Shown one piece after another: positions 1 to 64,000 of a stretch of 64,000 bases of DNA. The notes under the pieces are model-generated. The model made no database searches. It saw only the letters and a program-made list of their open reading frames with translations, and was not told the origin of the DNA. A program made the position numbers and the translations under genes. Positions within the stretch are counted from its first letter, which is position 1. Each line of letters starts with the position of its first letter. The stretch covers positions 7,586,280 through 7,650,279 of the forward strand of contig NC_135568.1 of the NCBI RefSeq assembly GCF_964340395.1. The letters run 5' to 3'. Origin of the DNA: Glandiceps talaboti. Taxonomy: Eukaryota; Hemichordata; Enteropneusta; Spengelidae.

Positions 1-568
1 AAGTAGATTCAACTGGGCATAGAACAAATGTGAATACATTGTACAAATGAAATTCAATGACTTCTTCGCAGTTTTGTAAGTTGTTGTTTATGATACAACG
101 CAATGTCCTGGTTCTAGGTAACCCTAGCTTCGGGTAACACAACACTCTTTCGTGTGCGTACCGTTTAATTTGACACTGTGTGTAGTTGTTGTCACCCATA
201 GTTTCTGTACCATGTATGTCCGTGACAGTTATCGGTGAACTTCTATGTTTATAGTTGTTTGTCTTCTTATTGACGTTCTCCTACTATAAATCGAAATGTC
301 GTGCAGAATTGGAAAAAAGTTGTCTGTGAATGCATCTTAGGTTGCCTCAGATCTGGGAACAGCTTAACTTGTTGAGCTGGAAGTTCTAAGGATAGAATAC
401 TAAGCTACAATAGTAGTGTTGGCCTATTCAATATTGACTTCCTGTCTTTTTAATTGCGTTGCAAAGGTATCTAGGAAATGACAAGTCGCGACACCACGAA
501 TTAAATGTTCGCAGTTGACGTATGGAGAAGTACTCTGATATCGATAAAGGGGAGGGGTATATACTATG

Positions 569-602
<34 letters not shown>

Positions 603-848
603 GAAGAAGAAGAAGAACAACAACAACAAAAACAAAAACCCACCATATTCTATCAGCGAAACACAACTGTTGCACCAGCCTCGTTCCCATTATATATATA
701 AACATGATAATGTATCAAGCAACCAAAATTGACGTTTATGGCGAGATACATTATATTTGGGATGAATCAAATATAAATATAACTTCATCTAAATATTCAA
801 AGAATTGACACTTTGCTGACCCAATCCTTTCTCTCGTTGTTTCTTCAG
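1..848. other. Gene-free flank with AAC/AAG microsatellite
   Basis: No convincing coding sequence is visible. A trinucleotide run of AAC then AAG and AAC units lies at about 570-636. The last 20 bases before 848 form a pyrimidine-rich tract ending in AG, read as the splice acceptor of the next gene, so an unseen 5' non-coding exon of that gene may lie in or before this stretch. Confidence 0.6.
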
Positions 849-1962
849 AGAACGGATACACTACTACCAAAACATGAAGTTACAACTGTTCGTATTGGTG
901 ACGGTTCTGGCTGTACCGGTGACATCGCGAGAGGCTTCTTACACCATTCCTTGTAACCATGACTGCAACTGTGTTGACTACTTCTGGGTGGATGATGATG
1001 AGGGGGCCTCGGATATTCAGGAAAGTGACGCAAACACGACAAATTTTATACCATTTGGTCGATTCCATATACTAGAAGTAGACTGTCGAAGCCGAAATCT
1101 GAGGGGTGACATTCCACTTGTCTTGGGGAATGCGACACGTCTGATGTTGTCGCATAATAACTTTAGAACCATCCCTGCCAACAGTTTCCGAGATTACTCG
1201 AATGTTGCCGAACTTGACCTGACGTACTGTGGTATTAAAGAAATCCACGAAACAGCTTTTCATGGAATGATGAACATCCGGGTAATATCTCTGACGGGCA
1301 ATGAATTGGTATCACTGCCAGACGGGATTTTCAAGGGACTACCAAACTTGTTTGCTCTATATCTGGACTACAATCATTTTAAGGAATTTCCTCCGCTGAA
1401 GCCTGTGGATTATCTGTCATCTTTACATATGAACTACAACGAACTAGAAAAAGTCTCAGCAGACGTTTTTGCAGATTCAGTACGACTTGTGCGTCTTGGA
1501 TTGTACAGTAACAAACTTACCACCTTCCCAGCATCTCTTGCTAGTTTCTTGCAGGAAAAATCTCCATCAGCCCTTGTAACCATTGGCAACAATCCATGGC
1601 AGTGCGATTGTAACATGCTGGAAATCAAGAAGATCTGGCCAACCCATCCAAGGGTTCTTTTTGATTCCTTCTATTGTGCGACACCTCATCATTTGAAGGA
1701 CCAGAATATGTGGCATATCGCAGAGTCTGAGTTTGTGTGTGGTGTAACAACAGATGATTCGGAGTACAACGAACGCACTCCTACCGTATACACCATGTCA
1801 AACATGGTGGGTGCAGTATTTGGAGCCGCCATATGTGCAGCGGTGTTGACAAGCGTGGTGTGGTTGGTAGTTTTGCGTAGGAAGGCGAAGCACTGCTATA
1901 ACGAAACCAGAGCCAACTCACAAAACTCGTTCGTACAACTAGAAAATAAGGATGAATTTTAA
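849..1962 (+). CDS. LRR transmembrane receptor-like protein
   Basis: The coding sequence is 874-1962 (362 residues) in one exon; a pyrimidine-rich acceptor ends at 848, so an upstream non-coding exon is likely. Visible in the protein: a signal peptide (about 1-18), a cysteine cluster at C27, C31 and C33 like a short LRR N-cap, about six leucine-rich repeats (about 66-235), a C-terminal cap with the N-P-W-x-C-D-C pattern and cysteines C244, C246, C268 and C289, a membrane span (about 311-334) and a basic cytoplasmic tail of about 28 residues without a TIR or other signalling domain. A type I surface protein binding an extracellular ligand is the expected role; the ligand is unknown. Such short LRR receptors occur in innate immunity and in cell adhesion, and the sequence does not decide between them. 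An AATAAA at 2102-2107 is a plausible poly(A) signal. Confidence 0.85.
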
Positions 1963-2101
1963 AGGAACGTGAGCCACATCCTGTTATTAAAATTTGTTTT
2001 AGTTGAAAAAATATACATGTTTTTCTACTTACTGTAATATATTTGATGACGTAATTCATGAGTTCACCCAAAATTGTCAAAAAAATCAACTTATATAGGA
2101 C

Positions 2102-2107
2102 AATAAA
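2102..2107 (+). terminator. Poly(A) signal of the LRR receptor gene
   Basis: Canonical AATAAA 140 bases after the stop codon, followed by a T-rich stretch. Confidence 0.55.
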
Positions 2108-3340
2108 ATATTAAGTTTTATGTAAGTATACATTTTTTTCCTCTTTAACAAATTTCATATAGTATATAAGTATACATGATTTTACTTGACAAAAAAGGTC
2201 AGAAATTGGGGCCCTATAACCAGAGTGCCCGGGTCAGAGTGCTCATATCGTGTGCATCACCAACGTATTTACAATGAGGTAGACGATGGAATACCAACAA
2301 ACAAACAAACCAGCAAAAAACGAAAGAAAACATAGACAATAGGTTGAGGGAGGGTGTCTCTCTCACCGCCCCGTACATGACATCATCAAGAACACCAATC
2401 AAGATGTTGTCGCGGATGACTTAGCCTTGATGTCTCAAGACCAAAACATGAACTATTATCATGTTGAACTTCGGAGCGGAGTTATTGATAGAGATATTGG
2501 ATTGATTTAAATCTGGGGTTCCAAAAAACCGAACAATTTAATCACGTGATATACTACACGTTTAACGCTTTAATAAGTGCAAGATGTGAACTCTATCAAC
2601 ACTTTCATTGATATCACCATGTCAGACAACTATATCCGTGTCACTATGGCGAGTCACCGTTAACTTGTAATCCATGCCTGGTATATGTATCAAATGTGAC
2701 AAAGATGTTGGTCGTTGAAAAGTGTTAACATTTGTAGTATAAGGCAGTCCTTACGAGTCATGATCAGGGGAGACTTTTGCTTGTTTCCATGGTTATTAAC
2801 CTGTCACTATAGTAACGCAGTAATACATTTACTGGAGGCAAGTCGTATGTTGTATATATATATATATATATATTTACACATTATATTAGGAGTACTCTTG
2901 TCAAATTACTTGTCCATGTATTTGTAACACATACCAAATATTCAATTCACTACACGTATTTCTATTTTTTGGTTTGTTGTTGTTTTATACTAAAATATAC
3001 CATATGCGTCGCTTGTTTGATTCTATTTCAGCAAATAATTCACTTTCTTCATACATAAACGGATATAGGTACTACTAACATGATTTGGATGGAATGTAAT
3101 CTCCCGAAGTGCGCCCTCTACTGATATAACTTGCAAGTCTAATTGTTGTTCCGCTATTTAACCAAAAACCTCGAAACACTTTGCCTGGAAATTTTACAAT
3201 CCGTATGTTGTACATTTTGTACCTTTACCCGACTCTATTTAATCAGAAAGTAAAAATGTTGGTGCAAACCCATATACTTCGGTGTACAGTATTTGAATTG
3301 AGTACATTTACGATTTATGTATTAATTCCCAACCAAATGC

Positions 3341-3600
<260 letters not shown>

Positions 3601-3935
3601 GAGAGAAAGGGGTAGGTATAGATAGACAGAAATACACATGCTGACACAGACATTCAGATACAAGCATTTATTTGCAATTTGCATGTTACAGTTACATGTA
3701 CGAATTTAGTAACACGTTATGACTATTCAGTACGATCTCTGAAACAACTATTCGTGCCGCTGAGACTTTTGAACACTCCATATTTCGTTACCATGATTCT
3801 AAGATTGGCGATAAAAAGTCTCCCAATCAAACACACTGATGGCATTATAAATACATGTATCGTTATTAAACATATGTTCGCGAAATGCCTGGAAATGGCA
3901 GAACAGCTACAGGTGTACAGTAGTGGAAAGCTGTA

Positions 3936-4027
3936 ATGTATGTATGTATGTATGTATGTATGTATGTATGTATGTATGTATGTATGTATGTATGTATGTA
4001 TGTATGTATGTATGTATGTATGTATGT
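3936..4027. repeat. (TATG)n microsatellite
   Basis: About 23 near-perfect TATG units; the tyrosine/cysteine/methionine/valine open frames through it are artefacts. Confidence 0.97.
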
Positions 4028-4678
4028 GTTTGTTTGTCTGTGTGTATGTGTTCACGCAATGTAAACTACATATACAGAGTCATGTCAAATCATATTTGTT
4101 CAAAAAAGTATTTAGAAATTATTATAAGTACATTTGATAAAAAAGTGATCAAGTTTAAAGCTCATGATAATACCTGCTATCCTATTCACGATTTTCATGA
4201 CCTATATTCACACATTCCATTGAACTTCAATATGTACCACCCCACCCCCCACGATGGGAGGTGGGGGGCGGTCTTGGTTAGGTAAAAGGGTACAGGTGTA
4301 TCCAAACACAAACGTTACAAAGTCCAAAAACTAGGGATCAAAAATCTACATTTCAATCAGAAACTAAGAATCAAATGTCTACGTTCAGCCAGATAATATA
4401 TCACACAAAAGTCTGAGGATATTGTGAAAATTGGGAACATAGAAACTACCGTTCTCTAAAAGTGGGAACAATTTGAAAATCGGCAACTTGGCGTTGTCCA
4501 AATATGGTCGTAGGTGCATTCATTCTAAGAGGTGGTCAAACCTCGACATAATGCTTAAGAAAAAGTCTACATGTCGTCAAAGGGTGGTGTTTTTTTTTCA
4601 GAATCGTGATACCCATGTATGTACCCTTACAATTTGAATACCCCCGGATACGTATTCGTTGGGATAAAATATTTGTGT

Positions 4679-7600
4679 TCATAAATATTTGTTGAATTCA
4701 TACACGATCGTTGCTCCCTTCGTCGTAGCTTCCTTAGCTAAATCAATGATATCTACTTCAAATCCGTTGACGTATTCCGTTCTCTGCAAAGCTGCTGTAT
4801 GTTTATGGCGATTAGATATCTCAAACAGATCAGGAATCCAGCCATTTTTGGCCACGTCTTTGCCAGGCTGGATTCCAATCAGAAACTGAAACAGCGAGGC
4901 AAATTTAGAACTGAAATCGGTCCAGTGATAGTTCGACTCTAACTTTGTTCGAAGTTTAGTAGCGATGTCGCGCTTATTCTTGATATAGTAAAAACTACAA
5001 ATATTAGATTTTGGATCAAGATTATAATGCTTAATTTGAAATTCTGACATCATGCGATCTAGCAAATTTCGAACTTCAAGGATCACATCAGCTGATCTAC
5101 TAACTCTATCATCTTCCTTCTCTGATTGTGACTGTAAAATAAGAACTTTCCGGTACAAATCTTTTAAGTGATCACAAGGATAAAAAATACTATCAAAGGA
5201 CAATCTCATTTCGTCTATTTTCTCTTTGATGTATTCTGCTGATGAAGGTTCAGCTGTTGTCAAGAAATCTCTATAATCGTTAGACAAAGCATTAGAAACA
5301 CTGGCGCAATCATCAAGCCACGTCTGTTCAAATTTGTCGTAATTTTGAACAGTTTTGAGAATATCGATCAATTTCGAACACCCTTCAAGACTGCAACGCG
5401 ACGCTGCCTGAGCATATTCGCGTCTTGCCCCACAAATATCACCCTTTCCTTCCAAATTGGAACCTTTCATGGTGTGATATTTAACTTTCAACGATACATC
5501 AGTGCTGATGTCGGAATCACGAAAATATGTTAAATATCGACCTGCCTTTTCAACATTGCCGCTTTGTAAACAGAGATCAACAAGTATTTTGGCGATAGAA
5601 TCGTCATTTGATGTTTCGAATGCTTCTTCGTAAAAACGACAGGCTTCGGTAATATCTCCCATTTTGTTGTACACCCACCCAAGCTCGATAAGAGCATCGA
5701 CGTCATTTTCATTTCTGCGCAGATTCAAATTCATCGTCCTTATGATTTGTTCTGCTGCCCTGTGACCACATTGCGAGTTGGCGTTGATGGACAAGGCTTG
5801 TCTGTAAAATCTTATCGCGCTTCTGTCATCCTTTTCAAATTTTCTATAAAACTCGGCGAAATTGAAGTATGCTTCCGCTTTATCATTCTCGATTGCCAAA
5901 TCAATGAGTTGACTATAGATGCTCTTTGCTTGGGACAAATCCCCCAGCAGCGAGTACGCTAGGGCTTTATCACACGACGCTGCGAAATGATTACCTCCAG
6001 AATACTCGATTGCTTTGTCACAACTCTGAATAGATTTATGTAAGAAGCCTGTTGGATTACTTCTACTTTTACCCCTACAATTTTTCTTTGACTGAAAATA
6101 CATTTGTCTAAAGATCAAACCAATTTGGTGATGAATAAAACCTGACCGTGGCTCTCGTTGAAGAGCCCCGTGCAATAAATCTTGCGCTTTATCGAGCTTT
6201 CCGGCCTTCCTATAAAATTGCCCAGACCTCTGTAAAACTACTGTCGAAGTCGGGGACAACTTAAGGGCTGTTTGAAGTTGGAACTCTGCTTCTTCTGGTT
6301 GAGTCAAAGCAATATTATCAGCTAAGAAGACTCTCGCCATTGTATAGTTCCGATCTAGCTTGATGACTCGACGTAACAGAATCTCTTCTTCGCAAGTGGT
6401 TGTCCGACGATTATATCTTGATCGTTGTGTACGCCTGTTGTCAAAACGGTCTTTCCTGCCGACTACAAGTGCTAATCCAAACAACCAATCACAGTTCGTA
6501 GGACATGTTTCTAACGCTTTTTCATACGTTGCGATGCATTCTTCAAACTTCATGGGACCAAAACGAAAAAGAGCGACGGCCCTGTGAGCATTAATATAGG
6601 CACGTTGGTTGTCCGATTTGTCATCGACCATTCTTTCAAGGTCTTTCATGAGTTTTTCTACTTTGTCAAACTCTCCCAGCTCCAAATGCACCCGTGCTTT
6701 ATTAGTGAGAATGACGACCTTGTCACCGAGTGGACCGTCGTTGCGACCAATCTCCATTTCTTTTTGATTGTCCCTCAGTGCCTCTTCAAACCACCTGAGT
6801 GCGCTGGCGTAATTTTTCTTACCCTTCGGTGTGAGTTTGCAAACATACATATAGCCCTTCAGAGTCTTGAATGGTACCGGCAATATGTCTGGAGTATCAT
6901 GTAAATGTCGATCAATCTTGTTCATTTGATTCTGGAAATAATCAAATGTTACATACATACTTTACATGATTTGTGTCGATGGTCGATTTTCCGGTTCCAC
7001 GATGCATTGCGCGAGAGGTTGGCTTTTATGGTGTTACAGTTGGTCTTGTTTTTTTTTTAATGTTTGAAGTAACATTTTTATCAGGAAATGGAAGGAAAGA
7101 CATGTTGGCTTCTTTGATTATGTGTGATTTTATATAACAAAGACTAAACGCCATCAATGATAGAGAGGGGTTTTACGGCTGAACCCAGGTGACAACCCTC
7201 CCTCCCGCTGAGTAGCGTGTGCAAACCCCTCAGCGCGTACACCATACATGCGTTGTATGGAGAGACGCGCAATGCATCTTGGAACCGGCAACAGGTCTAT
7301 TGTGTGTGCATGTCAAACTAATATGTGATATGGATAGTCGACGGTATAATAGGACACACCCCCTATACCAGTCTAATAGTAGGTATGCATCATTGCAATA
7401 CGTACTACCGTGTAGGTATTGCTATTAAAGATGTTTCATTGTGTACTACAGATAAGAGAGCTCGGGAAGATACTAGACTAGAAGCTACCCAGCTTTATCA
7501 ATATGACTTCCAACCCTCTTTATATAAAGTTGGAATGTGTAAAAATAAAATAAAATAAATAAGCAAATACCAATATTTACAAATCGCATGCGCAGTATAG

Positions 7601-8063
7601 ACCGCCCTTTTCCTCGAATATTCTACTGCAAGCCATATTCAGTAATTATTGTGTAACGGAAAGGCATCAATCAGACCCATAATATATACATGATTTCCAT
7701 ACTTCCGTCTTATCGTGTTCTAAAGCGACGTCATGGAAACCATGTTCTCTAAAAGTCACATTCTGAGAGTCACGTTATCTAGACTAAAGTGACATGTACA
7801 TTGAGCCGCGTTTTTGTTAGTCATAATCACCTGATCACGTGGCTGGGGAGTTTATTAATTTACCAGTCACCTAAAATTCATGTTCTTTATTTGACGTCAC
7901 GTTTACCAGAAAAAACATATCTTTGGAAATTGATGTTAAAATCGAAAGTCACGTGATACAAGTCACGTACCTGAAAGTCACATTCAGAATCCTCTTCTAA
8001 ATTCCACGTGAAATGAGATGGATATTCCTTTAATTTATTTCTGTAGAACTCTATCGAGGCCAT
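4679..8063 (-). CDS. IFIT-like TPR protein A
   Basis: Two coding exons on the minus strand: 8063-7971 (31 codons) and 6931-4679, joined in phase 0 at GT (7970-7969) and AG (6933-6932); 781 residues. Exon 1 carries S-H-F-T-W-N-L, matching the R-C-H-F-T-W-E-L start of vertebrate IFITs. Exon 2 holds a TPR array (about residues 40-545) with an H-H-Q-I-G motif at about 298-302, as in human IFIT1. Vertebrate IFITs bind abnormal 5' ends of viral RNA in the cytoplasm; an RNA-sensing role here is inferred. Residues about 612-781 form an extra helical region with E-V-R-N-L-L-D-R, Y-Y-I-K-N, I-Q-P-G, N-G-W-I and N-R-H-K-H (738-742). Gene A is divergent from B-E and combines the KH motif of B and D with the N-G-W of C and E, so it may resemble the ancestral form. 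The start at 8063 is the first ATG before the motif. Confidence 0.9.
7757..7980. promoter_or_regulatory. Cluster of GTCAC / CACGTG / CRE-like motifs
   Basis: In and around intron 1 of gene A there are repeated A-G-T-C-A-C words, two E-boxes CACGTG (7836-7841 and 7950-7955) and a palindromic TGACGTCA at 7892-7899. This is the consensus for CREB/ATF-type factors and, for CACGTG, for bHLH factors. The density in 220 bases is notable, but function is only inferred. Confidence 0.35.
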
Positions 8064-8250
8064 GTTACACAACTACTTCAGAACAATGTAGGTTTGTGCT
8101 AAAATAGACAGTATGTGCACTGTTGATTTTATTGCTTAAAACCAGTTTCCACGTAGATTTAGGTATTCGTGTATCAGTCTGTAAAATTAAAAATAAATGG
8201 CTTAAACTGTTGTCTGTTGCTAGAGGAACATTCTCAGTAAATACCTTTTC

Positions 8251-8251
<1 letters not shown>

Positions 8252-8300
<49 letters not shown>
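8252..8300. repeat. (CA)n microsatellite
   Basis: About 24 CA units immediately upstream of gene A exon 1. Confidence 0.97.
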
Positions 8301-8303
<3 letters not shown>

Positions 8304-10026
8304 TTGTATACATAAGCTTGTGTTTTACACAGAAGACCTGGTACGAGTCGTCGTAACCAACGATTTTCAAAACTGCGACCTGAGACTTCTAGAAATGCGA
8401 TATGCGACTTTCTATGTGCGACCTACTACTTGCCAAACTACAACACACAAGACATGCGAGACTTGACAAACTCCAGTGTGTTTGTGTTGGGGGGGGGGGG
8501 GCTACTCCCTGTTTGACTATACTTACATATGTCACCTTTACGTTTTCTAGCCATTTGGTCTAAAATCAGATGTTTTTTCGAACACAATATTCTACAATTC
8601 GGTCCAATCTACATTGTTTTCGATTTTGCTTGGTCTAAAAGGTTGTCCATTGTCCTTTACCAAACTATAACTGTGCCATTAAATGGCCCCAAAATGTTGC
8701 ATCTTGAGGGGAAAAATACAAGTCGAGTGGAATATACATCTTGCTCTCCACCATTTCCTCCATATGGGACTACTACACTACAAATGTATTTTGTAAAAAT
8801 TTGATGTTCTCAAAACCTGCAATGGTCTAAAATGGGGTATTGTTTTTTGGTCAAATGGGGTCTGGGGTAATGGTTGGCGGTGTTGGCCGCGGATCCCTAC
8901 CAGAGATGGCCATTTTTAGGGGTCTGGGGTTGGCAGTATTGGCCGCACCTCCCTACATATCTAGAACTGGCCTCTGGTATCACCTGCGGGGCTAAACTAC
9001 GACTTCTGAAACTGTGACATGTGACTTCCATTTAAACTGTTGCCTACGATTTCTGACTCCAATATGCGACCCACCAAACTGCAACCTTTTTGTGTACTAT
9101 CAAATACATCATGTGTAATCCCTTTTCAGGATTTCTACATACTTTTTCTGTAAAAATTATGAATATTCACATAACAACTTATACGTCTACACTACCATGA
9201 CTTTAATCATTATCTAGAATTACACTAAAATCGTTTTAATCCCAGCAAACAATATCACAACATATACATTTTGGCAGCTACTAAACTACACAAACAACAT
9301 GGAAAGCAGCAGTCTAACTAAGATTTGAATCTGGAAGGTTTGTCGTTATTTGCGCTGCACATTGCAGTCGCCCACCCACAAATATACTTAGACACAGACA
9401 CCGACACCTACATCAAGCAACCCTACAACGTAACAATATATACGTATCTTTCAGTTTAACACCAAATAAACCAGGAAGGAAACAGGTGTTTTTTTTGTAA
9501 TTCGTCTTACCTGATCAAATCGTTTACGAGGACTTGTTGAACACACCGTAGTATGAACTGCTACATTACTTCAATACTTATGTTTTATCTGCTTTTATAA
9601 CAACGTTAACGTCATGAAGTTGCGCAACCCTAGTTATTTTAACTTCCGGGTCAATATTGATTATCTTCGATTAAGGGAGCCTTCACTACTATACAAGGGA
9701 GAGAGGGTCAGGTGAAATCAGACTCGGGCTGTCGCGTTAAACATGACCCTCTCCCAATTCTGTCGTTTTAAAAAGCGAGCCCACCTCAATTCCCTTTCTT
9801 TCAAATATGACCCTCCCCTGTTATAATATTCAAAACCATTGTTTAAATGCTGCCCGACATGGAAAATGACACTAGTCCCGGAATCAATTGTTTACGGGAC
9901 TTAATCCCACCGCTGCCACCACTTGAAAGTCTTACCGGCATTGGTTATTTCCCACCTGTCACCCCACAGTGAATTTGTGTGAAGGTGTTGGAATCTCATT
10001 GGCTGAGAGCCAGAACATTAACTCCG

Positions 10027-10129
<103 letters not shown>

Positions 10130-10295
10130 CACACTCCCAACATTGTCTAGACCGAGGACAACATGTCCACAACGTTACCTCTAAAATCTTACCCAACTTT
10201 TCCCGTTTTAATCCTGAGAGACCCACTTCTTTCCTCACATCACATCACAACTGACTAGTGGTTCACTGGATAGTTAGCGATTTGATTGAGTATCT

Positions 10296-10323
10296 AAGCC
10301 TAACCCTAACTCTAACCCTAACC
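10296..10323. repeat. Short interstitial telomere-like repeat
   Basis: Four to five tandem CCTAAC-type units (complement of TTAGGG) with two variant bases. The TTAGGG telomere motif is usual for most animals. Confidence 0.6.
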
Positions 10324-11761
10324 GATGTGGCAACAGTGGGATATAGAACCGGTGGTAGCAATGGGATGCAAAAAATCACAAAATAATGGAAACCCAGATA
10401 ATACAAGTCACTTAAGTAAAATATGACCCTACCGTAATCCAATTTTCTGAAATATGGTCCTCCCTCGGGAACCGATTTGTAAAAGGTGATCCTCCCCATT
10501 CCCCTGCCCCCCTCCCCTTGTACTGAATGCTCCCTCACACGACTAATAACTTCACCTCCGTACACGTATAACCCAAAGTCCGATTACCTCGACTGTATAC
10601 GAAATGGGCATGCGCAAGAACACTCGTTCGTTTGATCTGGAGTATTAAAGCTAAAGTGTTCCCAAGTTAGAGATACAAGAAGTACTTTTAATTGTAAGAG
10701 AAGTGTTGATTTTAGTTGACGTAAGTCTTCTAATGAAAATTGTAATGATAATGAAATGATAGTAGAAAAACGTTACACAGTGCTTGATATCAAACCCAGT
10801 ATTAATAATATAAATTTTTTAAAACACATCATGTAGACGATATAACAGACCGTCAGATTAATTCATAAAAAATATGTATGTTTTATTTCTGTACTTTGGC
10901 CACAGGCCTATGGTACGACAAATACGACAAATATAAAAGAATATACAAAGACAGAGGAGATTAATTCATTACTAGAACTGACCAAAATAGAAGAAATTCT
11001 ATGAATTTCAGGTACTCTATATCTACTAGATTTCATAGAATTCAAAATGAAAGTAAGTAACATGTAGTCTCTGTGTTCTGCGTATTTTGGGTTCACTTAC
11101 CTGAAATGACCTTATTTGTTTCCATGGTAGCAGTAATAGATGATACCATAGCGATAGTGTTAATACATAACTATTTTACGAAATAAATGCCTTTCTAATT
11201 TTTAAAAGTTTAATATTTTCTAATTTGTCGGTGGAACTATACCTCATTAGTATGATTTGTACTTGGGTTTGTCCTTATTGGGGTCAATATGCAAATTATC
11301 AGAACCACGTGACAAAGAGATCAACTCGTCTACGTAGAATACATTATAATAATGAATAGGAGTTCCAGGTAATTGAATGTGTTGCTAAGAATACAACCAG
11401 GTAACTACAATGTCATAACAGCTACTCTTGTACGTAATTCGCTTTTTGATAGGGTCAAAATTATTGCATGATTTGCGGATTTTTTTCTTCAAATTATTGA
11501 TTTTTTTATCATTTTGTTGCTAAAAATGCAAGGTTGACGTTTAAAATTGTGTTTATCAATTCATTCAATTTTATCGATTCACACCCCCACCCAGCCGTAA
11601 CATGCCGTGGATTGGTACCGAACGAACACAAGACCTGACGACACACTACAAAAATCAATGATCAACCGAATTCAAAGTATAACAATGCTGACAAACAGAT
11701 AAGTTGATATACAGCATGTCAAATTGAGTACTTCCTGGTATTAATACTATTTTCCAACTAT

Positions 11762-11817
11762 TATTGGCTGAGTACATGCATATAAACCCACACGTCAACG
11801 GACAGCGTTATCAGTAC
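11762..11817 (+). promoter_or_regulatory. Core promoter of IFIT-like gene B
   Basis: An inverted CCAAT box (ATTGG, about 11763-11767), TATAAA at 11781-11786 and an initiator-like TCAGTAC at 11811-11817, 30 bases downstream of the TATA start, which is canonical spacing. No clear interferon-stimulated response element (GAAANNGAAA) was seen in the 150 bases upstream. Confidence 0.55.
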
Positions 11818-11923
11818 ACTGGGCATACCTGTTCCGACTGTGCACAGCTATCCGCAGAGTTGCCTACCTCAATTTTGTCACATTAACGTAGAGTGTCTCA
11901 TACCGAGGGGCCAGAGGAACCAG
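11811..11923 (+). other. Probable 5' non-coding exon of gene B
   Basis: The stretch from the initiator ends at C-A-G followed by GTAAGAG (donor GT at 11924-11925). It would splice to the acceptor AG at 12272-12273, two bases before the coding ATG. Similar pyrimidine-rich acceptors precede the ATG of genes C, D and E, so a non-coding first exon seems to be a family trait. Confidence 0.5.
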
Positions 11924-12274
11924 GTAAGAGTCATTTTGCTTTGAGAATTCATATTGAAAATGTCAAAATCTTAACATTTTTACATCGGTCAACCTGTAAG
12001 ACAGTAACAATGATGATGGGGTATTGTTTCAGGCGTTTGTCACAGAAGTACTGAACGAATGTACATATATTTTCGAAGTGAACAAATAAAACGCTCTTAC
12101 AGATTGGTAACGCACAACTCTATCATAAAACTACAATGTCGCAGCGACACTTATGCGGCGCACGCGTGGCTTGTTTTCCGCCATACTATCATTTGCTGAC
12201 TACAACTCACCGGACAAGAACTTGGAAAAGAGAGAATCAAGGAACGCCATTTTTTTATTTTTTCCCAAAAAAGA

Positions 12275-12423
12275 ATGGCGGATATGGATTCCATTGCGAG
12301 CAGTGTTGGATATGAAGAACGACTAGAAGCATTTCCTTGTCATTTTATGTGGAGATTAGACGACAAGTGTGGTAGAGATTTTAAGGTATATTCAGTTATT
12401 TATTTATTTATTTATTTATTTAC

Positions 12424-12478
<55 letters not shown>

Positions 12479-12569
12479 GTCTGTATGTGTGTATCTGTCT
12501 GTCTGTCTGTTTGTCTGTGTGTCTGTGTGTCTGTGTGCCTGTCTGTCTGTCTGTCTGTGTGTGTGTGTG

Positions 12570-12618
<49 letters not shown>

Positions 12619-15099
12619 GACTGTCTGTCTGTGTATATATTCTTTCGTATCACTTTCAAAGGACAATTATTCCGATAGTAAATATTTTCACACTGACTAC
12701 ATAATTATCACTTTATAATTAACTACATATTTTGTTTTCATGTAACAATGTCAAAATATTATGAACAAATATCTCATAAAATAACCAACCTTTTAAAACT
12801 ATTAGAGTTTTCATGAAACCAATGTATTATCTATTTGCAGACTGCTATGGAATATATAGACCATCACTTAGCACACAATCCAGATGAGATGACAGTACCA
12901 GCTATGGCAGTGAAAGCATACCTGTATATGTCAAATCTCAAAGACAACAACTTAAAGGATCCCCAAGCAGCTTTGGAATGGATTGAAGATGCATTAGAGA
13001 GAAACGAAAGTGACTTGAGGGAAGATGCGAGTCACGATGGACCTATTGGGTATAAGGTTGTCCTCCTGGCAGATCAAGCATGGGTGTACTTTAAGCTTGG
13101 CGAGATTGAAAAAGCCGAGCCTTTAATCGAAGAGTTAGAAGCACACCCACCCCTGTCAAAAAAGGCAGAAGCATATTTGAAAGCCATAAAGGCTTTTACT
13201 TTTCAGTGGTTTAGTCGATCAAAATTTCTAGAGGGTATTGAGAGCTATAAAGAGGCGTTGATAGTCTTTCCATCAAATGTCGATTGGTTGTTTGGGTATA
13301 CTCGACTTCTTGAAAAGAAGAAGCATAATCCTACTCAAGGTGTTGGTGAAGTTACAAAGATAGAACAAAATCTTCGTCACATATTAAAGGTGAACCCGAA
13401 ACATGGGTTAGCACGAGCATTTCTTGCCAAAGCTTTGGCGGAGAAAGGGTCGCACCTTGAGGCAGAATATGAAGCCAATCGAGCACTCGACATTGATGGA
13501 AATAATTTCGTAGTTGTACAAAGAGTTGGGGAAGCCTTTCTTAAGTTAGAAAAGTTTGACGAAGCCCTTGAGCTATTTGAAGAGGCGCGTGATTCTGAAG
13601 CCGATTCCAGCTTTACCCTGGGATTGATTGGTAGTGTATACACTAAGAAATATTACAAGCAAAAACCAGGTAAACGAAGCAAGGCTAATCTTGAGAAAGC
13701 TTTAGAGTATTACCAACAGGCCATAGAGGCCGACAACAGCAATTTTCGTGCAAAGTGTGATCAGGCTAACATGTATTCTCAATTAGGTAATGTTGTAAAG
13801 GCCAAACAATTATATTTTCAACTTGTTGAGACCGAAAATGAAGACGATAAGGCAGGTGCGCTTTACTATTTTGGTTTATTTCTTGATAAGCAACTCCGTA
13901 AGACAAGTGAAGCGATGGAGCAATATAAAAAGGCAATAAAAATCCAACCTGATAGTTTTGGTGGAATCAGAGCTGGAAAAGAAATCACTGAGAAAATGCA
14001 GAGGAAAGTGTCAGAGAATGAGAATGATGACAAAGCATTAGAATTGTTAGGATGGGTCTATAGTAAGAACAACTATTTTGACAGTGCGTGCTTTCACTAT
14101 GACAAGGCATATGAATTGAAATCTTCGGACGCAGATTTCAACCCATCGAACGCAGTGTTGACAGTGAAATTAGCCCAGCTACATATTAAAAGTGTAGCTC
14201 CGGACCAAGCATTCGACTACTTAGAGTTAATCAAAATGACGGATATTGACGAATATCGCCGTTTGAAAGGTAAATTCCATTTTGTGAAAGGCAGAGAATA
14301 TACACGGCTAGGTATGAATGATAAAGCAAGGTTAGAGTTTTCAAGTTCAGCAGAGTATGACGATCTTGAAGGATGTGAGAATCTAATCACTTTATTAGGA
14401 ACGTGTACGGATGATGCAAAATACGAGAAACGCTGGTTCGAAGATTTAGCTAAGGTAATTTCGATGTCGAGGAAAGAACCATTCTTGATTCAACGATACA
14501 GAGGAAAGATAAGTGCTAAGGAGATAGACAAGCGAATAAATGCACTCAATTTGGCAAAGAACAACATTATTATGCCCGCTGTGCTGTATTTACACGATTT
14601 GTATAACAAGTACGTCAGTTTTCTTGCGGATGCTCAGCCGAATGTTATTCAATGTGCCGATGTTTTGTTAGAAGCCAGGAATTTACTTGATCGTGTAATG
14701 GCCGACTTTCAAGACAGGGAATACGGTCCCAAACAATCCCATTGTTCATTTATCTATATCAAGAATACAAACTCCTCGGTATACTTAGACCTACAAAGAA
14801 AACTTGAAAGTCCACCTCGGGGTGGTTATGGCTGGACTGGCTTCAGATCAAAATACATGGCCTTGTTTGATGCTTTAGTTGAAATACAACCAGCGTATGA
14901 CTTCAACGAAAATAAGAATTTGATATTTCTGTACGATATTGTCAACAGACATAAACATAATACAGCCATGTGTGGGGACGAAGAGAAACTTCAAATCGAT
15001 GGTATTACGCACCTCGTAAAGTTAGAATCTCTCGCTGAATGGTCCGTCATCAAAGTTTCAAAGTTAGTTAAAGAGTTTGACAAACATATCTCAAAGTGA
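12275..15099 (+). CDS. IFIT-like TPR protein B
   Basis: Exons 12275-12385 (37 codons) and 12841-15099 join in phase 0; 789 residues. The ATG lies just after an acceptor at 12272-12273. Exon 1 carries [12 protein letters not shown] motifs run from about residue 45 to 540; the [13 protein letters not shown] segment lines up with N-P-D-N-G-Y-I-K-V-L-L-A of human IFIT1, and [11 protein letters not shown] with its N-F-A-W-M-Y-Y segment. The extra C-terminal region has [10 protein letters not shown] (about 648-657), I-Q-P-A-Y and N-R-H-K-H (739-743). Gene D is the closest relative, and the last ~70 bases of the intron plus the start of exon 2 are nearly identical between them. The intron begins with TTTA and CTGT microsatellites. 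A cytoplasmic RNA-binding defence role is inferred from the IFIT family. Confidence 0.92.
12398..12634. repeat. (TTTA)n and (CTGT)n microsatellite in gene B intron
   Basis: TTTA units (12398-12422) followed by about 200 bases of CTGT units with GTGT interruptions, starting only 12 bases after the exon 1 donor site. Confidence 0.97.
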
Positions 15100-15314
15100 T
15101 TCCCACGAAAATAATCAAATTGACTCAACAATCACCAATAAGAAGCTGTAAGGGTTATAAATTATATGCCATAGAGTTAACGGTGGCAAGTATACACATT
15201 CTTGACAAATTTCTAAAAGCGAAAATAAGCTTACACAATAACAAATTATCAGAATTCTGATGAACGAATTCAGTATGTTAACCCTCTCAACACATTATGT
15301 GAATCATACTTACA

Positions 15315-15320
15315 AATAAA
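15315..15320 (+). terminator. Poly(A) signal of gene B
   Basis: AATAAA about 215 bases after the stop codon, followed by a GT-rich stretch that would serve as downstream element. Confidence 0.6.
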
Positions 15321-17568
15321 CATACGTTTTGTCTGTTGTTTGATTGATTTTTGCATGTCAAGGTTCAATTTACAAGAGGCACATTCTTGATCTTACGTTA
15401 TAGGTTATAAAATCCAGCTGTAATTGTTCTCTGCATAATTAACTTTTCGCGAAAACCTATAGCTCGTTTCTTTAAGCAAACCTCAAATGCATGTATGCAT
15501 TGTGCGGAACATTCTATTTTTTGGCAAACTCAGCTTCGATTTCAGAGTTTTAGGGCCTCCACAATCAGATAACGTCAAATGTTGATTCTGTAATGCCTGT
15601 CGTCATCAATCTCTGACCCCTGACCTCTCGCGACTGACAGTTATGAAAGTAATCAAACAATAGCGTTATATACAAGTACTTCAAAAACAACATGATAGTT
15701 TTTACATGGATTTCTTTATTTCTTTTCATCTTATAAACAAACTGTAAAGTTACAACAGATTGTACTTCCAATTATCGATTGTAATTTCTACAAATGTTTG
15801 CAATCACTAATTCTAAGTTTTCAAGTTCAGCAATGGAACAGTACGATTTAGAAACATGTATTATATAAATATAAGGGTCTTCGAGTAATTTGTTTGTTCT
15901 TGTACCTTCAGTTCATTTGAATGAACACTTTTGTCATAAATTTCCACAACAAGCAACTTCCAACTAGGCATTATGTATAATTTAGGTCATCATCAATTTC
16001 AATTATTGTATTAATTGTCCATCCCCCTGATATTACATTTTATCTGCATACGTTTATCACGGATATATCCTAATCAGTTTGTGATGTGTTTATTACAGTG
16101 TATTTCTTCATGTATGTATTCAAGATGATATTGTCCAAAATATTGCTTTGCACTAAAGTAGTGAATTTCTTTAGCTATGTCCATTCAGTATTTTATGGCG
16201 AGTTTTTATATAATAGTCAAGATCTATTCGAGTGATTTTCTTTGTATTTGTGAAATTTCTTTAGTTATTGACAGTTACTCACACAGTGTGCAAACTATAT
16301 TGTACACACTTTAACGGAAATGCTAGCAAATCCGGATTAATAATTTTATGATGTTAGATACACAAATTTCTGTTTTAAACAGTAACAATTAACTGACAAT
16401 AAATGTGATAAAAACAGTTACTCGGTGATTTAGGCAGTTATTCAATTTTAGTGGAATTTAGTTTTAGATTAAATGACTTGGCTAAACACACATGCAGTCA
16501 GAGTTCATTGACCTTGTTATCAACGACTGGGTTCTACAATAGTCTGTTCACTTGACGTAGAAAGTAAGCTCATTGTAAAGTGTTCACTTTTTATACATTT
16601 TTACGACAAGAATTGTAAATTTCTGATGACGAAATAAATGGGTATAATTATTTGTTGTGATTAATTAATATGTTTTGTAACAAAATGCAATTATTTATTT
16701 CATATCCAAGTGTATTCCACATGCTAGTAAAACCGATTCGTGTCAGGTATGGAATATCTGCAGTTCACTTCCCTAGGCTTTAAGTTGATGTGGAATTCCA
16801 TACAGAGAAAATATACCTCTATTTCCAACTTTACCTCGATGCTTTCGACATATTTCAGACTTCTCATCGAATGAAATCATATCAAAGGAACCTGCCCACG
16901 AAACACAAATTAACAGCATTATCTAATCAAAAATTCCACCAACCCCTTCGTCTTTGATATTTCTGATTGAACCCAGTAAAGCTGTCAAAATATAAATTGA
17001 TAATGGCACCTGAATACACTGACGGTATCATTGAGTTACATCATGTGAGAACAGGCACCAATTTATAATTACCTAGTTGTTAGCAGGCAGTGATTGATCT
17101 GTTGATTTGACCCCTTGTTCAGAATGATTTATGCCATATATACAATAAGTTGTCAAGATGCCATACTCAGACTTTGGTTTGTACAGGTCAATAGGTTATC
17201 TCGACTGACGCTATTTATAGTATACTATAGTGTTATTGTCCGATTCTACGAAATGACAGCATTTCTCCGAAGTAGCATTTTCCGAACTGTCTTTCATTAT
17301 CTTGAATGTGGCTATTCTTGGCCAAATTTCTTAAGAAATTGTCAATACCTACAAAGATTCGTTGATGGGAGAATGGCCTTCCAGGAATTAAATAGATTTT
17401 CAGAAACTTTGCGTTCTTGAATCATTTGCCAAGAAACACCAAAACTCTTTTTTTTTAGCTCTATTGTTCTTTCATTTATAATGCATAGTAAATTAACACT
17501 GACCTTAAATGTGTCCATGTAAGCATTACTATTCAAACATATACAATACCCCTACCCCTACTTACCCC

Positions 17569-17610
17569 ACCACCACCACCACCACCACCACCACCACCAC
17601 CACCACCACC
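17569..17610. repeat. (CCA)n microsatellite
   Basis: About 14 CAC/CCA units upstream of gene C. Confidence 0.95.
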
Positions 17611-17940
17611 AAAGCTAATGGTTGTTGCGTATTATACAGGTTAATATACCGTTGGACAATGTATTAACGTTTGATATTACGCATAGCGTTTACAATAATC
17701 ATAATAGTTAAGAAACCCTCTCCAAATTGTAATATCATTGCCACTAAGAATAAAAATGTGTAAAGTTCACACTGGATGCCCTACTTAAGCCAGTCATGTG
17801 GAGTACACTACTTTCATTAATTTCTTCATTGACTTTTCTGACTGCAATGGTATTAATCGTTGGGATTATTGTATGCTTGCAAGTCCTATCTGACTGTAGC
17901 AATTATCTTCATTTCCCAGGGTTGGAAAAATAAATTGAAC

Positions 17941-20900
17941 ATGGCTGCTGCACCGTGGTCATACGAACAGAGTTTGCTGTTGTTGGAAGACTTTCCAAGT
18001 CACTTTATTTGGAATCTGGAAGGCGATGATGTGGATATTAAGGTAAGATCTTTTTTTTTATCAAAAGTGTTCATGGCTTTATACTACACATAATATTTCA
18101 AATATGACCAGTTCACAAGGCAGACCTAAGTTTGCATCTTTAATTCACGATGGGTATATTTTTACTGTTAGATACTCATTGACCAAAAAACATGCATCAG
18201 CTTGTAGATCAAATGATTTACAAAGGTTAAAACGCACAAGCTGTTCTTGTTTTTGACATGGAGCTTTCGATCTGAAGATCTTTATCAGGGTGACAGCTGA
18301 CCACTACTGGTACTAGGTGCCGATTGGAGACGTTAGGTAGTTCGGTGTCCCTCGTCTCTGTTGATCTTTGGAATTTAGCGTCTGGTGTTGATATCCTCCC
18401 TGATCTTTCTTGGGAAATCACGTGGGGATCGAAACAGAATCCCAGTCAATGTCATGATTGTAGCCAGGGGAGTGTTCAGCTAAGGAAGATGTTCCAGTTT
18501 TGTCCCTGACAGATTAGCAATGTTCCTCGATCCTTGCTTTCAATTGTCCTCCCGAATCGCCAATATACAGTTGATCACAATTGTTCTCCCGATTCGCCAA
18601 TATACAGTTGATCACAGTTATTACAAGGTACCTTATATATCACCCCAAAGCGATGTTCAGATGTTGTCTTATCTTTGGGTATGAGAGTAAAGTGCACTTA
18701 ATACATGTTATGCTTCCTGTACACCCTAAACAGTTCATCAGTGATATGTGTGTATACATTTGTTACAAGGCCGGTCTGAAATGTTTCTTGTGTTTGAATA
18801 CGTTGGGTTTTCCTCACGAGGGAGTTGTATTAATTTTCTACAGGTACACTCAGTGGCACAACGACCACTATAAATTTCTATCGTGGTCTAACGTTTCGCC
18901 CAGAGCACAGCTAAGGTTCCTAGTCTTAAGTACTCCACCAAAATAGTCGTTATTAGGATTTTAATTGAATGACAAGGTCACAGTCAAAGTATGTCATCTG
19001 AGATTGAATATAACAATATCAACTCAAAATAATGCATCTGTTTGAATTTCTTCTCCATTTAGAAAGTAATGATACATCTGGACAATCATTTGAGAGATAA
19101 TGCTGACAAGGTTCCTGTACCATCTAAAACCTTCCGCGGTTATCTGCATATGTCATCACTGAACCCACGAGGAGAAAGAGATCCGAACGAAGCTCTTTCT
19201 TGGTTTGATAAAGCTCTACAAGATAATGACATGGAGATGCAGGAAGATACAGAAGATGAGGGACCGATGGGGGACAGAATTATAATTCTAGCAAACAAAG
19301 CTAGGGTTCTCTTGTCTCTGGGTGAGGACAAAGAAGCAGGAGAAATACTAAATCAATTGGCAGGCATCAAAGAATATTTGAAATTAGAAAAGGTTAAAGC
19401 TTACATAGATGCAAATAAGGCCTTTTGCTTGAGTTGGCTTGGGCCAACTAAAGTTGAGATGGGATTGAAGTGCTATGAAAATGGCCTCAAAGCCTATCCC
19501 CAAAATGAGCATTGGTTGTTTGGGTGTGCATTAATAAATAAACGAAGTGAAAAAATAACCAACCAGGAACAGGAAGCTTCTGAGGAGGAAATCCTATATC
19601 GTAGAATTCTAGATATAAATCCCCAAAATACGCTTGCGCGGGTTAACCTAGCACGAGTTCTTGCTAATAGGAATTGCGATTTCGAAGCAATGTCCCACTA
19701 CAGGCAAGCTTTGGAAGACGGAAGAGATAAGGTCACAGTAGTTCAAAGAGTGGCAGAACATTACCACTGGAAAGGTAATTTTAGTAAAGCTATCGAGCTG
19801 TTCAAGGAAGCTCTTGATTTAGAGCCAAGGTCAGCTTTCATAAATCACCAGCTCGGCAGTATTTATAAGAAATTGGCCAAACATAAATCGAAAGTTGAGA
19901 AAGCCAGGTACTTGAAGATCGCAATCGATTACTTCAATATCGCTGTAGAATTATCTGGTAACACACTATATTCCGCGTTGAATGATAAAGCTTACACACT
20001 CAGTGAACAAGGGAAGGTCCAAGAGGCCAAATCTCTGTTTGAAATCCTTCTGAATTGTGAAGATAAATTCGACAGGGCCGTATCTCATCTAAATTTCGCA
20101 CGGTTTTTAAAAACCCAGGGCAAGGCAGAACAAAGCAATGCTACGCTGCACTACAAACTGGCTCTGTTGGCATATCCGACATGCCGTAGTGGGCAAGCTG
20201 CGGCGGAAGCACTTCGAGAAGAAACCATGAAAATGTTATCTACCAACCCTAAGAATGTCGTGGCCTTGAAATTGATGGGATGGGTTTATACTAAAATAAA
20301 ACATTACGAAAGCGCCTGCTTTTATTATGAAAGGGCGTATGATATTGAACCGTCTGACTTTCTAGCTTTTACTTTAGTTGATTTATTTCGTGAAACCAAT
20401 AATCCAGTCAAAGAAGGTGAATTTTTGACCAAAGTTGAGCACTCTGATGACGAAGCAGATAATAAAGCTGCTTTGTATCACCTAACAAATGGAGATAATT
20501 ATACGCAAATGCTAGAATTAGAAAATGCTCGGAGAGAATATTCTACAGCAGCGGGATTAGGGTCACTTAAGGGCTCTGAGGGATTGTTCAACACTCTCAA
20601 ACAGATAGCAGATGAACGAAAATATGAAAACGCGTGGTTTAATGATTGTGCTAAAATTCTCCGTAATGTTTCAAATACGCGAGTATTAATTGAGCGACGA
20701 CCAGGGGGTAACAACAGTAAACTTAATGCTAGGGCAAGGAAATTACATGCAAATCTGTTAGATATAATACCACCACGTGTTCAAGTCTTGAAAGATCTGT
20801 ACAGTGATCACGTGCAATTCCTAAGTGAAATAATTGATAGTGACCACAGTGATCTAATAAATATCGGGAAGGCGAGAAGTTTGATGCGGAAAACACGAGC

Positions 20901-21324
20901 AGTCCTCGATCGCTGTGTGACGGAATTTGAATCACACAACTTTGATCATTACACGGGCAACAGTTTCTTCTGCCTTACAGGTGGCGCCATTCCTTGCAAA
21001 GTAAAGGAAAAGGTTCGAAGTTATGGGTGGGCAGATTTCCCCCTCCGATTTGGCAAGTTGTTCTTGTTCCTGGTTGATATCCAGCCAGGGAGTAACCATC
21101 AGGAGAATGGTTGGTTGGAAAAGCTGTTTTCAGTGTGTGATGATAACGACCAACCTGTAGATTTAATGATGCAAGGTTTATCTGTTAACGATAGCAATCC
21201 TGTGTGTGATGTAGCTTTAGTGGAGTTAGCAAAGGAGGCTGTCGTTAAAACAGCAATAATTGTACGTGAATTTTATAAGTACATAAAACCAGTAGAATCT
21301 GAAGACGAGGTACAGTTTGATTAA
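17941..21324 (+). CDS. IFIT-like TPR protein C
   Basis: Exons 17941-18042 (34 codons) and 19063-21324 join in phase 0; 787 residues. An acceptor AG at 17918-17919 precedes the ATG by 21 bases, again pointing to a 5' non-coding exon. Exon 1 shows F-P-S-H-F-I-W-N-L-E. The TPR array includes F-I-N-H-Q-L-G-S-I-Y, equivalent to the H-H-Q-I-G segment of vertebrate IFITs. The C-terminal region keeps I-Q-P-G and N-G-W-L-x-x-L-F, but where A, B and D have N-x-x-K-H it reads D-D-N-D-Q-P (727-732), so the histidine is lost. It ends in an acidic tail. Gene E is the nearest relative, with strong nucleotide similarity at the start of exon 2 and over the last ~100 codons. The intron contains a Penelope-like fragment on the opposite strand. 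RNA sensing is inferred from the family. Confidence 0.92.
18228..18750 (-). mobile_element. Degenerate Penelope-like retroelement 3' end (GIY-YIG)
   Basis: Read on the minus strand, 18750 to 18228 gives pieces of the C-terminal end of a Penelope-like element: R-V-Y-R-K-H-N, then G-V-I-Y-K-V-P-C-N-N-C followed by D-Q-L-Y-I-G-E-S-G, the C-x2-C-x3-Y-I-G signature of the GIY-YIG endonuclease. Downstream come A-R-I-E-E-H and, in another frame, L-P-N-V-S-N-R. Stops, frameshifts and an internal tandem duplication of about 42 bases (18550-18615) show that it is dead. It lies entirely in intron 1 of gene C, antisense to it. Confidence 0.75.
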
Positions 21325-21544
21325 CTAACAAGGTCAGACTATTCAATCATTTCCGGATAAATTAGTATGCGATGCTTAACCACTAAGCAATATGAAAAAT
21401 AGTTGAATTTACACCATGTATACTTTGAAATGTCCAACTAAACGAGGAACACCACTCCAGAAAATGAAGACATTTTTGTACATTTTGGGTTCTCAAGAGT
21501 CATTTCAATGTTTCATGTGACAACCTTCGCGCAATTGCCAAGAA

Positions 21545-21550
21545 ATTAAA
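21545..21550 (+). terminator. Possible poly(A) signal of gene C
   Basis: ATTAAA variant about 220 bases after the stop, followed by a TTGT-rich stretch. Confidence 0.35.
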
Positions 21551-21997
21551 CACCAAATCGAATCTTGTTTCACATTCTTGTTCTGTGACTGTCTTAGCAA
21601 TGGCCTAGTGTTGCATCATAGGAGTCAACATATATACATATTAGATGAATAACTATTCATGACTCCTAAGTGCTTATTACTTTCAGATAAATAGTTATGA
21701 ATATGTATTCTTAATTTAATACATTTGGTATGGGATATACTGTAACAGTTAAGCTTGAAACAGTTTTATATGTATTCAAAGTGACTGTACCTTTTCATAT
21801 TTTTTATTCTTATTCTTACCTTTTATTTACTGGCTATTGCTAAATTTGAATAACACAATAGTATTCATTGGTTGACCAGCATAGTAACTAATTAGCCTCA
21901 AATTGTGCAATAGATGACATTTGTTTAGTGTTGTATTAAAGTTTTGTAGTATATTTATGCTAATACTAGCACTCCGTGATTAGTCAACAGAATACTC

Positions 21998-22249
21998 AAT
22001 AGGGAACTTGCAAACTCGCCATGTTGAATGTTGCATCATGGGAAATGTGATAATATATACTAATCAATTAGCATTGTAAACAATACTGTTACATTGTTTG
22101 TAACCACGAATGATCAATTCATAGTTACTCTGACCATTGTGGGAGGTTAATTTTATCGGTAGCTCCAGATTAGGTATTACAATAACCACAGATAATCCCA
22201 TAGTCCTCTGCATCTAGATGAGCATGATCAGTCTGGATTGCAAGTTTCC
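21998..22249. mobile_element. MITE family 1, copy 1
   Basis: Terminal inverted repeat AATAGGGAACTTGCAA on the left and its decayed complement on the right, 252 bases, with no coding capacity. Closely similar along its whole length to the copy at 50881-51134. Confidence 0.8.
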
Positions 22250-22602
22250 ACAATGTTTTTAGCCTGCTTTTTAACATCGTCTCTTTGTCATCTCGGGGTC
22301 AACATCTCCAGTCCAACCCATTATCCATATATTTCCACACTATTCCCCTTCACTTAGGTGAGACTAGCCCCTCTGATCTCCTCACACCACATCAACTAGC
22401 AATTGTTTCACTGCATTTGACTGACATATTTTGACATTATGGTACGATGATGGCTGATGCGATAGCAATGGATTGGAAAAGGGGGACCCACCCTAATTTC
22501 CCAACCCTCTCCCTCTTGTAAGTACTGAAAGCCGCCTTACTAACTACTTGAAACTCGTCCTAAAGTTACAGCTCCTGATAATGAGCTGTACAGTAAATAA
22601 TT

Positions 22603-22605
<3 letters not shown>

Positions 22606-22690
<85 letters not shown>
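22606..22690. repeat. (AT)n microsatellite
   Basis: About 42 AT units. Confidence 0.97.
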
Positions 22691-22696
<6 letters not shown>

Positions 22697-23675
22697 AAAT
22701 GTCAATATCGATAGTTTTTCTTTCACCTTTTACATGCATGCAAAGTTAGTGTTAATAATTCTAAACGAAACTGACATAATTTTGCTTCATGCACAGTTAG
22801 TATCTGAAATATGTTAACTATCCCAATACAGGAAATGTAGTCAAGACACAGAATTACAGTTTAGTGTCCAAATAAGGAGTTTAGAACAACTGACGTTTTG
22901 GATCTGATGTCATCGTCTTATCAACCTATATTGTTTTGCACTGATTACAGAGAACAAAGTCACGTGATTAAAATGTAACTTTCAGGGTCAATTATCAAAA
23001 TCACTTGAGTGGTATTTAATCGGGACCAATTTCTTTCACATATTGTGCGAAGGTATTGCAGAAGGGAAATACAAATGTATTTTTTGGTGTTCGTATAACA
23101 TTTTACTGGATGTTATGAACTTGTTAAAAAAAGAATTCTTAAAGGCGTATACAATTAACTGCACAAGGAAAAGAAATATCTTCGCTATTATCTTGTGTTA
23201 CAATACCTGTAATGCAAGGAAATAATTGTCCCTTAAAATGTCTTTATTCACAGATGACTGTTAATTTAATTTCTCGAATGATGTAATTAAATGTTAAATT
23301 TGAAAATAAACTATACTCTCGTTTGTTATTATTCTTTCCCCGTGTTTTAACACAATCACAATGGCTGCCAATAGTGATATGTTAATATGTGTGTGGGTGT
23401 GAGTGTGGGTGTAAAAGAACCTTCTTGGTATGCAAGTCTCTAAGGAGGTGTGTAGGCATATTTATGTATTTAATCCAGAATATGAAAAAGATATTGGATA
23501 TTAAGCGACGTGTGGATTTGGCAATATCGTGAGTTTCTGGAAATGCTACAGTGTGTGCAAACATTCCTGCACTCTTTGTACATTGATTATTGACATATAC
23601 TGATGCCAATACCACTCACTCTTGATAATGTTTAACTTTGTATATCAGCATTCCAATCATTTATAATATGGCATG

Positions 23676-24015
23676 AAAGTGGTCATATGGATGAAGATTG
23701 GGTATTTAGTTTGGATTTTTAATTTATCAAACAATTTTACCATGGCTTCCTACTTGAAAAATCAATGTGAAACAATATAGACCAAGTCTGTGTTTGTAAC
23801 ATTGCAAAAAGCTAAACAATGTGTAAAAAGTTTGTTATTGTACGTATAATAACAAACATTGTAGACAATCATTATATTTTGCAATTTACCGAGTTACAAA
23901 AAAAATCTTATTCAATGTTATATTACATTGATTTTTTCAAGCAGGAAGCAATGATAAATAAAATTGTTTTACAAATTAAAAATTAAAAATAAATACCCAA
24001 TCTTCATCACTTTAA
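23676..24015. mobile_element. MITE family 2, copy 1 (long palindrome)
   Basis: Starts with AAAGTGGTCATATGGATGAA and ends in the complement of its inner part (AGATTGGGTATTTA). Subterminal and internal blocks are also inverted, including one reading TTTGTTATTGTACGTATAAT near the centre. Same family as 54311-54669. Confidence 0.75.
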
Positions 24016-24442
24016 ACCGTTATTATCTCACAGTAAACGTCACCTAGAAGAAGCGCCATTCCGATTGGACAAACTTAAGATGACAGGTAACATCGAAACT
24101 AACCTAAATGCTGTCACCACTCTTAACAGTTATAACGTTTTTCTCTGCTTTTTATTACTAAAAATTGTCAAAATTAGTTGCTGGAATGTATCCTTTATGG
24201 TGATAATTACAAATTGTTCCTTCAAGCATGGTAAGATATACTGTCATGTGAGACGTGTTTAAGGAGAAGATCATTCACATACATGCTTTCAATTATTCAT
24301 GTAGGTGACTTTATTCAGTATGTATATGAATTTTGCAAATAAAATCAAACGTATTAAAAGTTTTTCATTTCAAATTAAGTGATTTTGTTTTAAAATGAAA
24401 CAGCATTTTTAGACATTCAAAAATTTAATTTCGTAGTCGCAG

Positions 24443-24605
24443 GTGACGTATAAGTATGTTATTTGCCAAATACGGTTCCACATCTTGCTGCTCGAGGTAA
24501 TTTTTCCGGTATAACGGCTCGCCTCCGGCTCTCCGTTATTACCGGAAAAATTACCTCTTGCAGCAAGATATGGAACGGTATTTGGCAAATAACATGTACG
24601 TGCGT
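24443..24605. mobile_element. Foldback element with ~70-base arms
   Basis: Two arms of about 70 bases, roughly 24457-24528 and 24533-24600, are inverted copies (over 85 % by eye), with a loop of only a few bases. Each arm contains TTATTTGCCAAATAC and GGTAATTTTTCCGGTA. Confidence 0.75.
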
Positions 24606-24930
24606 TCCAAGTAGTAGTATTGCTCTAAATGGGCAAAATCGACTGTAGAAAGTCGGTGAAAATTTGACTGGACACCGTGATAATGGTCAATCATCTAGCG
24701 CCCTCACAAAATTTATTTGAAAGAAATTCTCATTAATATATGCAAATGAAGGTACCTCCGTTATAACTGAGCAGGTCATGATGCAGTTAATCCTAAAGTC
24801 TGACAGAGATAGTATTACCACATCACGTCTTAGTCTTACGTACTAGATCTACCTGGACGGTGATTTTGGCAATGTAGACAACCGACCGACACACCAATAA
24901 AGGTAATTGTACGTTTGATATAACAATATT

Positions 24931-25219
24931 AGCCCCATCTACACGTAGGTCGTCCTACCTGAGGCTTGAGGCAGTCCCAAGACCTACCTGAGGTAGGATA
25001 GATTTGTGTCTACACGTAGGAAGGTTACAGCGTAGATGTCGCGCGTTCCGTCCAGACAGTACATAGGACGAATTCAGGAGGGTTTCAGGAAACCTCTCAA
25101 AGGTGTCCTAAGTCAGGACGGTTTCAGGACAGGATCAGGACGCGTTTGTGTCTACACGGGCTTCAAACTATCCTGAATCCTACCTCAGGTAGGAGTTTTA
25201 GTGCCGTGTAGACGGGGCT
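24931..25219. mobile_element. TIR element, AGCCCCRTCTACACG family
   Basis: The left end is AGCCCCATCTACACG and the right end the complement of AGCCCCGTCTACACG; a second inverted block, CCTACCTGAGG, lies inside each end. The interior of 289 bases contains repeated CAGGAC and TCAGGA words and no open frame. It looks like a non-autonomous DNA transposon. Confidence 0.75.
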
Positions 25220-27785
25220 ATTATCAATATTGTTGCTATATTGCGCCATCGTTATTACAAGGAACGTTATTAATCTTAAATAACCACACCCTGTCGTAAA
25301 CCACAATCCAATATAAATATATTTTAGCTTTCTTTCATACCATCATAGTTCATTTTTAGAATGAATGGACCAAAGGTGGGCAACATGAAATTGTAATATT
25401 TATACTAACACTAGATGAATTTGCTATCGAGTCCAACAGACGTTTCGAATATTCCCCAATTACTGATCGTACACGCCACCTTTTCGACTGTTGCTTCTAT
25501 CACCTTTGACGACGTGACAATTCATTGCCTTTCAAAAATTTGCCACTACCGGATGTTCACATCTTGTCAAATTGCTGCACGGTCGATCGTCTGCAGAACG
25601 AAAAATGGCCGACGCACACATATATTTTTGTCGGTCGACACAACAGTATGCGCAACGGAATTGGGCGTACTTAACTTAACCTTAGAAGATCGACTCTGTT
25701 ATTACAGAAGGTTATAACGAGCTAGTTGCTGGTGTATTCCACCGCACGTACACTTTCGTTTTTAGGCGCCTCGGCAACGGTAGGCACAGAAGCAGTTAGC
25801 AATGTAGATGATGTATGGGCATGTTTTTAGGACGGCTTCACAGAACAGTGCACTCTTTGTATATATTCTATGCAGGTAGAAATTAACGTCAGCGGCTCCA
25901 TTGTAACTAAATACTTGGAACTCTCATTCCAAATTGACTCACAACCATAATATATCCTCACATGTGTACGTTTTGACATCATTTCCCAAATTGTTGTCCT
26001 ACCTGTTACATTGTATGAGGGGTGTGAGCTTGGTATAGCATACAGTAGTGGACGAGTATATGTTTTGTATCCAGGCAATCTTTATTTTCAACTCTAAGTG
26101 GCAATATAGAATACATTGCAAGACATGTTTCATATTTAATCCGTCGCCAAAAAACAGCACCTTTTCCACATTTTACTTCTCAAACATCACTTCTTCTTTT
26201 TTAAAATCTATATATCAATAATAACACAAAACCACACAAGTGAAAGTAATTTAAATTACAATTGATGTCACAGACCAATATTCAATACTTATTACTTCGT
26301 CAATTTCGTCACCTTGTGCTACCAGATAAATAATTTTAAACATAGCTCTCATCGGTTGACTGACGAAAAAACTAGGAGGTGATATATTGTGATCAGTTCA
26401 GTGCAAAAATAATATCACTGCCTTCTCATAGAATATATTAATACGAGCATATGGCTTTAGTGTTTACGATAAGATGCTGTACATGGACGTCAGTCTCATT
26501 TTAGGTTATTTATCATAAACAGCCCGATGACGTCATCGTTTACATGTATCCAATCACTTAGAAGAAATTGTGACTTCATTGAATAATAGAAAACCACGTA
26601 AATGTTAACACCTTTCTTAGAGTTTTGTTTACAAAGGCAAGAAAGGAATTGGGTTAAAGAAAAAGTTGCCATCTCGATCTGTGAGGTAAACCGGTGAACA
26701 CACCTTGCGGTCCGTTGAGCTCTTCCTGAGAGCTCGTGTCACGGTTCTCGGTACGAGAGTGACTTTACATGTAGGGTACAGTGAATGGACGTTTGCTACA
26801 TCATTTGGTATTAAGAGAGAAGTGTAGCTACATTTAGACTAAGATTTCTACGGAGCGTTAACCTTTTCGTTTCTTTCTAGAATTAATATAATTTACTTTA
26901 CATTCAATTCTAATTCTGTCTAATAAATTTTTATAAAGTGAAATGACTACATTCCTTAATAATTAGGTACATCATTCTCCTGGCACTAAGGGCAAGATAA
27001 ATAAAATAATTTAAAATATTGAAATGACACTGTTATTATTAACACAGCTGTCTAAGTGAACAATTTCTACAAGTAAATCACGAACGGTTAATTCATTTCA
27101 GAGATGTTTACAGTGGACGAAATTACCATTTTCCAGAAATTATCACGTCGTCAACACTCAGAATGTATGTGCTTCTCTGTTTCTATGATGCCACAGATAT
27201 GCAAGAAATCACATCACCTTTCTGAATTTGTACAACTATTACACAGAAAATAAATGTAATTATTTGTGAAGTGATTCATCACATAATTCCATTGGTAGTT
27301 AAACTTAAATATTTTTCATTCTATTTTGACAGCTGATATAACGAATTTTTGGGAGATTCCAATAAAGGAGAGGAGAGGTGCAGAAAAAACCCCGAACGAG
27401 TAACCCTTTATTGTACTTGTAAGCAGTTGCGTAGCAGGTAATTGAAAAACCACATTATGTTCAAATGCCTACATATGCAGAGCATCAGATAATCTCTGTT
27501 GTTATGGAAACATTCCGGGTATACAAAATCACATTTTTACATTTATTTCATTTACGGTTTCATGTAGTGGGTACCTACGTATACGTTTGTTTTGATAATC
27601 TAGTGCCAGAGTCGGTATCTAGTCTGAGATCACTGACTACTGAATGTTGGACATGGGGTTATAACGGAAACAGCATCTGTCACCGATCCAATGCTAAATT
27701 TACCGACTATAACGTCACGTGACATTTCTAAAAAAAATAACGCTGATGAAATGAAGAATCCCTGTCTTTATTTTCTCAAAAGAAA

Positions 27786-30511
27786 ATGGCGGACTCGGAT
27801 TCTATTGCAACAAACGTTGGTTACGCGGAACAGCTTGAGAATTTTCCCTGTCACTTTGTTTGGCGATTAGAAGACAAATTCAACCGAGACTTCAAGGTAT
27901 GTAGATCCTATTGTCATTAATTTTATATATTAATTCGAATAATGATTTATGATTTATATCGGTAATCATCAGAAACACTAAAGTCCGAACGAGAATTTTC
28001 TCCAGAAACCCCTAAATTAAATCTTTCTCTGAATTGACTAGTGGGAGGGGATATTGCTCAACCATACACGTCTAAGACTCAACAAGCAATTCTTGATAAG
28101 GTATGTGTTTGTTGTCTACAGACAGCTAGGAGTTATATTGACCACCACTTAAAACACAACCCAAGTGAGATGACAGTACCAGCTATGGAAGTGAAAGCAT
28201 GCCTGTATATGTCTAAATATCTCATAAAACAATCAACCCTTTAAAAGTATTAGAGTTTTCATGAAACCAATGTATTATCTATTTGCAGACGGCTATGGAA
28301 TATATAGACCATCACTTAGCACACAATCCAGATGAGATGACAGTACCAGCTATGGCAGTGAAAGCATACCTGTATATGTCAAATCTCAAAGACAACAACT
28401 TAAAGGATCCCCAAGCAGCGTTGGAATTGATAAAGAAGGCTTTGGATAGAAACGAAAATGACTTAAAGGAAGACACCAGTCACGATGGGCCCATTGGGTA
28501 TAAGGTTGTCCTCCTAGCAGATCAAGCATGGGTGTACTTTAAGCATTGCGATACAAAGAAAGTTGAGGAATTAATTGTAGATTTGGAAGAAATACACGAA
28601 TCATTATCAAGGGAGGCAGGGGCATATTTGAAAGCAATTAAGGCTTTTACTTTTCAGTGGTTTAGTATATCGAAGTTTCTAGAAGGTATTGAGTGTTATA
28701 AAGAGGCTGTAAGTATTTTTCCGTCAAATGTCGATTGGTTGTTTGGATATACTCGACTTCTCGAAAAAAGATCATATTTGACAACACAAAATGTTTCTGA
28801 CATTAGTGAGATAAATCTTCGTCAGATATTAACACTAAACCCAAAACATGGGTTAGCACGCGCTTTCCTTGCCAAAGAATTGGCGGACAAGGGGATTAGA
28901 TCACATCTTGAAGCAGAGTACGAGGCCAATCAAGCACTCGACATTGGTGGAAATGATTTTGTTGTTGTTCAAAGAGTTGGGAAGGTATTTTTGACGTTAG
29001 GAAAGCATGATCGAGCTCTTGAGCTTTTTCAAAAGGCACTCGATTCAGAACCAAATTCTAATTTTACCCTGCGATTAATCGGTGATGTTTATCGGGCAAA
29101 ATATTTTAACCTGGCAAAAGAAGACGCACAATGTGAAGTGTATCTTAAGAATGCTATAGAATATTACGAAAGGGCAATTGAGGCAGATAGTAGCAATTTC
29201 GACGCAAAAATTCGAAAGGCTGACCTACATTCCCGACTAGGTCAGACTTCCAAAGCTGAACGCGAGTATCTTCAACTAATTGAGGCTGAAAATGCAGATA
29301 ATAAGGCATCTGCATTATACAACTTTGGCCTCTTTCTCGAATATCAGGATGAAAACAATGCAATTCAGCGATACAAGGAAGCCATCAAAACTGATCCTAA
29401 TAGTTTTGGAGGGCGAAACGCAGTGACGAAAATCATTGAAAAAATGCAGCGACGTGTTTCTAGAGATAAAGAAGATTATGAAGCTTTAGACATGTTGGGA
29501 TGGGTTTACAGTAAAACTGGTTATATTGATAGTGCGTGTTTTCATTACGAAATGGCATATCGCGTAAAACCGTCAAACACTTTGACACTGAAATTAGCTC
29601 AGCTGTATGTCAAAAGTGTAAATCCTGACAAAGCATTTAAATACTTGGAGATGATCAGAGAGTCAAAAAGTGACGAATATCGACGTTTGAAAGGTAAACT
29701 ACATTTAGCATTGGGTATTGAATACAAAGAACAAGGCATATACGATCAAGCACGGAATGAGTTTTCGAAATCGGCATGCGTAGAATACAACTGTCTCGAA
29801 GGTTGTGAGAACCTCGCCAAATTTCTACAAAATTGTACAGAGGATGACAAATACGAGAAACGCTGGCTGGAGGATTGGGCCAAAATCGTTTCAATACTAC
29901 GAAGAGAGGGAGACTTGATTAAACAGCACAAGGGTAAAATAACAGGCAATGAGATAATTAATCGCCTAAAAGCGCTTGAAGAAACTCAAAAGAAAGCTAT
30001 GATGCCCTCCGTACGATATCTTCGCGACTTGTATGACAAGTATGTTAAGTTACTTCTCAAACCGTGCGTTGATGAATATGTGCAGGTTTTACTGGAGGCA
30101 CGCAGTTTATTGGATCGAGTGATGAGTGACTTCCAGTCGAAACATTACCCGTCAATTTCACCTAAGAATACTCGCTACACATTCTTTTACATCAAAGACA
30201 CAGTCAAAGTTGAATATGATCTGCAGAAAAAACTAGAAGGAGATTACCATTGGATCGGTTTCAGAACCTACTATCCAAAGCTATTCAAAACTTTGGTAAA
30301 TATTCAACCAGCATACGATTTTAACGATAATAAAAATTTGATATTTTTATTCAATACTGTTAATAAATACAAACATACTAAATCTCTACAACCTGGGGAA
30401 CAGGGAGACAAAATTGGTGGTAATCTCTACTGTTTCAGCTTACAAGATCTGTCTGACTGGTCCGTCGTCAAAGTTACAGAAATTGTTCGACAGTTTGATA
30501 AACACATGTAA
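27786..30511 (+). CDS. IFIT-like TPR protein D
   Basis: Exons 27786-27896 (37 codons) and 28289-30511 join in phase 0; 777 residues. The acceptor AG at 27781-27782 precedes the ATG by three bases, as in gene B. Exon 1 carries F-P-C-H-F-V-W-R-L-E. TPRs fill about residues 45-530 and the helical C-terminal region carries E-A-R-S-L-L-D-R-V-M, F-F-Y-I-K-D, I-Q-P-A-Y and N-K-Y-K-H (729-733). Protein B is similar throughout; the start of exon 2 and the intron before it are almost identical at DNA level, suggesting recent exchange. The intron contains a broken extra copy of the exon 2 start (28122-28216) with its own acceptor; its use would lead to a stop at 28242-28244. The functional choice is the second acceptor at 28287-28288. 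The role is inferred as for the other IFIT-like genes. Confidence 0.92.
28122..28244 (+). pseudogene. Vestigial duplicate of IFIT-like exon 2 start
   Basis: After an acceptor (AG 28120-28121) the frame reads T-A-R-S-Y-I-D-H-H-L-K-H-N-P, then M-T-V-P-A-M-E-V-K-A, clearly a copy of the first ~32 codons of exon 2. At about 28217 similarity to exon stops, and the sequence continues as a copy of the intron that precedes the real exon 2, ending in TAA at 28242-28244. It could act as a poison exon, but is more simply a recombination scar. Confidence 0.85.
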
Positions 30512-33500
30512 TATTTTAACGGTATTCGAAATGTCGGTAAAGTTTGCAGATATGGCAAAAACAGTGTATTAATAAGTATTAAAGGGAATCGTGCACCTGT
30601 GTTTTGGTCGCTACGGCTCAGAACGAGAATTGTAAACCGATGTTGTGCAACAGGTGTGACCGGTCTTCGTCTGCAAGGGACATGAGCTGACCTAAGTCGC
30701 GTACGACTTTAACACTTCATCCGGGTCATCAATATCAGTAGAAGTCAATTTCATTTGAAAGCTAAATTCGCGAGTGACCTTTTGAAAAACTCCGAACTCT
30801 AATTAATATGGCCAACGAATACTTATTGGCATTTTAACAATTTTAAGTGAATATGCTGTAAGAAATAATACCCCAGTTATGACTAGTGCAGTTTGGAGCC
30901 ATGGAACACTTTTATGAAGTTAATTAATGAATAGAACTTGCTGTAAATAGCTTTCCCATACAAAGTCTGACTTGATATACTTTCTAGTTCTGTACTATTT
31001 CAGTTTGTCATATTTTGTATGCTTTATCTTTCTTGATTTTTATCGTTGTTGTTGCAGAATTTCTAGCAGAATCAGCAGCCTCTTTCTGTAAACGTAATAA
31101 GACTTATTGAGACTGGATTATATTGTATATGATCATATACCTATGCCAAGATCAATCATCTTGATGACGTTAACGCCAAATGTTACTTCTGATATAGAAC
31201 ATTAAACGTCATGACATTCACGATATCGACGATACATCAGAAAAACATAGCAATTCCGAAAATAAACAACCAAAATAGTGGCCGAGCTTCGGCGTAACCA
31301 TAGCCACCCACTACGTGTACGATGCACTATCCTGCCCTATTAAGTACTACCGACATTACTGATGAGTTGTACTCGTAAACGACCATTTACTTTGATTAAC
31401 ATATTAAAGCATTTTCAGAACCTTTTGGAGAACCTACCCAAGTTGTATTTCGATATATTAATGCAAGGTTGGACCGAAATCTGTTGAAAGTTGAAGATCA
31501 TTGAAAACATTTCATCGAAACGGGTTGACAGTATCATCAGGAAATGTCACGTGGTATAGACTAACATAGCTGTACCCTTGTTATTTTCCGTGTGTCTTTG
31601 GATTCTTGGTCATAGGCATATGATAAATCGCTTATTACCTGATATCACCTCGTATCGCCATTTATGTCGTTGCTCAACGTGACACGTCTTACGAATCGTG
31701 TCACTTTGCAGAAACGGTACTCATGGCACTACGGCAAACGGAAATGTGATATCCGATAATACCTTAATAGTATTTTATTATAATGCATAGTATAGTATTG
31801 TATTGTATATTGTGTTGCTGTATTATATATATATTGCATATGTTATATATATGTGTGTGTATATATAATTCTATTATATCATCACATTATTGAAACAGTT
31901 TTGTCTTCGTAATCTTAGCAGATAGACAGAAACAGCTTCATTATCTGAACAAAGTTGTGATGTGAGGATTTTGGTGCTTTGTTTATATTTGTTGACACAG
32001 GAAGCTATGTATTTTCTATATACAGGCTGCACTGAAAACCACGTCTACCCAAGATCATGCATGGTCACTAATACATCCATGTATTATCCAGAACACATAC
32101 ATATTGTCTATGAGACAGAGAAATTATAGCTATATTTATTTTAACCACATTAAATGCAACAGTGGAGGTCAAAACATGAGAACAGTAGTCTTAGTATCTG
32201 CTTTATTCATTTTAAGACATCCAGTTCAATAGTTTGGTCAAATACAACTAACACTCGTTCTAAGTAGAGCCTGCTGTAAATAGTTTTCTGTCCAAAACAT
32301 AAAGAAGGCATTTATCAATTATAACCCAACTATGTAAGAAAGTAAACTGTTTTTACGTACTTTTAGCACTGTTACAACAAATGAAGCAGTAAAGCTTGTC
32401 AGTAGAACGATATTCTTTATGTCAAAAGAATCGTACACGTATCATGAAGGCTATGTTGTTGGTTTTCGTCTGCACATTGATTATAGAACACATTTATATA
32501 CTTGTGAAACAGACGTGTCAAAAAGCAACAATTTATCTACGAGAAATAGTAAATGTTAAACTTATCGGTAGTAAAGTTTTGAGTGTGAGTGATAAGAACA
32601 TACCTGATGTTCCAATTAAAATTACGTTTGTCACTAAATCTCTGTCTCTGTCCTTTTTTTAGTGTATGGCAAGCATTTCAGGCCAAAAGTATTAAGGTTT
32701 TATTATGATTTAGGTTTCGTCAAACCAGATTTGTGTTAATAGATAATTTCTAATAAATTTAAATTTTTAATTTTAGATTTTTAACATTTTTAACAAAATG
32801 TTCTGGAATTTTTTCGGAACTAATTAATTTCGGATCGTGATCCATGAATGTGTTTCATTTGCTTTCTATAGCAGGGGTGTGGAGTAACTCAAATGACTGA
32901 CTTTCGGTAGGCCTAACATGTTGGTCGATGTAATTTGCACTTACAATGCATAGGCATGTGATTTGAACACATACGAATACATACAATGGCACTCCTACTG
33001 GCATATGTTAGACCTTTCTCTGTTCTAATTGTTCTTTATCCAACCATTCAACTCGATGCGATAAACGTTCAATCAACAATTGGTCTTTTTCTGCTCCCCC
33101 CCCCCCGTAAACAGAGGTGAAATGGCGGTAGCCAGAGCCTGCTGAAATTCTGCGCGGGGGGGGGGGGGTCGATAAATGTTTCCATCGGGCAAGAAAAAAT
33201 GCTCTGAACCTGGGGCATCTGACATCCTATCTGTGAAAACCAAAATAGGATGATCCCTATCATTGATGTAAATCATTTAGTTTGGCCATTGGATTGTGGT
33301 GTGAAACTCACAGTAGTTGGTATCTCTGATAACCAGTTTGCCTGAAGTTGGCACACATGCTACCTTAGTTAATAGTGTTTTTACTATTGTATAATGTGAT
33401 CACAGGGTGATTATGGACACATAACCAAAGCCCACTTTTGTAATCCACCAGAAGCAATTTGTGTAATCCAGAAGATACACTAACAATAACTTTTTCTATC

Positions 33501-34203
33501 ATAGTTTGCCTATAGTTTTTGACGTCCGCAGTAGTAAATGGGATACAGACGCTCATAGCTCTTAGTATTACCTCTATCACAAGACCTTTATAGGCACTAG
33601 GGTTTTGTGCATACGTGGTACAGTCACTATTACACATACATGGTATAGGTCAGTACGACACTATATAGACATTACTGTGTTACGTACGTTCACAAATTGG
33701 AGACAGTTAGGTTTTGGGATCAGATACCATCCGTTGATGTCATTATAGTCAGTCACGATTTGAAAACGTAGTCAGTTTACATTGACATAAAACTCCTCAC
33801 CAGTGCCTAAGGTGTCAGGGTGTGTGTTTGTTTTTTGAGGGGTTAATGTGTTTTATTGTTAGGCGATCAACAGTACAGAGTCAGAACATATCACTTTATA
33901 TGGTTGCAGGAGACATCGATCGAATGTCTTAACTGTTTACTGCACTGTCTAGATATATCCTTAGCTGATAGTGCCTCCTAGGATCAGCTATTAAACAATG
34001 AATCTCGACAGTGCAGTAAACAGGCTATCAAATACCACTATGCTATTCAAATTCAGGGCCACTTTAATGTATACCAAGTGTGTTGTACCACTCATGTAAC
34101 ATTGATATCATTGCGTCTGTAGCAATTAAGATCGTTGTATTTACACCGTCAGCATACTGATAATGCAAAAAAACCTATTTCTCATTCTTGTTCTGTCTTT
34201 CAG
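30512..34203. other. Interval between genes D and E
   Basis: No gene recognised. A short TA/TG-rich run lies at 31,820-31,870, a C run and a G run about 60 bases apart at 33,095-33,170, and an inverted repeat with 17-18-base arms at 33932-33949 and 34007-34023. Confidence 0.6.
30578..30583 (+). terminator. Possible poly(A) signal of gene D
   Basis: ATTAAA 67 bases after the stop codon, followed by a GTG-rich stretch. Confidence 0.35.
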
Positions 34204-34220
34204 GTTCAAGACTGACACAA

Positions 34221-37200
34221 ATGGCTTCCATGTTAATGCCAAGTCAACTGATTGAAGAACTGCAAGAGTTTCGTTGCCATTTTGATTGGAATCTAGAAGA
34301 TGGTTTAGATTCTTCAACAGATATAGAGGTGAGTTCATGTGTTATCTTTCACTGGGTTATATAATTCAATTTACTACAATCATAGGAAGTCTAGAGATTG
34401 GCTGCTTGACATTGATAGTCATCATTGACAGCTACACCTCTCTTGGCTGGGCATTACCAGGTATTGGTAGGTGATGACTGTTGACTGCTAAAGTCATAGT
34501 ATGGCTCCGTTGTCCGGAGAGGCAGTACGTGTATGCATCTCGTGTCCTTAACGTAAAGCAATGCATGTGCGCATGTTATTAATGCAACACAATGCATGTG
34601 TTCATCAGCTAGTGTGCTAGTCTAGTTCCAGACGGACTGTATTCGACACTATATCCATATGAATATGTATGAAGTTTAACGCATATAGTCGAATATAGTC
34701 CGTCTGGAACTAGTCTACTAGTGTGCCAAAGTGTAGGACACATTTGCATTCAGCCTGGGTCTGTGGGCTAGCTGTGAGATATGTGTACAGTAAAAAGGGC
34801 TCGTGTGTGTACATGAACCCTCAATCAAGGAAAGTCAATGGATTGCGTTGCCATCAATGTCCATCTGTAAACTCATTCCAAGATTTGAAAACATGTATTA
34901 TCCTGTTAGCTGTGAAAAGTTTGGAAGTGGTGCATCAATGTATACATGTATGTATCCTTCCGAAACGTAATATTCTAATTATCCCTTCTTTTAATTTTTT
35001 ATACAAATTCTACAATCGTTGCTTTCTGAAGAGTTTTGACCTACTTTACTTATCAATTGATGTCGATATTTTATTTATTTTTTATCGTTAGACAATCACG
35101 ACAGGTCTGGACAATCATTTAGAAGATCATGCTGACCAACTGCCTGTATTTTCAAAAACTTTGAAAGGTTATCTTTACATGTCATCACTGAATCCACGAG
35201 GAGAAAGAGATCCACACGAAGCTCTTCGTTGGTTTGATAAAGCTGTAGAGGATAATGAGAAGGAGATGCAAGAAGATACAGAAGATAAAGGACCAATGGG
35301 GGACAGAATTATAATTCTAGCAAACAAAGCCAGGGTTCTGTTGTGTCTGGGTGAGGACAAAAAGGCAGGGGAAATATTAAATACATTAGCAGGTATCAAA
35401 GAACATTTAAAATCAGAAAAGGTTCAAGCTTATATAGATGCAAACAAAGCATTTTGCTCGTTTTGGCTAGGGCAATCTAAATTTGATCTTGGATTAACAT
35501 GTTATGATAGGGCACTTAAGGTGTATCCTACAAAAGAATCTTGGTTGATTGGGAAAGCACTTCTTGTGGGTAAGTTTAAACACTGCATGAGAAGTACAGT
35601 TTCGGAACAAGGAGTGTCCGAGCTGGAAATTATTTATCGTAAAGTTCTTCGAATTAATCCAGATAATATGTTTGCCAGAGTTAGACTTGCAGTGACCCTT
35701 GCCAGTAGAAAGTGTGATTACGAGGCCATGCATCATTTCGATGAAGCATGGCTTCATGGTAAAGATAAACTCCATGTAGTTACACATGTTGCGGAGTTTT
35801 ACCTTCGTAAAAGAGATTTTCGTAAAGCTCGTGGCTTATTAGATGAAGCCCTTTGTCTACATCCCAAGTCCCCATTTATCCATCGTTTATTTGGCGATCT
35901 TTATCGGGCAATGGCTAAAACAGGAAAGTATGAAGTCGGGAAAAACAACCAGACTGCGATTGAATGGTATGATAAGGCTATGAAATTATCATTTAGTACA
36001 AAACCTGCTGTTTTGCGCAATAAAGCTTGGGTCTTGTTTGATCAAGGTAAAATTCAACAAGCTAAAGCAGTATTTGAACAACAAACAAATAGTCAGTCTA
36101 CAAGTATCTTTGGAAAGGCGGACAGACATCTCACATTTGCGCAGTTTTTAGATAAACTGGATGTGGAAGAGGAGAAACGAAATGCAATGCGACAGTACAA
36201 AATGGCTTTAATAGCTCATCCAACACGTCGTAGTGGCAGTTGTCTACAAACGATCAAAATATTGAAAGAGAAGTGTGTAGAATTACTGTCTGTCAATCCT
36301 AAAAATGTAGATGCCTTAGAACTGACGGGTTGGTTGTATTCGAAAATAAACCACACAGAGAGTGCGTGTTTTTATTACGAACGGGCCTACGAAATAAAAC
36401 CGTCCGATTTTCTGGCCTCTACCTTAGTTGACCTGTACAGGGGAGCAAACAACCATCTTAAAGCAGACGACTTTTCGAGCAAAATTATATATTCGAACGC
36501 CGAGGAAAAAACAATCAAAGATGTGTCGTTTCACATTTCAAATGGCCAGCAAAGCTATGAAATGCTAGAATTTGATGTCTCTCGGAGAGAATATTCTCGT
36601 GCAGCGGACTTACATTCGCTGCAGGGTTCTGAAGGTTTGCTCAATGTACTCAAGCAGGTACCAGAGGATGGGAAATATGAAATAGCGTGGTTTAACGACC
36701 TCGCAAAAATTCTCGTTAATGTCACAAACACGTCTAAATTAATAGAATGGAAAGAAGAAGGAGACAACGAAAAAGTTAGTAAAAGGGCTAAAAAATTACA
36801 TGCTGATTTGTTTGAGATTTTGAAACCTCAACTTCGCGTTTTGAAAGAATTGTACAAGGAAAATGTTGAATTCTTTAGCTTGACATTCGACAGTGACCAC
36901 CAAGATCAAATTAATGTAAGCAATGCGACCATGTTACTGCGAAAAGCACGTGACCTACTCAACAGCTGTGTGAGAGGATTTGAAAACTCTAACTACAATC
37001 TTCGAGACACGGGTAATAGATTCTTTTATGTCAAAGATGGCCACAGCATTCCTCGTGAATTGGCGGAAAGAATTCTAAGTTATGGGTGGGTAGATTTCGC
37101 CCTCCGATTTGGGAAATTGTTCCTCTTCCTGGTTGATATCCAGCCAGGGAGTAACCTTCGGGAAAACGGTTGGTTGGAAAAGTTGTTTTCAGTTTGTGAA

Positions 37201-37386
37201 GATAACGACCAACCTGTAGAATTAATGCTGCAAGGTTTATCTGTTAATGATGGCAATCCGGCGTGTGATGCAGATTTAGTAGAGTTTGCAAAGGAGGCTG
37301 TTGTTAAAACAGCAATAATTGTACGTGAATTCTACAAGTATATAAAACCAGTAGAAGCTGCAGATAGAGTAGAGTCAGTTGGTTAA
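34221..37386 (+). CDS. IFIT-like TPR protein E
   Basis: Exons 34221-34328 (36 codons) and 35092-37386 join in phase 0; 800 residues, the longest of the five. An acceptor AG at 34202-34203 precedes the ATG by 17 bases. Exon 1 carries [10 protein letters not shown], the closest of the set to the vertebrate IFIT start R-C-H-F-T-W-E-L. TPRs fill about residues 50-550. The C-terminal region has F-F-Y-V-K-D, I-Q-P-G, N-G-W-L and, in place of the KH motif, E-D-N-D-Q-P (739-744), as in gene C. C and E share long blocks at both ends of exon 2, while the middle TPRs differ more. The intron holds a foldback repeat (34609-34727). Start choice: three in-frame ATG codons lie at residues 1, 4 and 6; the first is used here. 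Confidence 0.92.
34609..34727. repeat. Foldback repeat in intron of gene E
   Basis: Arms of about 40 bases around GTTCCAGACGGACT and its complement, separated by about 30 bases. It may be a MITE relic. Confidence 0.7.
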
Positions 37387-37455
37387 AACTACCCACATCA
37401 GATTAATGTGATCTGGAAGTTTGTGATTTTCAGAAACATCGAATTGTGTTTTTAC

Positions 37456-37580
<125 letters not shown>

Positions 37581-39161
37581 ATGATAGTCATTTTAGTTTA
37601 TATTACATCGTGTGTATTTGTGTTTCTTTGCTTGTTTGTTTGCTTGCCTGCTTTCTTTCTTTCATACTTTATCGAAAAATAACGATGTCTCACAGATGCT
37701 TGGTCATTGTGGCTCTGGGTATGAAATTATATAAACAATAATTAAACACTGTATGTATCAGGACCTCTTTGAAGGATGTTATTTAATTCCGTCTAGTAGC
37801 CTTTTTACTGTATTTTCATGAATATCTGCCTTTTAAAATCTTCACATTTTTACTGATACATTTCAATCTGCCTAATTGACTGAATTACTTCTCTGTTTGT
37901 CACCTATTTGTTAGTGTTGGTACAAATGTATACAAATGTCATTGTGTAAACATAATTAATTAAACAATCCACACCATGTTACACATTACTAAGGAATATT
38001 GATAGGTTTCTAAATCACTCTTTAAATCACGTTTTAAGCAGAAAGTATAACAGCATATATATGTCAAAAATAAGAAAAAAACATTATGAAAAAAGTATGT
38101 TACACCTAATTGAGCTATATGCAATGTTAAAACGAATATGTTAAAGTTAATGTTTCACATGCTACTAAGCTATGGTTAAGGGATGCATTTCTGAATAATG
38201 TGTAAGATGAACAGTTAACTTCTAAGAGTAAAGATAGTTATGTATTCCAATTACCTGTATTTCTTGAAGTTTTCGTTTATTTTGTTTAGAGTTTTCATTC
38301 ATGTCTTTTTTATATTTTATGTAAGATAAAAGGCAGTGTTTATCCATAACTGGGATGTATAGTTTGCAAATCTTGCCACAATACTATATTAAACATTGTA
38401 GCATACTGATGCCATGATCATCACCTCGTTGGTCACCACCCAACAAGAGATAACTGAATAAGATACTGTTTAAATCTAAACTGAAATTCTTTTCTACATC
38501 AAACTGTGTGACGTTTTCAAAACATGTACCTTTTGTATAGAGACTTGTCATGGCTAGCTACGTCTGCATTGTATGATACTATGACCATCCAAAAATATCA
38601 TAATGCGAGAATTTGGTCCATTCTAACTTAAAGTAGCAAATATTTGTGGGTTTTTTTTTTGCGTATTTAACAAACAAAATCTTAATTTGCAGGAGAGAAC
38701 AAAGCGGTATCTTACAGATTGTATATTTTATATACTAATCTTCAGTTAATTGTAATTGTCTCTATTATCAAGAATTGTCAAGTGTTTTGGTCATGCAAGA
38801 ACGCATGGCTAATTTTACATATGATTTTAAATGTTATCTGGAATATTCTGGAGAAAATGTTACATTTCGTATAGAACCTGTATCTAGATTTAATGACGTC
38901 ATTAAGACAGTCCTATATATGAGAATGGTATTGCGAATAAAGTTATTCCTGATTCTGATTTCAACAACACAACTTGAGGTGTGTGGCGTGTCTCTGTGAG
39001 CGTACGATCGATCGTACGTACGAGTGAGTGACGATATATGTGCATGCCTTGTACCAATACAATTGTACCGGTGTAGTCTTGACGCCCAAAATTGGTCCAC
39101 CAGGGATTATAAATGGATGGGACTAGTTCCCAACTAACCAACAAGTTCGTAAGATCCCATA

Positions 39162-39165
<4 letters not shown>

Positions 39166-39228
<63 letters not shown>

Positions 39229-39245
39229 CCCCTCCCTCCCTCCCT

Positions 39246-39316
<71 letters not shown>
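39166..39316. repeat. (CT)n pyrimidine tract
   Basis: About 150 bases of pure C/T on the plus strand, interrupted by a CCCTCC block (39224-39252); a mirror-repeat polypyrimidine tract able to form a triplex. Confidence 0.97.
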
Positions 39317-39321
<5 letters not shown>

Positions 39322-40300
39322 GCACAAACAAAGGCAGCAGTCATCATAATGAAAGCTATTTACAAACGTCTCCTTCGTAGAAATGTTACTATTTCGAAGA
39401 ATTGAACCATACATTCTAGCTAAGGCTAATAATAGACTTGTGAGATCAGACTACTATAGAAAAAGTTATATAGCCGCCTGTGTTGTCAGGTAACATCTTG
39501 CTCTCTGACCCATTCCACAATACATTGTATACATTGGCATAAATCAGTGGACATCTTTAACACTGCCTGCTACCATAGGCAGTTAAAAGAACCCGTCACC
39601 GTCAAACATACTCTGTATTGCTGACTGCTACCAAACACTATGTATATTAATAATATAGTCTAGAATTCAGCGGCCAGACGTATGGGGATGTTTCGAGGTC
39701 AGGCGGCAACCACCGGGGGTGATTACCCCGAACAGAAAAATCGAAAACAAACGACCCTAAGCGATGGAATGGGCGATACATAAAGAAATCGATAACCGCT
39801 TTCACCACATCAGGTATAAATTTTATAAATCAGATTGTTGTGTAACAAGAATAATGTCCTGGGTCTAATTAAGCATCGGAAATTCAGACTGTGACAACTA
39901 AACATAGAAACAGTATATTGGGTTATTCAAAAAGAGCCAGAGGCATTTTAACCTAGCTATCATGACACCGTGACACTTTAATTCTTCAGACGTCTAGAAA
40001 TGCCCTGATTAGATTGGGGCCATCCGTACTTCTTCTATGTTTCTCATGGTAACATCTTAAGTAATGGCCGTGGGTCGGTCAGTCGGTTAAAATATTTTTT
40101 TTTTCGAATTCATGTTGTAAATCAAAAATAATCTTAAATAAAGTTAAAAATTGATTTAGATTTTAACATGAAATAAGCTTAAAAGTTTGGATTCCTTCCA
40201 AAAACACCAAATAAATTATTACAAATAGTCTGTAACACCGAAAAATACAGACTACTACCAGAAAAAGAATAATACTTTTGGTCTGTTCGGCTTGCCTTTT

Positions 40301-40325
40301 GTTGTTGTTGTTGTTGTTGTTGTTG
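40301..40325. repeat. (TTG)n microsatellite
   Basis: About eight TTG units. Confidence 0.95.
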
Positions 40326-40806
40326 ATCTTGGCCTCAAAGACTTGGTATAAAATACTATAAGTTCCCATGGAAATATGCTTCCAGGGTAGAATTTTATGC
40401 ATCTCACACAAATCTGAGGCGAGGTCTACATGGAACAATATATTGTTGAATTATACAAAGGCCAGATTAATGCAAAGGAAAGGATCTGCATGATCATCGC
40501 ACACCAATAGTAATACACGTAAATGTTGCGCGCACAAATGATCAGGAAAGTTTGCGTTACCTCAATACATATCACACCGATGAGGGCGCTTCAACACGCC
40601 GGTGAGTGTGTATGTGGGGGGGGGCACCCCTACCCAACCACCGTTGGTCAGTGTATGTTACAACAATGACGTTGCTGTGTCGGTTGGCTATCAAATCGTA
40701 CTCGACAAATGATGTGCAATACGACTGAACACAAAGAGCTAGTAGAGCTAGAGGGCGGCGAGGTCGCGAGGTTGCGTTCGCATTTCCGGAAGTACAATAG
40801 TGATAC

Positions 40807-40861
40807 CACGTGACTGAACATCCAGAACCTTCTACGCGAGATTCACGTGAAGTCACACGTG
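40807..40861 (+). promoter_or_regulatory. DNAJC7 proximal promoter: E-boxes and HSE-like site
   Basis: Three CACGTG palindromes (40807-40812, 40844-40849, 40856-40861) and a GAACCTTC element (40825-40832), two correctly spaced half-sites of a heat-shock element, lie 23-77 bases before the ATG. CACGTG is bound by USF/MITF-type bHLH factors and GAA/TTC pairs by HSF. Control by stress factors is inferred and would suit a co-chaperone. Confidence 0.45.
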
Positions 40862-40883
40862 GGTTAAGATACAGTGATTCAAT

Positions 40884-43800
40884 ATGGCCGATGTAAAGCA
40901 AGACGAACCCATGGACACAAGCGAAAGCGAGAAGATAATACCTAACAATCGTTATGAGACCACCGAACAGTGAGTTGAAGTATTCATAATCGAAATACCG
41001 ATTCACCCAGTTTGTGTAACGTATCAATGTAAACCCGGCTGGACTGAAAACATACATTTTCGACACGATTTACCCTATCCGTCATTCCGTCGAAATGAAC
41101 TTACAAGTTACATAGCCTCATGCATACACGAGTCAACATGCCGGCAAATCAAATCAAGGCATAATGGGGACCTTATCTTAACGTACAAATGTATAGAATT
41201 GAGTTCATAACGAAGTAAGGCTGTGTGATGAATTAGACTTGTGTCTGGAAGAGCATAGTACCTTCTGTTTAGCGATGGCTCTACAATGATCAGAAGTGTG
41301 AGTTATGATGTGACCATGTCAGTTGTGATGTACATTGAGTTGTGCACCGTTTACGAAATGTATTGCAGTTACACGAGGTGGCATTAAATCGACACATTTA
41401 CTTGCGCTTTGGTATGAACCTACACCGTTTTTCACGAAGGATGAGTCCTCTCAGACCATTGCCCATTATTTGTGCCAGAGTAATTCCCTTTACACGTGGA
41501 GAATGTCATTCTTACATGCTCTACACTATATTTATAAATGCATGATACAGTTGGAACTTGGCTAAGTTATCAAAACTTTGTAAAACAGTCATGGTTTTAG
41601 CAGATGCAAGCCTACAAGCCTTCTGATGCAAGCCTACAAGCCTGAGGGGTCTAGCAGTAAGACTAGTGTACAATGTGCTCTAACAGTATTACACAAGAGG
41701 GTGATACTGATACTAGTGATAGGGATACATCTGTAGTTATAATCACCCTGTAATGAAGATAGTGAATTGCCACTAGAGAAGAACTAGCTATCAGAAATGT
41801 GACCCTACTGAGAGAATAATTAAAACCAGTGTCTATTCAATACCTCACCAAAATGTTTCCATAACAGTTGTCGTTAGAGTAGTAAACCAAAACTTCAATT
41901 GCCATATACATGCATTTAATGTTAACTGTTATAACTGAATTAGATTCAGGGATGGGATGGCTGAATTGATGGTTCTCTTACCCATGTGAACTACAAATGT
42001 ATGTAAATAGATGTGGTGTAATATTTGTTCAAATACTTCCATATAATATAATCATGTAAATCTCAATCTCAGCTGTGCACTCAGCTTTTTCATGGTGAAA
42101 AGTAACTGTGCATATGTGTGTGTCTGTGTGTGTCTGTGTGTGTGTCTGTGTCTGTGTGCCCTATCTTTGCTACTTCCTCAAGGATAAAGTGAAGTTTGAT
42201 GGTTTCTACCATGGACACACATTTGTATATTAAGGGGTACACAAGACCATTCAAAGCAAATGCTTATTATTGTCTCTAAAAGTTCCATCCTACATATTTG
42301 TAAATGTAAATTGTTACTCTGTGTTTTTTTATTCAGACAGGTTTGTGCTTTCAACCCATGCACATTGTAAATACACAATTTCAATTGTAAATATTGTTAT
42401 TATTTTCAGGTTAGCAGAAGCAGAAAAGAAAGAGGGTAATGTATATTATGCAGACAAAGAATATAGAGAGGCTATTAAACACTACACAAAAGCCATTGGT
42501 AAGTTTATATTGTAATAAAAGTGGGTTTTCTGAAGTAATAGATAATAGTCGTATTATCCACAGTCAAATATGTGACCCAAGACGCTTATTAAAGACGTAT
42601 ATATGACTCTAAAAAATGTACTTAGATTGTGAAGAGGCAAAATCTACTAAAATTCACTTGGTAAAACATACTGAAATGTATTTGAGCATTCCCAGAGTCC
42701 TTCCAGTTTCTGTTACCATGGTTCTCTCAACATTAGTAAAAAAAATACTGAAATATCTGATACTGTTAATACGAGTAGTATATGTGTTAAATTTACAAAG
42801 AAACATTTGGGTCTATGCCATCAATGTACAAATAAAAAAATATCGGTATTTGTGTAACTGTTGTAATTAATTTTGTTTTTTCTTCAGACGCATGTCCGAA
42901 TTGTGCCAGTTACTATGGCAACCGTGCTGCAGCCTATATTATGCTGAAGATGTTCAAAGAAGGATTGGAAGATGCCAGACAAGCAGTTCTTCTTGATGAG
43001 TCCTTTGTAAAGGTAATTATTCAGCCCAGTCTTCTCAACTGATATAACGACACATAGCCATTGTACCCTCTTAGTCTTAGTGCAGTTTGGCATACCACTA
43101 ACACATAACTATTTCTTCCCCAGTGAGAATGAATGTTCCTGGATTCTGGGTTCATACTTAGTAATGAATTTTTCTACTCACAGAGCTTGAAAGTGAATCC
43201 CAAAGTTTTACTGACGTCTTGTCAGCATTGTCAGGGAGGACTATGTAGTATACTACTATTTCTTCCCCTGTTCCTACTTTCTCTTATCACCATTCTATAA
43301 ATCAATCAATCAAATTTATACAATGCCAATCTCCAGAGCAATCTTCTATTCAGTAGTGCTGAATGGTACATGTATAGCACAGAGTAAACTTTGGTGAACA
43401 AGTTAGTAAGTCACACTCTTCAGTTTTGCTTGAAAAAAAATCCTGACTGGAAGCTTAACGAATGTCATTGGCAATATTGGCAAAGAGTTCCACAGTTTGG
43501 GAGCAGCATGTGAGAATGAATGACCTCCATTGGTAATTTATCTGTAATTTGTTGTCAATATATCAGATTTAAATGTTTGACCCACATAAGGATCTCATTA
43601 TCTTGATACTGATACAGAGTTACACTGAAGTAAAACACTTTCTCAGTGTGCTACACTCGTTTATAGCATTCATATTACAACGAGTAACACTGAAGTAAAG
43701 CACTTTCTCTATGTGCTACACTCATTTATAGCATTCATAGTACAATGAGTATCACTGAAGTGAAGCACTTTCTCTATGTGCTACATTTGTTTGTAGCATT

Positions 43801-46800
43801 CATATTACAATGAGTTACACTGAAGTAAAGCACTTTCTCTATGTGCTACACTCATTTATAGCATTCATATTACAATGAGTAACACTGAAGTGAAGCACTT
43901 TCTCTCTGTGCTCCATGCATTTATAGCATTCATATCAAGTGTAAAAGTATACTGTTTCAATTGGTTTACTTACAAGCCTAGCGTGTGGCCTTTCTAATGT
44001 GGTCAATTAGCAAATGAAACAGTATATTTTTACACTTGATATGGATGCTATAAATGATTGTGGTACATACAGAGAACTCTTTACTTTGGTATTATGGGTT
44101 GTATAGTATACATGTACATTTGTATACACAGGTGTTTTATGATATTTATGACACTTTATTCAATCTGTATGTTTTGTCCATCATACAGGGTCATCTACGT
44201 GAAGCAAAATGTAACCTTGCCCTTGGAGATGCTGAGCCGGCCATCAGGTCCTTACAACACGTTTTAGTGATGGATCCAGGAAATAAGGCTGCGCCAACTG
44301 AGGTAGGCTATTGTGGAAATGTAGTTTGTTGGTGACATGATGACTCGTTCATTGATTTGCAAATTATGTCTGAAATGTTATTTTTAACCAATTTATTAAA
44401 AACTCTAAAACTACTGAGCAGATTGGTCTGAAAGTTGTGATATTTCAGGGGCTGTGAACATAAATATTTGTTGATGACCACATTATTGATATGCAGTAAT
44501 TTGAGATTTAATAATGTACTAGTTTTTGTTCTTAATCAAAATCTCAAATGCTGGCAAATGAGTTTGATAATTGATAGGGATTTTTTTGGAGATGTCTAGT
44601 TGATAAGTTACTTGAGAAGATGAGCTGATTAATTCTATCATGCATTTTAAACTGCAAACTGAGTAAAAAATGTGTTGGTAAATACTAAAATAGACTAAAA
44701 GTGTAGTAAGTTATGTTACAACATCATTGCTTTTTGTATCTTTGTTTTATTTCACTGCGTATTGGAATAATTATCTGACAACGGATTTGTATTTACTGCT
44801 TTTCTGTGATGGTGTCACTTATTATAATATTCTATACTCTGGATACCAACATGGTATCGAATTATCTCTATTCCCTGTTAAAAAGAGATCTTTAGATTCG
44901 ATGAAAGGTAGTACAAGCCTAATATTATAAGGAATATATTGATATTTCAACAACTCTTGTTTTCTGAATTTCAGATACAGGCTGCTAAAGCTGTAATCCG
45001 TTATCAAGAAATAGCAAACGTAGACTTCGCTAAAGGCGATTATAGAAAAGTGAGTAATTGCCCTAGTTTTGATTAGCATGCTGCTGGATTCACCTTAAAC
45101 ACACCATAATGCATGTGATGCATTGTGTTTATGATTTGGCAAGAATGTAGAATTAGTATATGGACCATCTGTAAACGAAAGCACAGTTGCATTCAAGTGA
45201 GGGTTAGTGCCCTCTAATGATAGCCAAATTTTGTTGTTGTGAGTCAAAATGAGAAAAACCACATAGTAAGAGATAGGAGAACTCCAACTTTTGGTGTATC
45301 ACTAGAAATTGTGAGGGGTAGTGTCACATCAAATTGGCTTAAAGAGCACACTGATCTCTAAGCCCTCTTGTTAAAAAAGGTCATGAGAGAACATTGATGT
45401 ATAATCCAGTGTTACAGTAAATGTATGTATTGATGAAGGAAGGTATATTTCTTTTCAGGTTGTTTTCTGTATGGACAGAGCATTAGATCATTCACCAGCT
45501 TGTTCAAAGTTTAAAACAAAAAAGGCAGAAGCTTTAGTATTATTAAAACGGTATGGAGAGGCACAAGAAATAGCAAAGTAAGTGAAATTTGCAGAATTGT
45601 GAAAAGTTAAAGGTGGTGTGAATTAGTGGTGCAGAGGAAGGAATAAAGGGTTTGAATTGTTTGGGAAAGGAAAGCAAGATAGAATGAAGGTGGGTGGTTT
45701 AGGATGTTTATAGTTAGGGCAATGGAATAGAATAGAAAAGGATCCATGCAAATTGTATGCCATAGAAACGATTGTTAACAATTGACATTATTGGAAAGAT
45801 TTGGAGATGAATCAGGAAAACTGACATTTTATGAAATTTGGTGTGTGCTTAGATATTATGAAAAGGTAAATAGTAGTGTTGATTGAAATTCTGATTTATA
45901 GATTAAGAAATTAGAGTGATACAGAGAAAGATGAATTTGGTGAGGAGAATAAGTGAAGCACATACAAACAAACAGTGGTACAGTAAACAAATTATCGGAT
46001 CATAAATCTTAGAAAAATGGGACAGTAAGATGTATTTAGCAGAAATACAAGAAAAGTGTTTTTTATGAACATGGTACATTATGTAATTCAAACATTCAAC
46101 CAAGGTAAATATGAGTGACCTAAGGGGCCTTGTAACTACCAGAGGTGTAGTGACAAAACCCTTAGGTCACAAGTATTTTGTGAATGAAGAACTACTGGGA
46201 AATATTATAATTTAAGCATAATTTGTGATTACTCAGAAAAAAATATTGATGATTTTGAAAGTGTTAATGCATATTGTAAGCATCACAGAATCAATGACAT
46301 GGAATGACCAGGGTGTGAATCTCATATATTTGGTTTGAACACATTCAACATGTGTTGTTTTTTCATGGGGCATAATGACAGCATATTTTGTTTGAAATTG
46401 ATCTCATGTAGTGATCTTCTACAATTTGACAACATGAATGCCGATGCCATTTACATCAGAGGACTTTGTTTATATTATGAAGACAACATAGAGAAAGCAC
46501 TTCAACATTTTCAACAAGTACTTAGGTTGTCACCAGATCACACGCCATCAAGGGTCTCCTTTAAGGTAAGTCTCAAGAGGGAGGGAAGGAGCGACACAGA
46601 CTGACACAGGCAGAGAGATAATCCTGCTCACTGGGTTGATGATTGAGGTTCATGATTGAGGTTGATGACTGAGGTTGATTGAGGTTCATGATTGAGGTTC
46701 ATGATTGAGGTTGATGATGTTGATGTTACTTGAGGTATCTGTCATCTAAATTTGAAAGTGTTTTATGCAAAATGATCACACAAGATTTGCAAATTTATAT

Positions 46801-49800
46801 CAAACCATATTTTTACTCAGTATTTACACTAATGAATCATACTTTTTCTTTGCAGTTATGTAAAACATTAAAAAGTCTTGCATATTTTTACTCAAAGCAA
46901 ATATACTAAAGACATCTTAAATATTTCTTTGCAGAAATGTAAGATGTTAAAATTGAAGAAAGAAGAAGGAAATGCAGCATTTAATCAACGAGATTATGAA
47001 AAAGCCTTCGAAATTTATTCAGAAGCTTTACAAGTCGACCCTAATAATATATACATCAATGCAAAGCTTTATAACAACAGAGCAACAGCATGTGCAAAGG
47101 TAAGGTGTGATGCTGTATTAAGAGGGAGAAAAGTTTGAGACAACTGTGGTATCTAGGCTGATGTCCTCTGACCCTACCACACTCCTGTCAAGTTGTTTTT
47201 GTGGAGAAGCACAGCAAATTGAAACCTTGCAAGGCATCATATTGCTATGTATATACCATTTCACGTAAATCTCAAATAGTCAAGAGAGAGAAAATGTGAC
47301 TGGGCTGGAACTCAACCCCAGGATCCCCTCTCAACACTAAACAGATTAGCTATCAACAGTGCTAGCCAGGTTGCTATCCACTGACCCTACCACACTGCCA
47401 TCATATCATTACATTAGGATAGGTATGTTCCTATGGAATGTCTGTTCCGCATACATTGCCATAGACACATTGAGAATACATCAATGTTCTTGTTCTATTT
47501 TGATTCTCCAACTTTTGGGATTAAATGCTCTTACAGAAACGTTGTATGGCGCTCTACCCTCTACTGACATTTAAAAAAAGTGAAATGTGAATAATAAATA
47601 TGATGAAACCTTTTGAGGGTAAGTGTCTTTGGGAAAAACTGCTGTAATAACACTTTTCTGTATTGTCTTGTTGTAGCTTAACCGATTAGAAGAAGCCATT
47701 GCAAATTGTACAAAAGCAGTAGAACTAGATGAAAAATATCTTAAAGCTTATCTTCGAAGAGCAAAATGGTAAGTGTTACCATGGTTACAAGACAGTACAT
47801 ACTTGTAAACTTCATGCCTATAATACTATCAATATCATTGTACATCAGTTTATATGCTACAAATAGAGCAGAATCATAGTACTAAAGTGTCTATGCTACA
47901 AATAGAGTGGGATCATAGTACTAAAGTGTCTATGCTACAAATAGAGCAGAATCATAACACTAAAGTTTCTATGCTACAAATAGAGCAGAATTATAGTACT
48001 AAAGTGTCTGCTACAATCAGAGCAGAATCACAGTACTGGAGTTTCTATGACAACAAATATAGCAGATTCATAATACTAAAGTGTCTATGCTACAATCACA
48101 GCAGAATCATACCACTTAACTACCGAGTACATGCGCAAATTCCTTTGTAAGGTACAATGTACTGATAATAGCGGAACCAGACTTGGCTGAACAGTACAAA
48201 ACATCTTACAGTCCAGTACAACTTAAGCTGGGAATGAAGCACATCTACATAGAACTTACATGTATAGAAGATTAATTTATTGATACTGATATTTTGTCTT
48301 CCAAGTTACATGGACTCAGAAATGTATGAAGAAGCCGTCAGGGATTATGACAAAGTTTTCCAATTGGATAAAACTAGAGGTATGCCAAATATGCAGATGT
48401 ACTTAAACTAATTTGCATATTATATATGTATTATATTGCAAATTTATTTATGCCTTGTACATTTGATAGTGTTCAAAGTACTACATACAATCCCAGCCCA
48501 TGTACATACCTATAATGGCACAACCATGTTTTCGTAAGTACTCCTTGAGGCGCCTATAATCCTAACCTTCACTAGTTTATATTCTACATCATTTACATGG
48601 CAATCTGTGTCTACATTGTAAACCTGATCCATATTTATATAACTACCCATGAGGTAGACCAAGTTAGTAAATTATTATATTTTGTTACTGTGTTGCATTC
48701 TACATACTTAATTTGCATAGCTATAATATGAAATGGCATTTTATTAGGGGCAATCACTACAATGTATCATATAATAGCTGTTCCATTCATTTTTTCCTCC
48801 ACACGTTTTTGGTTCTGATGTAAGTGATTATTACGCATGTTTTATGATTGTGTTGTATAGCGCCTTAATTTTTGCATTTTTTTAGGAAGTAAATGGTATT
48901 ATTATTACGTTATTATAATGGGTAACAGACCTCTTGTGTACGCATTTAGTGTTTATTTTAATGGCATTTATTTATTAATTAAGTTCAAATCTAATCTAGT
49001 TGAAATACAAGACAGCTTTCCTCAAGTTTCAAGGGTTTGGAGAATGAAATTTTAATAATTTCTTCATGTGAAATCTCATTACTTTCTATTATTGAATTTT
49101 TTCTTGTAGAAAATAAAAGACTCCTTCAAGATGCCAAGTTAGAATTAAAGAAGAGTAAAAGGAAAGATTATTACAAGATATTAGGTGTAGGCAAAACTGC
49201 TACAGATGAAGAAATAAAAAAAGCTTACAAGAAAAGAGCTCTTATGCATCACCCTGGTAAGTAATGAAGGAAAACATCCCCTCTTGGTCAAACTGGTTTG
49301 ATCCATTCATAGAAACGTACACGGTGATACCATATTAGAGTAGGTAGGATGGTGTTGTAAGTTGTGATAAACTTTTATGACCATAGCCGTTGTACAAGCA
49401 AACAGTAGTGGTAATACATGTACAATCAATATGATGCTGAGATTGAGTGTAAAGTTAATCAAACATGAATTATTTTATTTTCATCAAGTTTCGTAGCTTG
49501 TAAATAACTTGTTAGAAACATGTACATGTACGTGTTTCTGATCAATATTGCGGTTGATTGTTCAAAATAGAATGTGCTATAGTGGAGAACAAACTGGTCA
49601 TACTTGAATGTCGACTGTTGTGTTAACCTAGCCTACCTGTAGTACTTTAAGGACTAACAGTTCTACACTATTTCAGCTATCCAAACCGCCATTTTAAATT
49701 TTTGAGTTTTCACTTGTCCTCCAAGTATCAAAGCCATGCACTGCCACAATAATATATGCAAAAAATTAGCATAGAATAGAATAGAATAGAATCTGTTTCC

Positions 49801-51432
49801 CAAAAACCTCTCATGATGACAGCTAATTATCATATGGATTCATCATGTGATGTGATAATGCAATTTCAATATGTGTAATTATGTACATGACCAATCACGC
49901 TCTGTGTAAGGATGCTATTCTAGATTAGCAGATCAAAAGAGTGTTTGTAAATTTGAAGGATGAGCAACAATTCAGAAAAGAAAAGTGGCAGTTAGGTTAG
50001 TGAACATAGTGAACATAGTGTAGTTGTGTTGGTCCTTGAAGTCTACAGGTAGGCTAATGTTAACTTTGCAAAGTCTCCTAAAGCATGCTTGAGAATATGA
50101 CTAGAAACCAAGATCCTCATCTACAATCAGCCAACACAAACTTCTAATATGACTAGAAACCAAGACCCTTATCTACAATCAGCCAACACAAACTTCTAAT
50201 ATGACTTTACTCTCCAGATCGTCATGCAAATGCAACTCCAGAAGAACGCAAGGATGAAGAAACCAAATTCAAAGAAGTTGGTGAAGCATTTAATGTTCTC
50301 TCTGACTCTAAAAAACGTATGAGATATGATAATGGACAAGATCTTGATGATGAAGGCCATGGTTTTGGTGGTAAGTTTTGTTAATTCTTTTGCAAGAAAC
50401 AAGCATCATATTCACAGTTAGTTTTAGTTGTAAACACATAGCAGGTATAGGAAGGGCATTGTGGGTAATTTACACAAATGCAGAAAATTCAAACTGCCAT
50501 TCACAGCATTATCACAAAGGTCTTGTTTTCACCCTATTTTTCTTCCCCACAAAAATGTATGTCGTCTTGTTTTTATACAAACTGTTTTTGAATGCCAAAG
50601 GATTACAAATTTATGAAAAAGTCTTCTTTGTGTTGTTGAAGTATAAAAGCAACAAACTGCAGAAAAAGAATCTAAAAGTAAGCTATCGGCAGATAATGAT
50701 AGACACAAACTGAAGCTGTTGTTATTGCATCGTAGATTACACAAATGGGGTAGTAGTGGCACATTGTCATGAGAATATTATCACCTTGTAATCATGAAGA
50801 TAGTGTTAACACTGAATGAGGTTGAATGTGGCACTGCTTGAGAAAAACTTTCTATCAGAAATACCAACCTATTGTGTGTGTAATAGGGAACTTGCAAATC
50901 CGCCATGTTGAATGGTGCATCACGGGAAATGTGATAATAAATACTAATCAATTAGTATTGTAAACAATGTTGATACATTGTTTGTAACCACACATAATCA
51001 ATTCATAGTTACCCTGACACTTGTGGGAGGTTTATTTTATCAGTAGCTCCAGATTGGGTATTATGATAACCACAGATAATCCCATAGTCCTTTCCGTCTG
51101 AGCATGCTCATTCTGGATTGCAAGTTCCCTATTATGTCAACATTCCTGGATAGCTTATACCAACCTATTGCAGCAACAGTTTTAATTTTTACTAAAAGTT
51201 GACTTGCCGTAATTGTATGCTGTGAAAACAGTCACAATAGCAGTTGTTTATGTATATACAAATGCCAGACTAAAATTAACCATTAGTCTTTCTTTTCTTT
51301 TCTTTCAAAGATTTTGATGCTGATAGTATATTCAGGGCATTTTTCAGTGGAGGACCCGGCAGCCATTTTGGTTTTGGAGGAGGTGGTGGCCAGGGAGGGT
51401 ACCCAGGTGGATTTGAATTCCATTTTGGTTAA
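40884..51432 (+). CDS. DNAJC7: DNAJC7 (TPR2) co-chaperone, 13 exons
   Basis: Exons: 40884-40969, 42410-42498, 42888-43012, 44189-44302, 44975-45049, 45459-45577, 46412-46565, 46935-47099, 47677-47768, 48306-48379, 49110-49256, 50218-50370, 51311-51432. All have GT/AG borders and the phases close: 505 codons with the stop, 504 residues (human about 494). The protein has a short acidic N terminus, TPR motifs grouped as in human DNAJC7 (about residues 30-375), then a J domain with [12 protein letters not shown] and H-P-D at about 412-414, and a glycine/phenylalanine-rich C terminus ending F-H-F-G. The aspartate of HPD is split by the exon 11/12 junction. DNAJC7 binds HSP70 and HSP90 through its TPRs and stimulates HSP70 ATPase through HPD, in the cytosol. 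Introns carry minisatellites, a nested MITE and SINE-like pieces. AATAAA at 52559-52564 may end the message. Confidence 0.96.
43293..43520. mobile_element. SINE-like repeat in DNAJC7 intron 3
   Basis: Contains AATCAATCAATCAAATT and CCAGAGCAA, matched at 62352-62460, and farther on a TTCCACAGTTTGGGAGCA phrase. The shared block ends near ACTTTGGTGAA in both copies. Confidence 0.45.
43610..43937. repeat. 65-base minisatellite, ~5 copies
   Basis: Tandem units of about 65 bases, each containing AACACTGAAGT, AGCACTTTCTCT and TTTATAGCATTCATA. Confidence 0.85.
43925..44055. repeat. Inverted repeat beside the 65-base minisatellite
   Basis: Arms of about 40 bases around TATCAAGTGTAAAAGTATAC and its near complement, separated by about 40 bases; the last minisatellite unit runs into the left arm. 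Confidence 0.7.
46617..46735. repeat. Short tandem array of GATTGAGGTT units
   Basis: Repeated TGATTGAGGTTCATGATTGA phrases of 12-15 bases in DNAJC7 intron 7. Confidence 0.75.
47155..47410 (-). mobile_element. Possible tRNA-derived SINE
   Basis: On the minus strand GGGTTGAGTTCCAGCC resembles a degenerate RNA polymerase III B box, with an upstream A-box-like TAGCTAATCTG. A GACCCTACCACACT phrase occurs at both ends (about 47170 and 47383). No complete tRNA fold is visible. Confidence 0.3.
47856..48115. repeat. 39-base minisatellite, ~7 copies
   Basis: Tandem units with GCTACAAATAGAGCAGAATC and AGTACTAAAGTGTCTA, located in DNAJC7 intron 9. Confidence 0.9.
50881..51134. mobile_element. MITE family 1, copy 2 (nested)
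   Basis: Perfect 17-base terminal inverted repeats TAATAGGGAACTTGCAA at 50881-50897 and 51118-51134, 254 bases in total. It lies inside an older dispersed repeat whose other copies are at about 41,700-41,880 and 53,120-53,275. Confidence 0.88.
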
Positions 51433-52000
51433 CTATCACACAGTTGTAAACAACAAACACATGTACTTTGAATCAGCTTTATATATCACATTCATTTCTA
51501 CAGGTAATAGACTTCAGGATTCTATGTGCAGAAAAAGTTCTGTACATTCATTTTAATTTGCAAGCATTCTCCAACAAAGTCATTGTTGCTAATTGTCACA
51601 TAGCAACCATAAACAATGGACATATAATAAGCACTACATACATTTGTCAGCACTTTTGGTCTACCCATAAAAACCTCTTTTATATTTAGTAATGTATGAA
51701 CTATTTTTATAGGATACAGAAAAGCAGCAATTGTGTTGTGATATGTGTAAATATCTACAATGAACTGTACATGTACATGCTTAATGTTCTGCTAGTATTG
51801 TCTGGCCATACATAATGCAGGCTTTAGCAATTGTTTTTTCTAAGGACAACGAGTCACCAGTTATTTCCCTAGCTACTCTGGTTTAACTAGTCATGAGGGC
51901 TATAACTACTATCTATTGCCTTAACTATGATTAACAAAGGTACACCTCATACATAATGAGATCAGTCACTTCCAAAACTCAATGCTATCACTAGTGTAAA

Positions 52001-52371
52001 CAGATAGGTGGTATGATCCAACATATATACTGCCAGGCAGTACATGAAGATATGAAATAGATTGGTGATATAGCCCTATACTGCTAGGCATTAGACATTA
52101 AATACAGTGTAGATAGATGGTATAGTTCTATACTACCAGGTGGTGAACATGGAATAGATAGGAAATGTAGTCCTATACTACCAGGTAGTAGACATGGAAT
52201 AGATAGATGGTAAAGTTCTATACTACCAGGTAGTAGACATGAAATAGATAGATGGTATAGTTCTATACTACCAGGTGGTAGACATGGAATCGATAGGTGG
52301 TATAGTCCTATACTACCAGGTAGTGGACATGGAATCGATAGGTAATGTAGTCCTTTACTACCAGGCAGTTG
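52001..52371. repeat. 45-base minisatellite, ~7 copies
   Basis: Units contain TATACTACCAGGTAGTAGAC, then ATGGAATAGATAG and a GGTATAGT segment; divergence rises toward the left end. It lies in the probable DNAJC7 3' UTR. Confidence 0.9.
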
Positions 52372-52558
52372 TTAAGTAATAATGTTAGGCACATCATGTG
52401 ACATGTTGGAACACATTTCCTTTAGTGAAATTGTTTCAGTGACATCAAAATTCAATTTATGTAGATCATTGAGTACAAGTAGATACACATACCCAGTGAG
52501 AACTGTATTTCTGCCATCTACCACCTTGCCTTTTCTGTAATTAGTTTAGTACACATTA

Positions 52559-52564
52559 AATAAA
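52559..52564 (+). terminator. Possible poly(A) signal of DNAJC7
   Basis: AATAAA followed within 20 bases by a TTGGTTTGTTGTGT stretch, a good GT-rich downstream element; the 3' UTR would be about 1.1 kb. Confidence 0.5.
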
Positions 52565-54310
52565 TGGAAACCTTGGTTTGTTGTGTATGCTGGCAATGAA
52601 ATTGTGTGACTAATAGTTCTTGGAAAGAAAAACTGAAATTAATGTTTGGATGTTGTATCTGTATGATCTCACTCAGAATAGAGTCATCAGGGCATGTAGA
52701 GATATGATCTTACATTGTATGTGTCAGTTATATATATAGTACACAGTATTGTAAATAAGGGGTTTTAAGTCTCATTGCAGATCTCGCAAGATATGCAAAT
52801 ATACCTAGCAACAACGGTTGTCAAATATTACCGTGGTCAAACTTTCTCAGTGGCCATGTGCGATGATGTTGAGAACAATAGTGTTGCTAAGCATTTGATA
52901 CTTTCAGCTTGACCACCCTCCAGTGGTTGCTATGGATGAAATGGCTCATGGAGGATCTCGTGCAGTCTGTTGTGAGACAAAAAAACGGCTTATTCAGGGA
53001 TGTATGGTTTTATAATTGACTTCATATGATATGACAATGGTGAACATACTGTCAATAAACTAGGATGGATACAAATTATAACTTGTTGTTTGTGGTAAAT
53101 TACATAGATGCTGATAATGTGGATTTAATCACCCAGGTAATCAAGATAGTGTATAACACTGGAAGTTAAAGATGAGATTCAATGTGTTGCCACTTGAGAG
53201 CAAATTCACTATCAGGGTATTCTAGTACTATGTGTCATAAACCGAACATGTCGCAATAACAGTTTTAGTTTGTGTTAGTGCATAGACCCTAGTGCATAGA
53301 GAGTCTACGGTTAGTGTAAGTTTACAGGAGAAATGAAGATGCCTTTGTTTTTTACTCGCATATACAGGCAACTTCAAATGCAAAATAAACAAGTATGGAG
53401 GTGCCACATACAGTAGGGATTTAGAAGTAGACGATTACTATGCTGACTATCATCAGTTGGAAAGTAAATGATTGAAACCATTAAAATCATCAAGTCCATG
53501 TGTAATGTTTTCAGCAGAGGCCTGTTTCTACTTCACTAAAAGAATAGCAAAGCTTTGTCACTATTCAACGTGATTGGGCAAAGGATCCTGTTATGTGTGT
53601 TGTGTCACTGTTATTGTTAGTCTAAGAGTCGAATTGTGGCTATCTTTTCATTAGATACATCATGTCCAATGAGTGAAACACCGAGGCAATTTCATTTCAC
53701 CTACATTCGAAGTCTGCTGTTGTGGTAGCATGACTTAACATGTCACTTGAGATTACCGGGTTTTATGCTATTAAACAGTGTGGTTCATTTAATTAAGGTA
53801 TGTCCCATGGCTCCGGAACTTTCTGCAAAAGATATATGTTGTATATCACGCTACAGTGTATTGTTATCTGAGTAAACAAGTTGGATTTACTGTGATTGTC
53901 TGCCAAACTTATGGGTGAACAGGACCGAGCAACCTTCTTGTGAATTTTTACCAGATTTCCCCACTCGACTACTGAAGTCCCACAACTTTAGCAAATACCT
54001 GCTGACAGCTGACATTAATTGCATTTATCTAATTCTTATTGTCTTTATATATGAAAATACAATTTCACCTTTTCATTGTCAAATATAATAATTGTGATGA
54101 CTTTAATTTTACTACTTCATGTAAATATTATCACCCTCAATTTTGGAAAAAATTTGTCCTGAAGAGTTTTTATTTTCTTTGAATATTTCCAAGATAAAAC
54201 CATCTGTTGGATAACCTAGTGTAGGGTTAATAGCTGTGTGCATAGAATGAAGACGTGTTAGCATGGTTAGCATAGGTTGAAACCATATCATAGAGTGAAT
54301 ATGAGATCTC

Positions 54311-54669
54311 TAGTGGTCATATGGATGAGGGTTTGGCATTTATTTTGGATTTTAAATTTATAAAACAAATCTATCGTGGCTTCATACTTGAAAAATTGAT
54401 GTGAAACAACATATTAAGTCTTTGTAACTCAATAATTGGCAAAAGATTAATAAACTTGTAAAATCTTTGTTATTGTATGTACAATAACAAATTTTTAAAA
54501 CATATTTTGGCTTTTTGCAATGTATTGAGTTACAAACAAGACTTAGGCAGTGTTGTTTCTTATTGAATTTTTAAGGAGGAAGCCATGATAATTTTTTTTT
54601 CTTTCTTTTTTTAAAAATAAATTTGAAATCCAAAATAAATACCAAACCCTTATCCATATGGCCACTTTA
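54311..54669. mobile_element. MITE family 2, copy 2
   Basis: Ends AGTGGTCATATGGATGAGGG and its near-complement ending in CATATGGCCACT; the whole 360-base element is strongly self-complementary and matches 23676-24015. Confidence 0.8.
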
Positions 54670-55091
54670 ACATGGGATATACTTATATGAGCACATCAGA
54701 TCTGCAGTGCTGGATATTGTACACAGTTATATGGGTACAACAGATCCTTAGCAATGTTGAACACTTGTATTGAGCAATTTTGTAAGCCCTTCACTGTGTT
54801 ACATCAGGAAGAATTGCCCCATTCTATGAATTGGAAAAGGTGTATCAGTATTTATTGAAGTGAACAGAAATCCCTAACCCTTACATTTCAGTGTGTGTTG
54901 TGCTGCTACCATCATTTCCATAATGATATTTAATAAGTCTGTTGTGATAAGATTGTAAGCTGGTACAATATTAAAATAAAGAGTCGGCACTTTGCCAGAG
55001 AATTCTGCAAAATGAGATATCTTTCTTTGAGTTATGTGTATATTTGTAGGTCTTAACACAAATGAACTGATGTTGAGTGGTGGTGTGTCCA

Positions 55092-55093
<2 letters not shown>

Positions 55094-55145
<52 letters not shown>
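55094..55145. repeat. (GT)n microsatellite
   Basis: About 26 GT units. Confidence 0.97.
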
Positions 55146-55150
<5 letters not shown>

Positions 55151-57419
55151 GTGCTTCAAAGTAAAATTGGGGAAATGTTTACCTTGGTATTTATGTCTAA
55201 AAGGGAAATTGTTCACTCAAAACACCACTGTGGATTGGGGTTAAAAAAATTGGTGGGGATGTTTCTGGGGAAGTGTAGATGAAATAGTGTTCAATACATG
55301 TACATCATAGACCCACTTAGAGTCATACAAGAAATATATGATTAAAAGCAAACATATAGTGTCAAGACAGCTTCACTCATTGTACAAAAGTCTGTTAGAG
55401 AAATATAGGGTCAAAAGTGATATGTTTCAAGTATGTACAATGACAATTATGACATTCATCAATGTTCAATCGTATAGATGGATCGGAAAAAAACAGCCCA
55501 TTTTCAAATATTGCAAAAGATGTGTACGAAAAGGCATGACACTGGCATTTGACAAAAGATCAATGTATTTAATGACCTTTGGTAATTTGGGCAATACCTT
55601 GAGGATACAAGCTTCAAACTTTATCAAATATAGAACATTGATTATGAAGTCCATGAGTTGTATAAGTGTTGGTGATGTAGCATTTTACCTCAATGAATAT
55701 TTTGCATAATTCAATAAATGATGTTTGAAGATTAGTCAATATTTTGAGAATTAAAGTTTCTAACTTTGATATTTTGTTACATATATTGATGTTTAAACAC
55801 AGGTGGGTTAAATATTGCTAATGACGTTTTTTCGAATATGTGAATAGGTAATTTACATAATTAACGGCCTTTAGTAATTTGGCAATTACCTGAGAATGTA
55901 TGATTGTAAGCTTCAAACTTCATCAAATTTGGTCAAGACTGAACTAATTATTTTACTAATTTTATTTTGAGTTCAATAAAATGACCATGTTTGTGCCTGA
56001 TAAGTTATTGTAGGTACTACTACTAGAGTAAGACAGACAGGAAAGAAACCCAGTAAGACCAACAGAAATTGAAGTTAACACAAGAAGAGGTGATAGAACT
56101 ATTAAAGATGCGAACTATTTAGATTTTCCTACTTAGTATTCAGAGTTTAAAAAGTTGAAGGGTCAACCTTTTCTATCACATGACACCACTAAAGGCGTTG
56201 TCACTCGCCACAGCAGTGTGCGTCACAAACTCTACCTACGCAGTACAGTATACAAACAGCTACATAGTGGTACACTGGTAAGTATACAAATCAATATAAA
56301 GTATGTTTATATATTCTTCAGTAATTTACAATATAATAGTGACGTTTAGTATGTGACTTGTTCCGTGATCTAATACCCCTAATATATTCAAAAGGTATAC
56401 AGTATGGTAGGAATATTTGAAAGAATTTACAAAAAGTACTGTTGCGTGTGCTTCCTGTGGAAAATCAGAATAAAACACCATCTAAGGCTTGTTCACATAA
56501 CATGCGTTAATAGATAAGTGTAATATCTACATAGACTTAGTTAAGTTCAGTACACAAAAGGGAATCCTTGTTTTGATTACTTGCCTAAGTATTCCAAATG
56601 ATGTCTACGCAACTGAAACAACCACCAGGAAATAACAACCGTAATTCTCTGTTGGTTAACATGAGTTCAAGGTCATGATATAAAAACTTATCTTGTGGCG
56701 TATTTACTGAATTGCAACAATGGAAATCCGCCCGTCACTTTCAGTTTGAGCTCAAGCCTCTATGTAATCGTCTGAGGCTATAGCAACCTTAGGTAGGCAG
56801 CAGCAACATAACTTGTAATTGTAATTTGCATATATTTGCATTATGGCCACATATTTATCAACTAAAAATCAATCAAATGATAGCGAAGGATTAATGTATT
56901 GCGAGATTGTACTGAGAAAACGATAATTTGTGGACATTCAAGTTCACCCTACAGTTTTCACTAACTTTCATTTTGAACCATTGTAGAATTCTCCGAATTC
57001 TATGTCTGACTCATTGTGTAGCACAATAGGCTAGCCTTGTATAATATTTCTAAAGATTTCTAGCTCTTTCAAATCGTTTAGTCAACAACCTAAGTGAACC
57101 ATGATATTGCAAGGCAAACACTATATTAATGAATCAACTGCAGTTTAAGTTGAACTTTTTATTCACAATTCGAATGACAAATTAAGAAAGTGAATTGTTT
57201 CTCAAGTTATTACAAGTTTAATGATATTGCAATGAAACAGCTGTACAAATTGCATCTTGAATGATATAAGGACACCTGAAGAAAACCCCGAATATGGTAT
57301 TGTTGAAACTATTAAGATGAAATTGATAATGACAAAGGTTCTTTCACTAAAGTATAAAGTTAACCAAAACTCCACTTAAAAAAATCAACGAATTAAGCGC
57401 CTGTTCTTTATTTTACAGG

Positions 57420-57524
57420 TACATGTACACTTACAGTTTTGTACTTCATCATCCCACCGTTGCTGTCTTGGGGATTGTATATCCAGTATCGCATACTTTT
57501 ATATAGAGCCGCAAAACCGTTTCT
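57420..57524 (+). other. Possible 5' exon of the AMN1-like gene
   Basis: Bounded by T-T-T-A-C-A-G before and GTAAGTAA after. One frame is open and hydrophobic (I-I-P-P-L-L-S-W-G-L) and would join the next exon in phase, but the N terminus of AMN1 relatives starts near the downstream ATG, so a non-coding role is preferred. Confidence 0.35.
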
Positions 57525-58117
57525 TGGTAAGTAATATGCAACTAGATCCTATTATACTGGCTGGATATTATTTATTTAAACAAAATAACAGTTAAAGTCA
57601 TTTTAATTTGTTACCCTGATGAATATCAATTGATTGCTCGAACTAGTTGACGACACTCATAGCATAACATCTTTTTTGGAATGAAAAGTTTGTTATTTAG
57701 CTTGCAGTAACTTTCACTTTTGAAGACTTCGTAGAATTCCTCTTTAACCATGGGTCATTGTGTAATCAGTACAAACACAGAGTTGCAGTACTTAGGACTC
57801 TTCGCCGAATTCACATTCAGTCTAAACGACAATGGTCTATTCATTGGAAAATTCATTGTAGCATATCTAGATTTAGAGTATGTGATGTCATTGTAAGGTA
57901 TAGTTCTTTGTATTAGGTAAACGTGACATGATTGTAGATATACAGACAGTACTTGGCGATTTGAAGTTTGCGATAGAAGTAAACTGCTTTCATACTCAAT
58001 TCTTTTATATGAAGAGTAGCGAGGTAAAATTCAAAGTTTTGCAAGTTTAAACTTACACACAGACAAACACGCTCACACGCACGCACGTGTACAGATGGGC
58101 GTGCGTGCATGCGCACG

Positions 58118-58180
58118 TACATACATACATACATACATACATACATACATACATACATACATACATACATACATACATAC
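58118..58180. repeat. (CATA)n microsatellite
   Basis: About 15 CATA units ending 40 bases before the acceptor of the AMN1-like gene; it extends the open frame upstream as an artefact. Confidence 0.97.
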
Positions 58181-58225
58181 CCTGTGATGACCGAGATATT
58201 TTGTTTGTTTGTTTTTCCAGACAAC

Positions 58226-60160
58226 ATGATACCAACCATTGCGGACCTCTGTCTGAAAGTCATTTCTGAAAATCTAATGAAGCTATATCCATCAATCAGA
58301 GATGAGCTACCAGTACCACTTAAGGAGACTCTTCTGGAAAGGTTGTCATCTCGAGATATGATTACAAATGATAACATACCATACATTGATCAGTGTTTGT
58401 TTGTTCCAGAACTTAAGAACGTAAGCTTATGTTTACATCGAACTGTAGCAGAGGAATTTCTTGAGAAATTAGTAGCAGCGAAGTGTAAATTTAGGCAATT
58501 GCACATTAGTACGTACAATATGTCAATAAGCATAAAATGTAATATTGATGAGGATGATAATGAGGTTTTTAATGGAGATAAATCATATCAACAATTCAGT
58601 GATGATTTACATAGATATCCCGAGTCAACATTTAATGATGATCGCCTCAATCAAGTCCTGGCTGAAATATTTATCAACCAGGACGAGTTAGAGGATATCA
58701 CGATAGATTTACCAGATATTTCAAAGATAGATTTCCTTTCACATATCGTGAGCCCAAAGTTGAAGAAAGTGTTTCTAAGAATAGAGAAAAATGTGTTAAA
58801 TTTCAGAGAAATGTTACACACATTTATCAATAATAACACACAAATATGCGATCTATATTTAAGATATCCCCGTCGATCATATATAGATACGAATGCTTTA
58901 GATGAATACATTTGCTGCATAGCTTCCAGTTTAGGAGGTAGCTGTGAAACATTAGCAGTAATTGGCTATTCGCACTTAAATGATGAGGTCATTAATGCAA
59001 TTGCTGAAAATTGTCTGAATTTGAAGAGTTTAGAACTCGTTCAACTGGATGGATATTTAAAATTCGAACCCCCCGAGATAAACCATGAAGTCAAGTCTAG
59101 TAGTGTGGTTACATTGCTCAACAAATGTAAACACATCGAATACTTGTCTTTGACATGCCAGAAGTTCTCTTTCAATGATGTCCTCAATATACCTCCAAAT
59201 GTCAAAATTTTAAAAATACTTCCACGCATCTATGACACGGAGAACGAATGTTCATCAATCATATTTACTCATCAGGATGGTCAGTACTTAGAGAAACTGG
59301 ATATCCCAATGTCTTTCCTCAATAGCGATTCCTGGAAAATTGTATTTTCCCAGATAGGACCGCGATTGAAAGAACTACGATTCAAATTTCAACAGGATGG
59401 GGAAGCCATTGCAAAAGCAATTGTTGACTATTGTCCCTGTTTAGTTGGATTAGATTTGTGCAATACGTCATATTCTACTTTTGAAATTCTTCGGTTCATC
59501 TTTCAGAATAAGGAACGAGCTCATAAATTTAGTTATTTGAAGTTGGGTGACTTTGAGTGTGATGATGTGGAGGCGGCGAAGTATTTATTATACAGTATCG
59601 TAAAGTCTTGTGAAATGTTAACTCAACTAACGATCAACAGTCAGTACGTGGATGATGCATTCCTGTTGAGCATAGCTAATAATTGCAAGTGTCTTACAAA
59701 CTTGGCTATTGAAGAGAGCAATGAGACGCTGCCAAATGACAATATAATCACTGACGTGGGTGTGTGTGAAATAGCCAGAAAATGCAACCTCGAAGAATTG
59801 TATTTACGTGGTTCACCTTATTGTAAGGTGACCGATAGGTTGATACTACAATTAGCAGAGTCCTGTCGGTATTTGAAAATACTGGATTATGCTGTTTGTG
59901 ATAACATTGACGTGGAGCGATACTTTCACGCCAATAAAGTTCTTAAAAACTCTGTTGTTGGAAGGATAAAAATCACATTGGTGTCAAAAAAAATAGACGA
60001 CGACGAAAATAAGTACCTCGCTTTAATAGATCCATACGATGATTACGATGATTACTATGATTACAATGATTACAATGATTACAATGGTTACGGTAGCGAC
60101 GGTGTATTCCAGGACTGGTACATCTCAGACCGGTACACCTCAGACGGCTATTGGTCTTAG
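58226..60160 (+). CDS. AMN1-like cysteine-containing LRR protein
   Basis: The coding part is one exon of 644 residues. The start chosen is the first ATG after the acceptor AG at 58219-58220; the frame upstream is only CATA microsatellite. The first 55 residues, with I-A-D-L-C-L near the start and L-P-V-P-L-K and D-M-I-T-N-D-N-I later, follow the N terminus of AMN1 (L-L-D-L-C-L, then Q-I-T-D-S-N-I in human). T4 to I13 roughly fits a BC-box for Elongin C. After an acidic insert (about 110-150), CC-type LRRs of the AMN1/FBXL kind run to about residue 590, with N-C-L-N-L-K-S-L-E-L and C-K-C-L-T-N-L-A-I. The tail (602-644) is rich in Asp and Tyr and derives from a GATTACAAT repeat. Human AMN1 has about 258 residues, so this is much larger. 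An adaptor role in ubiquitin ligation is inferred only. Confidence 0.8.
   Translation: MIPTIADLCLKVISENLMKLYPSIRDELPVPLKETLLERLSSRDMITNDNIPYIDQCLFVPELKNVSLCLHRTVAEEFLEKLVAAKCKFRQLHISTYNMSISIKCNIDEDDNEVFNGDKSYQQFSDDLHRYPESTFNDDRLNQVLAEIFINQDELEDITIDLPDISKIDFLSHIVSPKLKKVFLRIEKNVLNFREMLHTFINNNTQICDLYLRYPRRSYIDTNALDEYICCIASSLGGSCETLAVIGYSHLNDEVINAIAENCLNLKSLELVQLDGYLKFEPPEINHEVKSSSVVTLLNKCKHIEYLSLTCQKFSFNDVLNIPPNVKILKILPRIYDTENECSSIIFTHQDGQYLEKLDIPMSFLNSDSWKIVFSQIGPRLKELRFKFQQDGEAIAKAIVDYCPCLVGLDLCNTSYSTFEILRFIFQNKERAHKFSYLKLGDFECDDVEAAKYLLYSIVKSCEMLTQLTINSQYVDDAFLLSIANNCKCLTNLAIEESNETLPNDNIITDVGVCEIARKCNLEELYLRGSPYCKVTDRLILQLAESCRYLKILDYAVCDNIDVERYFHANKVLKNSVVGRIKITLVSKKIDDDENKYLALIDPYDDYDDYYDYNDYNDYNGYGSDGVFQDWYISDRYTSDGYWS
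60037..60092 (+). repeat. GATTAC/AAT coding repeat in AMN1-like tail
   Basis: GATTACGAT, GATTACTAT and GATTACAAT units encode alternating D-Y-D and D-Y-N; an in-frame coding microsatellite. Confidence 0.85.
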
Positions 60161-62564
60161 GGTACCCCGAAGGTGGAAGTCCCAGACGAAGCGGGCACGC
60201 ATGCTTGTTAGAAATTTCACGGAAAAGGGGGTGTTTTTCGTCGGACATCTTGGTCCGTGGAATCGTAAAAAATGTGTACTTTTTCAGACCACCCTCCGAG
60301 AATACGAGTAAGATGCCATTTTTCTACTCTCTCTGGGAAGAAACTTCCCAAAGAAGGCCCGGGGACGAAGGTCCCGTAATCCAGGACCGTACATTGTCAA
60401 TGCAAGTACTAGTATTGTGTGTTCCTTTATCACAAACGGTCAGCACACTTAGCTTGTGGTATTCGGCGAAACGAAACGAAATGGCTCATGGTATTCAGCG
60501 AAACAAAACGAGACGAAACAAGGCAACTGTGAACGAAAAATGTTAGGGCATATAGGTATCAACTATGGCTTTCAATTATGTTTACCTCATTTTTTGTCTT
60601 TAGTAATTTGTAATTATCGCTTAAGAGTCTTTTTTACATATGGTATATCAGCATCTATGGTAAACAATAGTATTCAAACGTTAGGGCAAGTTAGTGTATG
60701 CACTGTGTATCCTTGAAGGTAAAACTTCAAGGTTTTTTGCAGTGATTTTCTCCTAGATTCGCTAAAAAAGGGGGGTGTTTTTCATTGAAATATTCGCGGA
60801 AAGGGGTACATTTGAAATTTCGCTTACAGGCATGGGTACCCACCCACCCATCCAGGGACTGCCACCGCCAGGGAGGGTACATGTTTTGTGTTCTCGGAAG
60901 ACCTTAGGCCAAAATAAGGAAATCTATGGTGGTCTGAAATATTAAAGACGTGTGACATATACCAGAAAACACTATGTAAAAAATGATGTATATAAAACAA
61001 TAGTTTAAATCGACACCTATACTGAAGTATACTTATAATGAAAGTCTATAACGAAACCTTACAATAAAAAAAACATCTATCTGTGCATGATCCAGTGATA
61101 ATGGATTAATTATTATATTAAACTCAGCATATTAAAACTGTCATAGTACATGATAATAGCAGGTAAACTTTAACAGGTTAAAACAAACACACATTTTACT
61201 TGTCCATTCTCATTAGTAGTTGACCTATATGCGTCAGGAACCACACGGTGTATTAATTTCGTTGATGATTCAATGCAAGACAAAAGATAAGTAACTGTTT
61301 TAAAATTCCAGATAATTCCAGATAAAAAAGTACAAAAATGTGTATCAAACATGCAAGAATTGATGAATCAACATACAAACACAACTCTACAAAATGTGAC
61401 GTGTGGCACTTTTAATACTATGTAGGGTTAATAAAACAGGTGTTAAAATATCACATGCATTATCAATAATGAACGTATCTTTTCGCGGTACTCTTCGTTG
61501 TCTCTTCACATATATTCCTCACCTCAGAGTGTCCAAATGTTCGACTGATTTCACATAACTTGAACTTGATTTCATGAACACCTTCAAGATACATGAATTA
61601 TTCAATAAAGTTAAAGTAAGTCTTTTATGACCACTGTAATGGAAGTGGTTTATTTCTCAAACGTGCACGTACACATGGGAATTCCAGTTTCTCCAAGCAA
61701 GTGACATAGCATACTCCTGCATACACGTAATATTTGATTTTTTCAGAGTGTGTATTCCTGTAAGTAAGTACTTAAAATTTTAGTAGGGGTAATAAAGGTT
61801 CAAGTGTACCCACATTGAATTTCACAATCAGATTGCCTAATGTATTTACTTATATATATGGGCGTTTGTGTGTGTAGATCACGTGGCTCTGTATCCATCA
61901 CGTTTGACTTACAGCCTGTAAATATTCGTGTATATTGTTAAGGTTGAACAACTCATGAATCTATTGTTACTACATAAGTATATGCTGTATTTAATAAATA
62001 TCAATTTTAAAGTAGATTATCAAAGAATCATTATGATAATGGTAAGGTATAGGTATTATATACATAACTTATTAATGTAAATTTTAGAGAATAATGTTGT
62101 ATATTTTTATATATTCAGTGTAGTAATACAGGTATATATAGTTTTACGTCATGATTTATTGCTTGTGAATATTCAAATACCAGTACTTATCGTTGCTTTA
62201 TAGTTATGTAAGAGAGTTGTTTATTTTTTTGTAATTGTTTACAATCAATTCACTAATTGACGTTATTTATTCACGGTTTTTATCAACAACGTTATGGAAA
62301 CCTTACAGAAACTCATATATATCAAATTGGAATTTAAACAGAAACTCATGTCAATAAATCAATTAATCAAATTCGTAAAGCGCTGATTTCCAGAGCAACG
62401 TTCTGTTTGGAAACGCTAAGTAGCTAAAGAACACCATAGACTTTGGTGAAAAAATAATGTCATATTGGAAACTAAACAGAAACTTGTAATATGTCAAATT
62501 ATCGATTTTAAGTTTCCATGCTACAGAATATGTTATCATAAATGTTTTGTTTTGTTTTGATTGA
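60161..62564. other. Interval between AMN1-like gene and LINE
   Basis: No gene seen. Two related AAAGGGGGTGTTTTTC phrases occur near 60,222 and 60,764. A SINE-like block (62352-62460) matches one in DNAJC7 intron 3. Otherwise AT-rich. Confidence 0.6.
62352..62460. mobile_element. SINE-like repeat, second copy
   Basis: Shares AATCAATTAATCAAATT, TTTCCAGAGCAACGTTCT and a terminal ACTTTGGTGAA with 43293-43400. Confidence 0.4.
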
Positions 62565-64000
62565 CAGGGAAGGAAATTAAATAGAAACGCAAATGTCAAG
62601 TTGACGATAACTTACTTTGATAACTTACGGCTTCTTTTTGAAGATGTTATACATTTTGATTTCACTATAATTGGGGTTTCGGAGGTGTGGAGTATTCCGG
62701 ATCAAAATCTTTTTTCTTTAAATGGGTATTCACTGGAAATTAATTGTCGTGACGATTCCAGGGGCGGAGGTGTTGGTGCATATATTTCTACCTCTATAAA
62801 GTACAAATTGTTGCAAGCTAAAGTAATTCATGCCGAGTCACTTTGGCTAGAAATGAATATTAAAAATCACAAGGTAATCATTGGTGTTATCTATAGGCGT
62901 CCAAATACAAACCTTAAAGAATTTCAAACTAATTTAACTGAAGTGTTAGACACGTTCAAACTCAACAGATCGGGCTGTATTTTAATGGGAGACTTTAATG
63001 TCGACCTCAACAATTCCAATATCAATTCTGAAATGTTCCTTTCTAGTATGAATTGTTTGAGTTTACACCAGCTTATTTCATCTCCAACTAGAATAACCAA
63101 CACATCAAGCACGTTGATTGATCATATTTACACCAATATATGTTCCAACACAATCCAAACCGGTACAATTTTAACAGATGTCACGGATCACCTCCCTGTA
63201 TTTGCAATATTTGATGTATGTAATTTTCAGCCAAAGTATAAACAGATAGTATATAGAAGTTATAGAAATTACGACAAAGAATTATTCTTGAGAACCCTTG
63301 GTAATGTATCTTGGAATAATATATATGAATGTACTGATGTAAATTTAGCCTATGATAGGTTTTGTTCGGTGTTCACAGACATTTGTGACTTGCATGCACC
63401 AATTGTAAAACACAATGTAAAGAAAACCGGACGTAAGAAGCCATGGATCACAAGAGCAATTAAGAAATCCATCAATAAGAAGCACAGATTGTATTCTAAT
63501 GTCATCAATTCAGGTTTTAATATAAACGTTGTCAACAAGTATAAACGTTATAGGAATATTTTAACATCTATCCTCAGAAATGCCAAAAAGACGTATTATA
63601 GTAATCTGTTTTTGGAGAACAGGGGTAATGTTAAGAAAACGTGGGGAATAATCAATGATATTCTTAACAGGGGCAATGGTAATGCCAAGGGTGGCCTACC
63701 TGATAAACTTATAATTTCCTCTGACAACTATGACAGCCAATATACCTCACCACAGGATATTGTGTCAGCTTTCAATGACTTTTTTGTTCATATCGGCCCA
63801 AAGTTAGCTGAAAAAATGGAAGGCTGCAACAAAAACTTTGGAGAATATCTCGATGCACCAAACGTTAACTCTTTCTACCTTTGTCCAACTACTCAAGATG
63901 AGGTTAAAAATATCATACATACTCTAGATGTTAAAAAGTCCTGTGGCTATGACAAACTCCCAGCTCGATTGCTAATCGACGCTGCTAATGTAATAGCTAA
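62565..64000 (+). mobile_element. LINE: endonuclease and start of reverse transcriptase
   Basis: One frame is open from 62565 to the window edge without a stop, over 475 codons. It shows an APE-type endonuclease: I-G-V-S-E-V-W, then R-G-G-G-V-G-A-Y-I, V-I-I-G-V-I-Y-R-R-P-N, M-G-D-F-N-V-D-L, L-I-D-H-I-Y-T-N and T-D-H-L-P-V. A basic linker (K-K-P-W-I-T, A-K-K-T-Y-Y) follows, then K-S-C-G-Y-D-K-L-P-A-R-L-L, the first reverse transcriptase block. This layout is that of CR1/Jockey-type non-LTR retrotransposons. It is cut by the window end, and the N terminus of the endonuclease seems to lack the usual N-x-R-S start, so it may be 5' truncated or the first part has shifted frame. With no stop over 1.4 kb it is a young copy. 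Confidence 0.9.

Follow-up and report, generated by a model that had tools for sequence, protein, structure and literature searches.

The antiviral IFITs of vertebrates carry an N-terminal motif of the CHFxW type. A 2013 survey placed their origin in the jawed vertebrates and excluded the acorn worm and the lancelet (PMC3688568). Outside this family, the LA2681 HEPN domain has been recorded in fusion with TPRs (PMC3710099).

In the acorn worm Glandiceps talaboti, five neighbouring IFIT-like genes (A–E) are present in the window, i.e. the whole stretch of 64,000 nucleotides analysed here (Table 1). The mitochondrial code and gene order also point to an acorn worm. As predicted from the sequence, all five have two exons with a short first exon and lie in a tandem cluster, and each exon 1 contains a [CS]HFxW motif together with a GT donor. 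The exon readings, in which exon 1 and exon 2 were added but not joined, give proteins of 781 (A), 789 (B), 787 (C), 777 (D) and 800 (E) residues, in agreement with the 777–800 residues of an earlier note on this DNA. An ISRE-like pattern with one mismatch allowed occurs 19 times in the window against 14.0 expected, a count that was reached in 11 of 100 shuffles.

Table 1. Coordinates of the predicted features of genes A–E in the window.
Feature	Position	Strand	Remarks
Gene A exon 1	7971..8063	-	31 codons, SHFTW, donor GTACGT
Gene A exon 2	4679..6931	-	750 aa; IFIT-like TPR array and C-terminal domain
Gene A C-terminal stretch	4682..5302	-	alignments A1/A3; NRHKH 4799-4813, VRNLLDR 5054-5074
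Gene B exon 1	12275..12385	+	37 codons, CHFMW, donor GTATAT
Gene B exon 2	12841..15099	+	752 aa
Gene B C-terminal stretch	14473..15096	+	AlphaFold model pLDDT 81.4, pTM 0.75
Gene B C-terminal motifs		+	ARNLLDR 14674-14694, IQP 14884-14892, NRHKH 14944-14958
Gene C exon 1	17941..18042	+	34 codons, SHFIW, donor GTAAGA
Gene C exon 2	19063..21324	+	753 aa
Gene C C-terminal stretch	20659..21321	+	N-x-x-K-H replaced by DDNDQ (21139-21153)
Gene D exon 1	27786..27896	+	37 codons, CHFVW, donor GTATGT
Gene D exon 2	28289..30511	+	740 aa
Gene D C-terminal stretch	29885..30508	+	NKYKH 30362-30376
Gene E exon 1	34221..34328	+	36 codons, CHFDW, donor GTGAGT
Gene E exon 2	35092..37386	+	764 aa
Gene E C-terminal stretch	36721..37383	+	N-x-x-K-H replaced by EDNDQ (37198-37212)

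In phmmer searches of PDB sequences, protein A matched human IFIT1 with an E-value of 1.1e-29 (residues 88–443) and human IFIT5 with 2.4e-28 (residues 114–454), whereas an engineered TPR protein reached 1.1e-11 and thus lies 17–18 orders of magnitude behind. For B the best natural protein in the PDB search was IFIT5 (6.4e-19, residues 30–436), with the engineered TPR protein 9qhb ahead of it at 2.2e-21. These PDB sequence searches covered A and B; all six long copies, A–E and a further copy F described below, were compared pairwise with the human IFIT1 and IFIT5 stretches, and each of them matched the IFIT5 stretch in blastp at 3.0e-18 or better. Five of seven shorter IFIT-like stretches, also described below, were taken into the pairwise comparison. 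The similarity to IFIT1 and IFIT5 spans about the first 440–450 residues of the window proteins. Hence, the homology to IFIT claimed earlier is borne out. The 2013 survey ruled acorn-worm and lancelet TPR matches to be non-IFIT (PMC3688568), which would suit a generic TPR similarity and genes from an unrelated TPR family. The better score of the engineered protein for B points in the same direction. For A, however, the order is reversed by the distance given above, the alignment to IFIT is colinear across ~350 residues, and the HHQIG block, the short first exon and the exon-1 motif also argue against a generic similarity, which we regard as very unlikely.

Sixteen of the 19 RNA contacts of IFIT1 listed in PMC8143464 were compared across the six long copies. 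The residue corresponding to R187 is Arg or Lys in all six; in addition, A retains R262, H289 and Q290, C retains H289 and Q290, and F retains R262 and Q290. Seven of the 16 sites (K151, G154, G190, Y218, R255, Y256 and K336) are kept in none of the copies, and binding of cap or 5'-ppp RNA therefore lacks support.

Past the IFIT match, A and B have a surplus of ~300–315 residues, of which roughly the last 200 form a distinct non-TPR domain. The earlier note had rightly separated an extra region but had given it ~170 residues. The blocks [GH]-W-x-x-F and I-Q-P occur in all five window copies; A/V-R-x-L-L-D-R and F-x-Y-I-K, described as conserved as well, are exact only in A, B and D (TRAVLDR and FFCLT in C, ARDLLNS and FFYVK in E). 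Among the window genes N-[RK]-[HY]-K-H is confined to A, B and D, as had been stated, and is replaced by DDNDQ in C and EDNDQ in E. Since the domains of B and D are 50% and those of C and E 62% identical, with a dN of 0.23 and a dS of 0.70 for C/E, the C-terminal similarity exceeds chance; for the majority of the remaining pairs dS has reached saturation.

Five C-terminal slices gave no match to the Pfam TPR models up to E 10, and in a crude TPR scan the last TPR-like window is found at residue 469 of D. The AlphaFold model of the B domain is confident and compact (pLDDT 81.4, pTM 0.75), and the modelled helix lengths appear, in our judgement, unlike those of a helix-pair solenoid. Because of the missing TPR match and the compact model it is unlikely that the extra region consists of further TPRs, in line with the earlier note. 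In Pfam, PHROGs, NCBIfam and PADLOC, no family matched the five slices with an E-value better than 0.04. The top PDB match of the five-copy domain alignment, VioF (4yfv, E 0.0067), was judged to be due to chance. No match was obtained by tblastn of the B domain against plasmids or by scanning viral contigs with the domain alignments; two prophage matches of the D domain (tblastn against phages, E 1) belong to an unrelated protein (hhalign P 0.26).

When the 590 Mb genome was searched with the A and B domains, at least six places were found, all inside long IFIT-like open frames. Among the matches listed, one further long gene lies outside the five of the window (copy F, motif NKQKH), so that N-x-x-K-H is present in four of the six long copies (A, B, D and F) compared with three of the five in the window. 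On C4 there are at least seven shorter IFIT-like stretches, whose matches are limited to the first ~450 residues and which are without the C-terminal domain.

Profile comparison links the animal domain to an unnamed bacterial and phage family with the pattern GDxxHNLRxALD...FP...QP...NxDKH. In hhalign, the animal profile (6 rows) aligned to the bacterial one (42 rows) with a prob of only 42.5, a score of 33.4 and a P-value of 2.6e-4, which is optimistic, as the family had been chosen beforehand for its motif and the value is not corrected for that choice. The bacterial rows had been reduced from 57 by dropping those shorter than 140 residues or more than 90% identical. None of 400 shuffles scored as high (best 24.2), and the reversed control reached 16.3. 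The slice that contains the whole domain scored 32.3, and seven slices that do not contain it in full at most 16.4. With increasing bacterial depth P fell from 0.021 (7 rows) through 0.0053 (11 rows) to the value for 42 rows. C and E alone showed no link (score 15.2). A plain HMM search distinguishes the bacterial family only weakly (AUC 0.684, with a top score of 6.2 bits), its positives being 55 named frames only, so that the protein from Gordonia phage Samba counted as a negative. With the order R-x-A-L-D helix, Q-P and N-x-D-K-H and the P-value above, the likeness to bacterial proteins seen in the earlier note has found a concrete counterpart, and we hold with moderate confidence that the domain is distantly homologous to this NxDKH family. 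The top viral fold match of the animal domain was A0A514TZW7 from BFVD (275 aa, E 7.9e-3). Samba gp32, which matches the bacterial family in tblastn at 3e-7, is also 275 aa long.

The helix Arg is found in 40 of 41 bacterial rows. At the K-H site all 42 rows have His and 40 of the 42 Lys or Arg, which in our judgement exceeds the usual need of helix capping. This conservation counts against a domain that is a non-catalytic interaction or dimerisation module on an IFIT scaffold, with conserved residues of structural importance (helix caps, core). Such a module would nevertheless fit C and E, which are without K-H and yet have a domain dN below dS, and it would also fit the invariance of Q-P, W-x-x-F and the hydrophobic positions in all six long copies as compared with K-H in four. 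We consider it a possible, if somewhat doubtful, reading.

By TM-score, HEPN entries lead the 50 Foldseek matches listed from the PDB, among them 2hsb (prob 0.66, TM 0.55 by target) and Csm6 (6tug and 5yjc, TM 0.34–0.36 by query). In addition, R-N-L-L-D-R of motif 1 in A and B resembles R-x4-H with the His replaced, and the bacterial profile aligns R-S-A-L-D to R-N-A-L-E-H of LA2681 HEPN (hhalign P 0.027), a domain with a recorded fusion to TPRs (PMC3710099). These points speak for the idea of the earlier note that the domain is a self-contained HEPN-type RNase and the protein a one-piece RNA sensor and cutter. We think this unlikely, however. The E-values of the HEPN entries are 1.1–2.5, with no match below 1.1 among the 50 listed, and the Pfam HEPN models did not match the five C-terminal slices. 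In hhalign the animal domain gave P 0.54 against PF05168, a weak test given that these rows are whole long open frames, and P 0.33 and 0.54 against LA2681 HEPN, one LA2681 profile comprising four of five loci (L103 is without sequence). Moreover, the HEPN motif R-x4-6-H is not conserved in the animal copies: motif 1 reads R-x4-R in A, B, C, D and F and R-x4-S in E, and C and E are without K-H. Copy F carries an R-x4-H (RMETVH) that is not common to the other copies, and N-x-x-K-H is separate from motif 1. A pairing by eye of N-x-x-K-H with HEPN R-N-x-x-x-H found no support in the profile comparisons. Thus, the HEPN-like type proposed in the earlier note is matched by the best listed TM-scores but not by E-values, Pfam or hhalign, and a HEPN-like fold is weakly indicated.

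Tentatively, we favour an IFIT-like TPR sensor or docker joined to a C-terminal HEPN-like effector domain related to the bacterial and phage family. Each gene presumably encodes an intracellular protein. Its N-terminal part, a TPR superhelix with homology to vertebrate IFIT1 and IFIT5, is followed by a separate, mainly helical domain of ~200 residues. Most likely the TPR part would bind or sense a ligand such as RNA or another protein, with the C-terminal domain as an effector of HEPN-like fold; RNA sensing and the effector role are proposed by analogy only. Candidate functional residues are the conserved Arg of helix 58–84 and the Lys-His just after helix 144–160 (B domain numbering) in A, B, D and F, while C and E would act as non-catalytic partners. 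Quite unlikely, in our opinion, is the more far-reaching scenario of an invertebrate IFIT branch in which RNA-binding TPRs and an Arg/Lys-His domain of bacterial or phage origin form an RNA sensor with a nuclease or nucleotide-modifying effector, inactive C and E are regulators, and the short vertebrate IFITs lack or have lost the domain.

In contrast to the 2013 survey (PMC3688568), the acorn worm described here has two sets of IFIT relatives, long and short. The domain of the long set appears to be shared with bacteria and phages. If this domain is an effector, it suggests how an IFIT could work without the vertebrate interferon system, an idea open to direct testing with recombinant protein.

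Like vertebrate IFIT1 and IFIT5, the window genes encode a colinear TPR array of ~350–400 residues, are arranged in tandem and have a short first exon with a CHFxW-type N-terminal motif. Unlike the TPR-only vertebrate IFITs of ~480 residues, their products comprise 777–800 residues including the extra C-terminal domain, and the IFIT1 RNA-contact residues are kept only in part. Exon 1 codes for 31–37 residues, compared with ATG plus two bases in mammalian IFIT (PMC3688568). The DZIP3/hRUL138-like HEPN (PF18738) is an animal domain joined with TPRs in immune gene families (PMC3710099 and PMC9646362) and had no Pfam match to the window domains. LA2681-type HEPN (PF18733) sits, like the window domain, C-terminal to TPRs (PMC3710099), and its locus L100 contains a stretch L-L-D-K-V resembling the window motif; it has an R-N-x-x-x-H that the window domain is without, and the profile comparison was null. 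In the NxDKH family, F-P stands at the place of the animal F-x-Y-I-K, and the stretch from N-x-D-K-H to the C-terminus is, compared from sequence, longer than in the animal proteins. Ten annotated plasmid genes of this family code for 221–346 aa with no TPRs noted, whereas the animal proteins have the TPR array. Members such as L031, L033, L065 and Gordonia phage Samba gp32 resemble the animal domain in that an R-x-[AL]-L-D helix is followed by Q-P and then by N-x-x-K-H.

The five long IFIT-like genes of the window (A–E) and a sixth long copy elsewhere in the same genome (F) encode a C-terminal region of about 200 residues, which is a real and distinct domain, as the earlier note had correctly observed. 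A reading of this region as further TPRs is not borne out, since five C-terminal slices of 232–261 aa yielded neither a TPR nor any meaningful family in Pfam, PHROGs, NCBIfam and PADLOC. The six-copy alignment of the domain contains 21 invariant columns, including R69, L72, F79, W121, F124, Q139 and P140 (B numbering), and the AlphaFold model calculated from it has a pLDDT of 81.4 and a pTM of 0.75. In this model, R69 lies within helix 58–84. Helix 144–160 closes with N158 to H160 and is directly followed by K161-H162, where model confidence falls (mean 61 for block 161–170). An IFIT with such a C-terminal domain was absent from the titles and abstract openings listed for the literature searched, mostly without subscription papers.

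The exons, predicted by sequence reading, give five genes of two exons each; B–E run on the plus strand and A runs on the minus strand. The first exon encodes 31–37 residues, which include a [CS]-H-F-x-W motif, and has a GT donor at its end, and the second encodes 740–764 residues. The resulting proteins of 777–800 residues agree with the lengths claimed before. A CHFxW-type motif is found at the N-terminus of vertebrate IFITs.

Features of the window, the genome and the domain model
Feature	Position	Details
Window in own genome (G000)	G000:C22:7586280-7650279	assembly of 590 Mb, 47 contigs
Predicted proteins A, B, C, D, E (exon 1 + exon 2)		781, 789, 787, 777, 800 aa
Long copy F	C22:380 kb	carries NKQKH and M-Q-P; exon-1-like SHFTW reading upstream
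Short IFIT-like genes L022-L028	G000:C4:6.06-6.40 Mb	clustered, without the domain
Leucine-rich-repeat receptor-like frame	window 874-1962	362 aa, LRR_8 E 4.9e-23
Exon-like TPR frames	window 42234-46604	adjoin the IFIT-like cluster; resemble DNAJC7
LRR/F-box-like frame (by eye)	window 58109-60160	683 aa, no Pfam match at E <= 1
LINE endonuclease/reverse transcriptase-like open frame (by eye)	window 62601-64000	extends past window end
Model helices (B numbering)	15-32, 35-52, 58-84, 103-112, 124-127, 129-137, 144-160, 184-206
Model strands (B numbering)	170-175, 178-183	before helix 184-206

Used as a query at E <= 0.01, the B domain found the same places in the genome as the A domain did at E <= 1, at least six and all on contig C22, namely the five window genes and F. 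With the whole of E (E <= 1e-10) at least 13 places were found, the six long copies and seven on contig C4 with open frames of 430–449 aa (six) and 202 aa (one). All seven C4 stretches align only to the first ~450 residues. Since only the best candidates were scored, these are minimum copy numbers. The mitochondrial contig (G000:C40) is apparently a tandem assembly, with three copies of COX1 spaced 15,435 bases apart. Over 972 bases of COX1 it has four ATA codons, three of them at sites where Ile is usual, and no AAA codon; its GC content is 0.53 across 15,601 bases, and by eye its frame order resembles that of vertebrates. These features suggest that the animal is an enteropneust hemichordate.

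The proposed homology of the long proteins to IFIT was upheld. In phmmer searches of PDB sequences, A (limit 1e-10) matched IFIT1 best (1.1e-29), followed by IFIT5 (2.4e-28), IFIT2 (9.1e-12) and an engineered TPR (1.1e-11). For B, an engineered TPR came first (2.2e-21), then IFIT5 (6.4e-19) and IFIT1 (5.5e-14). In pairwise blastp, a stretch of human IFIT5 was matched by all six long copies (E <= 3.0e-18) and by 5/5 short copies (E <= 7.6e-12). A tree of 13 sequences (six long, five of the seven short, two human) supports the grouping of the human sequences, of the short set, of B with D and of C with E; A and F are placed without resolution, and the long set is therefore not shown as a single clade.

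PMC8143464 gives 19 RNA contacts of IFIT1, 16 of which fall within the stretch compared. The R187 position is R or K in all six long copies; A and F retain R262, A and C retain H289, and A, C and F retain Q290. Among these 16 sites, K151, G154, G190, Y218, R255, Y256 and K336 are retained by none of the six.

The earlier note had also suggested a HEPN-like nuclease. A PDB fold search with the domain model gave 169 matches at E <= 10, none at 0.001. Among the 50 matches listed, the highest TM-scores belong to the HEPN protein 2hsb (prob 0.66; TM 0.55 by target and 0.36 by query) and to Csm6 (5yjc 0.36, 6tug 0.34 by query), all with E-values of 1.1–2.5; Csm6 is listed among HEPN carriers in PMC3710099. 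In BFVD, 254 matches included none at 0.001, the top one being the unnamed A0A514TZW7 (275 aa, E 7.9e-3, prob 1.00, TM 0.44 by query). A search of 396 genomes gave no loci for the HEPN comparison, for which 11 PF05168 frames and two, then four, LA2681 sequences were used. The animal domain gave P 0.54 against PF05168, a weak comparison since these rows were crudely taken, and 0.33 and 0.54 against two and four LA2681 sequences. Owing to these null results, HEPN membership is not claimed, and the domain as HEPN and as nuclease are hypotheses.

Small bacterial proteins with R-x-A-L-D-H and N-x-D-K-H were the model for a composite probe, not a real sequence, that found 20 plasmid records at E <= 1. 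Real sequences of this bacterial/phage NxDKH family came from ten plasmid loci, six genome-contig loci and whole genomes (4/196 and 27/394, seed genome counted both times). Among 29 members scanned, one had a weak Pfam match, unrelated by name, one matched phrog_13652 (function unknown) and none matched PADLOC; the loci L029-L044 and L082 have no Pfam match of note in members scanned. Methyltransferase, recombinase or ImmA/IrrE genes adjoin some plasmid members. In the 42-row alignment, the H of N-x-D-K-H is present in 42/42 and K or R in 40/42; motif 1 has Arg in 40/41 and Asp in 38/41, and the H of R-x4-H in 12/41 only. Against HEPN sets the family gave P 0.25 (PF05168), 0.17 (two LA2681) and 0.027 (four LA2681), the last aligning R-S-A-L-D with R-N-A-L-E-H.

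In a plain HMM search with 55/460 positives, family frames ranked only modestly above others (AUC 0.684, best 6.2 bits). The hhalign probability of the six animal copies versus 42 family rows is only 42.5, for a family chosen beforehand by its motifs. P fell from 0.021 with seven family sequences to 0.0053 with 11 and 2.6e-4 with 42, and motif 1, Q-P and N-x-x-K-H are in register in the latter two alignments. The score of 33.4 compares with 24.2 for the best of 400 shuffles (200 column, 200 block) and 16.3 reversed. Among slices of the full-length alignment, the one containing the domain reached 32.3 and none of the seven that lack the complete domain exceeded 16.4; the four KH-bearing copies scored 30.4, C and E alone 15.2. 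Kinship of the animal domain with the bacterial/phage NxDKH family is a good lead.
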